Assembly: GCF_045679555.1 (NCBI RefSeq)
Contig: NC_092092.1
Location: 15,891,591 to 15,955,590 of the forward strand
Reading direction: 5' to 3'
Source of the DNA: Salvelinus alpinus
Lineage: Eukaryota > Chordata > Actinopteri > Salmoniformes > Salmonidae
Length of the DNA: 64,000 nt
Part shown: positions 1-64,000 of the stretch, piece after piece
Numbering within the stretch: position 1 is the first letter of the stretch
Layout: the number at the start of each line of letters is the position of its first letter
The notes under the pieces: generated by a model
What the model was told of the DNA's origin: nothing
What the model saw: only the letters and a program-made list of their open reading frames with translations
Databases searched by the model: none
Translations under genes and position numbers: made by a program

Positions 1-88
1 GGGACCAACTTCATATTAATGCCCATGATTTTGGAATGAGATGTTTGACGAGCAGGTGTCCACATACTTTTGGTCAAGTAGTGTATTT
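1..88. mobile_element. Terminal fragment of a salmonid DNA transposon
   Basis: The first bases, including the stretch 'ccacatacttttggtcaa' near 60-78, match from memory one end of a very common salmonid Tc1-like DNA transposon, whose inverted repeat reads the complement of this string. The rest of the element would lie left of the window. It lies in a memo1 intron, downstream of exon 7. The exact family is uncertain. Confidence 0.55.
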
Positions 89-323
89 TACATATGTTAT
101 TGCAGGTGTAGCGAAACGTTTATGTTCCTAGCTTCAACAGTGCAGTAAATACTTAACAATATAAGCAAATCCCAAAAAACAGAAGAGAACGGAATTAAGA
201 AATATAGAAATATTAGAACAAGCAATGTCAGAGTCCGGGAATATATAAAAACAGATATGATGGTGTGTATAGACATCTTTCATGTTACTGCCTAGAAAGA
301 CCTGAATATCACAATGTGTTTAC

Positions 324-400
324 CATTTTATCAAGGTGTTCAATCGATCTGTGGATCTCTCCTTGAGCCTCGTCATAGTACGTGTAACGGAACCGTTGAC
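324..400 (-). CDS. memo1: memo1 coding exon 7
   Basis: Encodes [20 protein letters not shown] and then HLDKM (77 nt). Acceptor is CCCACAG at 402-401, donor GTAAAC at 323-322. The first codon (GGT) is completed by the last G of exon 6 at 6386. The acceptor and the first ten exon bases (391-400) are also the first unit of the 34-bp array that follows. Confidence 0.93.
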
Positions 401-3400
401 CTGTGGGAAGGAGGTAAACATATTAACCGTTGGCCTGTGGGAAAGAGGTAAACATATTAACCTTTGACCTGTGGGAAGGAGGTAGACATATTAACCTTTG
501 ACCTGTGGGAAGGAGGTAAACATATTAACCTTTGACCTGTGGGAAGGAGGTAAACATATTAACCGTTGACCTGTGGGAAGGAGGTAAACATATTAACCGT
601 TGACCTGTGGGAAGGAGGTAGACATATTAACCTTTGACCTGTGGGAAAGAGGTAAACATATTAACCCTTGACCTGTGGGAAAGAGGTAAACATATTAACC
701 TTTGACCTGTGGGAAAGAGGTAAACATATTAACCTTTGACCTGTGGGAAGGAGGTAGACATATTAACCTTTGACCTGTGGGAAGGAGGTAAACATATTAA
801 CCTTTGACCTGTGGGAAGGAGGTAGACATATTAACCGTTGGCCTGTGGGAAGGAGGTAAACAAATTAACCTTTGACCTGTGGGAAGGAGGTAGACATATT
901 AACCGTTGGCCTGTGGGAAGGAGGTAAACATATTAACCTTTGACCTGTGGGAAGGAGGTAGACATATTAACCGTTGGCCTGTGGGAAGGAGGTAAACATA
1001 TTAACCTTTGACCTGTGGGAAGGAGGTAGACATATTAACCGTTGGCCTGTGGGAAGGAGGTAGACATATTAACCGTTGACCTGTGGGAAAGAGGTAAACA
1101 TATTAACCGTTGACCTGTGGGAAGGAGGTAGACATATTAACCTTTGACCTGTGGGAAGGAGGTAAACATATTAACCGTTGACCTGTGGGAAAGAGGTAAA
1201 CATATTAACCGTTGACCTGTGGGAAGGAGGTAAACATATTAACCGTTGACCTGTGGGAAGGAGGTAAACATATTAACCTTTGACCTGTGGGAAGGAGGTA
1301 GACATATTAACCTTTGACCTGTGGGAAGGAGGTAAACATATTAACCTTTGACCTGTGGGAAGGAGGTAAACATATTAACCTTTGACCTGTGGGAAAGAGG
1401 TAGACATATTAACCGTTGGCCTGTGGGAAGGAGGTAAACATATTAACCTTTGACCTGTGGGAAGGAGGTAAACATATTAACCGTTGGCCTGTGGGAAGGA
1501 GGTAAACAAATTAACCTTTGACCTGTGGGAAAGAGGTAAACATATTAACCGTTGACCTGTGGGAAGGAGGTAGACATATTAACCTTTGACCTGTGGGAAA
1601 GAGGTAAACATATTAACCTTTGGCCTGTGGGAAGGAGGTAGACATATTAACCTTTGACCTGTGGGAAGGAGGTAGACATATTAACCTTTGACCTGTGGGA
1701 AGGAGGTAAACATATTAACCTTTGACCTGTGGGAAAGAGGTAAACATATTAACCCTTGACCTGTGGGAAGGAGGTAAACATATTAACCCTTGACCTGTGG
1801 GAAAGAGGTAAACATATTAACCGTTGGCCTGTGGGAAGGAGGTAAACATATTAACCTTTGACCTGTGGGAAAGAGGTAAACATATTAACCCTTGACCTGT
1901 GGGAAAGAGGTAAACATATTAACCCTTGACCTGTGGGAAGGAGGTAAACATATTAACCCTTGACCTGTGGGAAAGAGGTAAACATATTAACCGTTGGCCT
2001 GTGGGAAGGAGGTAAACATATTAACCTTTGACCTGTGGGAAGGAGGTAAACATATTAACCCTTGACCTGTGGGAAAGAGGTAAACATATTAACCCTTGAC
2101 CTGTGGGAAGGAGGTAGACAAATTAACCTTTGACCTGTGGGAAGGAGGTAGACAAATTAACCGTTGGCCTGTGGGAAGGAGGTAAACATATTAACCTTTG
2201 ACCTGTGGGAAGGAGGTAGACAAATTAACCGTTGACCTGTGGGAAGGAGGTAAACATATTAACCTTTGACCTGTGGGAAAGAGGTAAACATATTAACCTT
2301 TGACCTGTGGGAAGGAGGTAAACATATTAACCCTTAAATCATACATTTTCATCACTAATTGTGTATAAAATGGGAAATTACAAGGTTGACAAATGTTGAC
2401 GTCTAAAATAGCATTTTAGAATGATGAATTTACTAATGTTTAAAACTTTTAGGAACACTTGAAAAATATGCAGGTGGTTGAGTTGCCCATTAAAGGAATG
2501 ATATTTAGTCAAAGGTGGCTATTATGGACAACGGAGGACTATAGTTATGGGATTGGTTAGTCTGTCATATCCATATTAGTATTTACTGTCTGTTATCTTC
2601 AAAATCTTTCACAATATTATTCAGTACATTTTACTTGTACTAAGCATTTAAAACTGTAATTAATTTACATATACAGTGAGCTCCAAAAGTGAAGTAGTGA
2701 CATGTGTAGTTTTGTCCCTGTCCTCCAGCACTTTAGATTGGAAATGATACAATGACGGCGAGGTTACAGTGCAGACTGTCAGCTTTAATCAGAGGGTATT
2801 TTCATCCACATCGGGTGAAGCATTTACAATTTACAGGACTTATTGTACATGGGTACACCCCCATTTTAAGGGACCAACAGTATTATGACTACCTTTTGGA
2901 TGCTTTTGCTGGTTGTTTTGGTTGTTTTCAGATTATGTTGTGCCCAATAGAAATGAATGGTAAATAATGTATTATTTACCCCAGGAAGAGTAGCTGCCGC
3001 CTTGGCAGGAACTAATGGGGATCCATAATAAATACAAATATAAATAAGAATAGAATACATTTATAAACACTTCTACATTAATGTGGATGCTACCATGATT
3101 ACAGATAATCCTGAATCAGTCGTGAATAATAAAATGGGTGAGAAAGTTAGACGCACAAATATCACAGAGCAAAACAATGCTAACCTCTGTTGTTATTGTG
3201 AGAGGTTAGCAAAACAATGCTAACCTCTGTTGTTATTGTGAGAGGTTAGCAAAACAATGCTAACCTCTCTTGTTATTGTGAGAGGTTAGCAAAACAATGC
3301 TAACCTCTGTTGTTATTGTGAGAGTTTAGCAAAACAATGCTAACCTCTGTTGTTATTGTGAGAGGTTAGCAAAACAATGCTAACCTCTGTTATTATTGTG

Positions 3401-6400
3401 AGAGGTTAGCAAAACAATGCTAACCTCTGTTGTTATTGTGAGAGGTTAGCAAAACAATGCTAACCTCTGTTGTTATTGTGAGAGGTTAGCAAAACAATGC
3501 TAACCTCTGTTGTTATTGTGAGAGGTTAGCAAAACAATGCTAACCTCTGTTGTTATTGTGAGAGGTTAGCAAAACAATGCTAACCTCTGTTGTTATTGTG
3601 AGAGGTTAGCAAAACAATGCTAACCTCTGTTGTTATTGTGAGAGGTTAGCAAAACAATGCTAACCTCTGTTGTTATTGTGAGAGTTTAGCAAAACAATGC
3701 TAACCTCTGTTGTTATTGTGAGAGGTTAGCAAAACAATGCTAACCTCTGTTGTTATTGTGAGAGGTTAGCAAAACAATGCTAACCTCTGTTGTTATTGTG
3801 AGAGTTTAGCAAAACAATGCTAACCTCTGTTGTTATTGTGAGAGGTTAGCATATCTTGGAAGTATGATATGTTTGTCATTTTCTCACCCATCATTTAACT
3901 AGGCCAATCTTCCATCATAAGCAACTGAAGCACAAATTATATGAAATTTGCAACACGAAATGAGTTTACCCTAAATTGGGCAACTCAACCGGCTGGTCAT
4001 TTTAAGTCATACAAATAACAATTATTTATGCCCTATACTGAGGCTAAATACAAGTATTCAAAAACTAAATCTGATATTTTTTGGGGTGAGTGACAGTTAA
4101 GACAGAATCATTGTTTCCTTATAGAACCCCTTTCACACGTTTGTCCTGAACCAAACTAACCTGGCTTTTCTTTCCCTCATCCTGAACCAAACTAACCTGG
4201 CTTTTCTTTCCCCTCATCCTGAACCAAACTAACCTGGCTTTTCTTTCCCTCATCCTGAACCAAACTAACCTGGCTTTTCTTTCCCTCATCCTGAACCAAA
4301 CTAACCTGGCTTTTCTTTCCCTCATCCTGAACCAAACTAACCTGGCTTTTCTTTTCCCTCATCCTGAACCAAACTAACCTGGCTTTACTTTCCCCTCATC
4401 CTGAACCAAACTAACCTGGCTTTTCTTTCCCTCATCCTGAACCAAATTAACCTGGCTTTTCTTTCCCTCATCCTGAACCAAACTAACCTGGCTTTTCTTT
4501 CCCTCATCCTGAACCAAACTAACCTGGCTTTTCTTTCCCCTCATCCTGAACCAAACTAACCTGGCTTTTCTTTCCCCTCATCCTGAACCAAACTAACCTG
4601 GCTTTTCTTTCCCTCATCCTGAACCAAACTAACCTGGCTTTTCTTTCCCCTCATCCTGAACCAAACTAACCTGGCTTTTCTTTCCCTCATCCTGAACCAA
4701 ACTAACCTGGCTTTTCTTTCCCTCATCCTGAACCAAACTAACCTGGCTTTTCTTTCCCTCATCCTGAACCAAACTAACCTGGCTTTTCTTTTCCCTCATC
4801 CTGAACCAAACTAACCTGGCTTTACTTTCCCCTCATCCTGAACCAAACTAACCTGGCTTTTCTTTCCCTCATCCTGAACCAAATTAACCTGGCTTTTCTT
4901 TCCCTCATCCTGAACCAAACTAACCTGGCTTTTCTTTCCCTCATCCTGAACCAAACTAACCTGGCTTTTCTTTTCCCTCATCCTGAACCAAACTAACCTG
5001 GCTTTTCTTTCCACTTGTCCTGAACCAAACTAACCTGGCTTTTCTTTCCCTCATCCTGAACCAAACTAACCTGGCTTTTCTTTCCCTCATCCTGAACCAA
5101 ACTAACCTGGCTTTTCTTTCCCTCATCCTGAACCAAACTAACCTGGCTTTTCTTTTCCCTCATCCTGAACCAAACTAACCTGGCTTTTCTTTCCCTCATC
5201 CTGAACCAAACTAACCTGGCTTTTCTTTCCCTCATCCTGAACCAAACTAACCTGGCTTTTCTTTCCCCTCATCCTGAACCAAACTAACCTGGCTTTTCTT
5301 TCCCTCATCCTGAACCAAACTAACCTGGCTTTTCTTTCCCTCATCCTGAACCAAACTAACCTGGCTTTACTTTCCCCTCATCCTGAACCAAACTAACCTG
5401 GCTTTTCTTTCCCTCATCCTGAACCAAAGTAACCTGGCTTTACTTTCCCCTCATCCTGAACCAAACTAACCTGGCTTTTCTTTTCCCTTCATCCTGAACC
5501 AAACTAACCTGGCTTTTCTTTCCCTCATCCTGAACCAAACTAACCTGGCTTTTCTTTCCCTCATCCTGAACCAAAGTAACCTGGCTTTACTTTCCCCTCA
5601 TCCTGAACCAAACTAACCTGGCTTTTCTTTTCCCTTCATCCTGAACCAAACTAACCTGGCTTTTCTTTCCCTCATCCTGAACCAAACTAACCTGGCTTTT
5701 CTTTCCCCTCATCCTGAACCAAACTAACCTGGCTTTTCTTTCCCTCATCCTGAACCAAACTAACCTGGCTTTTCTTTCCCTCATCCTGAACCAAACTAAC
5801 CTGGCTTTTCTTTCCCTCATCCTGAACCAAACTAACCTGGCTTTTCTTTCCCTCATCCTGAACCAAAGTAACCTGGCTTTTCTTTCCCTCATCCTGAACC
5901 AAAGTAACCTGGCTTTTCTTTCCCTCATCCTGAACCAAACTAACCTGGCTTTTCTTTCCCTCATCCTGAACCAAACTAACCTGGCTTTTCTTTCCCTCAT
6001 CCTGAACCAAACTAACCTGGCTTTACTTTACCCTCATCCTGAACCAAACTAACCTGGCTTTTCTTTTCCCTTCATCCTGAACCAAACTAACCTGGCTTTT
6101 CTTTCCCTCATCCTGAACCAAACTAACCTGGCATTTCTTTCCCTCATCCTGAACCAAACTAACCTGGCTTTTCTTTCCCTCATCCTGAACCAAAGTAACC
6201 TGGCTTTTCTTTCCCTCATCCTGAACCAAACTAACCTGGCTTTTCTTTCCCTCATCCTGAACCAAACTAACCTGGCTTTTCTTTCCAGCAACTACAGTGG
6301 AAGGATGTATAACCAGACTAGCTCAACTCAGTAGTGTGAACAGGGTATAATATATTGATCTTTACCAGTCCTGTTCTGTACGTACCCCAGTGGCAGAAGT

Positions 6401-9400
6401 CCGAGGAGATGATGAACAAGTTAGAGGGATCAGCCAGATACCTGCTGAGCAGTTTCCCATAATCCTGTTCTTTAGACTCACTGAGGGCTCCCACCAGCAC
6501 CGGGACAATGCTGAGCTCATCTTTATGACTGCAGTAGGAAAGGGAGACAACACATTACAAGTCTGTACGGGTGTGGTGCACTGGGGACAGTTACCTGACC
6601 GAGATGGTAGAAGCCTTTACAGAGACTGAACACGTGTAACCCAACCCGATTAAAAAGAAGGTGCGGGTGTTAACCCAACCCGATCAAAAAGAAGGTGCGG
6701 GTGTTAACCCAACCCGATCAAAAAGAAGGTGCGGGTGTTAACCCAACCCGATCAAAAAGAAGGTGCGGGTGTTAACCCAACCCGATCAAAAAGAAGGTGC
6801 GGGTGTTAACCCAACCCGATCAAAAAGAAGGTGCGGGTGTTAACCCAACCCGATCAAAAAGAAGGTGCGGGTGTTAACCCAACCCGATCAAAAGGTGCGG
6901 GTGTTAACCCAACCCGATCAAAAGGTGCGGGTGTTAACCCAACCCGATCAAAAGGTGCGGGTGTTAACCCAACCCGATCAAAAGGTGCGGGTGTTAACCC
7001 AACCCGATCAAAAGGTGCGGGTGTTAACCCAACCCGATCAAAAGGTGCGGGTGTTAACCCAACCCGATCAAAAGGTGCGGGTGTTAACCCAACCCGATCA
7101 AAAGGTGCGGGTGTTAACCCAACCCGATCAAAAGGTGCGGGTGTTAACCCAACCCGATCAAAAGGTGCGGGTGTTAACCCAACCCGATCAAAAGGTGCGG
7201 GTGTTAACCCAACCCGATCAAAAGGTGCGGGTGTTAACCCAACCCGATCAAAAGGTGCGGGTGTTAACCCAACCCGATCAAAAGGTGCGGGTGTTAACCC
7301 AACCCGATCAAAAGGTGCGGGTGTTAACCCAACCCGATCAAAAGGTGCGGGTGTTAACCCAACCCGATCAAAAGGTGCGGGTGTTAACCCAACCCGATCA
7401 AAAGGTGCGGGTGTTAACCCAACCCGATCAAAAGGTGCGGGTGTTAACCCAACCCGATCAAAAGGTGCGGGTGTTAACCCAACCCGATCAAAAGGTGCGG
7501 GTGTTAACCCAACCCGATCAAAAGGTGCGGGTGTTAACCCAACCCGATTAAAAGGTGCGGGTGTTAACCCAACCCGATTAAAAGGTGCGGGTGTTAACCC
7601 AACCCGATTAAAAGGTGCGGGTGTTAACCCAACCCGATTAAAAGGTGCGGGTGTTAACCCAACCCGATTAAAAGGTGCGGGTGTTAACCCAACCCGATTA
7701 AAAGGTGCGGGTGTTAACCCAACCCGATCAAAAGGTGCGGGTGTTAACCCAACCCGATCAAAAGGTGCGGGTGTTAACCCAACTCGATTAAAAGGTGCGG
7801 GTGTTAACCCAACCCGATTAAAAGGTGCGGGTGTTAACCCAACCTGATTAAAAGGTACGGGTGTTAACCCAACCCGATTAAAAGGTGTGGGTGTTAACCC
7901 AACCTGATTAAAAGGTGCGGGTATTAACCCAACCTGATTAAAAGGTGCGGGTGTTAACCCAACCTGATTAAAAGGTGCGGGTGTTAACCCAACCTGATTA
8001 AAAGGTGTGGGTGTTTATTGAGAGGGTCCATTAATTGAGCATGCAGGCTTTACTTAGATTAGATTCTTGATTCATAATGAATCTCCATTAGTGACAGCTA
8101 GTTTTAGTGGGGTCCGACATAGTAAACAACCAATCATTAGTAAACAATCATAAACCATAGTAATGATGCAAACCATCCTGGGGCTGAGGGAGACAGAACT
8201 ACACAAAATGTCAAGGCAAACCCACAGATCTACTCCATTTGTCATGAGGTCCTGCTGGCTCCCACAACAGGCCAGGTCTGTATAGTGCCTCTCTTACTGT
8301 ACTCTCCACTGATGGATGGCTTGTGACGAACCAAGCAGACAACCCTGACAGACATGTACTCTGTCTTACCTCTCCATGGCTTTAGCTGTGTAAGGCAGGT
8401 GCATTTCAATGCTGTGCTCATCCTCGTCTGTCTGAAGACTCATCCTCTCAAACATCCCAGTCTTCCAGAGCTCAGCATAGACTACAGAGGGAGAGAGGGG
8501 TGAGGATTCAATATACAGAGGTCAACATAGACTAGAGAGGGAGAGAGGGGTGAGGATTCAATATACAGAGGTCAACATAGACTACAGAGGGAGGTGAGGA
8601 TTCAATATACAGAGGTCAACATAGACTAGAGAGGGAGGTGAGGATTCAATATACAGAGGTCAACATAGACTACAGAGGGAGGTGAGGATTCAATATACAG
8701 AGGTCAACATAGACTACAGAGGGAGAGAGGGGTGAGGATTCAATATACAGAGGTCAACATAGACTACAGAGGGAGGTGAGGATTTAATATACAGAGGTCA
8801 ACATAGACTAGAGGGGGGGAGAGGGGTGAGGATTCAATATACAGAGGTCAACATAGACTACAGAGGGAGGTGAGGATTCAATATACAGAGGTCAACATAG
8901 ACTAGAGGGGGAGGTGAGGATTCAATATACAGAGGTCAACATAGACTAGAGAGGGAGAGAGGATTCAATATACAGAGGTCAACATAGACTAGAGAGGGGT
9001 GAGGATTCAATATACAGAGGTCAACATAGACTACAGAGGGAGGTGAGGATTCAATATACAGAGGTCAACATAGACTAGAGAGGGGTGAGGATTCAATATA
9101 CAGAGGTCAACATAGACTAGAGGGAGGTGAGGATTCAATATACAGAGGTCAACATAGACTACAGAGGGAGAGAGGGGTGAGGATTCAATATACAGAGGTC
9201 AACATAGACTACAGAGGGAGTTGAGGATTCAATATACAGAGGTCAACATAGACTACAGAGGGAGGTGAGGATTCAATATACAGAGGTCAACATAGACTAC
9301 AGAGGGAGGTGAGGATTCAATATACAGAGGTCAACATAGACTACAGAGGGAGGTGAGGATTTAATATACAGAGGTCAACATAGACTAGAGAGGGAGGTGA

Positions 9401-12400
9401 GGATTCAATATACAGAGGTCAACATAGACTAGAGAGGGAGGTGAGGATTCAATATACAGAGGTCAACATAGACTAGAGAGGGAGGTGAGGATTCAATATA
9501 CAGAGGTCAACATAGACTAGAGGGGGGGAGAGGATTCAATATACAGAGGTCAACATAGACTAGAGAGAGGGGTGAGGATTCAATATACAGAGGTCAACAT
9601 AGACTACAGAGGGAGGTGAGGATTTAATATACAGAGGTCAACATAGACTACAGAGGGAGGTGAGGATTCAATATACAGAGGTCAACATAGACTAGAGAGA
9701 GGGGTGAGGATTCAATATACAGAGGTCAACATAGACTAGAGAGGGAGGTGAGGATTCAATATACAGAGGTCAACATAGACTAGAGAGGGAGGTGAGGATT
9801 CAATATACAGAGGTCAACATAGACTAGAGAGGGAGGTAGGGATTCAATATACAGAGGTCAACATAGACTACAGAGGGAGGTGAGGATTCAATATACAGAG
9901 GTCAACATAGACTAGAGGGAGGTGAGGATTCAATATACAGAGGTCAACATAGACTACAGAGGGAGTTGAGGATTCAATATACAGAGGTCAACATAGACTA
10001 CAGAGGGAGGTGAGGATTCAATATACAGAGGTCAACATAGACTACAGAGGGAGGTGAGGATTCAATATACAGAGGTCAACATAGACTACAGAGGGAGATG
10101 AGGATTCAATATACAGAGGTCAACATAGACTAGAGGGAGGTGAGGATTCAATATACAGAGGTCAACATAGACTAGAGGGAGGGGTGAGGATTCAATATAC
10201 AGAGGTCAACATAGACTAGAGAGGGAAGTGAGGATTTAATATACAGAGGTCAACATAGACTAGAGAGGGAGGTGAGGATTCAATATACAGAGGTCAACAT
10301 AGACTAGAGAGGGAGGTGAGGATTCAATATACAGAGGTCAACATAGACTAGAGAGGGAGGTGAGGATTTAATATACAGAGGTCAACATAGACTAGAGAGG
10401 GAGGTGAGGATTTAATATACAGAGGTCAACATAGACTAGAGAGGGAGGTGAGGATTCAATATACAGAGGTCAACATAGACTAGAGAGAGGGGTGAGGATT
10501 CAATATACAGAGGTCAACATAGACTAGAGAGGGAGGTGAGGATTTAATATACAGAGGTCAACATAGACTAGAGAGGGAGGTGAGGATTTAATATACAGAG
10601 GTCAACATAGACTAGAGAGGGAGGTGAGGATTTAATATACAGAGGTCAACATAGACTAGAGAGGGAGGTGAGGATTTAATATACAGAGGTCAACATAGAC
10701 TAGAGAGGGAGGTGAGGATTTAATATACAGAGGTCAACATAGACTAGAGAGGGAGGTGAGGATTTAATATACAGAGGTCAACATAGACTAGAGAGGGAGG
10801 TGAGGATTCAATATACAGAGGTCAACATAGACTAGAGAGGGAGGTGAGGATTCAATATACAGAGGTCAACATAGACTAGAGAGGGAGGTGAGGATTCAAT
10901 ATACAGAGGTCAACATAGACTAGAGAGGGAGGTGAGGATTCAATATACAGAGGTCAACATAGACTAGAGAGGGAGGTGAGGATTCAATATACAGAGGTCA
11001 ACATAGACTAGAGAGGGAGGTGAGGATTCAATATACAGAGGTCAACATAGACTAGAGAGGGAGGTGAGGATTCAATATACAGAGGTCAACATAGACTAGA
11101 GAGAGAGGTGAGGATTCAATATACAGAGGTCAACATAGACTAGAGAGGGAGGTGAGGATTCAATATACAGAGGTCAACATAGACTAGAGAGGGAGGTGAG
11201 GATTCAATATACAGAGGTCAACATAGACTACAGAGGGAGGTGAGGATTCAATATACAGAGGTCAACATAGACTAGAGAGGGAGGTGAGGATTCAATATAC
11301 AGAGGTCAACATAGACTAGAGGGAGGGGTGAGGATTCAATATACAGAGGTCAACATAGACTAGAGAGGGAGGTGAGGATTTAATATACAGAGGTCAACAT
11401 AGACTAGAGAGGGAGGTGAGGATTCAATATACAGAGGTCAACATAGACTAGAGAGGGGGTGAGGATTCAATATACAGAGGTCAACATAGACTAGAGAGGG
11501 AGGTGAGGATTCAATATACAGAGGTCAACATAGACTAGAGAGGGAGGTGAGGATTTAATATACAGAGGTCAACATAGACTAGAGAGGGAGGTGAGGATTC
11601 AATATACAGAGGTCAACATAGACTAGAGAGGGAGGTGAGGATTCAATATACAAGAGGGAGGTGAGGATTTAATATACAGAGGTCAACATAGACTAGAGAG
11701 GGAGGTGAGGATTTAATATACAGAGGTCAACATAGACTAGAGAGGGGTGAGGATTCAATATACAGAGGTCAACATAGACTAGAGAGAGGGGTGAGGATTC
11801 AATATACAGAGGTCAACATAGACTAGAGAGGGAGGTGAGGATTTAATATACAGAGGTCAACATAGACTAGAGAGGGAGGTGAGGATTTAATATACAGAGG
11901 TCAACATAGACTAGAGAGGGAGGTGAGGATTTAATATACAGAGGTCAACATAGACTAGAGAGGGAGGTGAGGATTTAATATACAGAGGTCAACATAGACT
12001 AGAGAGGGAGGTGAGGATTCAATATACAGAGGTCAACATAGACTAGAGAGGGAGGTGAGGATTTAATATACAGAGGTCAACATAGACTAGAGAGAGGGGT
12101 GAGGATTCAATATACAGAGGTCAACATAGACTAGAGAGGGAGGTGAGGATTTAATATACAGAGGTCAACATAGACTAGAGAGGGAGGTGAGGATTCAATA
12201 TACAGAGGTCAACATAGACTAGAGAGGGAGGTGAGGATTTAATATACAGAGGTCAACATAGACTAGAGAGGGAGGTGAGGATTTAATATACAGAGGTCAA
12301 CATAGACTAGAGAGGGAGGTGAGGATTTAATATACAGAGGTCAACATAGACTAGAGAGGGAGGTGAGGATTCAATATACAGAGGTCAACATAGACTAGAG

Positions 12401-15400
12401 AGGGAGGTGAGGATTTAATATACAGAGGTCAACATAGACTAGAGAGGGAGGTGAGGATTTAATATACAGAGGTCAACATAGACTAGAGAGGGAGGTGAGG
12501 ATTCAATATACAGAGGTCAACATAGACTAGAGAGGGAGGTGAGGATTTAATATACAGAGGTCAACATAGACTAGAGAGGGAGGTTTAGAGGTGATGATTA
12601 TATGAGTACAGAGGTCAACATAGACTAGAGAGGGAGGTGAGGATTTAATATACAGAGGTCAACATAGACTAGAGAGGAAGGGAGGTTTAATATACAGAGG
12701 TCGATAGACTAGAGATGGGAGGTGAGGATTTAATATACAGAGGTCAACATAGACTAGAGAGGGAGGTGAGGATTCAATATACAGAGGTCAACATAGACTA
12801 GAGAGGGAGGTGAGGATTTAATATACAGAGGTCAACATAGACTAGAGAGAGGGGTGAGGATTCAATATACAGAGGTCAACATAGACTAGAGAGGGAGGTG
12901 AGGATTCAATATACAGAGGTCAACATAGACTAGAGAGGGAGGTGAGGATTTAATATACAGAGGTCAACATAGACTAGAGAGGGAGGTGAGGATTTAATAT
13001 ACAGAGGTCAACATAGACTAGAGAGGGAGGTGAGGATTCAATATACAGAGGTCAACATAGACTAGAGAGGGAGGTGAGGATTTAATATACAGAGGTCAAC
13101 ATAGACTAGAGAGAGGGGTGAGGATTCAATATACAGAGGTCAACATAGACTAGAGAGGGAGGTGAGGATTCAATATACAGAGGTCAACATAGACTAGAGA
13201 GGGAGGTGAGGATTTAATATACAGAGGTCAACATAGACTAGAGAGGGAGGTGAGGATTCAATATACAGAGGTCAACATAGACTAGAGAGGGAGGTGAGGA
13301 TTTAATATACAGAGGTCAACATAGACTAGAGAGGGAGGTGAGGATTTAATATACAGAGGTCAACATAGACTAGAGAGGGAGGTGAGGATTTAATATACAG
13401 AGGTCAACATAGACTAGAGAGGGAGGTGAGGATTCAATATACAGAGGTCAACATAGACTAGAGAGGGAGGTGAGGATTTAATATACAGAGGTCAACATAG
13501 ACTAGAGAGAGGGGTGAGGATTCAATATACAGAGGTCAACATAGACTAGAGAGGGAGGTGAGGATTCAATATACAGAGGTCAACATAGACTACAGAGGGA
13601 GGTGAGGATTCAATATACAGAGGTCAACATAGACTAGAGAGGGAGGTGAGGATTCAATATACAGAGGTCAACATAGACTAGAGAGGGAGGTGAGGATTTA
13701 ATATACAGAGGTCAACATAGACTACAGAGGGAGGTGAGGATTCAATATACAGAGGTCAACATAGACTAGAGAGGGAGGTGAGGATTCAATATACAGAGGT
13801 CAACATAGACTAGAGAGAGGGGTGAGGATTTAATATACAGAGGTCAACATAGACTAGAGAGGGAGGTGAGGATTTAATATACAGAGGTCAACATAGACTA
13901 GAGAGGGAGGTGAGGATTCAATATACAGAGGTCAACATAGACTACAGAGGGAGGTGAGGATTCAATATACAGAGGTCAACATAGACTAGAGAGGGAGGTG
14001 AGGATTCAATATACAGAGGTCAACATAGACTAGAGAGGGAGGTGAGGATTCAATATACAGAGGTCAACATAGACTACAGAGGGAGGTGAGGATTCAATAT
14101 ACAGAGGTCAACATAGACTAGAGAGGGAGGTGAGGATTCAATATACAGAGGTCAACATAGACTAGAGAGGGAGGTGAGGATTTAATATACAGAGGTCAAC
14201 ATAGACTAGAGAGGGAGGTGAGGATTTAATATACAGAGGTCAACATAGACTAGAGAGGGAGGTGAGGATTCAATATACAGAGGTCAACATAGACTACAGA
14301 GGGAGGTGAGGATTCAATATACAGAGGTCAACATAGACTAGAGAGGGAGGTGAGGATTTAATATACAGAGGTCAACATAGACTAGAGAGGGAGGTGAGGA
14401 TTCAATATACAGAGGTCAACATAGACTACAGAGGGAGGGGTGAGGATTTAATATACAGAGGTCAACATAGACTAGAGAGGGAGGTGAGGATTTAATATAC
14501 AGAGGTCAACATAGACTAGAGAGGGAGGTGAGGATTCAATATACAGAGGTCAACATAGACTAGAGGGGGGGAGAGGATTCAATATACAGAGGTCAACATA
14601 GACTAGAGAGAGGGGTGAGGATTTAATATACAGAGGTCAACATAGACTAGAGAGGGAGGTGAGGATTCAATATACAGAGGTCAACATAGACTACAGAGGG
14701 AGGTGAGGTATCAACATGCACATTATTACTGGTGAAGTGAGGCTCGTATTAGCATTTGACTGCGAGTCATTCGTTCAGTCGCACCGATACGTGTTTGGCA
14801 GCGTCAGTGAGAACGTCTCTTTTCCAGTATCAGTCAGATGATTGGTCCTCTGAGGACAACTCGTGTTGTTTTTGTGTCAAGCAATCAAGACTGGATTAGG
14901 GCTGTGACGGTCATGGGATTTCAGATGACGGTAATTGGCCAGCCAAATGACCATGGTCTCGGTAATAACTTGAAGAATAATCATTAGGAACATTTTCTCC
15001 TGTCCTTCGCTCCGGCCTGCATGTGCTGCCATATGAAGAGAATAGAAGGGGCGACCCCATTCAAGTCAATGGTAGTGCAATGGTTGGACTGGAGGCCCTT
15101 GTGACTGTACCAATAGGAGCAAAACAGGAAGTGTACCCATCAATATGTGCTGTGATTTGTTGATTCAGCTCAATTTCCTCAATTCTTCACTACGAGATTC
15201 GGTTCCAACTTATTGGGAGAGGGAGTACTCCCCCTCTAGATTTTGCGAGTTTTCAGTCTTGGTATGTGTGTTTGCTTATGTAGGATGTGTTTGCTTGTGT
15301 AGCCAGTGCTTCCTTGCTCATGTAGGATGTGTTTGCTTGTGTAGCCAGTGCTTCCTTGCTCATGTAGGATGTGTTTGCTTGTGTAGCCAGTGCTTCCTTG

Positions 15401-18400
15401 CTTGAGTAAGATGGCCAGCGGTAAGAATAAGTTGAAAAAGTCTAACCACCAGTCTGAACCTCCGACCGTGCCCTAGTTGGTTTTACAATGACAACGAAAG
15501 ATACGAGGGCTGTCCTGTTGCCTAGGGTGGAAACCGGCTCCGGTGGCCTTGGCCCAGACCAGTTATGGAGAGGCCTTGGCCCAGACCAGTTATGAAGAGG
15601 CCTTGGCCCAGACCAGTTATGAAGAGGCCTTGGCCCAGACCAGTTATGAAGAGGCCTTGGCCCAGACCAGTTATGAAGAGGCCTTGGCCCAGACCAGTTA
15701 TGAAGAGGCCTTGGCCCAGACCAGTTATGAAGAGGCCTTGGCCCAGACCAGTTATGAAGAGGCCTTGGCCCAGACCAGTTATGAAGAGGCCTTGGCCCAG
15801 ACCAGTTATGGAGAGGCCTTGGCCCAGACCAGTTATGAAGAGGCCTTGGCCCAGACCAGTTATGGAGAGGCCTTGGCCCAGACCAGTTATGAAGAGGCCT
15901 TGGCCCAGACCAGTTATGAAGAGGCCTTGGCCCAGACCAGTTATGAAGAGGCCTTGGCCCAGACCAGTTATGAAGAGGCCTTGGCCCAGACCAGTTATGG
16001 AGAGGCCTTGGCCCAGACCAAGGCCCCTCCTCCTGCTCTCCCTCTCAAGGCCCCTCCTCCGCCTGCTCTCCCTCTCAAGGCCCCTCCTCCGCCTGCTCTG
16101 ACCTCTCAAGGCCCCTCCTCCTCCTGCTCTCCCTCTCAAGGCCCCTCCTCCTCCTGCTCTCCCTCTCAAGGCCCCTCCTCCGCCTGCTCTTCCTCTCAAG
16201 GCCCCTCCTCCGCCTGCTCTGACCTCTCAAGGCCCCTCCTCCGCCTGCTCTCCCTCTCAAGGCCCCTCCTCCGCCTGCTCTGACCTCTCAAGGCCCCTCC
16301 TCCGCCTGCTCTTCCTCCTCAAGGCCCCTCTGCCTGCTCTCCCTCTCAAGGCCCCTCCTCCGCCTGCTCTCCCTCACAAGGCCCCTCCACCTCCTGCTCT
16401 CCCTCTCAAGGCCCCTCCTGCTCTCCCTCTCAAGGCCCCTCCTCCTCCTGCTCTCCCTCTCAAGGCCCCTCCTCCGCCTGCTCTCCCTCTCAAGGCCACA
16501 CCTCCGCCTGCTCTTCCTCCTCAAGGCCCCTCCTCCGCCTACTCTCCCTCTCAAGGCCCCTCCTCCGCCTACTCTCCCTCTCAAGGCCCCCCCTCCTCCT
16601 CCTGCTCTCCCTCTCAAGGCCCCTCCTCCGCCTGCTCTGACCTCTCAAGGCCCCTCCTCCGCCTGCTCTGACCTCTCAAGGCCCCTCCTCCTCCTGCTCT
16701 CCCTCTCAAGGCCCCTCCTCCTGCTGCTCTCCCTCTCAAGGCCCCTCCTCCGCCTGCTCTGACCTCTCAAGGCCCCTCCTCCGCCTGCTCTGACCTCAAG
16801 GCCCCTCCTCCTCTTCCTCCTCAAGGCCCCTCCTCCGCCTGCTCTCCCTCTCAAGGCCCCTCCTCCGCCTGCTCTCCCTCTCAAGGCCCCTCCTCCGCCT
16901 GCTCTCCCTCTCAAGGCCCCTCCTCCGCCTGCTCTCCCTCTCAAGGCCCCTCCTCCTGCTCTCCCTCTCAAGGCCCCTCCTCCACCTGCTCTGACCTCTC
17001 AAGGCCCCTCCTCCGCTTGCTCTGACCTCTCAAGGCCCCCCCTCCTCCTGCTCTGACCTCTCAAGGCCCCTCCTCCGCCTGCTCTGACCTCTCAAGGCCC
17101 CTCCTCCGCCTGCTCTGACCTCAAGGCCCCTCCTCCTCTTCCTCCTCAAGGCCCCTCCTCCGCCTGCTCTCCCTCTCAAGGCCCCTCCTCCGCCTGCTCT
17201 CCCTCTCAAGGCCCCTCCTCCGCTTGCTCTGACCTCTCAAGGCCCCTCCTCCGCCTGCTCTGACCTCTCAAGGCCCCTCCTCCGCCTGCTCTGACCTCTC
17301 AAGGCCCCTCCTCCGCCTGCTCTGACCTCTCAAGGCCCCTCCTCCGCCTGCTCTGACCTCTCAAGGCCCCTCCTCCGCCTGCTCTGACCTCTCAAGGCCC
17401 CTCCTCCGCCTGCTCTGACCTCTCAAGGCCCCTCCTCCGCCTGCTCTGACCTCTCAAGGCCCCCCCTCCTCCTGCTCTGACCTCTCAAGGCCCCTCCTCC
17501 GCCTGCTCTGACCTCTCAAGGCCCCTCCTCCGCCTGCTCTTCCTCCTCAAGGCCCCTCCTCCGCCTGCTCTTCCTCCTCAAGGCCCCTCCTCCGCCTGCT
17601 CTTCCTCCTCAAGGCCCCTCCTCCGCCTGCTCTCCCTCTCAAGGCCCCTCCTCCGCCTGCTCTCCCTCTCAAGGCCCCTCCTCCGCCTGCTCTCCCTCTC
17701 AAGGCCCCTCCTCCGCCTGCTCTCCCTCTCAAGGCCCCTCCTCCGCCTGCTCTCCCTCTCAAGGCCCCTCCTCCTCCTGCTCTCCCTCTCAAGGCCCCTC
17801 CTCCTCCTGCTCTCCCTCTCAAGGCCCCTCCTCCGCCTGCTCTCCCTCTCAAGGCCCCTCCTCCGCCTGCTCTCCCTCTCAAGACCCCTCCTCCTCCTGC
17901 TCTCCCTCTCAAGGCCCCTCCTCCGCCTGCTCTCCCTCTCAAGGCCCCTCCTCCGCCTGCTCTCCCTCACAAAGCCCCTCCTCCGCCTGCTCTGACCTCT
18001 CAAGGCCCCTCCTCCTCCTGCTCTCCCTCTCAAGGCCCCTCCTCCGCCTGCTCTCCCTCTCAAGGCCCCTCCTCCGCCTGCTCTCCCTCTCAAGGCCCCT
18101 CCTCCGCCTGCTCTCCCTCTCAAGGCCCCTCCTCCGCCTACTCTCCCTCCAGCTGTATCAGCTCTAGTTAATAAAGTTACTTCCATATGGACTTGTCTGC
18201 TGCTTCCCTAACGCTGATCTGACCACGTCAACACGGAACTGGTCGTCATCAGATCCGTTTGGAAAGAGTCTCTACATTGAAAAATGTATGTATGCGTATT
18301 TGTTCGGGTGGGAAAGCCCCAGGTCCATTTCAGAATGGGTCCAACTTCTTAGACCTCTACTTGAGGCCCAAAAACAGACAACGCCAGGAACATTGTAAAC

Positions 18401-18771
18401 ACAGAAACTGGACTTGGGCCTGGAATAACGTGTTTTTTTTGGGCAAATAAACATAAATGAACTACAGTGTCTAAAGTTCATTTCTCCTCTGTACCGTAAC
18501 CCCAAAACCACAACACGTACCGAAACATGGGTTTGGTGAACTGTTACACCCCTAGTTATGAATATAACTGCCGTTGCCTGAAGGAGGGAACGAGTTACAA
18601 CATATTTTGGACCAAACCACCAGCAGAGTTTGGGCTCACTGAAGAGTGGTACTGAATTGAGGAAATGGATGCAAGCCCCGCTATTATAGCAGGGAGGCGG
18701 GGACAACTAGAAATGATCCATACCCTTCTGGTCAATCCTGAGGTGTTTTATAAACCTCAGCAGAGGACAGG

Positions 18772-18858
<87 letters not shown>

Positions 18859-21800
18859 CTACCCTTCTGGTCAATCCTGAGGTCGTAGAGAGGTGTTTTA
18901 TAAACCTCAGCAGAGGACAGGGCACAGCGGGACAGAGGAACATGGTGAGACGGACCCAAGATGAACACCCTGCGACTACAGGGGAAAGAGAGGACTCAAG
19001 TCAGCTCACTGTCCTCAGTAGGACTCAGATCAGCATTGCAGCTCAGTGGACCAGTCATCATGGACCAGTCATCGTGGACCAGTCATCAGGCCACCAGTAA
19101 GGTCGGCCCGACCAGGCTTCGCTCACGCTGTTCCAAGGTGAGGCTGTGACAGAGGCTACTCCAATAGTGCTAACTACTGTCTGTGTGAGGTAACTACAGG
19201 CTGATAGTTCCTGCATGGTGAAACAGGGCAGGCTAAGGGTTTGATAAGGAGGGAAAATGTAGAAAAATGATGATTTGATGATACTTAAAAAGTGTCCATG
19301 AAAATGTATTTTGTTACTGAGAGAATATGTTAAATTTAGAAACCTGACTGAACATATGTAACAGACGTAATGACTTACGTAACAGAAGGGTCTATTTGTT
19401 TGTAGGCGTGTGCAGCACAGGCACCGCAGTAGGAATACCCAGCATGCCTGAAAACACATTACAACACACCATTACAACCTGCCTGGCTGACAACACATTA
19501 CAACCTGCCTGGCTGACAACACATTACAACCTGCCTGGCTGACAACACATTACAACCTGCCTGGCTGACAACACATTACAACCTGCCTGGCTGACAACAC
19601 ATTACAACCTGCCTGGCTGCCAACACATTACAACCTGCCTGGCTGACAACACATTACAACCTGCCTGGCTGACAACACATTACAACCTGCCTGGCTGACA
19701 ACACATTACAACCTGCCTGGCTGACAACACATTACAACCTGCCTGGTTAAAAACACATTACAACCTGCCTGGCTGACAACACATTACAACCTGCCTGGCT
19801 GCCAACACATTACAACCTGCCTGGCTGACAACACATTACAACCTGCCTGGCTGACAACACATTACAAGACACCATTACAACCTGCCTGGCTGACAACACA
19901 CCATTACAACCTGCCTGGCTGAAAACACATTACAACACACCATTACAACCTGCCTGGCTGACAACACACCATTACAACCTGCCTGGCTGAAAACACATTA
20001 CAACACACCATTACAACCAATAGAAAACATGACCCCCATTGCCCCAATCACAACAATCACATTTCAGTCATTCATATGCTGTTATCCAATAATACTCAGA
20101 ATGAGTTGATGACAAGACGAGGCCTTTTCCTCGACTAGTAGTGGTGCTTACGGTGCTATGATGGCTCTAGCAGGGCTGACAGTGGAAGGTGCTTCAGACA
20201 GCCAACCCTCTAGTTGTGTATTCAGCTGGGAGCCTGCAGAGAGGGAAGAAAAACACTTCATTAATCCACACCAAACAGGAAGGACTCTTCTGCTGTACCC
20301 CAATGCCTCTTACACACAGGGGGAACAGAAATGACTCTTCTGCTGTACAATTATACCCTATAATACCCTTTACCCTTCAGTCCTGATTGGAAGTGATTCT
20401 AAAATACCCTATGTGGAAAATGATTGGTGGAAAAACAATTGGAACCATTTCCCTGTTTGACCACTAGGTTTTATGGGGTATTATGACACCTCCACTGTGG
20501 GGCTCTTTAGTGCACTATATAGGGAATAGGGTCCAATAGGGCTCTGGTCTAAAGTAGTGCACTATATAGGGAATAGGGTGCCATTTGGGATGCCCCCTGA
20601 ATGATGTCACCTAATCCCACACCAGCAAAGCTCCAGGCACTCTGACCTTTCTGGACCACTCTGCTGATCCCTGACATTTAAGGCTACGTCCCAAATGGTG
20701 CCTTGCTCAAGGGCACAATGGAGGATTAATGTCCCTTTAATCAATGTGACCCCCGACATCACTGTCTGACTGTATCTTGTTGGCTGGCTTCATCAGCCAG
20801 CACCTTCTTATGTGTGACTGACTGGGCTGGAGCAGAGAGATAACAGAGAGACCTTGTTATGTGTGACTGGGCTGGAGCAGAGAGATAGCAGGGAGACCTT
20901 GTTATGTGTGACTGGGCTGGGCTGGAGCAGAGAGATAGCAGGGAGACCTTGTTATGTGTGACTGACTGGGCTGGAGCAGAGAGATAACAGGGAGACCTTG
21001 TTATGTGTGACTGACTGGGCTGGAGCAGAGAGATAACAGAGAGACCTTGTTATGTGTGACTGACTGGGCTGGAGCAGAGAGATAACAGGGAGACCTTGTT
21101 ATGTGTGACTGACTGGGCTGGAGCAGAGAGATAACAGGGAGACCTTGTTATGTGTGACTGACTGGGCTGGAGCAGAGAGATAACAGGGAGACCTTGTTAT
21201 GTGTGAGCAGAGAGATAACAGGGAGACCTTGTTATGTGTGACTGACTGGGCTGGAGCAGAGAGATAACAGAGAGACCTTGTTATGTGTGACTGACTGGGC
21301 TGGAGCAGAGAGATAACAGGGAGACCTTGTTATGTGTGACTGACTGGGCTGAAGCAGAGAGATAACAGGGAGACCTTGTTATGTGTGACTGACTGGGCTG
21401 GAGCAGAGAGATAACAGGGAGACCTTGTTATGTGTGACTGGGCTGGAGCAGAGAGATAACAGGGAGACCTTGTTATGTGTGACTGACTGGGCTGGAGCAG
21501 AGAGATAACAGGGAGACCTTGTTATGTGTGACTGACTGGGCTGGAGCAGAGAGATATCAGGGAGACCTTGTTATGTGTGACTGACTGGGCTGGAGCAGAG
21601 AGATAACAGGGAGACCTTGTTATGTGTGACTGACTGGGCTGGAGAAGAGAGATAACAGGGAGACCTTGTTATGTGTGACTGACTGGGCTGGAGCAGAGAG
21701 ATAACAGGGAGACCTTGTTATGTGTGACTGACTGGGCTGGAGCAGAGAGATAACAGGGAGACCTTGTATGTGTGACTGACTGGGCTGGAGCAGAGAGATA

Positions 21801-24800
21801 ACAGAGAGACCTTGTTATGTGTGACTGACTGGGCTGGAGCAGAGAGATATCAGGGAGACCTTGTTATGTGTGACTGACTGGGCTGGAGCAGAGAGATAAC
21901 AGGGAGACCTTGTTATGTGTGACTGACTGGGCTGGAGCAGAGAGCTAACAGGGAGATACAGATCTTTTCAACAATGTGTGTTTACGTCCCAAGTGGCACC
22001 TTATTCCCTTTATAGGGCACTATTTGACCAGGGACCATAGAATAGGGCACTAATTTGACCAGGGACCATAGAATAGAGCACTAATTTGACCAGGGACCAT
22101 AGAATAGGGCACTAATTTGACCAGGGACCATAGAATAGGGCACTCATTTGACCAGGGACCATAGAATAGGGCACTCATTTAACCAGGGACCATAAAATAG
22201 GGCAGTCATTTAACCAGGGACCATAGAATAGGGCACTAATTTGACCAGGGACCATAGAATAGGGCACTAATTTAACCAGGGACCATAGAATAGGGCACTA
22301 ATTTGACCAGGGACCATAGAATAGGGCACTAATTGACCAGGGACCATAGAATAGAGCACTAATTTAACCAGGGACCATAAGGCCAGAGAATAGGGTGCAA
22401 TTGGGGACAAAGCCTGTGTATATTGACCAAAAACTTCTGTTGTCCTCCTCACTATTACTGTATGCAAAGCAAACTGCCAAGCATCGAGCTGAGGTTACTA
22501 ATAAAGCCTGTGATTCACTAAGGATAATGTCATTTAGTGGAGCTAAAATAACTCGCTACATCCTCACCGTAAAGATATTTTGAACGCAGTAATATCCTAA
22601 CTCACAGATTCCTTCACATTTATATTGCAATGTGAGAGAAAAATGTATGGAACGTGATTATACACTAAACCCCTTGGATTATAGTTAGTTTAAATGTAAC
22701 GTGATATACACTAAACCCCTTGGATTAGAGTTAGTTTAAATGTAACGTGATATACACTAAACCCCTTGGATTATAGTTAGTTTAAATGTAACGTGATATA
22801 CACTAAACCCCTTGGATTATAGTTAGTTTAAATGTAACGTGATATACACTAGGCCCCTTGGATTAGAGTTAGTTTAAATGTAACGTGATATACACTAGGC
22901 CCCTTGGATTAGAGTTAGTTTAAATGTAACGTGATATACACTAGGCCCCTTGGATTAGAGTTAGTTTAAATGTAACGTGATATACACTAGGCCCCTTGAT
23001 TAGGGTTAGTTTAAATGTAACGTGATATACACTAGGCCCCTTGATTAGAGTTAGTTTAAATGTAACGTGATATACACTAGGCCCCTTGATTAGGGTTAGT
23101 TTAAATGTAACGTGATATACACTAGGCCCCTTGATTAGGGTTAGTTTAAATGTAACGTGATATACACTAGGCCCCTTGATTAGGGTTAGTTTAAATGTAA
23201 CGTGATATACACTAGGCCCCTTGATTAGGGTTAGTTTAAATGTAACGTGATATACACTAGGCCCCTTGATTAGGGTTAGTTTAAATGTAACGTGATATAC
23301 ACTAGGCCCCTTGGATTAGAGTTAGTTTAAATGTAACGTGATATACACTAGGTCCCTTGGATTAGGGTTAGTTTAAATGTAACGTGATATACACTAGGCC
23401 CCTTGGATTAGAGTTAGTTTAAATGTAACGTGATATACACTAGGCCCCTTGGATTAGAGTTAGTTTAAATGTAACGTGATATACACTAGGCCCCTTGGAT
23501 TAGAGTTAGTTTAAATGTAACGTGATATACACTAGGCCCCTTGGATTAGGGTTAGTTTAAATGTAACGTGATATACACTAGGCCCCTTGGATTAGAGTTA
23601 GTTTAAATGTAACGTGATATACACTAGGTCCCTTGGATTAGAGTTAGTTTAAATGTAACGTGATATACACTAAACCCCTTGGATTAGGGTTAGTTTAAAT
23701 GTAACGTGATATACACTAGGCCCCTTGGATTAGAGTTAGTTTAAATGTAACGTGATATACACTAGGTCCCTTGGATTAGAGTTAGTTTAAATGTAACGTG
23801 ATATACACTAGGCCCCTTGGATTAGGGTTAATTTAAATGTAACGTGATATACACTAGGCCCCTTGGATTAGGGTTAGTTTAAATGTAACGTGATATACAC
23901 TAGGTCCCTTGGATTAGGGTTAGTTTAAATGTAACGTGATATACACTAGGCCCCTTGGATTAGGGTTAGTTTAAATGTAACGTGATATACACTAGGCCCC
24001 TTGGATTAGGGTTAGTTTAAATGTAACGTGATATACACTAGGCCCCTTGGATTAGAGTTAGTTTAAATGTAACGTGATATACACTAGGCCCCTTGGATTA
24101 GAGTTAGTTTAAATGTAACGTGATATACACTAGGTCCCTTGGATTAGGGTTAGTTTAAATGTAACGTGATATACACTAGGTCCCTTGGATTAGGGTTAGT
24201 TTAAATGTAACGTGATATACAGTAAACCCCTTGGATTAGAGTTAGTTTAAATGTAACGTGATATACACTAGGTCCCTTGGATTAGGGTTAGTTTAAATGT
24301 AACGTGATATACACTAGGTCCCTTGGATTAGGGTTAGTTTAAATGTAACGTGATATACACTAAACCCCTTGGATTAGGGTTAGTTTAAATGTAACGTGAT
24401 ATACACTAGGCCCCTTGGATTAGAGTTAGTTTAAATGTAACGTGATATACACTAGGCCCCTTGATTAGGGTTAGTTTAAATGTAACGTGATATACACTAG
24501 GCCCCTTGGATTAGAGTTAGTTTAAATGTAACGTGATATACACTAAACCCCTTGGATTAGAGTTAGTTTAAATGTAACGTGATATACACTAAACCCCTTG
24601 GATTAGAGTTAGTTTAAATGTAACGTGATATACACTAGGCCCCTTGGATTAGAGTTAGTTTAAATGTAACGTGATATACACTAGGCCCCTTGATTAGAGT
24701 TAGTTTAAATGCCCCCCAAAAACTTGATTTGATGAAAGCCGTATGCGTTCTAGCCACAACCCTAGACTAGTAGCTACAGTTGTCTAATAAGGGACATAGT

Positions 24801-27800
24801 AGCAAGCTTGCTAAACTAAATAAAAAGTAGTGTGTGAGATGAGGGATAAACTAGCTAGCTGGTCCCAATGCAATATGAGCACTCAATTTGCTGCCAAACC
24901 TACCCAGGGAGGTGGTGCTTTGTTCCAGGTGAGAGGAATTTATATGTGGACCAAACAACCAGGGAGGGCCAGTCAGCTAGCCAGATCACTGACAACTCGC
25001 TGCAGAAGTACTTTGGTGGAGTAGGGTAGGCTATAATGATAGATGGATAGGGGAATCTTTGCTATATTGGTTAACTGACCGTTCACTGAGATGGTTGTCA
25101 GTGTTTTGACATAATTAGCTAATGCTGTTGACAAGGGTTGCTACCTGTAACTACCTAGTTGGCTAGCCATTTCTTCCAATGATCAGGTCATATAGCCCAC
25201 CATTTAATCGGCAAACCATTTCCACTGAACGGCCATGGATAAAAGTTCTGAGTAAACAAGACATGCGTGGACCAAATATGTGTATGTGTTAGCTAGTTTC
25301 TAACGCTAGCTTGTAAATTACAAAAAAAAAAATCGGCCTATTCCCCTATAAAGAAGTGACAGCTGATGCAAGCTAAGTAGCAGACTGTTGTTCTGGGCCA
25401 GCTGACAGAGAACGGCCTGTTGTTTATCCTCACCTCTCTCCTACTCAATTAGCCAGCTATCTAACGTTAACTACTTTACCGGACAACAACAGCCCAGGAG
25501 ACCTGTCTGTAGCTAGCTATCTAACGTTAACTACTTTACCGGACAACAACAGCCCAGGAGAGACCTGTCTGTAGCTAGCTATCTAACGTTAACTATTACT
25601 TTACCGGACAACAACAGCCCAGGAGAGACCTGTCTGTAGCTAGCTATCTAACGTTAACTATTACTTTACCGGACAACAACAGCCCAGGAGAGACCTGTCT
25701 GTAGCTAGCTATCTAACGTTAACTATTACTTTACCGGACAACAACAGCCCAGGAGAGACCTGTCTGTAGCTAGCTATCTAACGTTAACGAGTTACTTTAC
25801 CGGACAACAACAGCCCAGGAGAGACCTGTCTGTAGCTAGCTAGCTAACGTTAACCAGTTACTTTACCGGACAACAACAGCCCAGGAGAGACCTGTCTGTA
25901 GCTAGCTATCTAACGTTAACTACTTTACCGGACAACAACAGCCCAGGAGAGACCTGTCTGTAGCTAGCTAGCTAACGTTAACCAGTTACTTTACCGGACA
26001 ACAACAGCCCAGGAGAGACCTGTCTGTAGCTAGCTATCTAACGTTAAACTATTTTACCGGACAACAACAGCCCAGGAGAGACCTGTCTGTAGCTAGCTAT
26101 CTAACGTTAACTACTTTACCGGACAACAACAGCCCAGGAGAGACCTGTCTGTAGCTAGCTATCTAACGTTAACTACTTTACCGGACAACAACAGCCCAGG
26201 AGAGACCTGTCTGTAGCTAGCTAGCTAACGTTAACCAGTTACTTTACCGGACAACAACAGCCCAGGAGAGACCTGTCTGTAGCTAGCTATCTAACGTTAA
26301 CTACTTTACCGGACAACAACAGCCCAGGAGAGACCTGTCTGTAGCTAGCTATCTAACATTAACTACTTTACCGGACAACAACAGCCCAGGAGAGACCTGT
26401 CTGTAGCTAGCTATCTAACGTTAACTACTTTACCGGACAACAACAGCCCAGGAGAGACCTGTCTGTAGCTAGCTATCTAACGTTAACGAGTTACTTTACC
26501 GGACAACAACAGCCCAGGAGAGACCTGTCTGTAGCTAGCTATCTAACGTTAACGAGTTACTTTACCGGACAACAACAGCCCAGGAGAGACCTGTCTGTAG
26601 CTAGCTATCTAACGTTAACTACTTTACCGGACAACAACAGCCCAGGAGAGACCTGTCTGTAGCTAGCTATCTAACGTTAACGAGTTACTTTACCGGACAA
26701 CAACAGCCCAGGAGAGACCTGTCTGTAGCTAGCTAGCTAACGTTAACCAGTTACTTTACCGGACAACAACAGCCCAGGAGAGACCTGTCTGTAGCTAGCT
26801 ATCTAACGTTAACTACTTTACCGGACAACAACAGCCCAGGAGAGACCTGTCTGTAGCTAGCTAGCTAACGTTAACCAGTTACTTTACCGGACAACAACAG
26901 CCCAGGAGAGACCTGTCTGTAGCTAGCTATCTAACGTTAAACTATTTTACCGGACAACAACAGCCCAGGAGAGACCTGTCTGTAGCTAGCTATCTAACGT
27001 TACCTACTTTACCGGACAACAACAGCCCAGGAGAGACCTGTCTGTAGCTAGCTATCTAACGTTAACTACTTTACCGGACAACAACAGCCCAGGAGAGACC
27101 TGTCTGTAGCTAGCTAGCTAACGTTAACCAGTTACTTTACCGGACAACAACAGCCCAGGAGAGACCTGTCTGTAGCTAGCTATCTAACGTTAACTACTTT
27201 ACCGGACAACAACAGCCCAGGAGAGACCTGTCTGTAGCTAGCTATCTAACGTTAACTACTTTACCGGACAACAACAGCCCAGGAGAGACCTGTCTGTAGC
27301 TAGCTATCTAACGTTAACGAGTTACTTTACCGGACAACAACAGCCCAGGAGAGACCTGTCTGTAGCTAGCTATCTAACGTTAACGAGTTACTTTACCGGA
27401 CAACAACAGCCCAGGAGAGACCTGTCTGTAGCTAGCTATCTAACGTTAACTACTTTACCGGACAACAACAGCCCAGGAGAGACCTGTCTGTAGCTAGCTA
27501 GCTAACGTTAACCAGTTACTTTACCGGACAACAACAGCCCAGGAGAGACCTGTCTGTAGCTAGCTATCTAACGTTAAACTATTTTACCGGACAACAACAG
27601 CCCAGGAGAGACCTGTCTGTAGCTAGCTATCTAACGTTAACTACTTTACCGGACAACAACAGCCCAGGAGAGACCTGTCTGTAGCTAGCTATCTAACGTT
27701 AACTACTTTACCGGACAACAACAGCCCAGGAGAGACCTGTCTGTAGCTAGCTATCTAACGTTAACTACTTTACCGGACAACAACAGCCCAGGAGAGACCA

Positions 27801-28526
27801 GTCTGCAGCTAACTAGCTAACGTTACCCCGGACAACAGTCCAAAAGATAGTTCTGTAGCTAGTTAGCAAGGTTATGCAACCCGGGGCCTGTTGCACAAAA
27901 GTAGAATTAAGACATCCGGGATAAATGACTCAGCTGAGCTCAATGAAGCCAAAACATGTGCGTCCAGGCTTAATTGGTTGCACAAAGACCAAGCCAGGAT
28001 GAGCAGACACGGATTCATTAAGCCAGGTGAAACCAATCCTGGATAGGTGCGCGCTCACGGCTCACTCAAATAGACCCCGCCACAGATCACAGATTAACTG
28101 ATTTACCATGGCAACTAGAGCCGCGTACTTTTCCCCGTCGGAAGCACAAATCCTCATGGAGGCATACGAGGAGGTAAAAGATATAATTAAGAAGAAAGGC
28201 AACACCGCCACAGTGATAAAGCAAAGAGAAAAAGCGTGGCAAAGTATTGCAGACCGCCTGAATGCGTAAGTAGTGCACAATTACACACTCACCGCTCCGC
28301 TGAAACATCACAATTACAATTCAAATATTTAATTCACATCTCCAAAAATGCAGTTGTACTGTAATTATGAAACGGTTACATTTTTAATTGAAATGCACTG
28401 CAGATATGAGTGAAATTGTGTAAAGTAACTCCATCACACTGTATAAAGCTATGATACATTTTTTGATATTTTTACTGAAAACAAGACAAAAATACCAAGT
28501 AATTTTTTGCAGTGTGACTCCATTAA

Positions 28527-28566
<40 letters not shown>

Positions 28567-31500
28567 TAAACATGAACGGGCCAAAACGGACATGGCAGCA
28601 GGTCAAAATCAAATACAAGAACATTCTGCAGAATGGTATGGTCCCTGACTAATATTTAACAAAGCACAAGCATATATTGTACCCAGAAGGTGCCTGCTCA
28701 CACATTGTCTGTACTGTTTTAGCAGTGAAAAAGAATACCCACAGACAAGGCACGGGTGGTGGGTCACCAAAGGCTGACCTTACCCCAGCAGAGGACATGG
28801 CCTTGGAGCTAAATAAAGGCAGGCCCGTCTTAGAGGGGATCCCTGGGGGGAAAGAGACGAGCATAGGTTCCTCCCAAGATGCCACCCGCTTCATTCAAGG
28901 TATGTCCTTCCATCTCTACATGGGATACAACCACATTCATATTGAATCAATTTGGACTGTCTGACTTTGGTTTACCTATTGCCTTGCAGTGTCTGGCAGC
29001 ACAGTGTTCCTGTTAGAGCCACCAGCACAAGCACCAGACGATGCTGATCCAGTGAGTACTCCATCAAAGGCATACTGTAGGCCTGGCATGTCTTGTCTAC
29101 TAGCTTCAATATGAATCCGATTAAATGTGATAGGGTGAAGGCCCCAGTGCAGCAGCAACAGCACATGATGGAGACGATGATGAGGAGGAGACCATCTCTC
29201 TGGATTCCAGAAGGCATGAGGTATCATGTTAAGACTGTGAAAGTACTATTTACTCTACAATGGTGAGGAGTCCTCATCAAAATCAAAAAATCTAATTTCT
29301 TTTACAGGACCCAGATGCTATACAGTGGGAAAACCAGCCTGGCAACATAGTGCGTATTAATAAAAGGACACCATATCCTGCCAAATTCCAGCTGCGCTAA
29401 TTGTATTGTGTTCACAGAGCTCACAAGCTATCAGAAAGTTGTATGGCAACCACCTCCGGCGCCAAATAGAACTGGCAGACATAGACATTCAGTACAAGAA
29501 GAAAAAGATGGAAAATCTTGCACTGGAGTCCGAAATAAAAAAGAGGACAATTAGGAAACTGGACCTTGAAATAAAAAAACTTGAGAGGGAGGTGAGATAT
29601 GCCTTCAATGTACACTGTATGCTAACTGTAACACAAATGTATTAATCATTATTTTTCTTTCCTCCCCCAGCTCCAAGAAGATGACACAGCTCAAAATAAA
29701 AATTAGGTATATTCTCGTAAAGTCAAGTGAGCCATGACATATGAGCTCTTATTGTGAGCACACAGGACGGTGGCATCTTTCTAAGTTTTTTTTAATTTTC
29801 CCAGCAATCAGTACAACCAAGTCATCGTTATAAGGCATCGCCCTCTTTTGCCCACCCCCCCAGCACCAGGTGTGGCCACTAGCCTATATGAAGGCCCAAA
29901 ATTGTGTGTTCCTTTCTGCTCTGACAATGGCATGCCCATTCGTGCGAGATGTGGTGGATGAAGAAGCACTTGTGCTGAGGAGAGCCTTCAGGCGAGAAAG
30001 GGTCTTCAGGGACCGGTTGGACCCACTGGCCTTCCCTGATGACCATCTATATGAAAGATACAGGTTTTCTGCAGATGGCATCAGGTATCTATGCAGACTA
30101 CTGGGTCCCAGGATTAAGCACCGCACTGCACGGAGCCATGCACTGAGTGTGGAGCAAATGGTTTGTGTGGCCTTGCGCTTTTTTGCTAGTGGAGCCTTCC
30201 TGTACTCAGTGGGGGATGCAGAACAGCTGAACAAGGCCACAATTTGCCGCACAATAAGGAGTGTGTGTCTGGCTATCAAAGCATTAGCAGATGTCTTCAT
30301 CTCCTTCCCTGGCCACAGAAGACTCTGTGACATCAAAGAGGAGTTCTATAGGATTGCAGGTAAGAGGATCTACAAATTACAGGACAACTGTTAACACATA
30401 GTAGGATACTCATTACTTTGTGTGACAGGTTTCCCCAATGTCATTGGTGCAGTGGACTGCACACACATAAGGATAAAAGCCCCCTCAGGTGCCCATGAGG
30501 CCGATTTTGTGAATAGGAAATCCTTTCACAGCATTAATGTTCAGGTGAACATAACTTTTTGATATTGTCCATTGACGAACACTCTGCATTGCCAGTGATG
30601 TGCATTGATTGGTGTAATATTCCTCATCTTATGATTTCAGATGGTCTGCAATGCTGACTGTGTGATCAGCAATGTTGTGGCAAAATGGCCTGGCTCAGTC
30701 CATGACTCCAGAATCTTTCGGGCCTCTGAAATCTATCAGTGCCTATCACAAGGTAAGCCACACAACCCCTATTTATAACCATCATGGCTGTGTCAAGAAT
30801 ATCACTGTGTTTATGAGGTAGTAATGATGAGATTTTGTGTTGACAGGTGAATTCTCTGGTGTGTTGCTGGGAGACAGGGGGTATGGCTGCCAGCCTTTTC
30901 TCCTGACACCTTTCACAGACCCCCAGGAAGCACAGCAGGCCTACAACCATGCCCATGCCAGGACCAGGGCCAGAGTTGAAATGACCTTTGGCCTCCTGAA
31001 GGCACGCTTTCACTGCCTTCACAAATTAAGGGTCAGCCCTGTTAGGGCATGTGATATTACTGTGGCTTGTGCTGTCCTCCACAATGTGGCCTGCCTGAGG
31101 AAGGAGAGGGCCCCCAGAGTGCCACCAGCCATGGACTGGGACAATCCGGCAATCTTCCCTGATGACGACAGTGGTCGGCTGCTGAGGGACCAATATGTGT
31201 TGAATTATTTTAGTTAGTATGTGTGCTTTCAATTTTGGTTAAATATGTCCTGCGGTGGCAGAGGAATTTGGGTTTTTTTGGGTTCGTTTTTTGACGAATT
31301 TGGCCTCTTATGATGTTTGTGCGGTATACTGTGTGTAATACAAGGCTGCAGGGAGGCTACTGCATCCATTCATTTGTCTGTTCAGTTGATGTGTATGGAT
31401 TTGTCCTGCATTTATTTTAGTGTGCAGACATGCAGGGTGTGTTATATACAGACCTTTGAATGTGTATGTATCATTTTGTATAATATGCTTGGATTCTGTG

Positions 31501-32533
31501 CTTTCCATCTTGTAGAGTCACTGTGACTTCAGTTTCGAAAGGAGCTGATGGTTTACCTGCTTTGTTTTGTCCTTATTCAATAAAGGAACATAATGTTACA
31601 CATTGTGTTTTTATATTCATATGGAATGTGTATTTGTTTATATGACAGAGTACTAGGGCCACACTGAAGAAAAAGGATAAAGTCATAAATTTATGAGGCT
31701 GGTTCTTTCTGCAGAAAAGCTACATATTGTTTTTACAGTTTTGATACTTATGACAATGTGATACTTAATATTCTGGCACATCAGCATGTCTTTGTTTATG
31801 AAACCATACTGAAGTACAATTTCACGAAATGCCCCACATCTGTCATTTTAACAACTGTCCTCCTTTAAAACAACTGGTTACAATATTATGACTTGTGTTT
31901 TTTTCCCCTCTGTGGCCCTAATATTCTATCATTTTATATATAGCCTTATAGTCTATGGGAAACTGTAAATTATCTAATGATAGCAACATCATCTAAAAAT
32001 CATTTTTTATCCAAAATCATTGAAATTAATGATCACAAACGTTTAAATAATAACAGTGGGTCTAGTTATATGTGATAACAATGTATAGTGAGCAGTGAAA
32101 TAACTATTGGTTTCCATTTGTGGTGACTGCTGACTGACATTAGGGATGAGATTAAATAGATCCTGGAATTTAGCCTGGTCTGGAGCAGGCTAGCTCCACA
32201 GAATAAATCTCCATGGTAATTTATACCATAACATATCCTCCTGCCCCCTATCCATCTTTAGTGCAACCGGATTACGGATCAATTGAGCCAGGATCACCAA
32301 GATATCCTGGCTTAATCCCTTATCCTAGTTTTGTGCAACAGGCCCCCGGTTAGCTACTTACCCGGACAACAACCCAAACATTACAGAGGCCCGTATGCAG
32401 CTAGTTATCTTGACCCTATTAGCTAACTAGTTAACCCTGGTCTCTAGCCCAAGCCCCGGTTCAGTTCTATACCTGAGGCAGTGTACCAACTGCCGGCGTG
32501 ACTTGCTTCTCTGCAAACGGTTCGGTTCGACAT
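324..32533 (-). CDS. memo1: memo1, mediator of ErbB2-driven cell motility 1 (5' seven coding exons; 3' end off window)
   Basis: Coding exons in transcript order: 32533-32473, 20233-20152, 19447-19379, 18975-18863, 8481-8370, 6528-6386, 400-324. They sum to 657 nt, 219 codons without a stop, joined at GT/AG sites with matching phases. The family member in human is about 297 residues, so about 78 codons (probably two exons) lie left of position 1. MEMO1 is a cytosolic protein structurally related to non-haem iron dioxygenases; it relays ErbB2 signals to the cytoskeleton and binds redox metal. His49 (in APHAGY) and His81 (in GPSHH), two of the three metal ligands known for the family, are present at the expected positions; the third, Cys244, would be off window. 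Introns 1, 4, 5 and 6 are filled with minisatellites, and intron 1 also holds an intact Harbinger transposon. Nothing marks the gene as broken. A salmonid duplicate probably exists elsewhere. Confidence 0.95.
391..2334. repeat. 34-bp minisatellite containing the memo1 exon 7 splice acceptor (about 57 copies)
   Basis: Near-perfect tandem units with few point variants (aaccgttgac, aaccgttggc, aacctttgac; aaggagg or aaagagg). Read on the minus strand each unit carries a pyrimidine-rich run, CCCACAG, then about ten bases matching the start of memo1 exon 7. The exon-proximal copy is the real acceptor; all the rest lie in intron 6. Confidence 0.95.
2335..3169. other. memo1 intron 6 spacer with dispersed-repeat fragments
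   Basis: No coding exon seen. 2675-2905 resembles (from memory) a fish DNA-transposon family that begins 'gtgagctccaaaagt' and contains 'gcagactgtcagcttta'. 2970-3045 carries 'aggaactaatggggatcc', a motif of a very common salmonid dispersed repeat. A 71-residue frame across the first fragment has no recognisable product. Confidence 0.5.
3170..3850. repeat. 40-bp minisatellite whose units are hairpins (about 17 copies)
   Basis: Every unit holds gctaacctct and agaggttagc, perfect 10-base complements separated alternately by 12 and 8 bases, so each unit can fold and can also pair with its neighbour. Copies are almost identical. Lies in memo1 intron 6. Confidence 0.95.
3851..4136. other. memo1 intron 6 spacer, nothing recognised
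   Basis: Unique-looking AT-rich sequence between two arrays, with no exon, RNA gene or clear repeat. Confidence 0.5.
4137..6287. repeat. 36-bp minisatellite (about 60 copies)
   Basis: Unit core 'cctgaaccaaactaacctgg' followed by a pyrimidine run and ccctcat; length varies by one or two bases through C and T runs. Minus-strand frames of up to 137 residues across it are repeat translation. Lies in memo1 intron 6 and ends about 100 bp from the exon 6 donor. Confidence 0.95.
6386..6528 (-). CDS. memo1: memo1 coding exon 6
   Basis: 143 nt encoding [20 protein letters not shown], then [18 protein letters not shown] and the diagnostic SSDFCHWG. Acceptor CTGCAG at 6530-6529, donor GTACGT at 6385-6384. 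The first base completes the Ser codon begun in exon 5; the last G joins GT of exon 7 to make Gly. Confidence 0.96.
6640..8020. repeat. 30-34 bp minisatellite (about 45 copies)
   Basis: The first seven units are 34 bp with 'aaaaagaagg'; the rest are 30 bp with 'aaaagg', after loss of four bases. Shared core 'gtgcgggtgttaacccaacc'. Later units carry cgatta instead of cgatca. A 338-codon plus-strand frame here exists only because 30 is a multiple of three. Lies in memo1 intron 5. Confidence 0.95.
8021..8369. other. memo1 intron 5 spacer
   Basis: Unique-looking sequence between the array and the exon 5 donor. No other gene or repeat recognised. Confidence 0.5.
8370..8481 (-). CDS. memo1: memo1 coding exon 5
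   Basis: 112 nt encoding (V)[19 protein letters not shown], then [17 protein letters not shown]. Acceptor CCTCTGTAG at 8483-8482, donor GTAAGA at 8369-8368. The acceptor and first 15-16 bases of this exon were the seed for the adjoining 6.2-kb array. Confidence 0.96.
8464..14709. repeat. About 44-bp minisatellite built from the memo1 exon 5 acceptor (about 140 copies)
   Basis: Units read 'agaggtcaacatagactaga' then a purine-rich run and aggattcaatatac. On the minus strand each shows a pyrimidine tract, TAG, then TCTATGTTGACCTCTG, which differs from the true exon 5 start (TCTATGCTGAGCTCTG) at two bases. Length varies in the gaggg run. A short scrambled stretch occurs near 12585-12715. This is the longest uninterrupted array in the window and fills most of intron 4. 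Confidence 0.95.
14710..15263. other. memo1 intron 4 spacer with dispersed-repeat sequence
   Basis: 14895-15080 contains 'ggctgtgacggtcatggg' and 'gaccccattcaagtcaatgg', phrases I associate with dispersed salmonid repeats. No coding exon found. Confidence 0.4.
15264..15405. repeat. 42-bp tandem repeat, three copies
   Basis: Three near-identical units with core 'tgtgtttgcttgtgtagcca'. Because 42 is a multiple of three, an 86-codon frame with a Cys-rich repeat runs through it; it is not considered a gene. Confidence 0.85.
15543..16020. repeat. 27-bp minisatellite (about 18 copies)
   Basis: Unit core 'ggccttggcccagaccagtt' followed by atgaaga or atggaga. Open in several frames because 27 is divisible by three. 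It changes abruptly at 16020 into the GC-rich array. Lies in memo1 intron 4. Confidence 0.95.
16018..18150. repeat. GC-rich polypyrimidine minisatellite, 30-31 bp units (about 70 copies)
   Basis: Units of 'ctcaaggcccctcctccgcc' then tgctctccct, or tgctctgacct in a second variant class. The two classes occur in runs. The plus strand is strongly pyrimidine-rich and may adopt triplex or other non-B structure. Arg-rich and Gly-rich minus-strand frames of up to 225 residues are repeat translation. Confidence 0.95.
18151..18720. other. memo1 intron 4 spacer
   Basis: No exon seen. 18478-18560 contains 'gaactgttacacccctag'-like text typical of fish dispersed repeats. A 144-residue minus-strand frame has no family resemblance and no splice context. 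Confidence 0.4.
18721..18923. repeat. (TG)n microsatellite flanked by two copies of the memo1 exon 4 end
   Basis: About 80 bp of pure TG (18776-18856) lies between two direct copies of one segment: 18721-18775 and 18859-18923. The right copy is the true 3' part of memo1 exon 4 with its donor. The left copy is the same sequence lacking 11 bp, so it is frameshifted, and it keeps a GGGTATGG donor-like site. Confidence 0.93.
18863..18975 (-). CDS. memo1: memo1 coding exon 4
   Basis: 113 nt encoding [20 protein letters not shown], then [17 protein letters not shown]. Includes His81 of the metal site. Acceptor CCCCTGTAG at 18977-18976, donor GTAGGT at 18862-18861, followed six bases later by the CA (minus-strand) microsatellite. 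Confidence 0.96.
19379..19447 (-). CDS. memo1: memo1 coding exon 3
   Basis: 69 nt encoding [20 protein letters not shown] then SV(T). His49, a metal ligand, is the first full codon. Acceptor TTTTCAG at 19449-19448, donor GTAAGT at 19378-19377. Confidence 0.96.
19448..20020. repeat. 26-bp minisatellite adjoining the memo1 exon 3 acceptor (about 21 copies)
   Basis: Unit core 'acaacacattacaacctgcc' then tggctg. On the minus strand each reads GTAATGTGTTGTCAG, matching the real acceptor tract GTAATGTGTTTTCAG except at one base. Two units near 19919 and 19988 keep the exact acceptor version together with 'cacaccattacaacc'. Fills most of intron 2. Confidence 0.93.
20152..20233 (-). CDS. memo1: memo1 coding exon 2
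   Basis: 82 nt encoding (G)[18 protein letters not shown], then SPARAIIAP. Acceptor CTCTGCAG at 20235-20234, donor GTAAGC at 20151-20150. Ends in phase 2, joining G of exon 3 to form Pro48. Confidence 0.95.
20234..20819. repeat. Intron 1 spacer with a salmonid dispersed repeat
   Basis: Two offset copies of 'tagtgcactatatagggaat' (about 20508-20527 and 20552-20571) with 'agggtgccatttgggatgcc' are characteristic of an abundant salmonid dispersed repeat. No exon was seen. Confidence 0.6.
20820..21955. repeat. 49-bp minisatellite (about 23 copies)
   Basis: Unit core 'ctgggctggagcagagagat' then aacagggagaccttgttatg. A few units lack the 4-bp gact doubling or a longer piece (near 21200). Lies in memo1 intron 1. 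Confidence 0.95.
21985..22390. repeat. 31-bp minisatellite derived from a salmonid dispersed repeat (about 12 copies)
   Basis: Units 'tttgaccagggaccatagaa' then tagggcactaa. The text before and after ('cccaagtggcaccttattcc', 'agaatagggtgcaattgggg') is the flanking part of the common salmonid repeat also seen at 20.5 and 49.5 kb, so a piece of that repeat was tandemly amplified. Confidence 0.88.
22655..24712. repeat. 46-bp minisatellite (about 44 copies)
   Basis: Unit core 'gtttaaatgtaacgtgatat' then acactaggccccttggattag. Variants (aaacccc or ggtcccc; ttggatt or ttgatt; agag or aggg) occur in blocks. The 45-bp ttgatt class is clustered at about 22990-23310. Confidence 0.95.
24713..25450. other. 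memo1 intron 1 spacer, nothing recognised
   Basis: Unique-looking sequence rich in gctagc and gctaac words. No coding exon identified; a 64-codon frame at 24830 is unsupported. Confidence 0.4.
25451..27810. repeat. 62-68 bp minisatellite with higher-order structure (about 37 copies)
   Basis: Unit core 'ccggacaacaacagcccagg' then agagacctgtctgtagctagctatctaacgtta. Units differ by short inserts before ttaccgg (ctac, cgagtta, ccagtta, aactatt). The order of variants repeats, giving a higher-order block of about 893 bp. Diverged units continue to 27880 and resume at about 32349, on the far side of the Harbinger element. Confidence 0.95.
28108..29706 (+). CDS. Harbinger accessory protein with Myb/SANT-like DNA-binding domain
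   Basis: Eight predicted exons: 28108-28265, 28565-28635, 28723-28899, 28990-29051, 29134-29220, 29308-29349, 29418-29591, 29671-29706; 807 nt, 268 residues plus stop, all at GT/AG sites with matching phases. Residues about 5-80 ([20 protein letters not shown], then [15 protein letters not shown] and [14 protein letters not shown]) have the trihelix arrangement of the Myb/SANT-like domain found in Harbinger second proteins and in NAIF1/MSANTD relatives. A middle acidic stretch (DGDDDEEE) is followed by a charged C-terminal coiled coil (exon 7, rich in K, E and L heptads). In this superfamily the protein recruits transposase to the nucleus and to the element ends. Exon 2 is preceded by a (TG)n tract. 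Exon 3 has a NAGNAG acceptor (start 28723 or 28726). Confidence 0.85.
29927..31217 (+). CDS. Harbinger DDE transposase (HARBI1-like), apparently intact
   Basis: Four predicted exons: 29927-30359, 30429-30544, 30641-30752, 30847-31217; 1032 nt, 343 residues plus stop, close to the roughly 350 residues usual for the family. The start at [13 protein letters not shown] was chosen because family members begin near it; an in-frame ATG 57 bases upstream is possible. N-terminal helix-turn-helix-like region ([17 protein letters not shown]). Catalytic residues by position: Asp154 in GAVDCTH, Asp230 in LLGDRGY, Glu265 in [10 protein letters not shown], with 35 residues between the last two, as in the family. 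The conserved [10 protein letters not shown] is also present. No stop or frameshift was found. AATAAA follows at 31579. Expected to cut and paste the element together with the upstream protein. Confidence 0.9.
31218..32345. other. Non-coding right part of the Harbinger element
   Basis: AT-rich, no coding exon seen; ends with subterminal ATCCTGG and AGCCAGGAT motifs and the right inverted repeat. Confidence 0.6.
31579..31584 (+). promoter_or_regulatory. Poly(A) signal of the transposase gene
   Basis: AATAAA 362 bases after the transposase stop, within the element. No competing signal was noticed before it. Confidence 0.6.
32473..32533 (-). CDS. memo1: memo1 coding exon 1 (start codon)
   Basis: ATG at 32533-32531 begins [20 protein letters not shown]; the conserved N-terminus fixes this start. 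Donor GTATAG at 32472-32471. An in-frame upstream TAA/TAG was not needed for the choice. The 5' UTR and promoter should lie just above 32533 but no TATA box is evident. Confidence 0.95.
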
Positions 32534-33361
32534 CTTAGCTCCCTATCTTGGTAAGAAGGAACCTTGTCCGGTAGAAATAAAATAAAAACTCGGGGGAAAA
32601 ACAACTACCTAAACAGAAACCACCAATAAAAGTTGTCTAGACAAAGGAGGAATACAAAAATAGCTAGCCAGAGAGTAGCCAAGTTATCCAGATGGCGAAG
32701 TTGGAAATGCTGAGAAAAGTGTGCGTTTGATAGCAGGCTAAGGTTACTTCAAAATAAGATCTTAAAACGAGGGTGTTTATTTACGGATGAACAAAACCTC
32801 AATGTAGTTTGTCTGTTGGTTGCCAAAATAGCACTATTGACTTGACTAAAACTGGTTTGTCATAAATCGGGCTATATGGTAGCAACTGTACATCATAATC
32901 GACCAAAACTAATATGGCTGATAGGAATCCTATTGGTCAGTGGATGAGGAATGTTTATCGCTTCACCAAGCAGACCGTCGACTAATTCACGTTGTCATGC
33001 TGCGTCACCCGGTTGCTGAGATAATCGTCACGCAATTACTTCTTAAATTGAGGTTATAAATCGAGCAGTCGAGTAAATTAATCGAGCAAATTATTATTAT
33101 TATTTTTTTTATTAATAAATCAATGCAAAAAGTACATGGGAAGCACAAGTATACATCAAGAATATACAAAGGACATTTGGGCTATTGGGTACAATATCAC
33201 ATTAAACAAGGACCTGAAGGGGCATACACACATTTATAATTCTAACAGCTTTTTTGTTCGCAGAGTATTTAATTATCTTAAAATATAAATTCAATTTCAA
33301 TATTTTCAATTTCAATCTCTGCATACAGTCACCGAAAGTCAAAGCTGCTGCGTTGTGACAC

Positions 33362-33436
33362 GCTGGTCGGAACGAGGAAACTCGGGAATTTTCGTTAGCC
33401 TGTCGGAAATGTCCGAGTTTCCTCGTTCCGACCAGC
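33362..33436. repeat. Perfect 24-bp inverted repeat with 27-nt loop
   Basis: Arms 33362-33385 (gctggtcggaacgaggaaac, then tcgg) and 33413-33436 are exact complements. 'cgaggaaactcgg'-like palindromic text is found in fish hAT-type MITEs from memory, so this may be a MITE core; the hairpin would also be possible in RNA. Confidence 0.85.
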
Positions 33437-33714
33437 AAGTATGAAACGATTCCTTGATTCCCGAATGGTCGTAAACATTATCTTAAAATGACGTAGGTCT
33501 GCGTGGATTGGCTGATCGAGAAGGATACAGAGAAATGATTCGTTAAAATGTTTTGTAGGCGTGTAGAAAGAGTGGGTATGCCATAGATGTCTATGTGTAT
33601 GCTCGAATTGGCTCGATTCACGCATATATTATATATTTCTTTGATTTCCCCCATGAAAAACTGGAATAGATATGATTACAAAGCATAGTTGTTACGTTTA
33701 GAACTAATTTAGTT

Positions 33715-33720
33715 AAAAAA
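33715..33720 (-). terminator. RNA polymerase III terminator for tRNA-His
   Basis: Run of six T on the minus strand 33 bases after the tRNA end. This is farther away than most tRNA terminators but is the first T run of four or more apart from none nearer. Confidence 0.5.
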
Positions 33721-33752
33721 TAACCCTTTTGCCGTGACATTGTGTATCGCAA

Positions 33753-33824
33753 TGCCGTGACCCGGATTCGAACCGGGGTTGCTGCGGCCACAACGCAGAG
33801 TACTAACCACTATACGATCACGGC
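33753..33824 (-). tRNA. tRNA-His (GTG anticodon)
   Basis: 72 nt with a paired acceptor stem (GCCGTGA with TCACGGC), D loop AGTGGTTAGT, anticodon GTG at 33791-33789 in a CTGCG/CGCAG stem, T arm CCGGTTCGAATCCGG and discriminator A. Matches the vertebrate tRNA-His closely. Box A and box B look intact, so it may be functional. A nine-base copy of its 3' end (tgccgtgac) lies at 33730-33738. Confidence 0.95.
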
Positions 33825-34547
33825 GAGCTACCAGGGCTTAAACTCATTTGGGAGATATTTCCCCAATAGAACTCGTCTGAACCGAATTTCGATGAAGACA
33901 ATAACATCATATATCATGCTGATATTAAATCATGGTACAAGGATGATTTTGCCCAATGCAAACCGTACGTGCACTTTGGGGACTTCTTCTAAACGAAACC
34001 AGGCCACATGGAATAATCCACAGAATGTATTTAGGATTTGTAATTTCTGTTACTATGGCTGCAGCGGCAGTTTATGTAAAGTTACCATAGTTAGCAACAC
34101 TAACAACATGAAACCGACAGGTATTCACACCACTGTCAACTACGTACTTAAAAAAATATATGCATACTGTACAACGGAAATAAAACCATGTATTTGGTGT
34201 ATCATAGGCATCATAGCACTTGATGTGATTGTATTTTCTCACTAGCAATAGATTTAGCCGATAGTTGCTTTATTGAAGTTTTCATTACAATGATTGTGAT
34301 ACGTGGTTGTCTTAAGAATACAGAATGTCGCTCAAAAATATCAGACTTTTGATATAAGGCATGTGTTTATATGGCGGAGGAAACGCTCCAGAACATGTAG
34401 TCAATTACAGAAACAAACAAAAAAGTTTGTTCAACAAAAATGTATCATATAAAATAAAAGGGAATCAGTACACACCAGCTGATACACCTACACTATATAT
34501 AGATATATATATATTATAAATCCACCAGTGTCGTTTCTTCAGAGGTG
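33825..34547. other. Intergenic; probable 3' UTR of the Dpy-30-like exon
   Basis: Contains AATAAA on the minus strand at 34274-34269, about 275 bases after the stop of the exon at 34548. A plus-strand frame of 167 codons over the tRNA is not supported. A short TA-rich run lies at 34494-34517. Confidence 0.4.
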
Positions 34548-34620
34548 TTAGATGCAGTCCTCATATTGAGACTTGTTCTGGAGGAGATGTGCAGCTAGAA
34601 ATGCAATGGGAGCATGAGGC
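34548..34620 (-). CDS. Terminal exon with diverged Dpy-30 motif (orphan)
   Basis: 73 nt opening at a good acceptor (CTCTTCCAG at 34622-34621) and encoding PHAPIAFLAAHLLQNKSQYE then DCI and TAA. It aligns, also at the nucleotide level and in intron phase, with the last exon of DPY30, the histone H3K4 methyltransferase core subunit, whose C-terminal helix reads PPNPIEFLA then YLLKNKAQFED. DPY30 is a neighbour of MEMO1 in human (from memory), which supports the identity. The NP-E residues of the usual motif are replaced and no upstream exon is visible before the strn 3' end, so this may be a decaying ohnolog, a remnant, or a gene whose other exons were lost in assembly. Confidence 0.55.
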
Positions 34621-34884
34621 CTGGAAGAGAAGGAAAACTAGGATTAATACAAACCAGTCATCAAATAAAAGGTTTATGGCATAAATTATCATAAATTATC
34701 ATATTTATTGGAGCACGAAACAGAGACAACTGAAATGTGTTGTTTTATTTGTCAAAAATAAAATAAGAATGTGTTCTTAACTGACTTGCCTAGTTAAATA
34801 AAGGTAAAATAAAATAAATACATTTGTCCCAGCGACCAAATAAAACAATTTGTGATTTCATCAATGTGCGAATAACTAGTATTA
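34621..34884. repeat. Spacer with a salmonid dispersed-repeat tail
   Basis: 34756-34820 contains 'cttaactgacttgcctagtt' and aaataaagg, the 3' tail of a very abundant salmonid/teleost dispersed repeat. Upstream exons of the Dpy-30-like gene were sought here and not found. Confidence 0.6.
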
Positions 34885-36352
34885 ATATAACTGGTATTAG
34901 GACATGGTATTAATATAGAAACATAGCCTTATGGGGACATGGTGTTAATATAGAAACATGGGGACATGGTATTAATATAGAAACATAGCATTATGGGACA
35001 TGGTGTTCATATAGAAACATAGCCTTATGGGACATGGTGTTAATATAGAAACATAGCATTATGGGACATGGTGTTTATATAGAAACATAGCCTTATGGGA
35101 CATGGTGTTTATATAGAAACATAGCATTATGGGACATGGTGTTTATATAGAAACATAGCCTTATGGGACATGGTGTTAATATAGAAACATAGCATTATGG
35201 GACATGGTGTTTATATAGAAACATAGCCTTATGGGACATGGTGTTAATATAGAAACATAGCATTATGGGACATGGTGTTAATATAGAAACATAGCATTAT
35301 GGGACATGGTGTTTATATAGAAACATAGCCTCATGGGACATGGTGTTAATATAGAAACATAGCATTATGGGACATGGTGTTAATATAGAAACATAGCATT
35401 ATGGGACATGGTGTTTATATAGAAACATAGCCTTATGGGACATGGTGTTAATATAGAAACATAGCATTATGGGACATGGTGTTAATATAGAAACATAGCA
35501 TTATGGGACATGGTGTTAATATAGAAACATAGCCTTATGGGACATGGTGTTAATATAGAAACATAGCATTATGGGACATGGTGTTAATATAGAAACATAG
35601 CATTATGGGACATGGTGTTAATATAGAAACATAGCATTATGGGACATGGTGTTTATATAGAAACATAGCCTTATGGGACATGGTGTTTATATAGAAACAT
35701 AGCCTTATGGGACATGGTGTTAATATAGAAACATAGCCTTATGGGACATGGTGTTAATATAGAAACATAGCCTTATGGGACATGGTGTTAATATAGAAAC
35801 ATAGCATTATGGGACATGGTGTTAATATAGAAACATAGCCTTATGGGACATGGTGTTAATATAGAAACATAGCCTTATGGGACATGGTGTTAATATAGAA
35901 ACATAGCATTACTGCGGACATGGTGTTAATATAGAAACATAGCATTATGGGACATGGCTGTTAATATAGTAAACATAGCCTTATGGGACATGGTGTTAAT
36001 ATAGAAACATGAGCCTTATGTGGACAGTGGCTGTTAATATAGTAAACATAGCATTATGGGACATGGTGTTAATATAGAAACATAGCATGTATGGGACATG
36101 GCTGTTTATATAGAAACATAGCATTATGGGACATGGTGTTTATATAGAAACATAGCATGTATGGGACATGGCTGTTAATATAGTAAACATAGCATTATGG
36201 GACATGGTGTTAATATAGAAACATAGCATGTATGGGACATGGTGTTTATATAGAAACATAGCATTATGGGACATGGTGTTAATATAGAAACATAGCCTTA
36301 TGGGACATGGTGTTAATATAGAAACATAGCATTATGGGACATGGTGTTAATA
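34885..36352. repeat. 34-bp minisatellite (about 43 copies)
   Basis: Unit core 'tggtgttaatatagaaacat' then agcattatgggaca. Units from about 35905 to 36240 carry small insertions (ggctg, tagtaaac, actgcgg) that resemble the next array. Confidence 0.94.
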
Positions 36353-38272
36353 GTGGCTGTATTGTAAACACAGACCTGTTACTGCAGACTGGACCTCATG
36401 TTGTAGTGGCTGTATTGTAAACACGGACCTGTTACTGCAGACTGAACCTCATGTTGTAGTGGCTGTATTGTAAACACGGACCTGTTACTGCAGACTGAAC
36501 CTCGTGTTGTAGTGGCTGTATTGTAAACACAGACCTGTTACTGCAGACTGAACCTCATGTTGTAGTGGCTGTATTGTAAACACAGACCTGTTACTGCAGA
36601 CTGAACCTCGTGTTGTAGTGGCTGTATTGTAAACACAGACCTGTTACTGCAGACTGGACCTCATGTTGTAGTGGCTGTATTGTAAACACAGACCTGTTAC
36701 TGCAGACTGAACCTCATGTTGTAGTGGCTGTATTGTAAACACAGACCAACATCTGTTACTGCAGACTGAACCTCATGTTGTAGTGGCTGTATTGTAAACA
36801 CGGACCTGTTACTGCAGACTGAACCTCATGTTGTAGTGGCTGTATTGTAAACACAGACCTGTTACTGCAGACTGAACCTCATGTTGTAGTGGCTGTATTG
36901 TAAACACGGACCTGTTACTGCAGACTGAACCTCGTGTTGTAGTGGCTGTATTGTAAACACAGACCTGTTACTGCAGACTGAACCTCGTGTTGTAGTGGCT
37001 GTATTGTAAACACAGACCTGTTACTGCAGACTGAACCTCATGTTGTAGTGGCTGTATTGTAAACACGGACCTGTTACTGCAGACTGAACCTCGTGTTGTA
37101 GTGGCTGTATTGTAAACACAGACCTGTTACTGCAGACTGAACCTCATGTTGTAGTGGCTGTATTGTAAACACGGACCTGTTACTGCAGACTGAACCTCAT
37201 GTTGTAGTGGCTGTATTGTAAACACGGACCTGTTACTGCAGACTGAACCTCATGTTGTAGTGGCTGTATTGTAAACACGGACCTGTTACTGCAGACTGAA
37301 CCTCGTGTTGTAGTGGCTGTATTGTAAACACAGACCTGTTACTGCAGACTGAACCTCATGTTGTAGTGGCTGTATTGTAAACACGGACCTGTTACTGCAG
37401 ACTGAACCTCGTGTTGTAGTGGCTGTATTGTAAACACGGACCTGTTACTGCAGACTGAACCTCGTGTTGTAGTGGCTGTATTGTAAACACAGACCTGTTA
37501 CTGCAGACTGAACCTCGTGTTGTAGTGGCTGTATTGTAAACACAGACCTGTTACTGCAGACTGAACCTCGTGTTGTAGTGGCTTTATTGTAAACACAGAC
37601 CTGTTACTGCAGACTGAACCTCGTGTTGTAGTGGCTGTATTGTAAACACAGACCTGTTACTGCAGACTGAACCTCATGTTGTAGTGGTTGTATTGTAAAC
37701 ACGGACCTGTTACTGCAGACTGAACCTCGTGTTGTAGTGGCTGTATTGTAAACACAGACCTGTTACTGCAGACTGAACCTCGTGTTGTAGTGGCTGTATT
37801 GTAAACACAGACCTGTTACTGCAGACTGAACCTCGTGTTGTAGTGGCTGTATTGTAAACACAGACCTGTTACTGCAGACTGAACCTCGTGTTGTAGTGGC
37901 TGTATTGTAAACACGGACCTGTTACTGCAGACTGAACCTCATGTTGTAGTGGCTGTATTGTAAACACAGACCTGTTACTGCAGACTGAACCTCATGTTGT
38001 AGTGGCTGTATTGTAAACACAGACCTGTTACTGCAGACTGAACCTCATGTTGTAGTGGCTGTATTGTAAACACGGACCTGTTACTGCAGACTGAACCTCA
38101 TGTTGTAGTGGCTGTATTGTAAACACAGACCTGTTACTGCAGACTGAACCTCATGTTGTAGTGGCTGTATTGTAAACACGGACCTGTTACTGCAGACTGA
38201 ACCTCATGTTGTAGTGGCTGTATTGTAAACACAGACCTGTTACTGCAGACTGAACCTCATGTTGTAGAACCA
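36353..38272. repeat. 53-bp minisatellite (about 36 copies)
   Basis: Unit core 'gtggctgtattgtaaacaca' then gacctgttactgcagactgaacctcatgttgta; cacgg/cacag and catg/cgtg variants alternate. It follows the 34-bp array directly. Confidence 0.95.
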
Positions 38273-38539
38273 GATTTACTTTGGAAACATGACTGTCATG
38301 TACATTTTTTGCAGTGTACAATTATAACTAGGAATTCTTCAAACGGGAACCATGTACTTGGTCTGTTTCACTCTGCCAGTTTGCCTTTGAAGAACTGATG
38401 TCCTTCTAGCCTGGTCCCTGTTTATGCTGCTTTAACAACTCCTATATAGTCAATAGCAAAACAGCACAAAGATCTGGGACAAGGCTAACTTCCACTCATG
38501 CTATTTATCAAAAAATAACACTCAAACAGCAACACAGTA
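38273..38539. repeat. Intergenic with a palindromic dispersed element
   Basis: 38406-38489 begins ctagcctggtccc and ends gggacaaggctaac, imperfect inverted ends about 80 bp apart, with salmonid-repeat-like 'gatctgggac'. It looks like a small MITE. It lies between the strn poly(A) region and the arrays. Confidence 0.5.
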
Positions 38540-38558
38540 AGTTAAGACTTAATATATA

Positions 38559-38564
38559 TTTATT
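38559..38564 (-). promoter_or_regulatory. Poly(A) signal of strn
   Basis: AATAAA on the minus strand followed by AT-rich sequence. Confidence 0.5.
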
Positions 38565-38927
38565 ATAGGTATTTGCAATTTTACACCCAATGTTTTTGTA
38601 AAAACGGACACCATTGTGAAAACCTTTCCGCATGAACTCCACCTCCCTCAAAAAAACTGTTCTGTAAAATAACTTCTGTTTCAAGACCTTTTTAAAGCAA
38701 AGGCACATTTGTCAATAAGTGTTCTTAAAAGGAAAGCAGAGAGAGAGAAAGGCTGGCTGGAGGCAGGCAGAGTAGACAGAGTCAGTCTTAGAAACGGCAA
38801 GGAATAGTGAGATGCCACAGCCAGCCAGTCAGCCTTCAGTAAGTACCCCACATCTCCATCACAACACAACTCTGAACCTGACTTGGAGGAGAGGAGGGAC
38901 CAGGGAGCAGACAGGGGTCTAAATGGG

Positions 38928-39345
38928 ATACGCCTGGGGTTCTGGGGAAATGAGAGGCCTGGGGTTCTGGGGAAATGAGAAGCCTGGGGTTCTGGGGAAA
39001 ATGAGAGGCCTGGGGTTCTGGGGAAATGAGAGGACTGGGGTTCTGGGGAAATGAGAGGCCTGGGGAAATGAGAGGCCTGGGGTTCTGGGGAAATGAAATG
39101 AGAGGCCTGGGATTCTGGGGAAATGAGAGACCTGGGGTTCTGGGGAAATGAGAGGCCTGGGGTTCTGGGGAAATGAGAGGCCTGGGGTTCTGGGGAAATG
39201 AGAGGCCTGGGGTTCTGGGGAAATGAGAGGCCTGGGGTTCTGGGGAAATGAGAGGCCTGGGTTTCTGGGGAAATGAGAGGCCTGGGGTTCTGGGGAAATG
39301 AGAGGCCTGGGGTTCTGGGGAAATGAGAGGCCTGGGGTTCTGGTT
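38928..39345. repeat. 25-bp minisatellite in the strn 3' UTR (about 17 copies)
   Basis: Unit core 'ggcctggggttctggggaaa' then tgaga, with a few truncated units near 39060. A Pro/Ser-rich minus-strand frame of 147 residues is repeat translation. Confidence 0.92.
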
Positions 39346-39839
39346 AATGGGCTTGGTGACATGGGGAGGGGGTAGGGTTAGGGGGTTAGGGCATGGTGCT
39401 CCACCTCTCCAGTGAGTCTACACTATAAAACACCTGTCAGTCTGTCTTCAACCCCTCGCTAGCTGTGAAGACAGAGCATAAGACTAGTCTGAACCATAGA
39501 GTCAGTCTGTGTGGGTGTTCATTGGATGCAGGTTGAGGAGGAGGGTCTCTGTGGCCGGTCACACCCAGGGGCCTGCCTGGATTATAGAGGGAGGAGGAAG
39601 TCTTGTGCCCAATAGCAGTTCTCCTAACAGACCTCCCAGTCAACCACAGCCCCTCTGGAGGAGGGCCTATTCTGGGGCTTAGTAGAGGCTATTGGCTGCA
39701 CCATCCACCAGTCAAAACAGGGAACCAGTAGCGTGAGAGGGGATATGTGTGAGGTGAAGTCTGCGTAGCACCCCACACGCCCACATCTATTGGTCCCTGG
39801 AGCTGGGAAGCTGTGTCAGTGGACTGTGATTGGTCCTCG

Positions 39840-40009
39840 TCATACGAACACCTTGGCGAGGGCGTCTGCCCCAGCGGAGGCGATGTAGGCCTTAGAAGGG
39901 TGGAAGGCCACGTCATGGATAGACTCATCATTCTTCTTCCTGTGAGCTGTAAACTCCTGGATACACGTCTTAGTTTCCAGGTTCCACAGACGAATAGAGC
40001 AGTCATGAC
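39840..40009 (-). CDS. strn: strn last coding exon
   Basis: Encodes [39 protein letters not shown] and the C-terminus ending ALAKVFV, stop TGA at 39842-39840. Final WD repeat. Acceptor CCCTCAG at 40011-40010. Confidence 0.97.
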
Positions 40010-43000
40010 CTGAGGGAGGAGAGGAGAGAGGGATTAGGGAGGGGAAAATTATCAAAAAGGAGAGCAGGAAGAAGGGAGAGGAAAGTGAACAGTAGGTGGG
40101 CGACAAGGCAGTTCACATAAAGTATACAGCTCTGGTGTCCCCCAGGGCTCAGGTCTAGGCCCTCTCCTGTTTCATAACGTGTACAGCTCTGGTGTCCCCC
40201 AGGGCTCAGTTCTGGGCCCTCTCCTGTTCTGGTGTCCCCCAGGGCTCAGTTCTGGGCCCTCTCCTGTTTAATAAAGTGTACAGCTCTGGTGTCCCCCAGG
40301 GCTCAGTTCTGGGCCCTTCCTGTTCTGGTGTCCCCCGGGCTCAGTTCTGGGCCCTCTCCTGTTCTGGTGTCCCCCAGGGCTCAGTTCTGGGCCCTCTCCT
40401 GTTTTATAAAGGGTACAGCTCTGGTGTCCCCCAGGGCTCAGTTCTGGGCCCTCTCCTGTTCTGGTGTCCCCCAGGGCTCAGTTCTGGGCCCTCTCCTGTT
40501 TTATAAAGTGTACAGCTCTGGTGTCCCCCAGGGCTCAGTTCTGGGCCCTCTCCTGTTCTGGTGTCCCCCTGGGCTCAGTTCCAGGCCCTCTCCTGTTCTG
40601 GTGTCCCCCAGGGCTCAGTTCTGGGCCCTCTCCTGTTTTATAAAGGGTACAGCTCTGGTGTCCCCCAGGGCTCAGTTCTGGGCCCTCTCCTGTTCTGATG
40701 TCCCCCAGGGCTCAGTTCTGGGCCCTCTCCTGTTTTATAAAGTGTACAGCTCTGGTGTCCCCCAGGGCTCAGTTCTGGGCCCTCTCCTGTTCTGGTGTCC
40801 CCCAGGGCTCAGTTCTGGGCCCTCTCCTGTTTTATAAAGTGTACAGCTCTGGTGTCCCCCAGGGCTCAGTTCTAGGCCCTCTCCTGTTTTATAAAGTCTG
40901 TCATATCATCACGTGCAGAATGACAAGGTATATATCTAGCTGAGTATGTTAGAAATCATTGTTATGGAGAGTTACTTACTGCCAGACATCAGATAGAGCC
41001 CGTTGGGGTCGACAGCTAGACTGGTAACAGCATCCAGGTGGGCCACCATTGAGTGGATCAGCTTCCCTGAAGAGTTCAATTGGACAACATTTGTTCATTT
41101 AATGTTTCTGCTTTCCGTGTGAAGGTTAAGCTTTCTTTGAGTGCAGTAATTAAAATGTGAATTCATTCCGCTTTTAAAAGCATCTATAAAATAAACTGCA
41201 GTCAGAAACCAAACGGTCAGGGTGAGGTAAAACCTGGAAGACCGAGAGATTCCACTTTCAGATTGAAGGACTGATGGAGGACCATGAAGTCATTTAGTTC
41301 TGTGAGGAAGACACCGTTGGAGTGAAAAACTCATAGAACTGTCAAAATGTCTGTTACCCGTGTTGTTGTCGTAGAACTTGATGTGTTTGTCCTCCTCAGC
41401 GGTGATGGTGATGGGGAGGGTGGGGTGACTCAGCACCTTGTTAATCTGACAGGGGGTACCTGGGGAGAGGAGAGATACATTTTTAGGACGTTGGTTCATA
41501 TCTGGCTCCAAGGACCATGCACATTAATAACACACCTTATTAGCCGTAAAGGCCTCCAAAACTGGCTTCAAATAGCTTCCTTTACTTTTTAACAAATACT
41601 TTTTAACTCCCTCCCTCCCACCCATCTTCCTGCTCCCCTCCCCACCTCCTCCCTCCCTATCTCCCCTCCCTATCTCCCTCCCTCTCACCGCTCTTCCTGC
41701 TCCCCTCCCTCCAGACCTACCCGTCTCTGCAGCAGACTCCAGGCTGAGCACCAGTTGCTGTGTCTCCATGTTGAAGAGGCCAATCTGACCGCTGGTGAAC
41801 GATGTCACCATGTGGGCGGGGTCACTGCAGACCACGTCCACTGATGAGGGCACGCCAAACTCTGAAGCAGCGAACCATAGTTGTTGATTTCACCACACAA
41901 TTTGAACATGATAAACGTACAACACAAATGAATCAGCGTAGGATTCTGTTGACATGAATGAAGAGTACCTTTACTGTGGAAGGTGGCCAGGGCAGGCTTG
42001 GTACTGGAGGCGTCCCACAGCCTGACGGTGCCGTCTCCAGAGCAAGACAGGAGTCTCTGATGAACACTACTGTACACCAGGCCCCACACTGAGTCAGTAT
42101 GACCACACAGCGCCCCACGCAGGACAGACGGCTCTATTACACACAGGGAGGAGGACATGTTAGAGAGACAGACAGATGGAAAAACAGACAGAGAACAGAG
42201 AGGGAGAGAGAGGGGGCAGTGTGAACAGACAGACACACAGACAGAAAGACACACAGAGACAGAGACAAAGACAGACACAGAGACAAAGACAGACACAGAG
42301 ACAAACACAGACACAGCCAGACAGACAGCCAGAGCACAGCGAGAGCGAGAGACAGAAATAACAGAGAGAGAGAGACAGACAAACAGCCAGCCCTCTGTTC
42401 TTACCGTATGAATCGTATGGGTCGAGGTTAGGGTTAGGTTCTTACCGTGTGAATCGTATGGGTCGAGGTTAGGGTTAGGTTCTTACCGTATGAATCGTAT
42501 GGGTCGAGGTTAGGGTTAGGTTCTTACCGTATGAATCGTATGGGTCGAGGTTAGGGTTAGGTTCTTACCGTATGAATCGTATGGGTCGAGGTTAGGGTTA
42601 GGTTCTTACCGTATGAATCGTATGGGTCGAGGTTAGGGTTAGGTTCTTACCGTGTGAATCGTATGGGTCGAGGTTAGGGTTAGGTTCTTACCGTATGAAT
42701 CGTATGGGTCGAGGTTAGGGTTAGGTTCTTACCGTATGAATCGTATGGGTCGAGGTTAGGGTTAGGTTCTTACCGTGTGAATCGTATGGGTCGAGGTTAG
42801 GGTTAGGTTCTTACCGTATGAATCGTATGGGTCGAGGTTAGGGTTAGGTTCTTACCGTATGAATCGTATGGGTCGAGGTTAGGGTTAGGTTCTTACCGTG
42901 TGAATCGTATGGGTCGAGGTTAGGGTTAGGTTCTTACCGTATGAATCGTATGGGTCGAGGTTAGGGTTAGGTTCTTACCGTATGAATCGTATGGGTCGAG

Positions 43001-46000
43001 GTTAGGGTTAGGTTCTTACCGTGTGAATCGTATGGGTCGAGGTTAGGGTTAGGTTCTTACCGTATGAATCGTATGGGTCGAGGTTAGGGTTAGGTTCTTA
43101 CCGTGTGAATCGTATGGGTCGAGGTTAGGGTTAGGTTCTTACCGTATGAATCGTATGGGTCGAGGTTAGGGTTAGGTTCTTACCGTGTGAATCGTATGGG
43201 TCGAGGTTAGGGTTAGGTTCTTACCGTATGAATCGTATGGGTCGAGGTTAGGGTTAGGTTCTTACCGTGTGAATCGTATGGGTCGAGGTTAGGGTTAGGT
43301 TCTTACCGTATGAATCGTATGGGTCGAGGTTAGGGTTAGGTTCTTACCGTGTGAATCGTATGGGTCGAGGTTAGGGTTAGGTTCTTACCGTATGAATCGT
43401 ATGGGTCGAGGTTAGGGTTAGGTTCTTACCGTGTGAATCGTATGGGTCGAGGTTAGGGTTAGGTTCTTACCGTATGAATCGTATGGGTCGAGGTTAGGGT
43501 TAGGTTCTTACCGTGTGAATCGTATGGGTCGAGGTTAGGGTTAGGTTCTTACCGTATGAATCGTATGGGTCGAGGTTAGGGTTAGGTGTGTTCCAGCTCT
43601 GAATGGTCCCGTCCAGCCCTCCACTGAAACACTGCTCTCCTGTACTGCTCATCACAACACACAGCACTGCACCCTGGTGGGCCCTGAACGTGTACATGGG
43701 CTCCACATCTACAGAGGCACTCCTGGAGATAAAGACCGAGACAAATAAAGACTTACACAGTTTAAATCTTTCTACACAATCTGGACTGTATTAAAAAGGT
43801 AACATAGATGTCTTGTGAGAGACATCGGTCTCACCACGTTTGGAGTCAATTCCATTCCCATTCAGTAAATTCAGGAAGGAAACTGACATTCCAATTCTCC
43901 CCCCTGGCGAGAGCAATGTCTCCATGTCTTTAGTAAAGTAGACACTGCGTTGGTTAGGGTTAACATTGTAGTACTATTAGACAGAGAGAGTCAGTCTTAC
44001 TTCTTGCCGGAGGCAGTCTTCTGCAGGTGCCACATCTTCAGCGTGTGGTCCTCTGAGGCGGTGACCAGAACCGGTTCTACGGGGTGGAACGCCAGACCTC
44101 GGATCCCGTCAAAGTGGCTCCGTAGGGTAAACTTGGGGTTCCACGTCCTCCTCAGGGCATCCTTGTTGTTGGACATCTGAGGAGGGGAAACACCATGGAT
44201 TATGGGTAGATAAAGTCTAAGTAAACTGCAGTACAGTACATTTCCCAGGACCGCTGTAGTACTGTACATCCCCCAGGACAGCAGCAGGGCTGTAGTACTG
44301 TACATCCCCCAGGACAGCAGCAGGGCTGTAGTACTGTACATCCCCCAGGACAGCAGCAGGGCTGTAGTACTGTACATCCCCCAGGACAGCAGCAGGGCTG
44401 TAGTACTGTACATCCCCCAGGACAGCAGCAGGGCTGTAGTACTGTACATCCCCCAGGACAGCAGCAGGGCTGTAGTACTGTACATCCCCTAGGACAGCAG
44501 CAGGGCTGTAGTACTGTACATCCCCCAGGACCGCTGTAGTACTGTACATCCCCCAGGACAGCAGCAGGGCTGTAGTACTCTACATCCCCCAGGACAGCAG
44601 CAGGGCTGTAGTTCTGTAAGAGGACTATAATACTAACCCTAACCTGAACGCATATTCATTGAGGAAGGTATTGAGTGGACAAAAGACACAGATTGTGTTC
44701 TTGGCTAGTGGAGAGTGCAGATTAGTATTTAGGGTACCCAAGAGATTCTACTCATGTCGTAGGCCAGACTAACAGCCTCATTAGCTATGCTGAATCCAGC
44801 CAGCTCTCCCAGTCCCTGCTCAGCCCTCCCTCTGCTGTCTTCCTCCTCCCACAGAGGTATATGGATACTTACATCATAGGCCAGACTATCAGCCTCATTA
44901 GACACAGTGAGACCAGCCAGCTCTCCAAGTCCCAGTGCAGCCTCCATGTTCACATCAGGACCCAGGATAAAGGCCGTCCCAGAGGAAGGAGGGACCGGCA
45001 ACACCTCCACTGGAAGAGAAATAGAGACAGTCAATTAATCAACCAATACCCTGCAGGACACTCAAGATGTTTACACTGCGCAAATACATGGTACAATTTA
45101 ACACCTAGTTTAGACTGGCCCTGGGTCCAACACCTAGTATAGACTGGCCCTGGGTCCAACACCTAGTATAGACTGGCCCTGGGTCCAACACCTAGTATAG
45201 ACTGGCCCTGGGTCCAACAACTAGTATAGACTGGCCCTGGGTCCAACACCTAGTATAGACTGGCTCTGGGTCCAACACCTAGTATAGACTGGCCCTGGGT
45301 CCAACACCTAGTATAGACTGTCTCTGGGTCCAACACCTAGTATAGACTAGCCCTGGGTCCAACACCTAGTATAGACTGGCCCTGGGTCCAACACCTAGTA
45401 TAGACTGGCCCTGGGTCCAACACCTAGTATAGACTAGCCCTGGGTCCAACACCTAGTATAGACTGGCCCTGGGTCCAACACCTAGTATAGACTGGCCCTG
45501 GGTCCAACACCTAGTATAGACTGTCTCTGGGTCCAACACCTAGTATAGACTGGCCCTGGGTCCAACACCTAGTATAGACTGGCCCTGGGTCCAACACCTA
45601 GTATAGACTGGCCCTGGGTCCAACACCTAGTATAGACTGGCCCTGGGTCCAACACCTAGTATAGACTGGCCCTGGGTCCAACACCTAGTATAGACTGGCC
45701 CTGGGTCCAACACCTAGTTTAGACTGGCCCTGGGTCCAACACCTAGTTTAGACTGGCCCTGGGTCCAACACCTAGTATAGACTGGCCCTGGGTCCAACAC
45801 CTAGTATAGACTGGCCCTGGGTCCAACACCTAGTATAGACTGGCTCTGGGTCCAACACCTAGTATAGACTAGCCCTGGGTCCAACACCTAGTATAGACTG
45901 GCCCTGGGTCCAACACCTAGTATAGACTGGCCCTGGGTCCAACACCTAGTTTAGACTGGCCCTGGGTCCAACACCTAGTATAGACTGGCCCTGGGTCCAA

Positions 46001-49000
46001 CACCTAGTATAGACTAGCCCTGGGTCCAACACCTAGTTTAGACTAGCTCTGGGTCCAACACCTAGTATAGACTGGCCCTGGGTCCAACACCTAGTTTAGA
46101 CTGGCTCTGGGTCCAACACCTAGTATAGACTGGCCCTGGGTCCAACACCTAGTATAGACTAGCCCTGGGTCCAACAAAGGCAAGGACAGAGGAACAGTAC
46201 CTTTGTCAAAATTCAAGATGTGCACTGGGCAAATTTGTGACGTGTTTCAGGAAACTAGGCGTATGTCGCGGGTCACTACCTCACAGGAGAGACGTTGGAA
46301 CATAAACTTTATTTTTGAGGGTAGAAATGTCTTCTCGAACATGTGAACATTCATGTGCCTTAATAACAACTGTGTATGTCATCTGTAAATACTAATACAA
46401 TGGTTAAATAAGGAGCATAGTTGGTTTAGCCACAGAAAAATACAGCTACCTTCTCACTTAGCCATGATTGGCTGAGATAATGTGTGGGCTGGACATGCCG
46501 AGACATGAGTTCGGATTGGTCTGCCATACTGCACGCGTCTGTCTATTTGAGCTGGTCAGTGTGTGTAGGTAATCCTGTCTAACGCAGCTTTTAAACATAT
46601 ATATCAATATATCACGTAGTAGAACTGCATCAGTGTTGCTCTCCACTTTCTGGAGGACCGAGTTTTGAAATCAGTGGAATTAGAGTCTGATAGATAAAGA
46701 GATGGAGAAAACCCCTGTCTCTGGATTACATCTTCAAACTAAAGGCAACAATGGCATCCAACAGGAGACGCGTCCAACCATGAATGATGTATATAAGATA
46801 GTCTAGCGAGCTACATTTTCAGATATTACTCGTTTCTAATTTTGACAGAAAGATCCATTTGCTTGGCTAGCTATAGCCTAATGTTAGCTAGCTATAGCCT
46901 AATGTTAGCTAGCTATAGCCTAATGTTAGCTAGTGTCATGACACTAGCCCGTACAGTGAATTGGCTAGCAGAGATGTGAACAACCCCCCCTGTCCTGTTA
47001 GGAGGGGAGGGGGGCAGTTTAACATCTAAAACCCCACGTCATAAATTCCCATAAAGAGACTCTCCCTGGCCATGAGGTATGGAGAGAGAGTTTCACAGTA
47101 AGACAAAGGGATTCTCCCGCCCAATTCTACTCCATCCCAGAATTTGAGAACTGAACAATATTCCTATTTTGGAGAATGTGTAAACGGTCGGTGGAGAAGC
47201 CAGCTACGACCCGGTCCGTTTTGTTTCATGTTTGTGACCATGAGAGACAATACAGCCATATTACCCTAACTCTATTTATACAGGTGCCTCAGTTATGAGG
47301 TTTGCATCTAATTATTGTATAAAATGAATGAGTAAAGATGAAACTATTGGCGAAATGATGTAATGTGATGTTAACCTTCTAAATGAGAGAATAGTTTTCA
47401 TAAGTAAAATATGTTCACTCAGTGGCCACGCCCACGTGAATAGGCATTGGTTGGAAATGATGAACCAACCCCTTTTCTACATTTCTATAAAGAGCCCCCG
47501 TGACTCAATTCATGTCGGACAAAGCAAACCTCAGCGTGAGCTGTGGTGGCGAATAGTTGAATAGCCACTCTACATAACGAAAAGTCACTCAAGTTCCCAA
47601 TCCTGTGAGGATTTTGTCCTCACGTTTAAAAGGGCTAATTCTAATGTCAACCATACAGGCCAGGAAACGTTTTTGAGCTTGCTTGAACTCTGAACAATTG
47701 ATGACTCAAGAAGTGAGTCCTAGATGACGGCCTAACAGACTGGAGCTGGAAAGGTAGCAAATCTAGTACGACAACACTGACCGACGTGGACCAATCTCCA
47801 GAGTGAGATGACCCTCTCAGACCACGTGACCCGGAAGATTCCACAAAGGACAAACCAGAGCCTCACATAACCAGCTTCACGTAAATACAATGCATTGCTT
47901 TTCCGAATGAGCGATCGTTAGTGGCATATGTATTTATGTGAGAATAGCTTCCCAGGTCCGATAGAGACCAATGTCCCTTAGTCTTCCTTCCAAAACCCCC
48001 TTCTCTTCTCTCTGAATCTATCGTGTTATAACCAAACTGTTTTTGTTTAGTCCACTAGGGACGGTATTTACTGTATAATGTTATTATGTATTGTATATTC
48101 TGTAATTGTTTAATTAGTTTGTAAATAAATCATTGAGCCAGTTGGTGTATGGATGATTCATAGTAAAGGCTGGGTTCGTGCAGATAACCAACAATTTACG
48201 ACGTTCAGATGAGAATGACGAAGGTAATAATAATTGATTAATTAATAGAAGACTAATTGATCAGATATTAAAATATCTGAAGAGTTATATTGGGAAAAAC
48301 TATGTAATCTGAACATTTTCCTTGGTGCCCCAACTTCCTAGTTAATTACATTTACATGACTAGTTTAGTCACGTAATAATAATTACAGAGAATTGATTTG
48401 ATAAAATAACAGTCTTCACCTTTAATGATACTAAAGACACGACACTAGCTAACGTTGAACCTGGTTGGTTAGTTACCTGCAGATTCATGCAGGGTAGTAA
48501 CATCATGAGTTGGGATTATGGTTCATTGTTTACCTAGCTACATGTCTTAACAAAAGACTCCACTATGCAAGTAACCATTTCGAGTGCGTTCGTAAATTCA
48601 GTCTGACCATCTACTCCGATTTCAGAGCCCTCTCATCTGAGTGTGCCAGAGAGAGCAGAATAACTACAGAATTTACAAACGCTCAACACCCGTTGAATAT
48701 GGCCGGTGTCAGTAAACTCATCAGCCAGAGCGTCCAGTGCACTCAACGCTAAACGCTCTGAACTTGGAACGGACAATCTGACAGCACAGTTACAGTCACC
48801 AACGCTCTGGATAACAAAGCAGCCTAAGCGAGTAATGTTCAGTGAGCTGTTCTCTCTCACTTAGATGTCTGGAAGTAGCTAGCAGTTAGCTTAGGTGCTT
48901 GACAGCTGTTAGTACATTCAGATCCACCATTAAAGAGATGGCTGGGGCTAAGGCTTAAGAGGGTGTGAACGATACTGAATGGGTGGAGACAAAGAGGGGC

Positions 49001-52000
49001 TCTCCAATAGTAGTACCAAAACATTGAAAGACGGTTTTCTCAAAAGGGAGTTTACAAGTTTATCAACTTTCAAAGCAGAATTACTTTCCCCATTGTTCCT
49101 CAAATGTAGTGTATGATATACCATGTTGAAGCTCTGAGTCTCTACTTTAATCCAATGTAAAAAACTGAAATTCAAATGTTGCTACACAAGACCGATTTGA
49201 GCCGGTCACATATATGGTATAACAGAGACCGGGACAAAGACAGGGTCAGTACCTTCATCAGCGTGGTTGTCCTGGTGGTGTTCATTGAGCCTGGGTGCGT
49301 TGGAGCGGGACTGGGAAGTAGAGGAGGCTTCTCTGGGATTCATGTCCTCCTGGTCCCTCAGGTTGGCCAACATGTCCTGGAGCTTAGACCGGTTCGGTCC
49401 TGAGGGAGGGCAGACAGATAGGGGGGGGGGGGGGGACGACAATATAATGTTGGCACAACCTATAAAGTCAGAGGCTGTGTCCCAAATGGCAGCCCTATGT
49501 GACCTGGTGAAAAGAAGTGCACTATAAAGGGAACCGGGTGCCATTTAGATCTACCTGTCCATCTACCTGTAAATCTACATCTACCTGTCCATCTACCTGT
49601 CCATCTACATCTACCTGTCCATCTACCTGTCCATCTACCTGCACATCTACCTGTCCATCTACCTGTCCATCTACCTGCACATCTACCTGCACATCTACCT
49701 GTCCATCTACCTGCACATCTACCTGCACATCTACCTGCACATCTACCTGCACATCTACCTGTCCAATTACCTGTCCATCTACCTGTCCATCTACCTGAAC
49801 ATCTACCTGTCCATCTACCTGTCCATCTACCTGTCCATCTACATCTACCTGTACATCTACCTGTACGTCTACCTGTCCGTCTACCTGTACATCTACCTGT
49901 CCATCTACCTGTCCAGCTACCTGTCCATCTACCTGTCCATCTACCTGTCCATCTACATCTACCTGTATGTCTACCTGTCCGTCTACCTGTCCGTCTACCT
50001 GTCCATCTACATCTACCTGTACGTCTACCTGCACGTCTACCTGCCCGTCTACCTGCCCGTCTACCTGCCCGTCTACCTGCCCGTCTACCTGTCCATCTAC
50101 CTGTCCATCTACCTGTCCATCTACCTGTCCATCTACCTGTCCATCTACATCTACCTGTACATCTACCTGTCCATCTACCTGTCCATCTACAACTACCTGT
50201 ACGTCTACCTGTACATCTACCTGTCCGTCTACCTGTCCACCTACCTGTACATCTACCTGTCCACCTACCTGTACATATCTACCTGTCCATCTACATCTAC
50301 CTGTCCATCTACCTGTCCATCTACCTGTCCACCTACCTGTACATATCTACCTGTCTATCTACCTGTCCATCTACCTGTACATCTACCTGTACATCTACCT
50401 GTACATCCACCTGTACATCTACCTGTCCATCTACCTGTCCATCTACCTGTCCACCTACCTGTACATATATACCTGTCCATCTACCTGTACAAATCTACCT
50501 GTCTATCTACCTGTACATCTACATCTACCTGTCCATCTACCTGTACATCTACCTGTACATATATACCTGTCTATCTACCTGTACAAATCTACCTGTACAT
50601 CTACCTGTACATCTACCTGTACATCTACATCTACCTGTCCATCTACCTGTACATATATACCTGTCTATCTACCTGTACATCTACCTGTCCATCTACATCT
50701 ACCTGTACATCTACCTGAACATCTACATCTACCTGTCCATCTACATCTACCTGTCCATCTACCTGTCCATCTACCTGTCCATCTACCTGTACATATATAC
50801 CTGTCTATCTACCTGTACATCTACATCTACATGTACCTGTCCATCTACCTGTACATCTACCTGTACATATCTACCTGTCCATCTACCTGTCCATCTACCT
50901 GTCCACCTACCTGTACATATATACCTGTCTATCTACCTGTCCACCTACCTGTACATATCTACCTGTCTATCTACCTGTACATCTACCTGTACATCTACCT
51001 GTACTTCTACCTGTACATCTACCTGTCCATCTACCTGTCCATCTACCTGTACATCTACCTGTACATCTACCTGTACATCTACCTGTACATCTACCTGTCC
51101 ATATACCTGTCTATCTACCTGTACATCTACCTGTACATCTACCTGTACATCTACCTGTACATCTACCTGTCCATCTACCTGTACATCTACCTGTACATAT
51201 CTACCTGTCCATCTACCTGTCCACCTACCTGTACATATATACCTGTCTATCTACCTGTACATCTACCTGTACATCTACCTGTACATCTACATCTACATCT
51301 ACCTGTACATCTACCTGTCCATCTACCTGTACATCTACATCTACATCTACCTGTACATCTACCTGTCCATCTACCTGTACATCTACCTGTCCACCTACCT
51401 GTACATATCTACCTGTCCATCTACCTGTACATCTACCTGTACATCTACCTGTACCCCTACCTGTACATCTACATCTACCTGTACATCTACCTGTACATCT
51501 ACCTGTCCATCTACCTGTCCATCTACCTGTCCATCTACCTGTCCATCTACCTGTCCATCTACCTGTCCCCTCCCCCCGAACACACTTCCTGAAGACTCAC
51601 CACCCCACACATCAAAAAATGAACAAAATAGAGTTTCACAAAAAAAAAAAGTGCAAGAAAGATTTTGGTAAGAAAAGAATGTCGACAGGCTGTAGTTGAA
51701 AATGATCAGAGGATGAATGTGGACAGAATCACGTCAAACGGAGAGAGGACAAAGACTGATACTAAAGTAGGAAAATGGGACTGAGCATCGGTCTTGTTTT
51801 TGTATCATGACATCAACTTAAATAGTCTCGTCTTTCAAGGTTGTGTTGTTTATGCCCTTCCGTCACTTCTATGTCTGTTGAGTGCAATATGATTCAGTCA
51901 GGGATTGATTCCTTGTCTTCTATAAGACTCTACTAGAAGATGGGTATGTTGAGTGCAATATGATTCAGTCAGAGTTTGATTCCTTGTCTTCTATAAGACT

Positions 52001-55000
52001 CTACTAGAAGATGGGTATGTTGAGTGCAATATGATTCAGTCAGGGATTGATTCCTTGTCTTCTATAAGACTCTACTAGAAGATGGGTATGTTGAGTGCAA
52101 TATGATTCAGTCAGAGTTTGATTCCTTGTCTTCTATAAGACTCTACTAGAAGATGGGTATGTTGAGTGCAATATGATTCAGTCAGAGTTTGATTCCTTGT
52201 CTTCTATAAGACTCTACTAGAAGATGGGTATGTTGAGTGCAATATGATTCAGTCAGGGTTTGATTTCTTGCAGACTAACTCCAATAGAGGTTCTGTAGAC
52301 TAGATATTACTGACTGAAATAAGACAATGATAATATACATGGGGAATGATACACTACAGTGTAGAAATGAATATCTAAACTAGAGACAGAACAGAATGGA
52401 GCACTGAAGGAAATAAATGACAAAATAACAGACACACAGACAAACGTTTACACAGAGTCAGAGTTGAGGACAGAGCTATGTTATTAAGGGAGTTGAAGAC
52501 AGAGAGTTGAAGACAGAGCTATGTTATTAAGGGAGTTGAAGACAAAGAGTTGAAGACAGAGCTGTGTTATTAAGGGAGTTGAAGACAGAGCTATGTTATT
52601 AAGGGAGTTGAAGACAGAGCTATGTTATTAAGGGAGTTGAAGACAGAGCTATGTTATTAAGGGAGTTGAAGACAGAGCTATGTTATTAAGGGAGTTGAAG
52701 ACAGAGCTGTTATTAAGGGAGTTGAAGACAGAGAGTTGAAGACAGAGAGTTGAAGACAGAGCTGTTATTAAGGGAGTTGAAGACAGAGCTATGTTATTAA
52801 GGGAGTTGAAGACAGAGAGTTGAAGACAGAGCTATGTTATTAAGGGAGTTGAAGACAGAGCTGTGTTATTAAGGGAGTTGAAGACAGAGCTATGTTATTA
52901 AGAGAGTTGAAGACAGAGAGTTGAAGACAGAGCTATGTTATTAAGGGAGTTGAAGACAGAGAGTTGAAGACAGAGCTATGTTATTAAGGGAGTTGAAGAC
53001 AGAGCTGTTATTAAGGGAGTTGAAGACAGAGCTGTTATTAAGGGAGTTGAAGACAGAGAGTTGAAGACAGAGCTATGTTATTAAGGGAGTTGAAGACAGA
53101 GCTATGTTATTAAGGGAGTTGAAGACATAGAGTTGAAGACAGAGCTATGTTATTAAGGGAGTTGAAGACAGAGCTATGTTATTAAGGGAGTTGAAGACAG
53201 AGCTGTTATTAAGGGAGTTGAAGACAGAGAGTTGAAGACAGAGCTATGTTATTAAGGGAGTTGAAGACAGAGCTATGTTATTAAGGGAGTTGAAGACAGA
53301 GCTATGTTATTAAGGGAGTTGAAGACAGAGCTATGTTATTAAGGGAGTTGAAGACAGAGCTATGTTATTAAGGGAGTTGAAGACAGAGCTATGTTATTAA
53401 GGGAGATGAAGACAGAGCTGTTATTAAGGGAGTTGAAGACAGAGAGTTGAAGACAGAGCTATGTTATTAAGGGAGTTGAAGACAGAGCTGTTATTAAGGG
53501 AGTTGAAGACAGAGCTGTTATTAAGGAAGTTGAAGACAGAGAGTTGAAGACAGAGCTATGTTATTAAGGGAGTTGAAGACAGAGCTATGTTATTAAGGGA
53601 GTTGAAGACAGAGCTATGTTATTAAGGGAGTTGAAGACAGAGCTATGTTATTAAGGGAGTTGAAGACAGAGCTGTTATTAAGGGAGTTGAAGACAGAGCT
53701 GTTATTAAGGGAGTTGAAGACAGAGAGTTGAAGACAGAGCTGTGTTATTAAGGGAGTTGAAGACAGAGCTATGTTATTAAGAGAGTTGAAGACAGAGAGT
53801 TGAAGACAGAGCTATGTTATTAAGGGAGTTGAAGACAGAGAGTTGAAGACAGAGCTATGTTATTAAGGGAGTTGAAGACAGAGCTATGTTATTAAGGGAG
53901 TTGAAGACAGAGCTATGTTATTAAGGGAGTTGAAGACAGAGCTGTGTTATTAAGGGAGTTGAAGACAGAGCTATGTTATTAAGGGAGTTGAAGACAGAGC
54001 TGTGCTATTAAGAGAGTTGAAGACAGAGAGTTGAAGACAGAGCTATGTTATTAAGGGAGTTGAAGACAGAGCTGTGTTATTAAGGGAGTTGAAGACAGAG
54101 AGTTGAAGACAGAGCTATGTTATTAAGGGAGTTGAAGACAGAGCTGTGTTATTAAGGGAGTTGAAGACAGAGCTGTGTTATTAAGGGAGTTGAAGACAGA
54201 AAGTTGAAGACAGAGCTATGTTATTAAGGGAGTTGAAGACAGAGCTATGTTATTAAGGGAGTTGAAGACAGAGCTATGTTATTAAGGGAGTTGAAGACAG
54301 AGAGTTGAAGACAGAGCTATGTTATTAAGGGAGTTGAAGACAGAGCTATGTTATTAAGGGAGTTGAAGACAGAGCTATGTTATTAATGGAGTTGAAGACA
54401 GAGCTGTTATTAAGGGAGTTGAAGACAGAGCTATGTTATTAAGGGAGTTGAAGACAGAGCTATGTTATTAAGGGAGTTGAAGACAGAGCTGTTATTAAGG
54501 GAGTTGAAGACAGAGAGTTGAAGACAGAGCTATGTTATTAAGGGAGTTGAAGACAGAGCTGTGTTATTAAGGGAGTTGAAGACAGAGCTATGTTATTAAG
54601 AGAGTTGAAGACAGAGCTATGTTATTAAGGGAGTTGAAGACAGAGAGTTGAAGACAGAGCTATGTTATTAAGGGAGTTGAAGACAGAGCTGTGTTATTAA
54701 GGGAGTTGAAGACAGAGCTATGTTATTAAGGGAGTTGAAGACAGAGCTATGTTATTAAGGGAGTTGAAGACAGAGCTGTTATTAAGGGAGTTGAAGACAG
54801 AGAGTTGAAGACAGAGCTATGTTATTAAGGGAGTTGAAGACAGAGCTGTGTTATTAAGGGAGTTGAAGACAGAGCTATGTTATTAAGAGAGTTGAAGACA
54901 GAGAGTTGAAGACAGAGCTATGTTATTAAGGGAGTTGAAGACAGAGCTGTTATTAAGGGAGTTGAAGACAGAGCTGTTATTAAGGGAGTTGAAGACAGAG

Positions 55001-58000
55001 CTATGTTATTAAGGGAGTTGAGGACAGAGCTGTTATTAAGGGAGTTGAAGACAGAGCTATGTTATTAAGGGAGTTGAAGACAGAGCTATGTTATTAAGGG
55101 AGTTGAAGACAGAGAGTTGAAGACAGAGCTATGTTATTAAGGGAGTTGAAGACAGAGCTATGTTATTAAGGGAGTTGAAGACAGAGCTATGTTATTAAGG
55201 GAGTTGAAGACAGAGCTATGTTATTAAGGGAGTTGAAGACAGAGAGTTGAAGACAGAGCTATGTTATTAAGGGAGTTGAAGACAGAGCTATGTTATTAAG
55301 GGAGTTGAAGACAGAGAGTTGAAGACAGAGCTATGTTATTAAGGGAGTTGAAGACAGAGCTATGTTATTAAGGGAGTTGAAGACAGAGCTGTTATTAAGG
55401 GAGTTGAAGACAGAGATTTGAAGACAGAGCTATGTTATTAAGGGAGTTGAAGACAGAGCTATGTTATTAAGGGAGTTGAAGACAGAGCTATGTTATTAAG
55501 GGAGTTGAAGACAGAGCTGTGTTATTAAGGGAGTTGAAGACAGAGCTGTTATTAAGGGAGTTGAAGACAGAGCTGTTATTAAGGGAGTTGAAGACAGAGA
55601 GTTGAAGACAGAGCTATGTTATTAAGGGAGTTGAAGACAGAGCTGTTATTAAGGGAGTTGAAGACAGAGCTGTTATTAAGGGAGTTGAAGACAGAGAGTT
55701 GAAGACAGAGCTATGTTATTAAGGGAGTTGAAGACAGAGAGTTGAAGACAGAGCTATGTTATTAAGGGAGTTGAAGACAGAGCTATGTTATTAAGGGAGT
55801 TGAAGACAGAGCTATGTTATTAAGGGAGTTGAAGACAGAGCTGTTATTAAGGGAGTTGAAGACAGAGAGTTGAAGACAGAGCTATGTTATTAAGGGAGTT
55901 GAAGACAGAGCTGTGTTATTAAGGGAGTTGAAGACAGAGCTATGTTATTAAGAGAGTTGAAGACAGAGAGTTGAAGACAGAGCTATGTTATTAAGGGAGT
56001 TGAAGACAGAGCTATGTTATTAAGGGAGTTGAAGACAGAGCTGTTATTAAGGGAGTTGAAGACAGAGCTATGTTATTAAGGGAGTTGAAGACAGAGCTAT
56101 GTTATTAAGGGAGTTGAAGACAGAGCTATGTTATTAAGGGAGTTGAAGACAGAGCTGTGCTATTAAGAGAGTTGAAGACAGAGAGTTGAAGACAGAGCTA
56201 TGTTATTAAGGGAGTTGAAGACAGAGCTGTGTTATTAAGGGAGTTGAAGACAGAGAGTTGAAGACAGAGCTATGTTATTAAGGGAGTTGAAGACAGAGCT
56301 ATGTTATTAAGGGAGTTGAAGACAGAGAGTTGAAGACAGAGCTATGTTATTAAGGGAGTTGAAGACAGAGCTATGTTATTAAGGGAGTTGAAGACAGAGC
56401 NNNNNNNNNNNNNNNNNNNNNNNNNNNNNNNNNNNNNNNNNNNNNNNNNNNNNNNNNNNNNNNNNNNNNNNNNNNNNNNNNNNNNNNNNNNNNNNNNNNN
56501 TGTTATTAAGGGAGTTGAAGACAGAGATTTGAAGACAGAGCTATGTTATTAAGGGAGTTGAAGACAGAGCTATGTTATTAAGGGAGTTGAAGACAGAGCT
56601 ATGTTATTAAGGGAGTTGAAGACAGAGCTGTGTTATTAAGGGAGTTGAAGACAGAGCTGTTATTAAGGGAGTTGAAGACAGAGCTGTTATTAAGGGAGTT
56701 GAAGACAGAGAGTTGAAGACAGAGCTATGTTATTAAGGGAGTTGAAGACAGAGCTGTTATTAAGGGAGTTGAAGACAGAGCTGTTATTAAGGGAGTTGAA
56801 GACAGAGAGTTGAAGACAGAGCTATGTTATTAAGGGAGTTGAAGACAGAGAGTTGAAGACAGAGCTATGTTATTAAGGGAGTTGAAGACAGAGCTATGTT
56901 ATTAAGGGAGTTGAAGACAGAGCTGTTATTAAGGGAGTTGAAGACAGAGCTGTTATTAAGGGAGTTGAAGACAGAGAGTTGAAGACAGAGCTATGTTATT
57001 AAGGGAGTTGAAGACAGAGCTGTGTTATTAAGGGAGTTGAAGACAGAGCTATGTTATTAAGAGAGTTGAAGACAGAGAGTTGAAGACAGAGCTATGTTAT
57101 TAAGGGAGTTGAAGACAGAGCTATGTTATTAAGGGAGTTGAAGACAGAGCTGTTATTAAGGGAGTTGAAGACAGAGCTATGTTATTAAGGGAGTTGAAGA
57201 CAGAGCTATGTTATTAAGGGAGTTGAAGACAGAGCTATGTTATTAAGGGAGTTGAAGACAGAGCTGTGCTATTAAGAGAGTTGAAGACAGAGAGTTGAAG
57301 ACAGAGCTATGTTATTAAGGGAGTTGAAGACAGAGCTGTGTTATTAAGGGAGTTGAAGACAGAGAGTTGAAGACAGAGCTATGTTATTAAGGGAGTTGAA
57401 GACAGAGCTATGTTATTAAGGGAGTTCAAGACAGAGAGTTGAAGACAGAGCTATGTTATTAAGGGAGTTGAAGACAGAGCTATGTTATTAAGGGAGTTGA
57501 AGACAGAGCTATGTTATTAATGGAGTTGAAGACAGAGCTGTTATTAAGGGAGTTGAAGACAGAGCTATGTTATTAAGGGAGTTGAAGACAGAGCTATGTT
57601 ATTAAGGGAGTTGAAGACAGAGCTGTTATTAAGGGAGTTGAAGACAGAGAGTTGAAGACAGAGCTATGTTATTAAGGGAGTTGAAGACAGAGCTGTGTTA
57701 TTAAGGGAGTTGAAGACAGAGCTATGTTATTAAGAGAGTTGAAGACAGAGAGTTGAAGACAGAGCTATGTTATTAAGGGAGTTGAAGACAGAGAGTTGAA
57801 GACAGAGCTGTGTTATTAAGGGAGTTGAAGACAGAGCTATGTTATTGAGGGAGTTGAAGACAGAGCTATGTTATTAAGGGAGTTGAAGACAGAGCTGTTA
57901 TTAAGGGAGTTGAAGACAGAGAGTTGAAGACAGAGCTATGTTATTAAGGGAGTTGAAGACAGAGCTGTGTTATTAAGGGAGTTGAAGACAGAGCTATGTT

Positions 58001-61000
58001 ATTAAGAGAGTTGAAGACAGAGCTATGTTATTAAGGGAGTTGAAGACAGAGCTATGTTATTAAGGGAGTTGAAGACAGAGCTGTTATTAAGGGAGTTGAA
58101 GACAGAGCTGTTATTAAGGGAGTTGAAGACAGAGCTGTTCTTAAGGGAGTTGAAGACAGAGCTATGTTATTAAGGGAGTTGAGGACAGAGCTGTTATTAA
58201 GGGAGTTGAAGACAGAGCTATGTTATTAAGGGAGTTGAAGACAGAGCTATGTTATTAAGGGAGTTGAAGACAGAGAGTTGAAGACAGAGCTATGTTATTA
58301 AGGGAGTTGAAGACAGAGCTATGTTATTAAGGGAGTTGAAGACAGAGCTATGTTATTAAGGGAGTTGAAGACAGAGCTATGTTATTAAGGGAGTTGAAGA
58401 CAGAGAGTTGAAGACAGAGCTATGTTATTAAGGGAGTTGAAGACAGAGCTATGTTATTAAGGGAGTTGAAGACAGAGAGTTGAAGACAGAGCTATGTTAT
58501 TAAGGGAGTTGAAGACAGAGCTATGAAAGAGCAGCCACAGTAAAATAACAAGATGCTTGTTCTTGATTTAAGGCTTTTATTTATATTTCTCTTAATCTAC
58601 AGAGAGAGAAGAGGAAGAGGAGGAGGAAGCATCGAGAGAGGACTTACTCTGCCCCACTTTTTTCCCCTTGCGTTCCTTCCTGTACTCCTCTTTGAGTTTG
58701 GTTATCAGACCCTGGTCCATGTCCCAGGCCTCTGACATGGCAGTCTGCTCCTCCTCCTCTACAGGGGGACAAAACCAGAGAGAGGCTGTCCAGGATCTAG
58801 ATGTGACCAGGAATGAAGCAGCAACCAATTCCTACTCTCCAGGAGGGTTTGCCCTGGTCTCGGAAAGTCCCTCCAGTAACTAAGCCCAGATACTATTTCA
58901 ATAGTTATGAAGGAGTTGAAAGGGAAGTAGAATACCTCAAGGAGAGAAGACCTTTAGGACCGGAGGTAACACTGAGTCACGAAGAGCTCAGAGACCCACC
59001 CCCCCATGGACAAGTCACTGTGGAGACAATCCTTAACCAAAACCACTCTGTCCATCTGTCTTTTTATTCATCTTTAATTTCTTGCATTCTTTCTCATCCA
59101 TTTTCCAGGTTTTGGTTCAAATATATACTGTATGGTCACATTCCACTGTTAGTCTACACCTTCAGTTCACAAAGCATGTGACAAAATGGTAAATTCCCTT
59201 CACAGACCAACACAGAGGTGGAAGAGACATGATTACCACAGACTTAGAACACACAATGGAACATAATACAGGCTACAGAGGGGTGGAGACAGGCTACAGA
59301 GGGGTAAAGACAGACTACAGAGGGGTAAAGACAGACTACAGAGGGGTAAAGACAGACTACAGAGGGGTAAATACAGGCTACAGAGGGGTAAATACAGGCT
59401 ACAGAGGGGTAAAGACAGGCTACAGAGGGGTAAATACAGGCTACAGAGGGGTAAAGACAGGCTACAGAGGGGTAGAGACAGACTACAGAGGGGTAGAGAC
59501 AGACTACAGAGGGGTAGAGACAGACTACAGAGGGGTAGAGACAGACTACAGAGGGGTAGAGACAGGCTACAGAGGGGTAGAGACAGACTACAGAGGGGTA
59601 GAGACAGGCTACAGAGGGGTAGAGACAGACTACAGAGGGGTAGAGACAGACTACAGAGGGGTAGAGACAGGCTACAGAGGGGTAGAGACAGGCTACAGAG
59701 GGGTAGAGACAGGCTACAGAGGGGTAGAGACAGGCTACAGAGGGGTAGAGACAGGCTACAGAGGGGTAGAGACAGACTACAGAGGGGTAGAGACAGACTA
59801 CAGAGGGGTAGAGACAGACTACAGAGGGGTAGAGACAGGCTACAGAGGGGTAGAGACAGGCTACAGAGGGGTAGAGACAGGCTACAGAGGGGTAGAGACA
59901 GACTACAGAGGGGTAGAGACAGACTACAGAGGGGTAGAGACAGGCTACAGAGGGGTAGAGATAGGCTACAGAGGGGTAGAGACAGGCTACAGAGGGGTAG
60001 AGACAGACTACAGAGGGGTAGAGACAGACTACAGAGGGGTAGAGACAGGCTAAAGGGGGGTAAAGACAGACAAGTAACACGTCTAATGTTATGAGTTGGT
60101 GTATGGATGATGGTGATCGACAACAGTTCTCTATCAACAATCTGCAATCTGTTTGGACAAAAAACACCACACAAAAATAACTGAAAAATGACATGAAATG
60201 GCCAGTTTCAACAGGTTTCAGTATGAAACAATCAAATAGATAATAGTTAGTGTGTAAAATAATCAATATGTGGTATTTAAGGTAGTAAATACAAGCCATC
60301 TGCAGTTATTCATTAAAGAACACTACAGTCCACCAGGGTGTTGGTTGGCAGTGACCTGAACACTACAGTCTACCAGGGTGTTGGTTGACAGTGACCTGAA
60401 CACTACAGTCTACCAGGGTGTTGGTTGACAGTGACCTGAACACTACAGTCTACCAGGGTGTTGGTTGGCAGTGATCTGAACACTACAGTCTACCAGGATG
60501 TTGGTTGACAGTGATCTGAACACTACAGTCTACCAGGATGTTGGTTGGCAGTGACCTGAACACTACAGTCTACCAGGATGTTGGTTGGCAGTGACCTGAA
60601 CACTACAGTCTACCAGGGTGTTGGTTGGCAGTGACCTGAACACTACAGTCTACCAGGGTGTTGGTTGGCAGTGATCTGAACACTACAGTCTACCAGGGTG
60701 TTGGTTGGCAGTGACCTGAACACTACAGTCTACCAGGATGTTGGTTGACAGTGACCTGAACACTACAGTCTACCAGGGTGTTGGTTGGCAGTGACCTGAA
60801 CACTACAGTCTACCAGGGTGTTGGTTGGCAGTGACCTGAACACTACAGTCTACCAGGGTGTTGGTTGGCAGTGACCTGAACACTACAGTCTACCAGGATG
60901 TTGGTTGACAGTGACCTGAACACTACAGTCTACCAGGATGTTGGTTGGCAGTGATCTGAACACTACAGTCTACCAGGGTGTTGGTTGGCAGTGACCTGAA

Positions 61001-62388
61001 CACTACAGTCTACCAGGATGTTGGTTGGCAGTGACCTGAACACTACAGTCTACCAGGATGTTGGTTGGCAGTGACCTGAACACTACAGTCTACCAGGGTG
61101 TTGGTTGACAGTGACCTGAACACTACAGTCTACCAGGATGTTGGTTGGCAGTGACCTGAACACTACAGTCTACCAGGATGTTGGTTGGCAGTGACCTGAA
61201 CACTACAGTCTACCAGGGTGTTGGTTGGCAGTGACCTGAACACTACAGTCTACCAGGGTGTTGGTTGGCAGTGATCTGAACACTACAGTCTACCAGGGTG
61301 TTGGTTGGCAGTGACCTGAACACTACAGTCTACCAGGATGTTGGTTGACAGTGACCTGAACACTACAGTCTACCAGGATGTTGGTTGGCAGTGACCTGAA
61401 CACTACAGTCTACCAGGGTGTTGGTTGGCAGTGACCTGAACACTACAGTCTACCAGGGTGTTGGTTGGCAGTGACCTGAACACTACAGTCTACCAGGATG
61501 TTGGTTGACAGTGACCTGAACACTACAGTCTACCAGGATGTTGGTTGGCAGTGATCTGAACACTACAGTCTACCAGGGTGTTGGTTGGCAGTGACCTGAA
61601 CACTACAGTCTACCAGGATGTTGGTTGGCAGTGACCTGAACACTACAGTCTACCAGGATGTTGGTTGGCAGTGACCTGAACACTACAGTCTACCAGGGTG
61701 TTGGTTGACAGTGACCTGAACACTACAGTCTACCAGGATGTTGGTTGGCAGTGACCTGAACACTACAGTCTACCAGGGTGTTGGTTGGCAGTGACCTGAA
61801 CACTACAGTCTACCAGGGTGTTGGTTGGCAGTGACCTGAACACTACAGTCTACCAGGGTGTTAATATTCTAGTCAGAGGAACAGGTTTAACCCTTATTGT
61901 TTATTTACGAGTGTAACTCACCCCACTTGGTCCCGTTTCCTGCACTGCGGGACTCAGGCGATGTGTCCATATCATCTGGACTAGACAGGAAGTCAAATCC
62001 CTTCATTGCATCGTCAGTGTCCGGGTCCTCACTAGTGTCCATACTGGTGGACAGGGCAGGTGATGGCTTCTTCCTCACAATCTGAGGGGCGGAGACAGAG
62101 ACGGATGCATTGAGGCATATTGTGACTGTCAGCAGACAGAAATCCTTTCTGATATTATCAGATCAGTTCTGTTAATCGACTGATATTATCATGAACTTCA
62201 GACGGAAAAGGATTTAGCTAAACGTGTGTGTGTGTGTGCACCTTACCGTCCCTGTAGGTCCTGTCTGTTCCATGATAGTCCTGTCATTCCCTGAACCGTC
62301 TTCATCATCATCTTCATCACTGTAGTCAGCTGCAGAGCTTTCTATGAACCTGAAGGCCTCCTGGACAACACTGGACTGCTCTGTCTTC
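39840..62388 (-). CDS. strn: strn, striatin (last 12 coding exons; 5' part off window)
   Basis: Exons in transcript order: 62388-62247, 62081-61922, 58758-58648, 49399-49253, 45009-44873, 44176-44001, 43722-43553, 42133-41969, 41861-41721, 41459-41358, 41066-40980, 40009-39840. They sum to 1708 nt: one leading base plus 569 codons including TGA, so phases close exactly. Striatins (about 780 residues) scaffold the STRIPAK phosphatase-kinase complex; the caveolin-binding, coiled-coil and calmodulin-binding parts lie in exons beyond 64 kb. Visible here are an acidic linker (DEDDDEDGS), the conserved KERKGKK and [12 protein letters not shown] block, [20 protein letters not shown], a WD40 propeller from exon 44176 onward, and the family C-terminus [13 protein letters not shown]. 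Words such as [11 protein letters not shown] and [14 protein letters not shown] fit striatin better than STRN3 or STRN4. Introns hold nine arrays, a solo LTR and one assembly gap. Confidence 0.95.
40114..40895. repeat. Tandem array made from a LINE reverse transcriptase fragment
   Basis: Units of 40 bp, some extended with ttataaagtgtacagct, encode [13 protein letters not shown] on the plus strand, a signature of the LINE (non-LTR) reverse transcriptase domain. About 18 copies of that motif occur; 40 is not a multiple of three, so the frame is not kept from unit to unit. Lies in the last strn intron, antisense to it. Confidence 0.9.
40980..41066 (-). CDS. strn: strn exon (WD40)
   Basis: 87 nt encoding [20 protein letters not shown], then PNGLYLMSG. 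Acceptor TTCAG at 41068-41067, donor GTAAGT at 40979-40978; its last A plus GT of the next exon makes the Ser of SGSHD. Confidence 0.97.
41358..41459 (-). CDS. strn: strn exon
   Basis: 102 nt encoding [20 protein letters not shown] then [13 protein letters not shown](G). Acceptor CCCCAG at 41461-41460, donor GTAACA at 41357-41356. Confidence 0.96.
41721..41861 (-). CDS. strn: strn exon
   Basis: 141 nt encoding [40 protein letters not shown] and ESAAET. Acceptor TTCAG at 41863-41862, donor GTAGGT at 41720-41719. A pyrimidine-rich minus/purine-rich plus region follows in the intron (about 41590-41715, plus strand C/T-rich). Confidence 0.96.
41969..42133 (-). CDS. strn: strn exon (WD40)
   Basis: 165 nt encoding [40 protein letters not shown] and [14 protein letters not shown]. 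Acceptor TAATAG at 42135-42134, donor GTACTC at 41968-41967. The first two bases complete a Glu codon with the G at 43553. Confidence 0.96.
42160..42385. repeat. (GACA/GAGA)n simple repeat
   Basis: Degenerate purine-rich GACA, GAGA and ACACAGA repeats just upstream (minus strand) of the acceptor at 42135. Both strands carry open frames with no meaning. Confidence 0.85.
42403..43592. repeat. 41-bp minisatellite made of a strn exon end plus its splice donor (about 29 copies)
   Basis: On the minus strand each unit is 34 bases of strn coding sequence (CCTAACCCTAACCTCGACCC then ATACGATTCATACG) followed by seven intron bases, GTAAGAA. The unit touching the exon (43553-43587) is the genuine exon end; the other 28 donors are intronic. 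Tyr and His/Thr-type variants (gtatgaatcg, gtgtgaatcg) alternate nearly regularly. Confidence 0.97.
43553..43722 (-). CDS. strn: strn exon (WD40), donor amplified downstream
   Basis: 170 nt encoding [40 protein letters not shown] and [16 protein letters not shown]. Acceptor CTCCAG at 43724-43723. The end is set at the first donor (GTAAGA at 43552-43551) because that phase joins the next exon; later donors in the array would bring in TAA. Confidence 0.95.
43723..44000. other. strn intron, nothing recognised
   Basis: Short unique-looking intron between two WD40 exons. Confidence 0.6.
44001..44176 (-). CDS. strn: strn exon (first WD40 repeat)
   Basis: 176 nt encoding [40 protein letters not shown] and [19 protein letters not shown]. 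Acceptor CTCAG at 44178-44177, donor GTAAGA at 44000-43999. Confidence 0.97.
44222..44615. repeat. 36-bp minisatellite (about 10-11 copies)
   Basis: Unit core 'caggacagcagcagggctgt' then agtactgtacatcccc; two shortened units (ccgctgtagtac) occur near the ends. Lies in a strn intron. Confidence 0.93.
44753..44816 (-). pseudogene. Degenerate duplicate of the 3' part of the neighbouring strn exon
   Basis: Encodes [20 protein letters not shown], a diverged copy of [20 protein letters not shown] in the exon at 45009-44873. It is preceded by GAGCAG, which could act as an acceptor, but the GTAAGT donor has become ATGAGTAG. The copy is 117 bases (39 codons) downstream and in the same frame as the exon with no intervening stop. 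Confidence 0.8.
44873..45009 (-). CDS. strn: strn exon
   Basis: 137 nt encoding [20 protein letters not shown] then [12 protein letters not shown] and [13 protein letters not shown], the conserved striatin linker before the propeller. Acceptor TTCCAG at 45011-45010, donor GTAAGT at 44872-44871. Confidence 0.96.
45095..46177. repeat. 29-bp minisatellite (about 37 copies)
   Basis: Unit core 'ggccctgggtccaacaccta' then gtatagact; ggctctg, tctctg, agccctg and gttta variants are scattered. Starts about 85 bases upstream of the exon at 45009. Confidence 0.95.
46178..48960. repeat. Dispersed repeat interrupted by a solo LTR
   Basis: 46178-46929 and 48449-48960 together resemble one salmonid dispersed repeat (words 'tgcactgggcaaatttgtga', 'ggattacatcttcaaactaa', 'cagattcatgcagggtagta') cut by the LTR. 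A short 21-bp repeat of gctatagcctaatgttagcta (three copies, 46870-46930) lies at the break. No strn exon falls here. Confidence 0.5.
46934..48444 (+). mobile_element. Solo LTR of a retrotransposon
   Basis: A 1511-bp segment starting TGTCATGACA and ending ACACGACA (TG...CA ends with TGTC/GACA inverted tips), bounded by CTAG on each side (46930-46933 and 48445-48448) as a 4-bp target duplication. Inside are a TATA box (TATAAA, 47486) and AATAAA (48124), in the order expected for a plus-oriented LTR. No internal coding region is present, so it is a recombined single LTR. It is antisense to strn. Confidence 0.75.
48961..49252. other. strn intron spacer, nothing recognised
   Basis: Unique-looking sequence between the dispersed repeat and the exon donor at 49252. 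Confidence 0.5.
49253..49399 (-). CDS. strn: strn exon
   Basis: 147 nt encoding [40 protein letters not shown] and HQDNHADE. Acceptor CCCTCAG at 49401-49400 after a run of 15 C (minus strand, 49435-49421); donor GTACTG at 49252-49251. Confidence 0.96.
49465..49547. repeat. Fragment of the salmonid 'tagtgcactata' dispersed repeat
   Basis: 'gtgtcccaaatggcagccct' and 'agtgcactataaagggaacc' are the complement-oriented ends of the same repeat seen at 20.5 kb. Confidence 0.65.
49548..51573. repeat. 12-bp minisatellite (about 165 copies)
   Basis: Units atctacctgtcc, atctacctgtac and atctacctgcac with frequent 6-bp (atctac) extra steps and tatata variants. Frames of up to 541 codons (Thr/Cys/Ser/Pro or Tyr/Leu-rich) on either strand are repeat translation. 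Lies in a strn intron. Confidence 0.95.
51574..51877. other. strn intron spacer, nothing recognised
   Basis: AT-rich, unique-looking sequence between two arrays. Confidence 0.5.
51878..52262. repeat. 71-bp tandem repeat (about 5.4 copies)
   Basis: Unit begins 'ttgagtgcaatatgattcag' and ends actagaagatgggtatg; copies are almost identical apart from gggattg/agtttg/gggtttg. Confidence 0.93.
52445..58525. repeat. Long compound minisatellite, 30/28/14-bp units (about 200 copies), containing a gap
   Basis: Mixed units: gagttgaagacagagctatg+ttattaaggg (30 bp), the same with ctg instead of ctatg (28 bp), and a 14-bp half unit gagttgaagacaga. Higher-order blocks of several hundred bases recur. Interrupted at 56401-56500 by N. 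Lies in the strn intron between exons 58648 and 49399. Confidence 0.95.
56401..56500. other. Assembly gap (100 N)
   Basis: Exactly 100 N, the standard unknown-size gap. About 1 kb on its right repeats about 1 kb on its left almost exactly. Confidence 0.99.
58648..58758 (-). CDS. strn: strn exon
   Basis: 111 nt encoding [20 protein letters not shown] then [16 protein letters not shown]. Acceptor CCTGTAG at 58760-58759, donor GTAAGT at 58647-58646. Confidence 0.96.
58759..59261. other. strn intron spacer, nothing recognised
   Basis: Unique-looking sequence upstream (minus strand) of the exon. A 122-codon plus-strand frame has no recognisable product. Confidence 0.5.
59262..60065. repeat. 21-bp minisatellite (about 38 copies)
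   Basis: Unit 'aggggtagagacaggctaca' plus g; ggcta/gacta and gtaaa/gtaga variants in blocks. Because 21 is a multiple of three, frames of 274-351 codons run through on both strands; these are not genes. Minus-strand units read CCCCTCTGTAG, like an acceptor. Confidence 0.95.
60319..61858. repeat. 40-bp minisatellite with 600-bp higher-order repeat (about 38 copies)
   Basis: Unit core 'gaacactacagtctaccagg' then gtgttggttggcagtgacct; variant sites are agggtg/aggatg, ggca/gaca and gacc/gatc. The variant order in 60601-61180 is repeated in 61201-61780. Confidence 0.95.
61922..62081 (-). CDS. strn: strn exon
   Basis: 160 nt encoding [40 protein letters not shown] and [13 protein letters not shown]. 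Acceptor CCTCAG at 62083-62082, donor GTGAGT at 61921-61920. Confidence 0.95.
62247..62388 (-). CDS. strn: strn exon next to a CA repeat
   Basis: 142 nt encoding [37 protein letters not shown] and [10 protein letters not shown]. Donor GTAAGG at 62246-62245. The start is placed after AGCAG at 62390-62389; AG pairs at 62395-62394 and 62393-62392 are alternatives. The whole upstream tract is (TG)n with TCTC interruptions. Confidence 0.88.
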
Positions 62389-62394
62389 CTGCTC

Positions 62395-62498
62395 TCACAC
62401 ACACACACACACACAGAGACACACACACACACACACACACAGAGACACACACACACACACACACACAGAGACACACACACACACACACACACACAGAG

Positions 62499-62530
<32 letters not shown>

Positions 62531-62582
62531 ACACACACACACACACACACACAGAGACACACACACACACACACACACAGAG

Positions 62583-62648
<66 letters not shown>

Positions 62649-62778
62649 ACACACACACACACACACACACAGAGACACACACACACACACACACACAGAG
62701 ACACACACACACACACACACACAGAGACACACACACACACACACACACAGAGACACACACACACACACACACACAGAG

Positions 62779-62810
<32 letters not shown>

Positions 62811-62862
62811 ACACACACACACACACACACACAGAGACACACACACACACACACACACAGAG

Positions 62863-62940
<78 letters not shown>

Positions 62941-63018
62941 ACACACACACACACACACACACAGAGACACACACACACACACACACACAGAGACACACAC
63001 ACACACACACACACAGAG

Positions 63019-63050
<32 letters not shown>

Positions 63051-63102
63051 ACACACACACACACACACACACAGAGACACACACACACACACACACACAG
63101 AG

Positions 63103-63176
<74 letters not shown>

Positions 63177-63253
63177 ACACACACACACACACACACACAG
63201 AGACACACACACACACACACACACAGAGACACACACACACACACACACACAGA

Positions 63254-63288
<35 letters not shown>

Positions 63289-63340
63289 ACACACACACAC
63301 ACACACACACAGAGACACACACACACACACACACACAGAG

Positions 63341-63412
<72 letters not shown>

Positions 63413-63467
63413 ACACACACACACACACACACACACACAGAGACACACACACACACACACACACAGA

Positions 63468-63502
<35 letters not shown>

Positions 63503-63580
63503 ACACACACACACACACACACACAGAGACACACACACACACACACACACAGAGACACACACACACACACACACACAGAG

Positions 63581-63612
<32 letters not shown>

Positions 63613-63664
63613 ACACACACACACACACACACACAGAGACACACACACACACACACACACAGAG

Positions 63665-63734
<70 letters not shown>

Positions 63735-63820
63735 ACACACACACACACACACACACACACAGAGACACACACACACACACACACACACAGAGACACACAC
63801 ACACACACACACACACAGAG

Positions 63821-63852
<32 letters not shown>

Positions 63853-63930
63853 ACACACACACACACACACACACAGAGACACACACACACACACACACAC
63901 AGAGACACACACACACACACACACACAGAG

Positions 63931-63962
<32 letters not shown>

Positions 63963-64000
63963 ACACACACACACACACACACACAGACACACACACACAC
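62395..64000. repeat. Compound (CA)n-AGAG repeat running off the window
   Basis: Runs of 8-20 CA separated by AGAG in units of roughly 24-50 bp, at least 1.6 kb. On the minus strand it forms the pyrimidine/TG tract directly before a strn exon acceptor. Cys/Val frames of more than 500 codons are artefacts. Confidence 0.97.

What the first reader, a model, noticed from the sequence alone, without database searches (positions are those of the whole stretch)
324..43722. Recurrent birth of minisatellites from exon-intron junctions
At least four arrays (391-2334, 8464-14709, 19448-20020, 42403-43592) have a unit that includes the splice site of the exon they touch, in two unrelated genes, at both acceptors and donors. 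Two partial exon-end duplications (18721-18923 and 44753-44873) look like early two-copy stages. That this happened repeatedly suggests a shared mechanism (for example local re-replication or template switching at exon edges, or ascertainment of arrays that cannot expand into the exon). I know of no description of a locus with this pattern.
Basis: partly seen in the sequence, partly recalled or inferred. Interest (0 to 1): 0.85.

Follow-up and report, generated by a model that had tools for sequence, protein, structure and literature searches.

The report
Minisatellites grown from splice sites
In a stretch of animal DNA crowded with short repeats, three or four repeat arrays grew out of the border between a gene's coding part and its intron, making dozens of spare copies of a splice site; this kind of repeat has been described before and here is about as common as chance predicts.

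Summary
The arrays are real. Three minisatellites carry a splice site plus exon bases in the unit: MEMO1 exon 7 acceptor (34 bp), MEMO1 exon 5 acceptor (44 bp), striatin "S13" donor (41 bp: 33 exonic, 8 intronic). A fourth (MEMO1 exon 3 acceptor, 26 bp) is probable; its exonic part matches 6 of 9. Two unexpanded two-copy duplications of exon ends are also real. Arrays fill 65% of the window. With the 29 minisatellites collapsed and placed at random, 1.4-2.2 should span one of 36 splice edges; 3 (P 0.17-0.37) or 4 (P 0.05-0.15) do. Within introns there is no significant preference for exon edges. Only adding the two-copy cases after the fact gives a nominal excess (5: P 0.02-0.06; 6: P 0.005-0.016). 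The pattern is in print: amphioxus "mirages" and rainbow trout irak3. Most likely these are ordinary minisatellite births (short duplication, later expansion) that happened to include a splice edge and are tolerated because the gene-side copy stays intact. Splicing deserves follow-up: 140 and 57 acceptors and 29 near-identical donors, of which only the authentic one gives the normal reading frame.

The parts
324..400 (-). MEMO1 exon M7 (acceptor at 400/401, donor at 324)
   Evidence: tblastn with human MEMO1, 88% identity; AG/GT edges
391..2332 (-). Junction array at the M7 acceptor, 34 bp x 57; 24 intronic + 10 exonic bases per unit; overlaps the first 10 exon bases
   Evidence: TRF; 57 acceptor-pattern sites including the authentic one
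8370..8481 (-). MEMO1 exon M5
   Evidence: tblastn 95%; MEMO1 in PDB; edges
8466..14708 (-). Junction array at the M5 acceptor, 44 bp x about 140; 28 intronic + 16 exon-like bases (14 of 16); overlaps the first 16 exon bases
18721..18774 (-). Second copy of the 3' end of exon M4 with its donor, 11 bp gap, separated from the exon by (GT)41
   Evidence: self-comparison; sequence
18863..18975 (-). MEMO1 exon M4
   Evidence: tblastn 84%; edges
19379..19447 (-). MEMO1 exon M3
   Evidence: tblastn 83%; edges
19448..20018 (-). Probable junction array at the M3 acceptor, 26 bp unit = 17 intronic + 9 bases that match the exon at 6 of 9
42397..43587 (-). Junction array at the striatin S13 donor, 41 bp x 29; 33 exonic + 8 intronic bases; its exon-side end is the true exon end 43553-43585
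43553..43722 (-). Striatin exon S13
   Evidence: tblastn 76% with striatin; striatin-3 in PDB; edges
44749..44825 (-). Old second copy of the 3' part of exon S11, 79% identical, donor GT replaced by AT
   Evidence: sequence
44873..45009 (-). Striatin exon S11
   Evidence: tblastn 67%; edges

Best explanation
This is a minisatellite-rich gene region in which some arrays happened to be founded on a segment that spans a splice site. Step 1 (inferred): a short segment, 26 to 44 bp, is duplicated in tandem by slippage or template switching between a few matching bases, anywhere in the non-coding DNA. Step 2 (inferred from copy divergence): a duplicate may sit unexpanded for a long time, then expand by unequal exchange or slippage. 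Step 3 (inferred): a segment spanning an exon edge is tolerated because the copy nearest the exon keeps both the whole exon and a splice site, and all other copies fall on the intron side. Exon edges look favoured because arrays are very dense and many introns are short. The result is the same kind of structure as the 'mirage' minisatellites of amphioxus.
For: Random seeding of the 29 minisatellites in the array-collapsed locus (23,450 bp, 36 splice edges) gives 1.43 junction arrays over the whole locus, 1.91 if the array-free transposon-bearing stretch is left out and 2.15 if each array stays in its own intron; 3 certain ones have P 0.17, 0.29, 0.37 and 4 have P 0.05, 0.12, 0.15. Per-intron distance test: no significant preference for exon edges (4 within 10 bp against 3.5 expected; 5 within 50 against 6.9; 15 within 150 bp against 12.0, P 0.09). 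Where both array edges could be read (6 of 21 arrays tried) the founder microhomology is 1-4 bp, in five arrays away from exon edges and in the striatin junction array. Two-step history: the striatin array matches the exon 33 of 33, whereas 139 of 139 non-authentic copies of the M5 array share the same two differences from the exon, so that array seems to have expanded from a copy that had already diverged. Trout irak3 introns also carry many minisatellites plus a junction repeat (PMC6763605, section 13).
Against: If the two 2-copy duplications are counted, 5 or 6 of 31 duplications span a splice edge, against 1.6-2.2 expected (P 0.02-0.06 for 5; 0.005-0.016 for 6; no per-intron run was made for these). 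Outside the arrays the only two local direct duplications found (E below 1e-3, under 1 kb apart) both hit exon ends. That may be because the exon copy is conserved and keeps the duplication recognisable, but it is not explained away. Without keeping arrays in their introns, arrays lie near exons more often than expected (12 of 29 within 100 bp against 6.2, P 0.012; 15 of 29 within 150 bp against 7.9, P 0.003). The microhomology comparison rests on one junction array.
Confidence: 0.75

Rival explanations
1. Exon edges are real hot spots for founder tandem duplication, for example through replication-fork or transcription-linked template switching at the change from exon to intron.
For: 5-6 of 31 duplications span splice edges against 1.6-2.2 expected when the two-copy cases are added; both donor and acceptor sides are hit; amphioxus and trout show the pattern in other genes.
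Against: No significant excess for arrays alone; no significant edge preference within introns; short breakpoint microhomology in the one readable junction array as in five other arrays. Two-copy cases were added after the fact and are easier to see in exons.
Confidence: 0.15
2. The junction arrays are kept or driven because extra splice sites do something useful, such as tuning isoforms or buffering splicing.
For: Splice dinucleotides are intact in many copies: 140 M5 sites and 57 M7 sites matching the acceptor pattern and 29 S13 donors, each count including the authentic site.
Against: Of the alternative sites none keeps an open reading frame at M5 (139) or S13 (28); at M7 one of 56 has no stop within the window, but it shifts the frame. 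Intact copies are expected from recent homogenisation alone; many other arrays are as uniform.
Confidence: 0.05
3. Early stage of intron creation by tandem duplication of a segment carrying AG and GT (Rogers model).
For: Duplicated splice sites are the raw material of that model (PMC3443670 passages; PMC3087553 passages).
Against: The array copies lie on the intron side of exons that join into an open protein without them. Intron positions were not compared with another species.
Confidence: 0.03

Closest known systems
Amphioxus 'mirage' minisatellites (Adh3, globins BflGb6 and BflGb9)
   Different: Different lineage; here far more copies (29 to about 140 against 6 and 3 in the two BflGb6 haplotypes) and 26-44 bp units (amphioxus: 10-72 bp in Adh3, about 150-160 bp in the globins)
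Rainbow trout irak3 and irak3-like intron repeats
   Same: Introns rich in minisatellites; the 5'-most 15-17 nt of exon 5 repeated four times directly upstream of exon 5; exon 7 repeated with splice sites (PMC6763605, section 13 read)
   Different: Low copy number; reported as a gene-structure detail, not as a class
Human internal tandem repeats at exon-intron boundaries in segmental duplications
   Same: Minisatellites (about 30 bp units) at exon-intron boundaries that change splicing (PMC2812944, passages read)
Intron gain by tandem genomic duplication
   Same: Tandem copies of splice signals (PMC3443670, passages read)
   Different: That duplicates exonic AGGT and makes a new intron; here an existing intron is lengthened

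Membership tests
Mirage minisatellite (amphioxus Adh3/globin type) | Tandem repeat array whose unit spans an exon-intron boundary | tested here: met
   M7, M5 and S13 arrays; M3 probable only (6 of 9)
Mirage minisatellite (amphioxus Adh3/globin type) | Both acceptor and donor boundaries can be involved | tested here: met
   Acceptors M7 and M5, donor S13
Mirage minisatellite (amphioxus Adh3/globin type) | Copies carry AG/GT splice signals | tested here: met
   140, 57 and 29 sites by pattern, authentic ones included
Mirage minisatellite (amphioxus Adh3/globin type) | Coding sequence intact with the authentic sites, so that regular splicing remains possible | tested here: met
   Open frames with the authentic sites; actual splicing not observed
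Mirage minisatellite (amphioxus Adh3/globin type) | Length polymorphism and somatic instability | not testable with these tools
   Needs several individuals or reads
Intron gain by tandem genomic duplication | A new intron inside a former exon | not tested
   Intron positions were not compared with another species; the arrays lie on the intron side of exons that align to the human proteins
Exon-edge-specific duplication mechanism | More junction arrays than random placement gives | tested here: inconclusive
   Arrays alone P 0.05-0.37; with two-copy cases P 0.005-0.06

The most novel reading that the evidence does not exclude
Exon edges in this genome are true hot spots where short tandem duplications are born, on either side of an exon, and some of these then explode into minisatellites with up to about 140 intact-looking splice sites, so that a visible share of all splice edges in this species (here 6 of 36, counting two-copy cases and M3) carries duplicated splice-site segments among which the spliceosome must choose.
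Probability: 0.15. Interest if true: 0.65.

Novelty: new member of a known kind. Interest (0 to 1): 0.35.

Why it matters
The striatin array is also a natural splicing experiment: 29 donors in 41 bp units that are identical except at one position, 4 bases before the exon end, of which only the exon-proximal one gives the normal protein. RNA data would show directly whether exon definition or closeness to the next exon decides donor choice.

Tried and rejected
Tried: exon-edge hot spot (random seeding over the whole locus, in a reduced space and per intron): no significant excess for arrays, a nominal one when two-copy cases are added. The set of 32 arrays was merged by hand from the 106 TRF rows; the three with 2 bp units were dropped from the count of 29. 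An exact self-offset method for founder breakpoints failed because array edges are eroded; a consensus method gave values of 1-4 bp in 6 of the 21 arrays tried (8 of the 29 minisatellites were not given to it); the other 15, the M7, M5 and M3 junction arrays among them, gave negative or large values that I read as edge erosion. By eye on the output the founder microhomology is about 4 bp at M7, 3 at M3 and 2 at M5; this is a reading, not a test, and no chance expectation was computed. A scan of viral contigs for the striatin unit found nothing. Useful function of the extra sites was given low odds because they break the frame. Literature searches. Atlantic cod tandem repeats (PMC5241972, passages), gilthead seabream myostatin-2 (PMC3045353, passages) and a review of duplication (PMC3449122, passages) were looked at and add only background.

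Full report
What is there. The window holds seven exons of MEMO1 (M1-M7) and twelve exons of a striatin gene (here called S7-S18), both on the minus strand. They were placed with human proteins (recalled, used as probes) and the PDB and by their AG/GT edges. Joined, the MEMO1 exons give 219 open codons and S8-S18 are open to the stop codon; the edges of S7 are not certain. Tandem arrays fill 41,650 of 64,000 bases (65%); I merged the TRF rows by hand into 32 arrays, 29 of them with units of 10 bp or more.

Junction arrays. At the M7 acceptor a 34 bp unit holds 24 intronic and 10 exonic bases. At the M5 acceptor a 44 bp unit holds 28 intronic bases and 16 that match the exon at 14 positions; 139 of 139 array copies share the same two differences from the exon, and 1 of 21,894 array-free 16-mers matches the exon as well, which I take to be the exon itself. 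At the S13 donor a 41 bp unit holds the last 33 exonic bases and 8 intronic ones; there are 29 donors and 18 exact copies of the 33-mer including the true one, the others differing at one position. The unit length of 26 fits 17 intronic plus 9 exonic bases, so I call it probable.

Two-copy cases. Outside the arrays, self-comparison finds two local direct duplications (under 1 kb apart, E below 1e-3), and both involve exon 3' ends: M4 (54 of 54 aligned bases identical, one 11 bp gap) and S11 (77 columns, 79%, donor GT now AT). The first is young and fits an early stage; the second is old and degenerate.

Chance. Expected: 1.43 over the whole locus, 1.91 when the array-free, transposon-bearing stretch is left out, 2.15 when each array stays in its own intron. 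Three observed arrays have P 0.17, 0.29 and 0.37; four have 0.05, 0.12 and 0.15. Adding the two-copy cases gives, for five, P 0.02 to 0.06 and, for six, P 0.005 to 0.016 (runs B, B2 and C2; no per-intron run was made for these). Over the whole locus arrays lie near exons more often than expected (12 of 29 within 100 bp against 6.2, P 0.012; 15 of 29 within 150 bp against 7.9, P 0.003), but not significantly once each array is kept in its own intron (15 against 12.0, P 0.09; 5 within 50 bp against 6.9). The closeness to exons therefore mostly reflects short, array-filled introns. No array lies wholly in an exon, where 2.0 would be expected (P 0.12), which fits selection but does not prove it.

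How it works. Where both edges of an array can be read by program (6 of 21 tried) the founder segment was bounded by 1-4 matching bases, in five arrays away from exon edges and in the striatin junction array; the other junction arrays could not be read that way. I infer a short tandem duplication by slippage or template switching, a lag of variable length, then expansion. The copy next to the exon keeps the exon and its splice site whole, so the gene tolerates the rest. The other sites would be harmful if used: none of 139 at M5 and none of 28 at S13 keeps an open frame, and at M7 one of 56 meets no stop within the window but shifts the frame (the last MEMO1 exons lie outside the window). Whether they are used is unknown.

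Known or new. Tandem repeats spanning exon-intron boundaries were named 'mirages' in amphioxus Adh3 and found again in its globin genes, at both boundary types (PMC3087553, passages). [quoted passage not shown] Human minisatellites at exon-intron boundaries are also described (PMC2812944, passages). I met no paper on MEMO1 or striatin arrays in the ten searches listed in Tried and rejected, but none of them named these genes, so I claim nothing about that. I file it as a new member of a known kind.

Noticed in passing
1-64000: Tandem arrays make up 65% of the window (32 arrays, 29 minisatellites), far above the 0.5-3% that the Atlantic cod paper gives as typical for eukaryotic genomes. The intron 49400-58647 measures 9.2 kb and would be 0.9 kb with its arrays collapsed.
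   Followed up: partly
33753-33824: A tRNA-His (GTG) sequence on the minus strand upstream of MEMO1 exon M1, 60.9 bits in Rfam; gene or SINE not decided.
   Followed up: no
30831-31214: Open frame matching DDE_Tnp_4 (E 3e-16), a transposase remnant in the large MEMO1 intron.
   Followed up: no
42397-43587: Each 41 bp unit carries GGTTAGGGTTAGG, telomere-like in letters but coding for PNPN in striatin; two unit variants alternate regularly near the exon, pointing to recent spread of an 82 bp double unit.
   Followed up: partly
56401-56500: A gap of 100 N lies inside the 29 bp array, so copy numbers in this assembly should not be trusted exactly.
   Followed up: no
62396-64000: A CA repeat of about 800 copies begins 8 bp from the presumed acceptor of striatin exon S7 and runs to the end of the window.
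   Followed up: no
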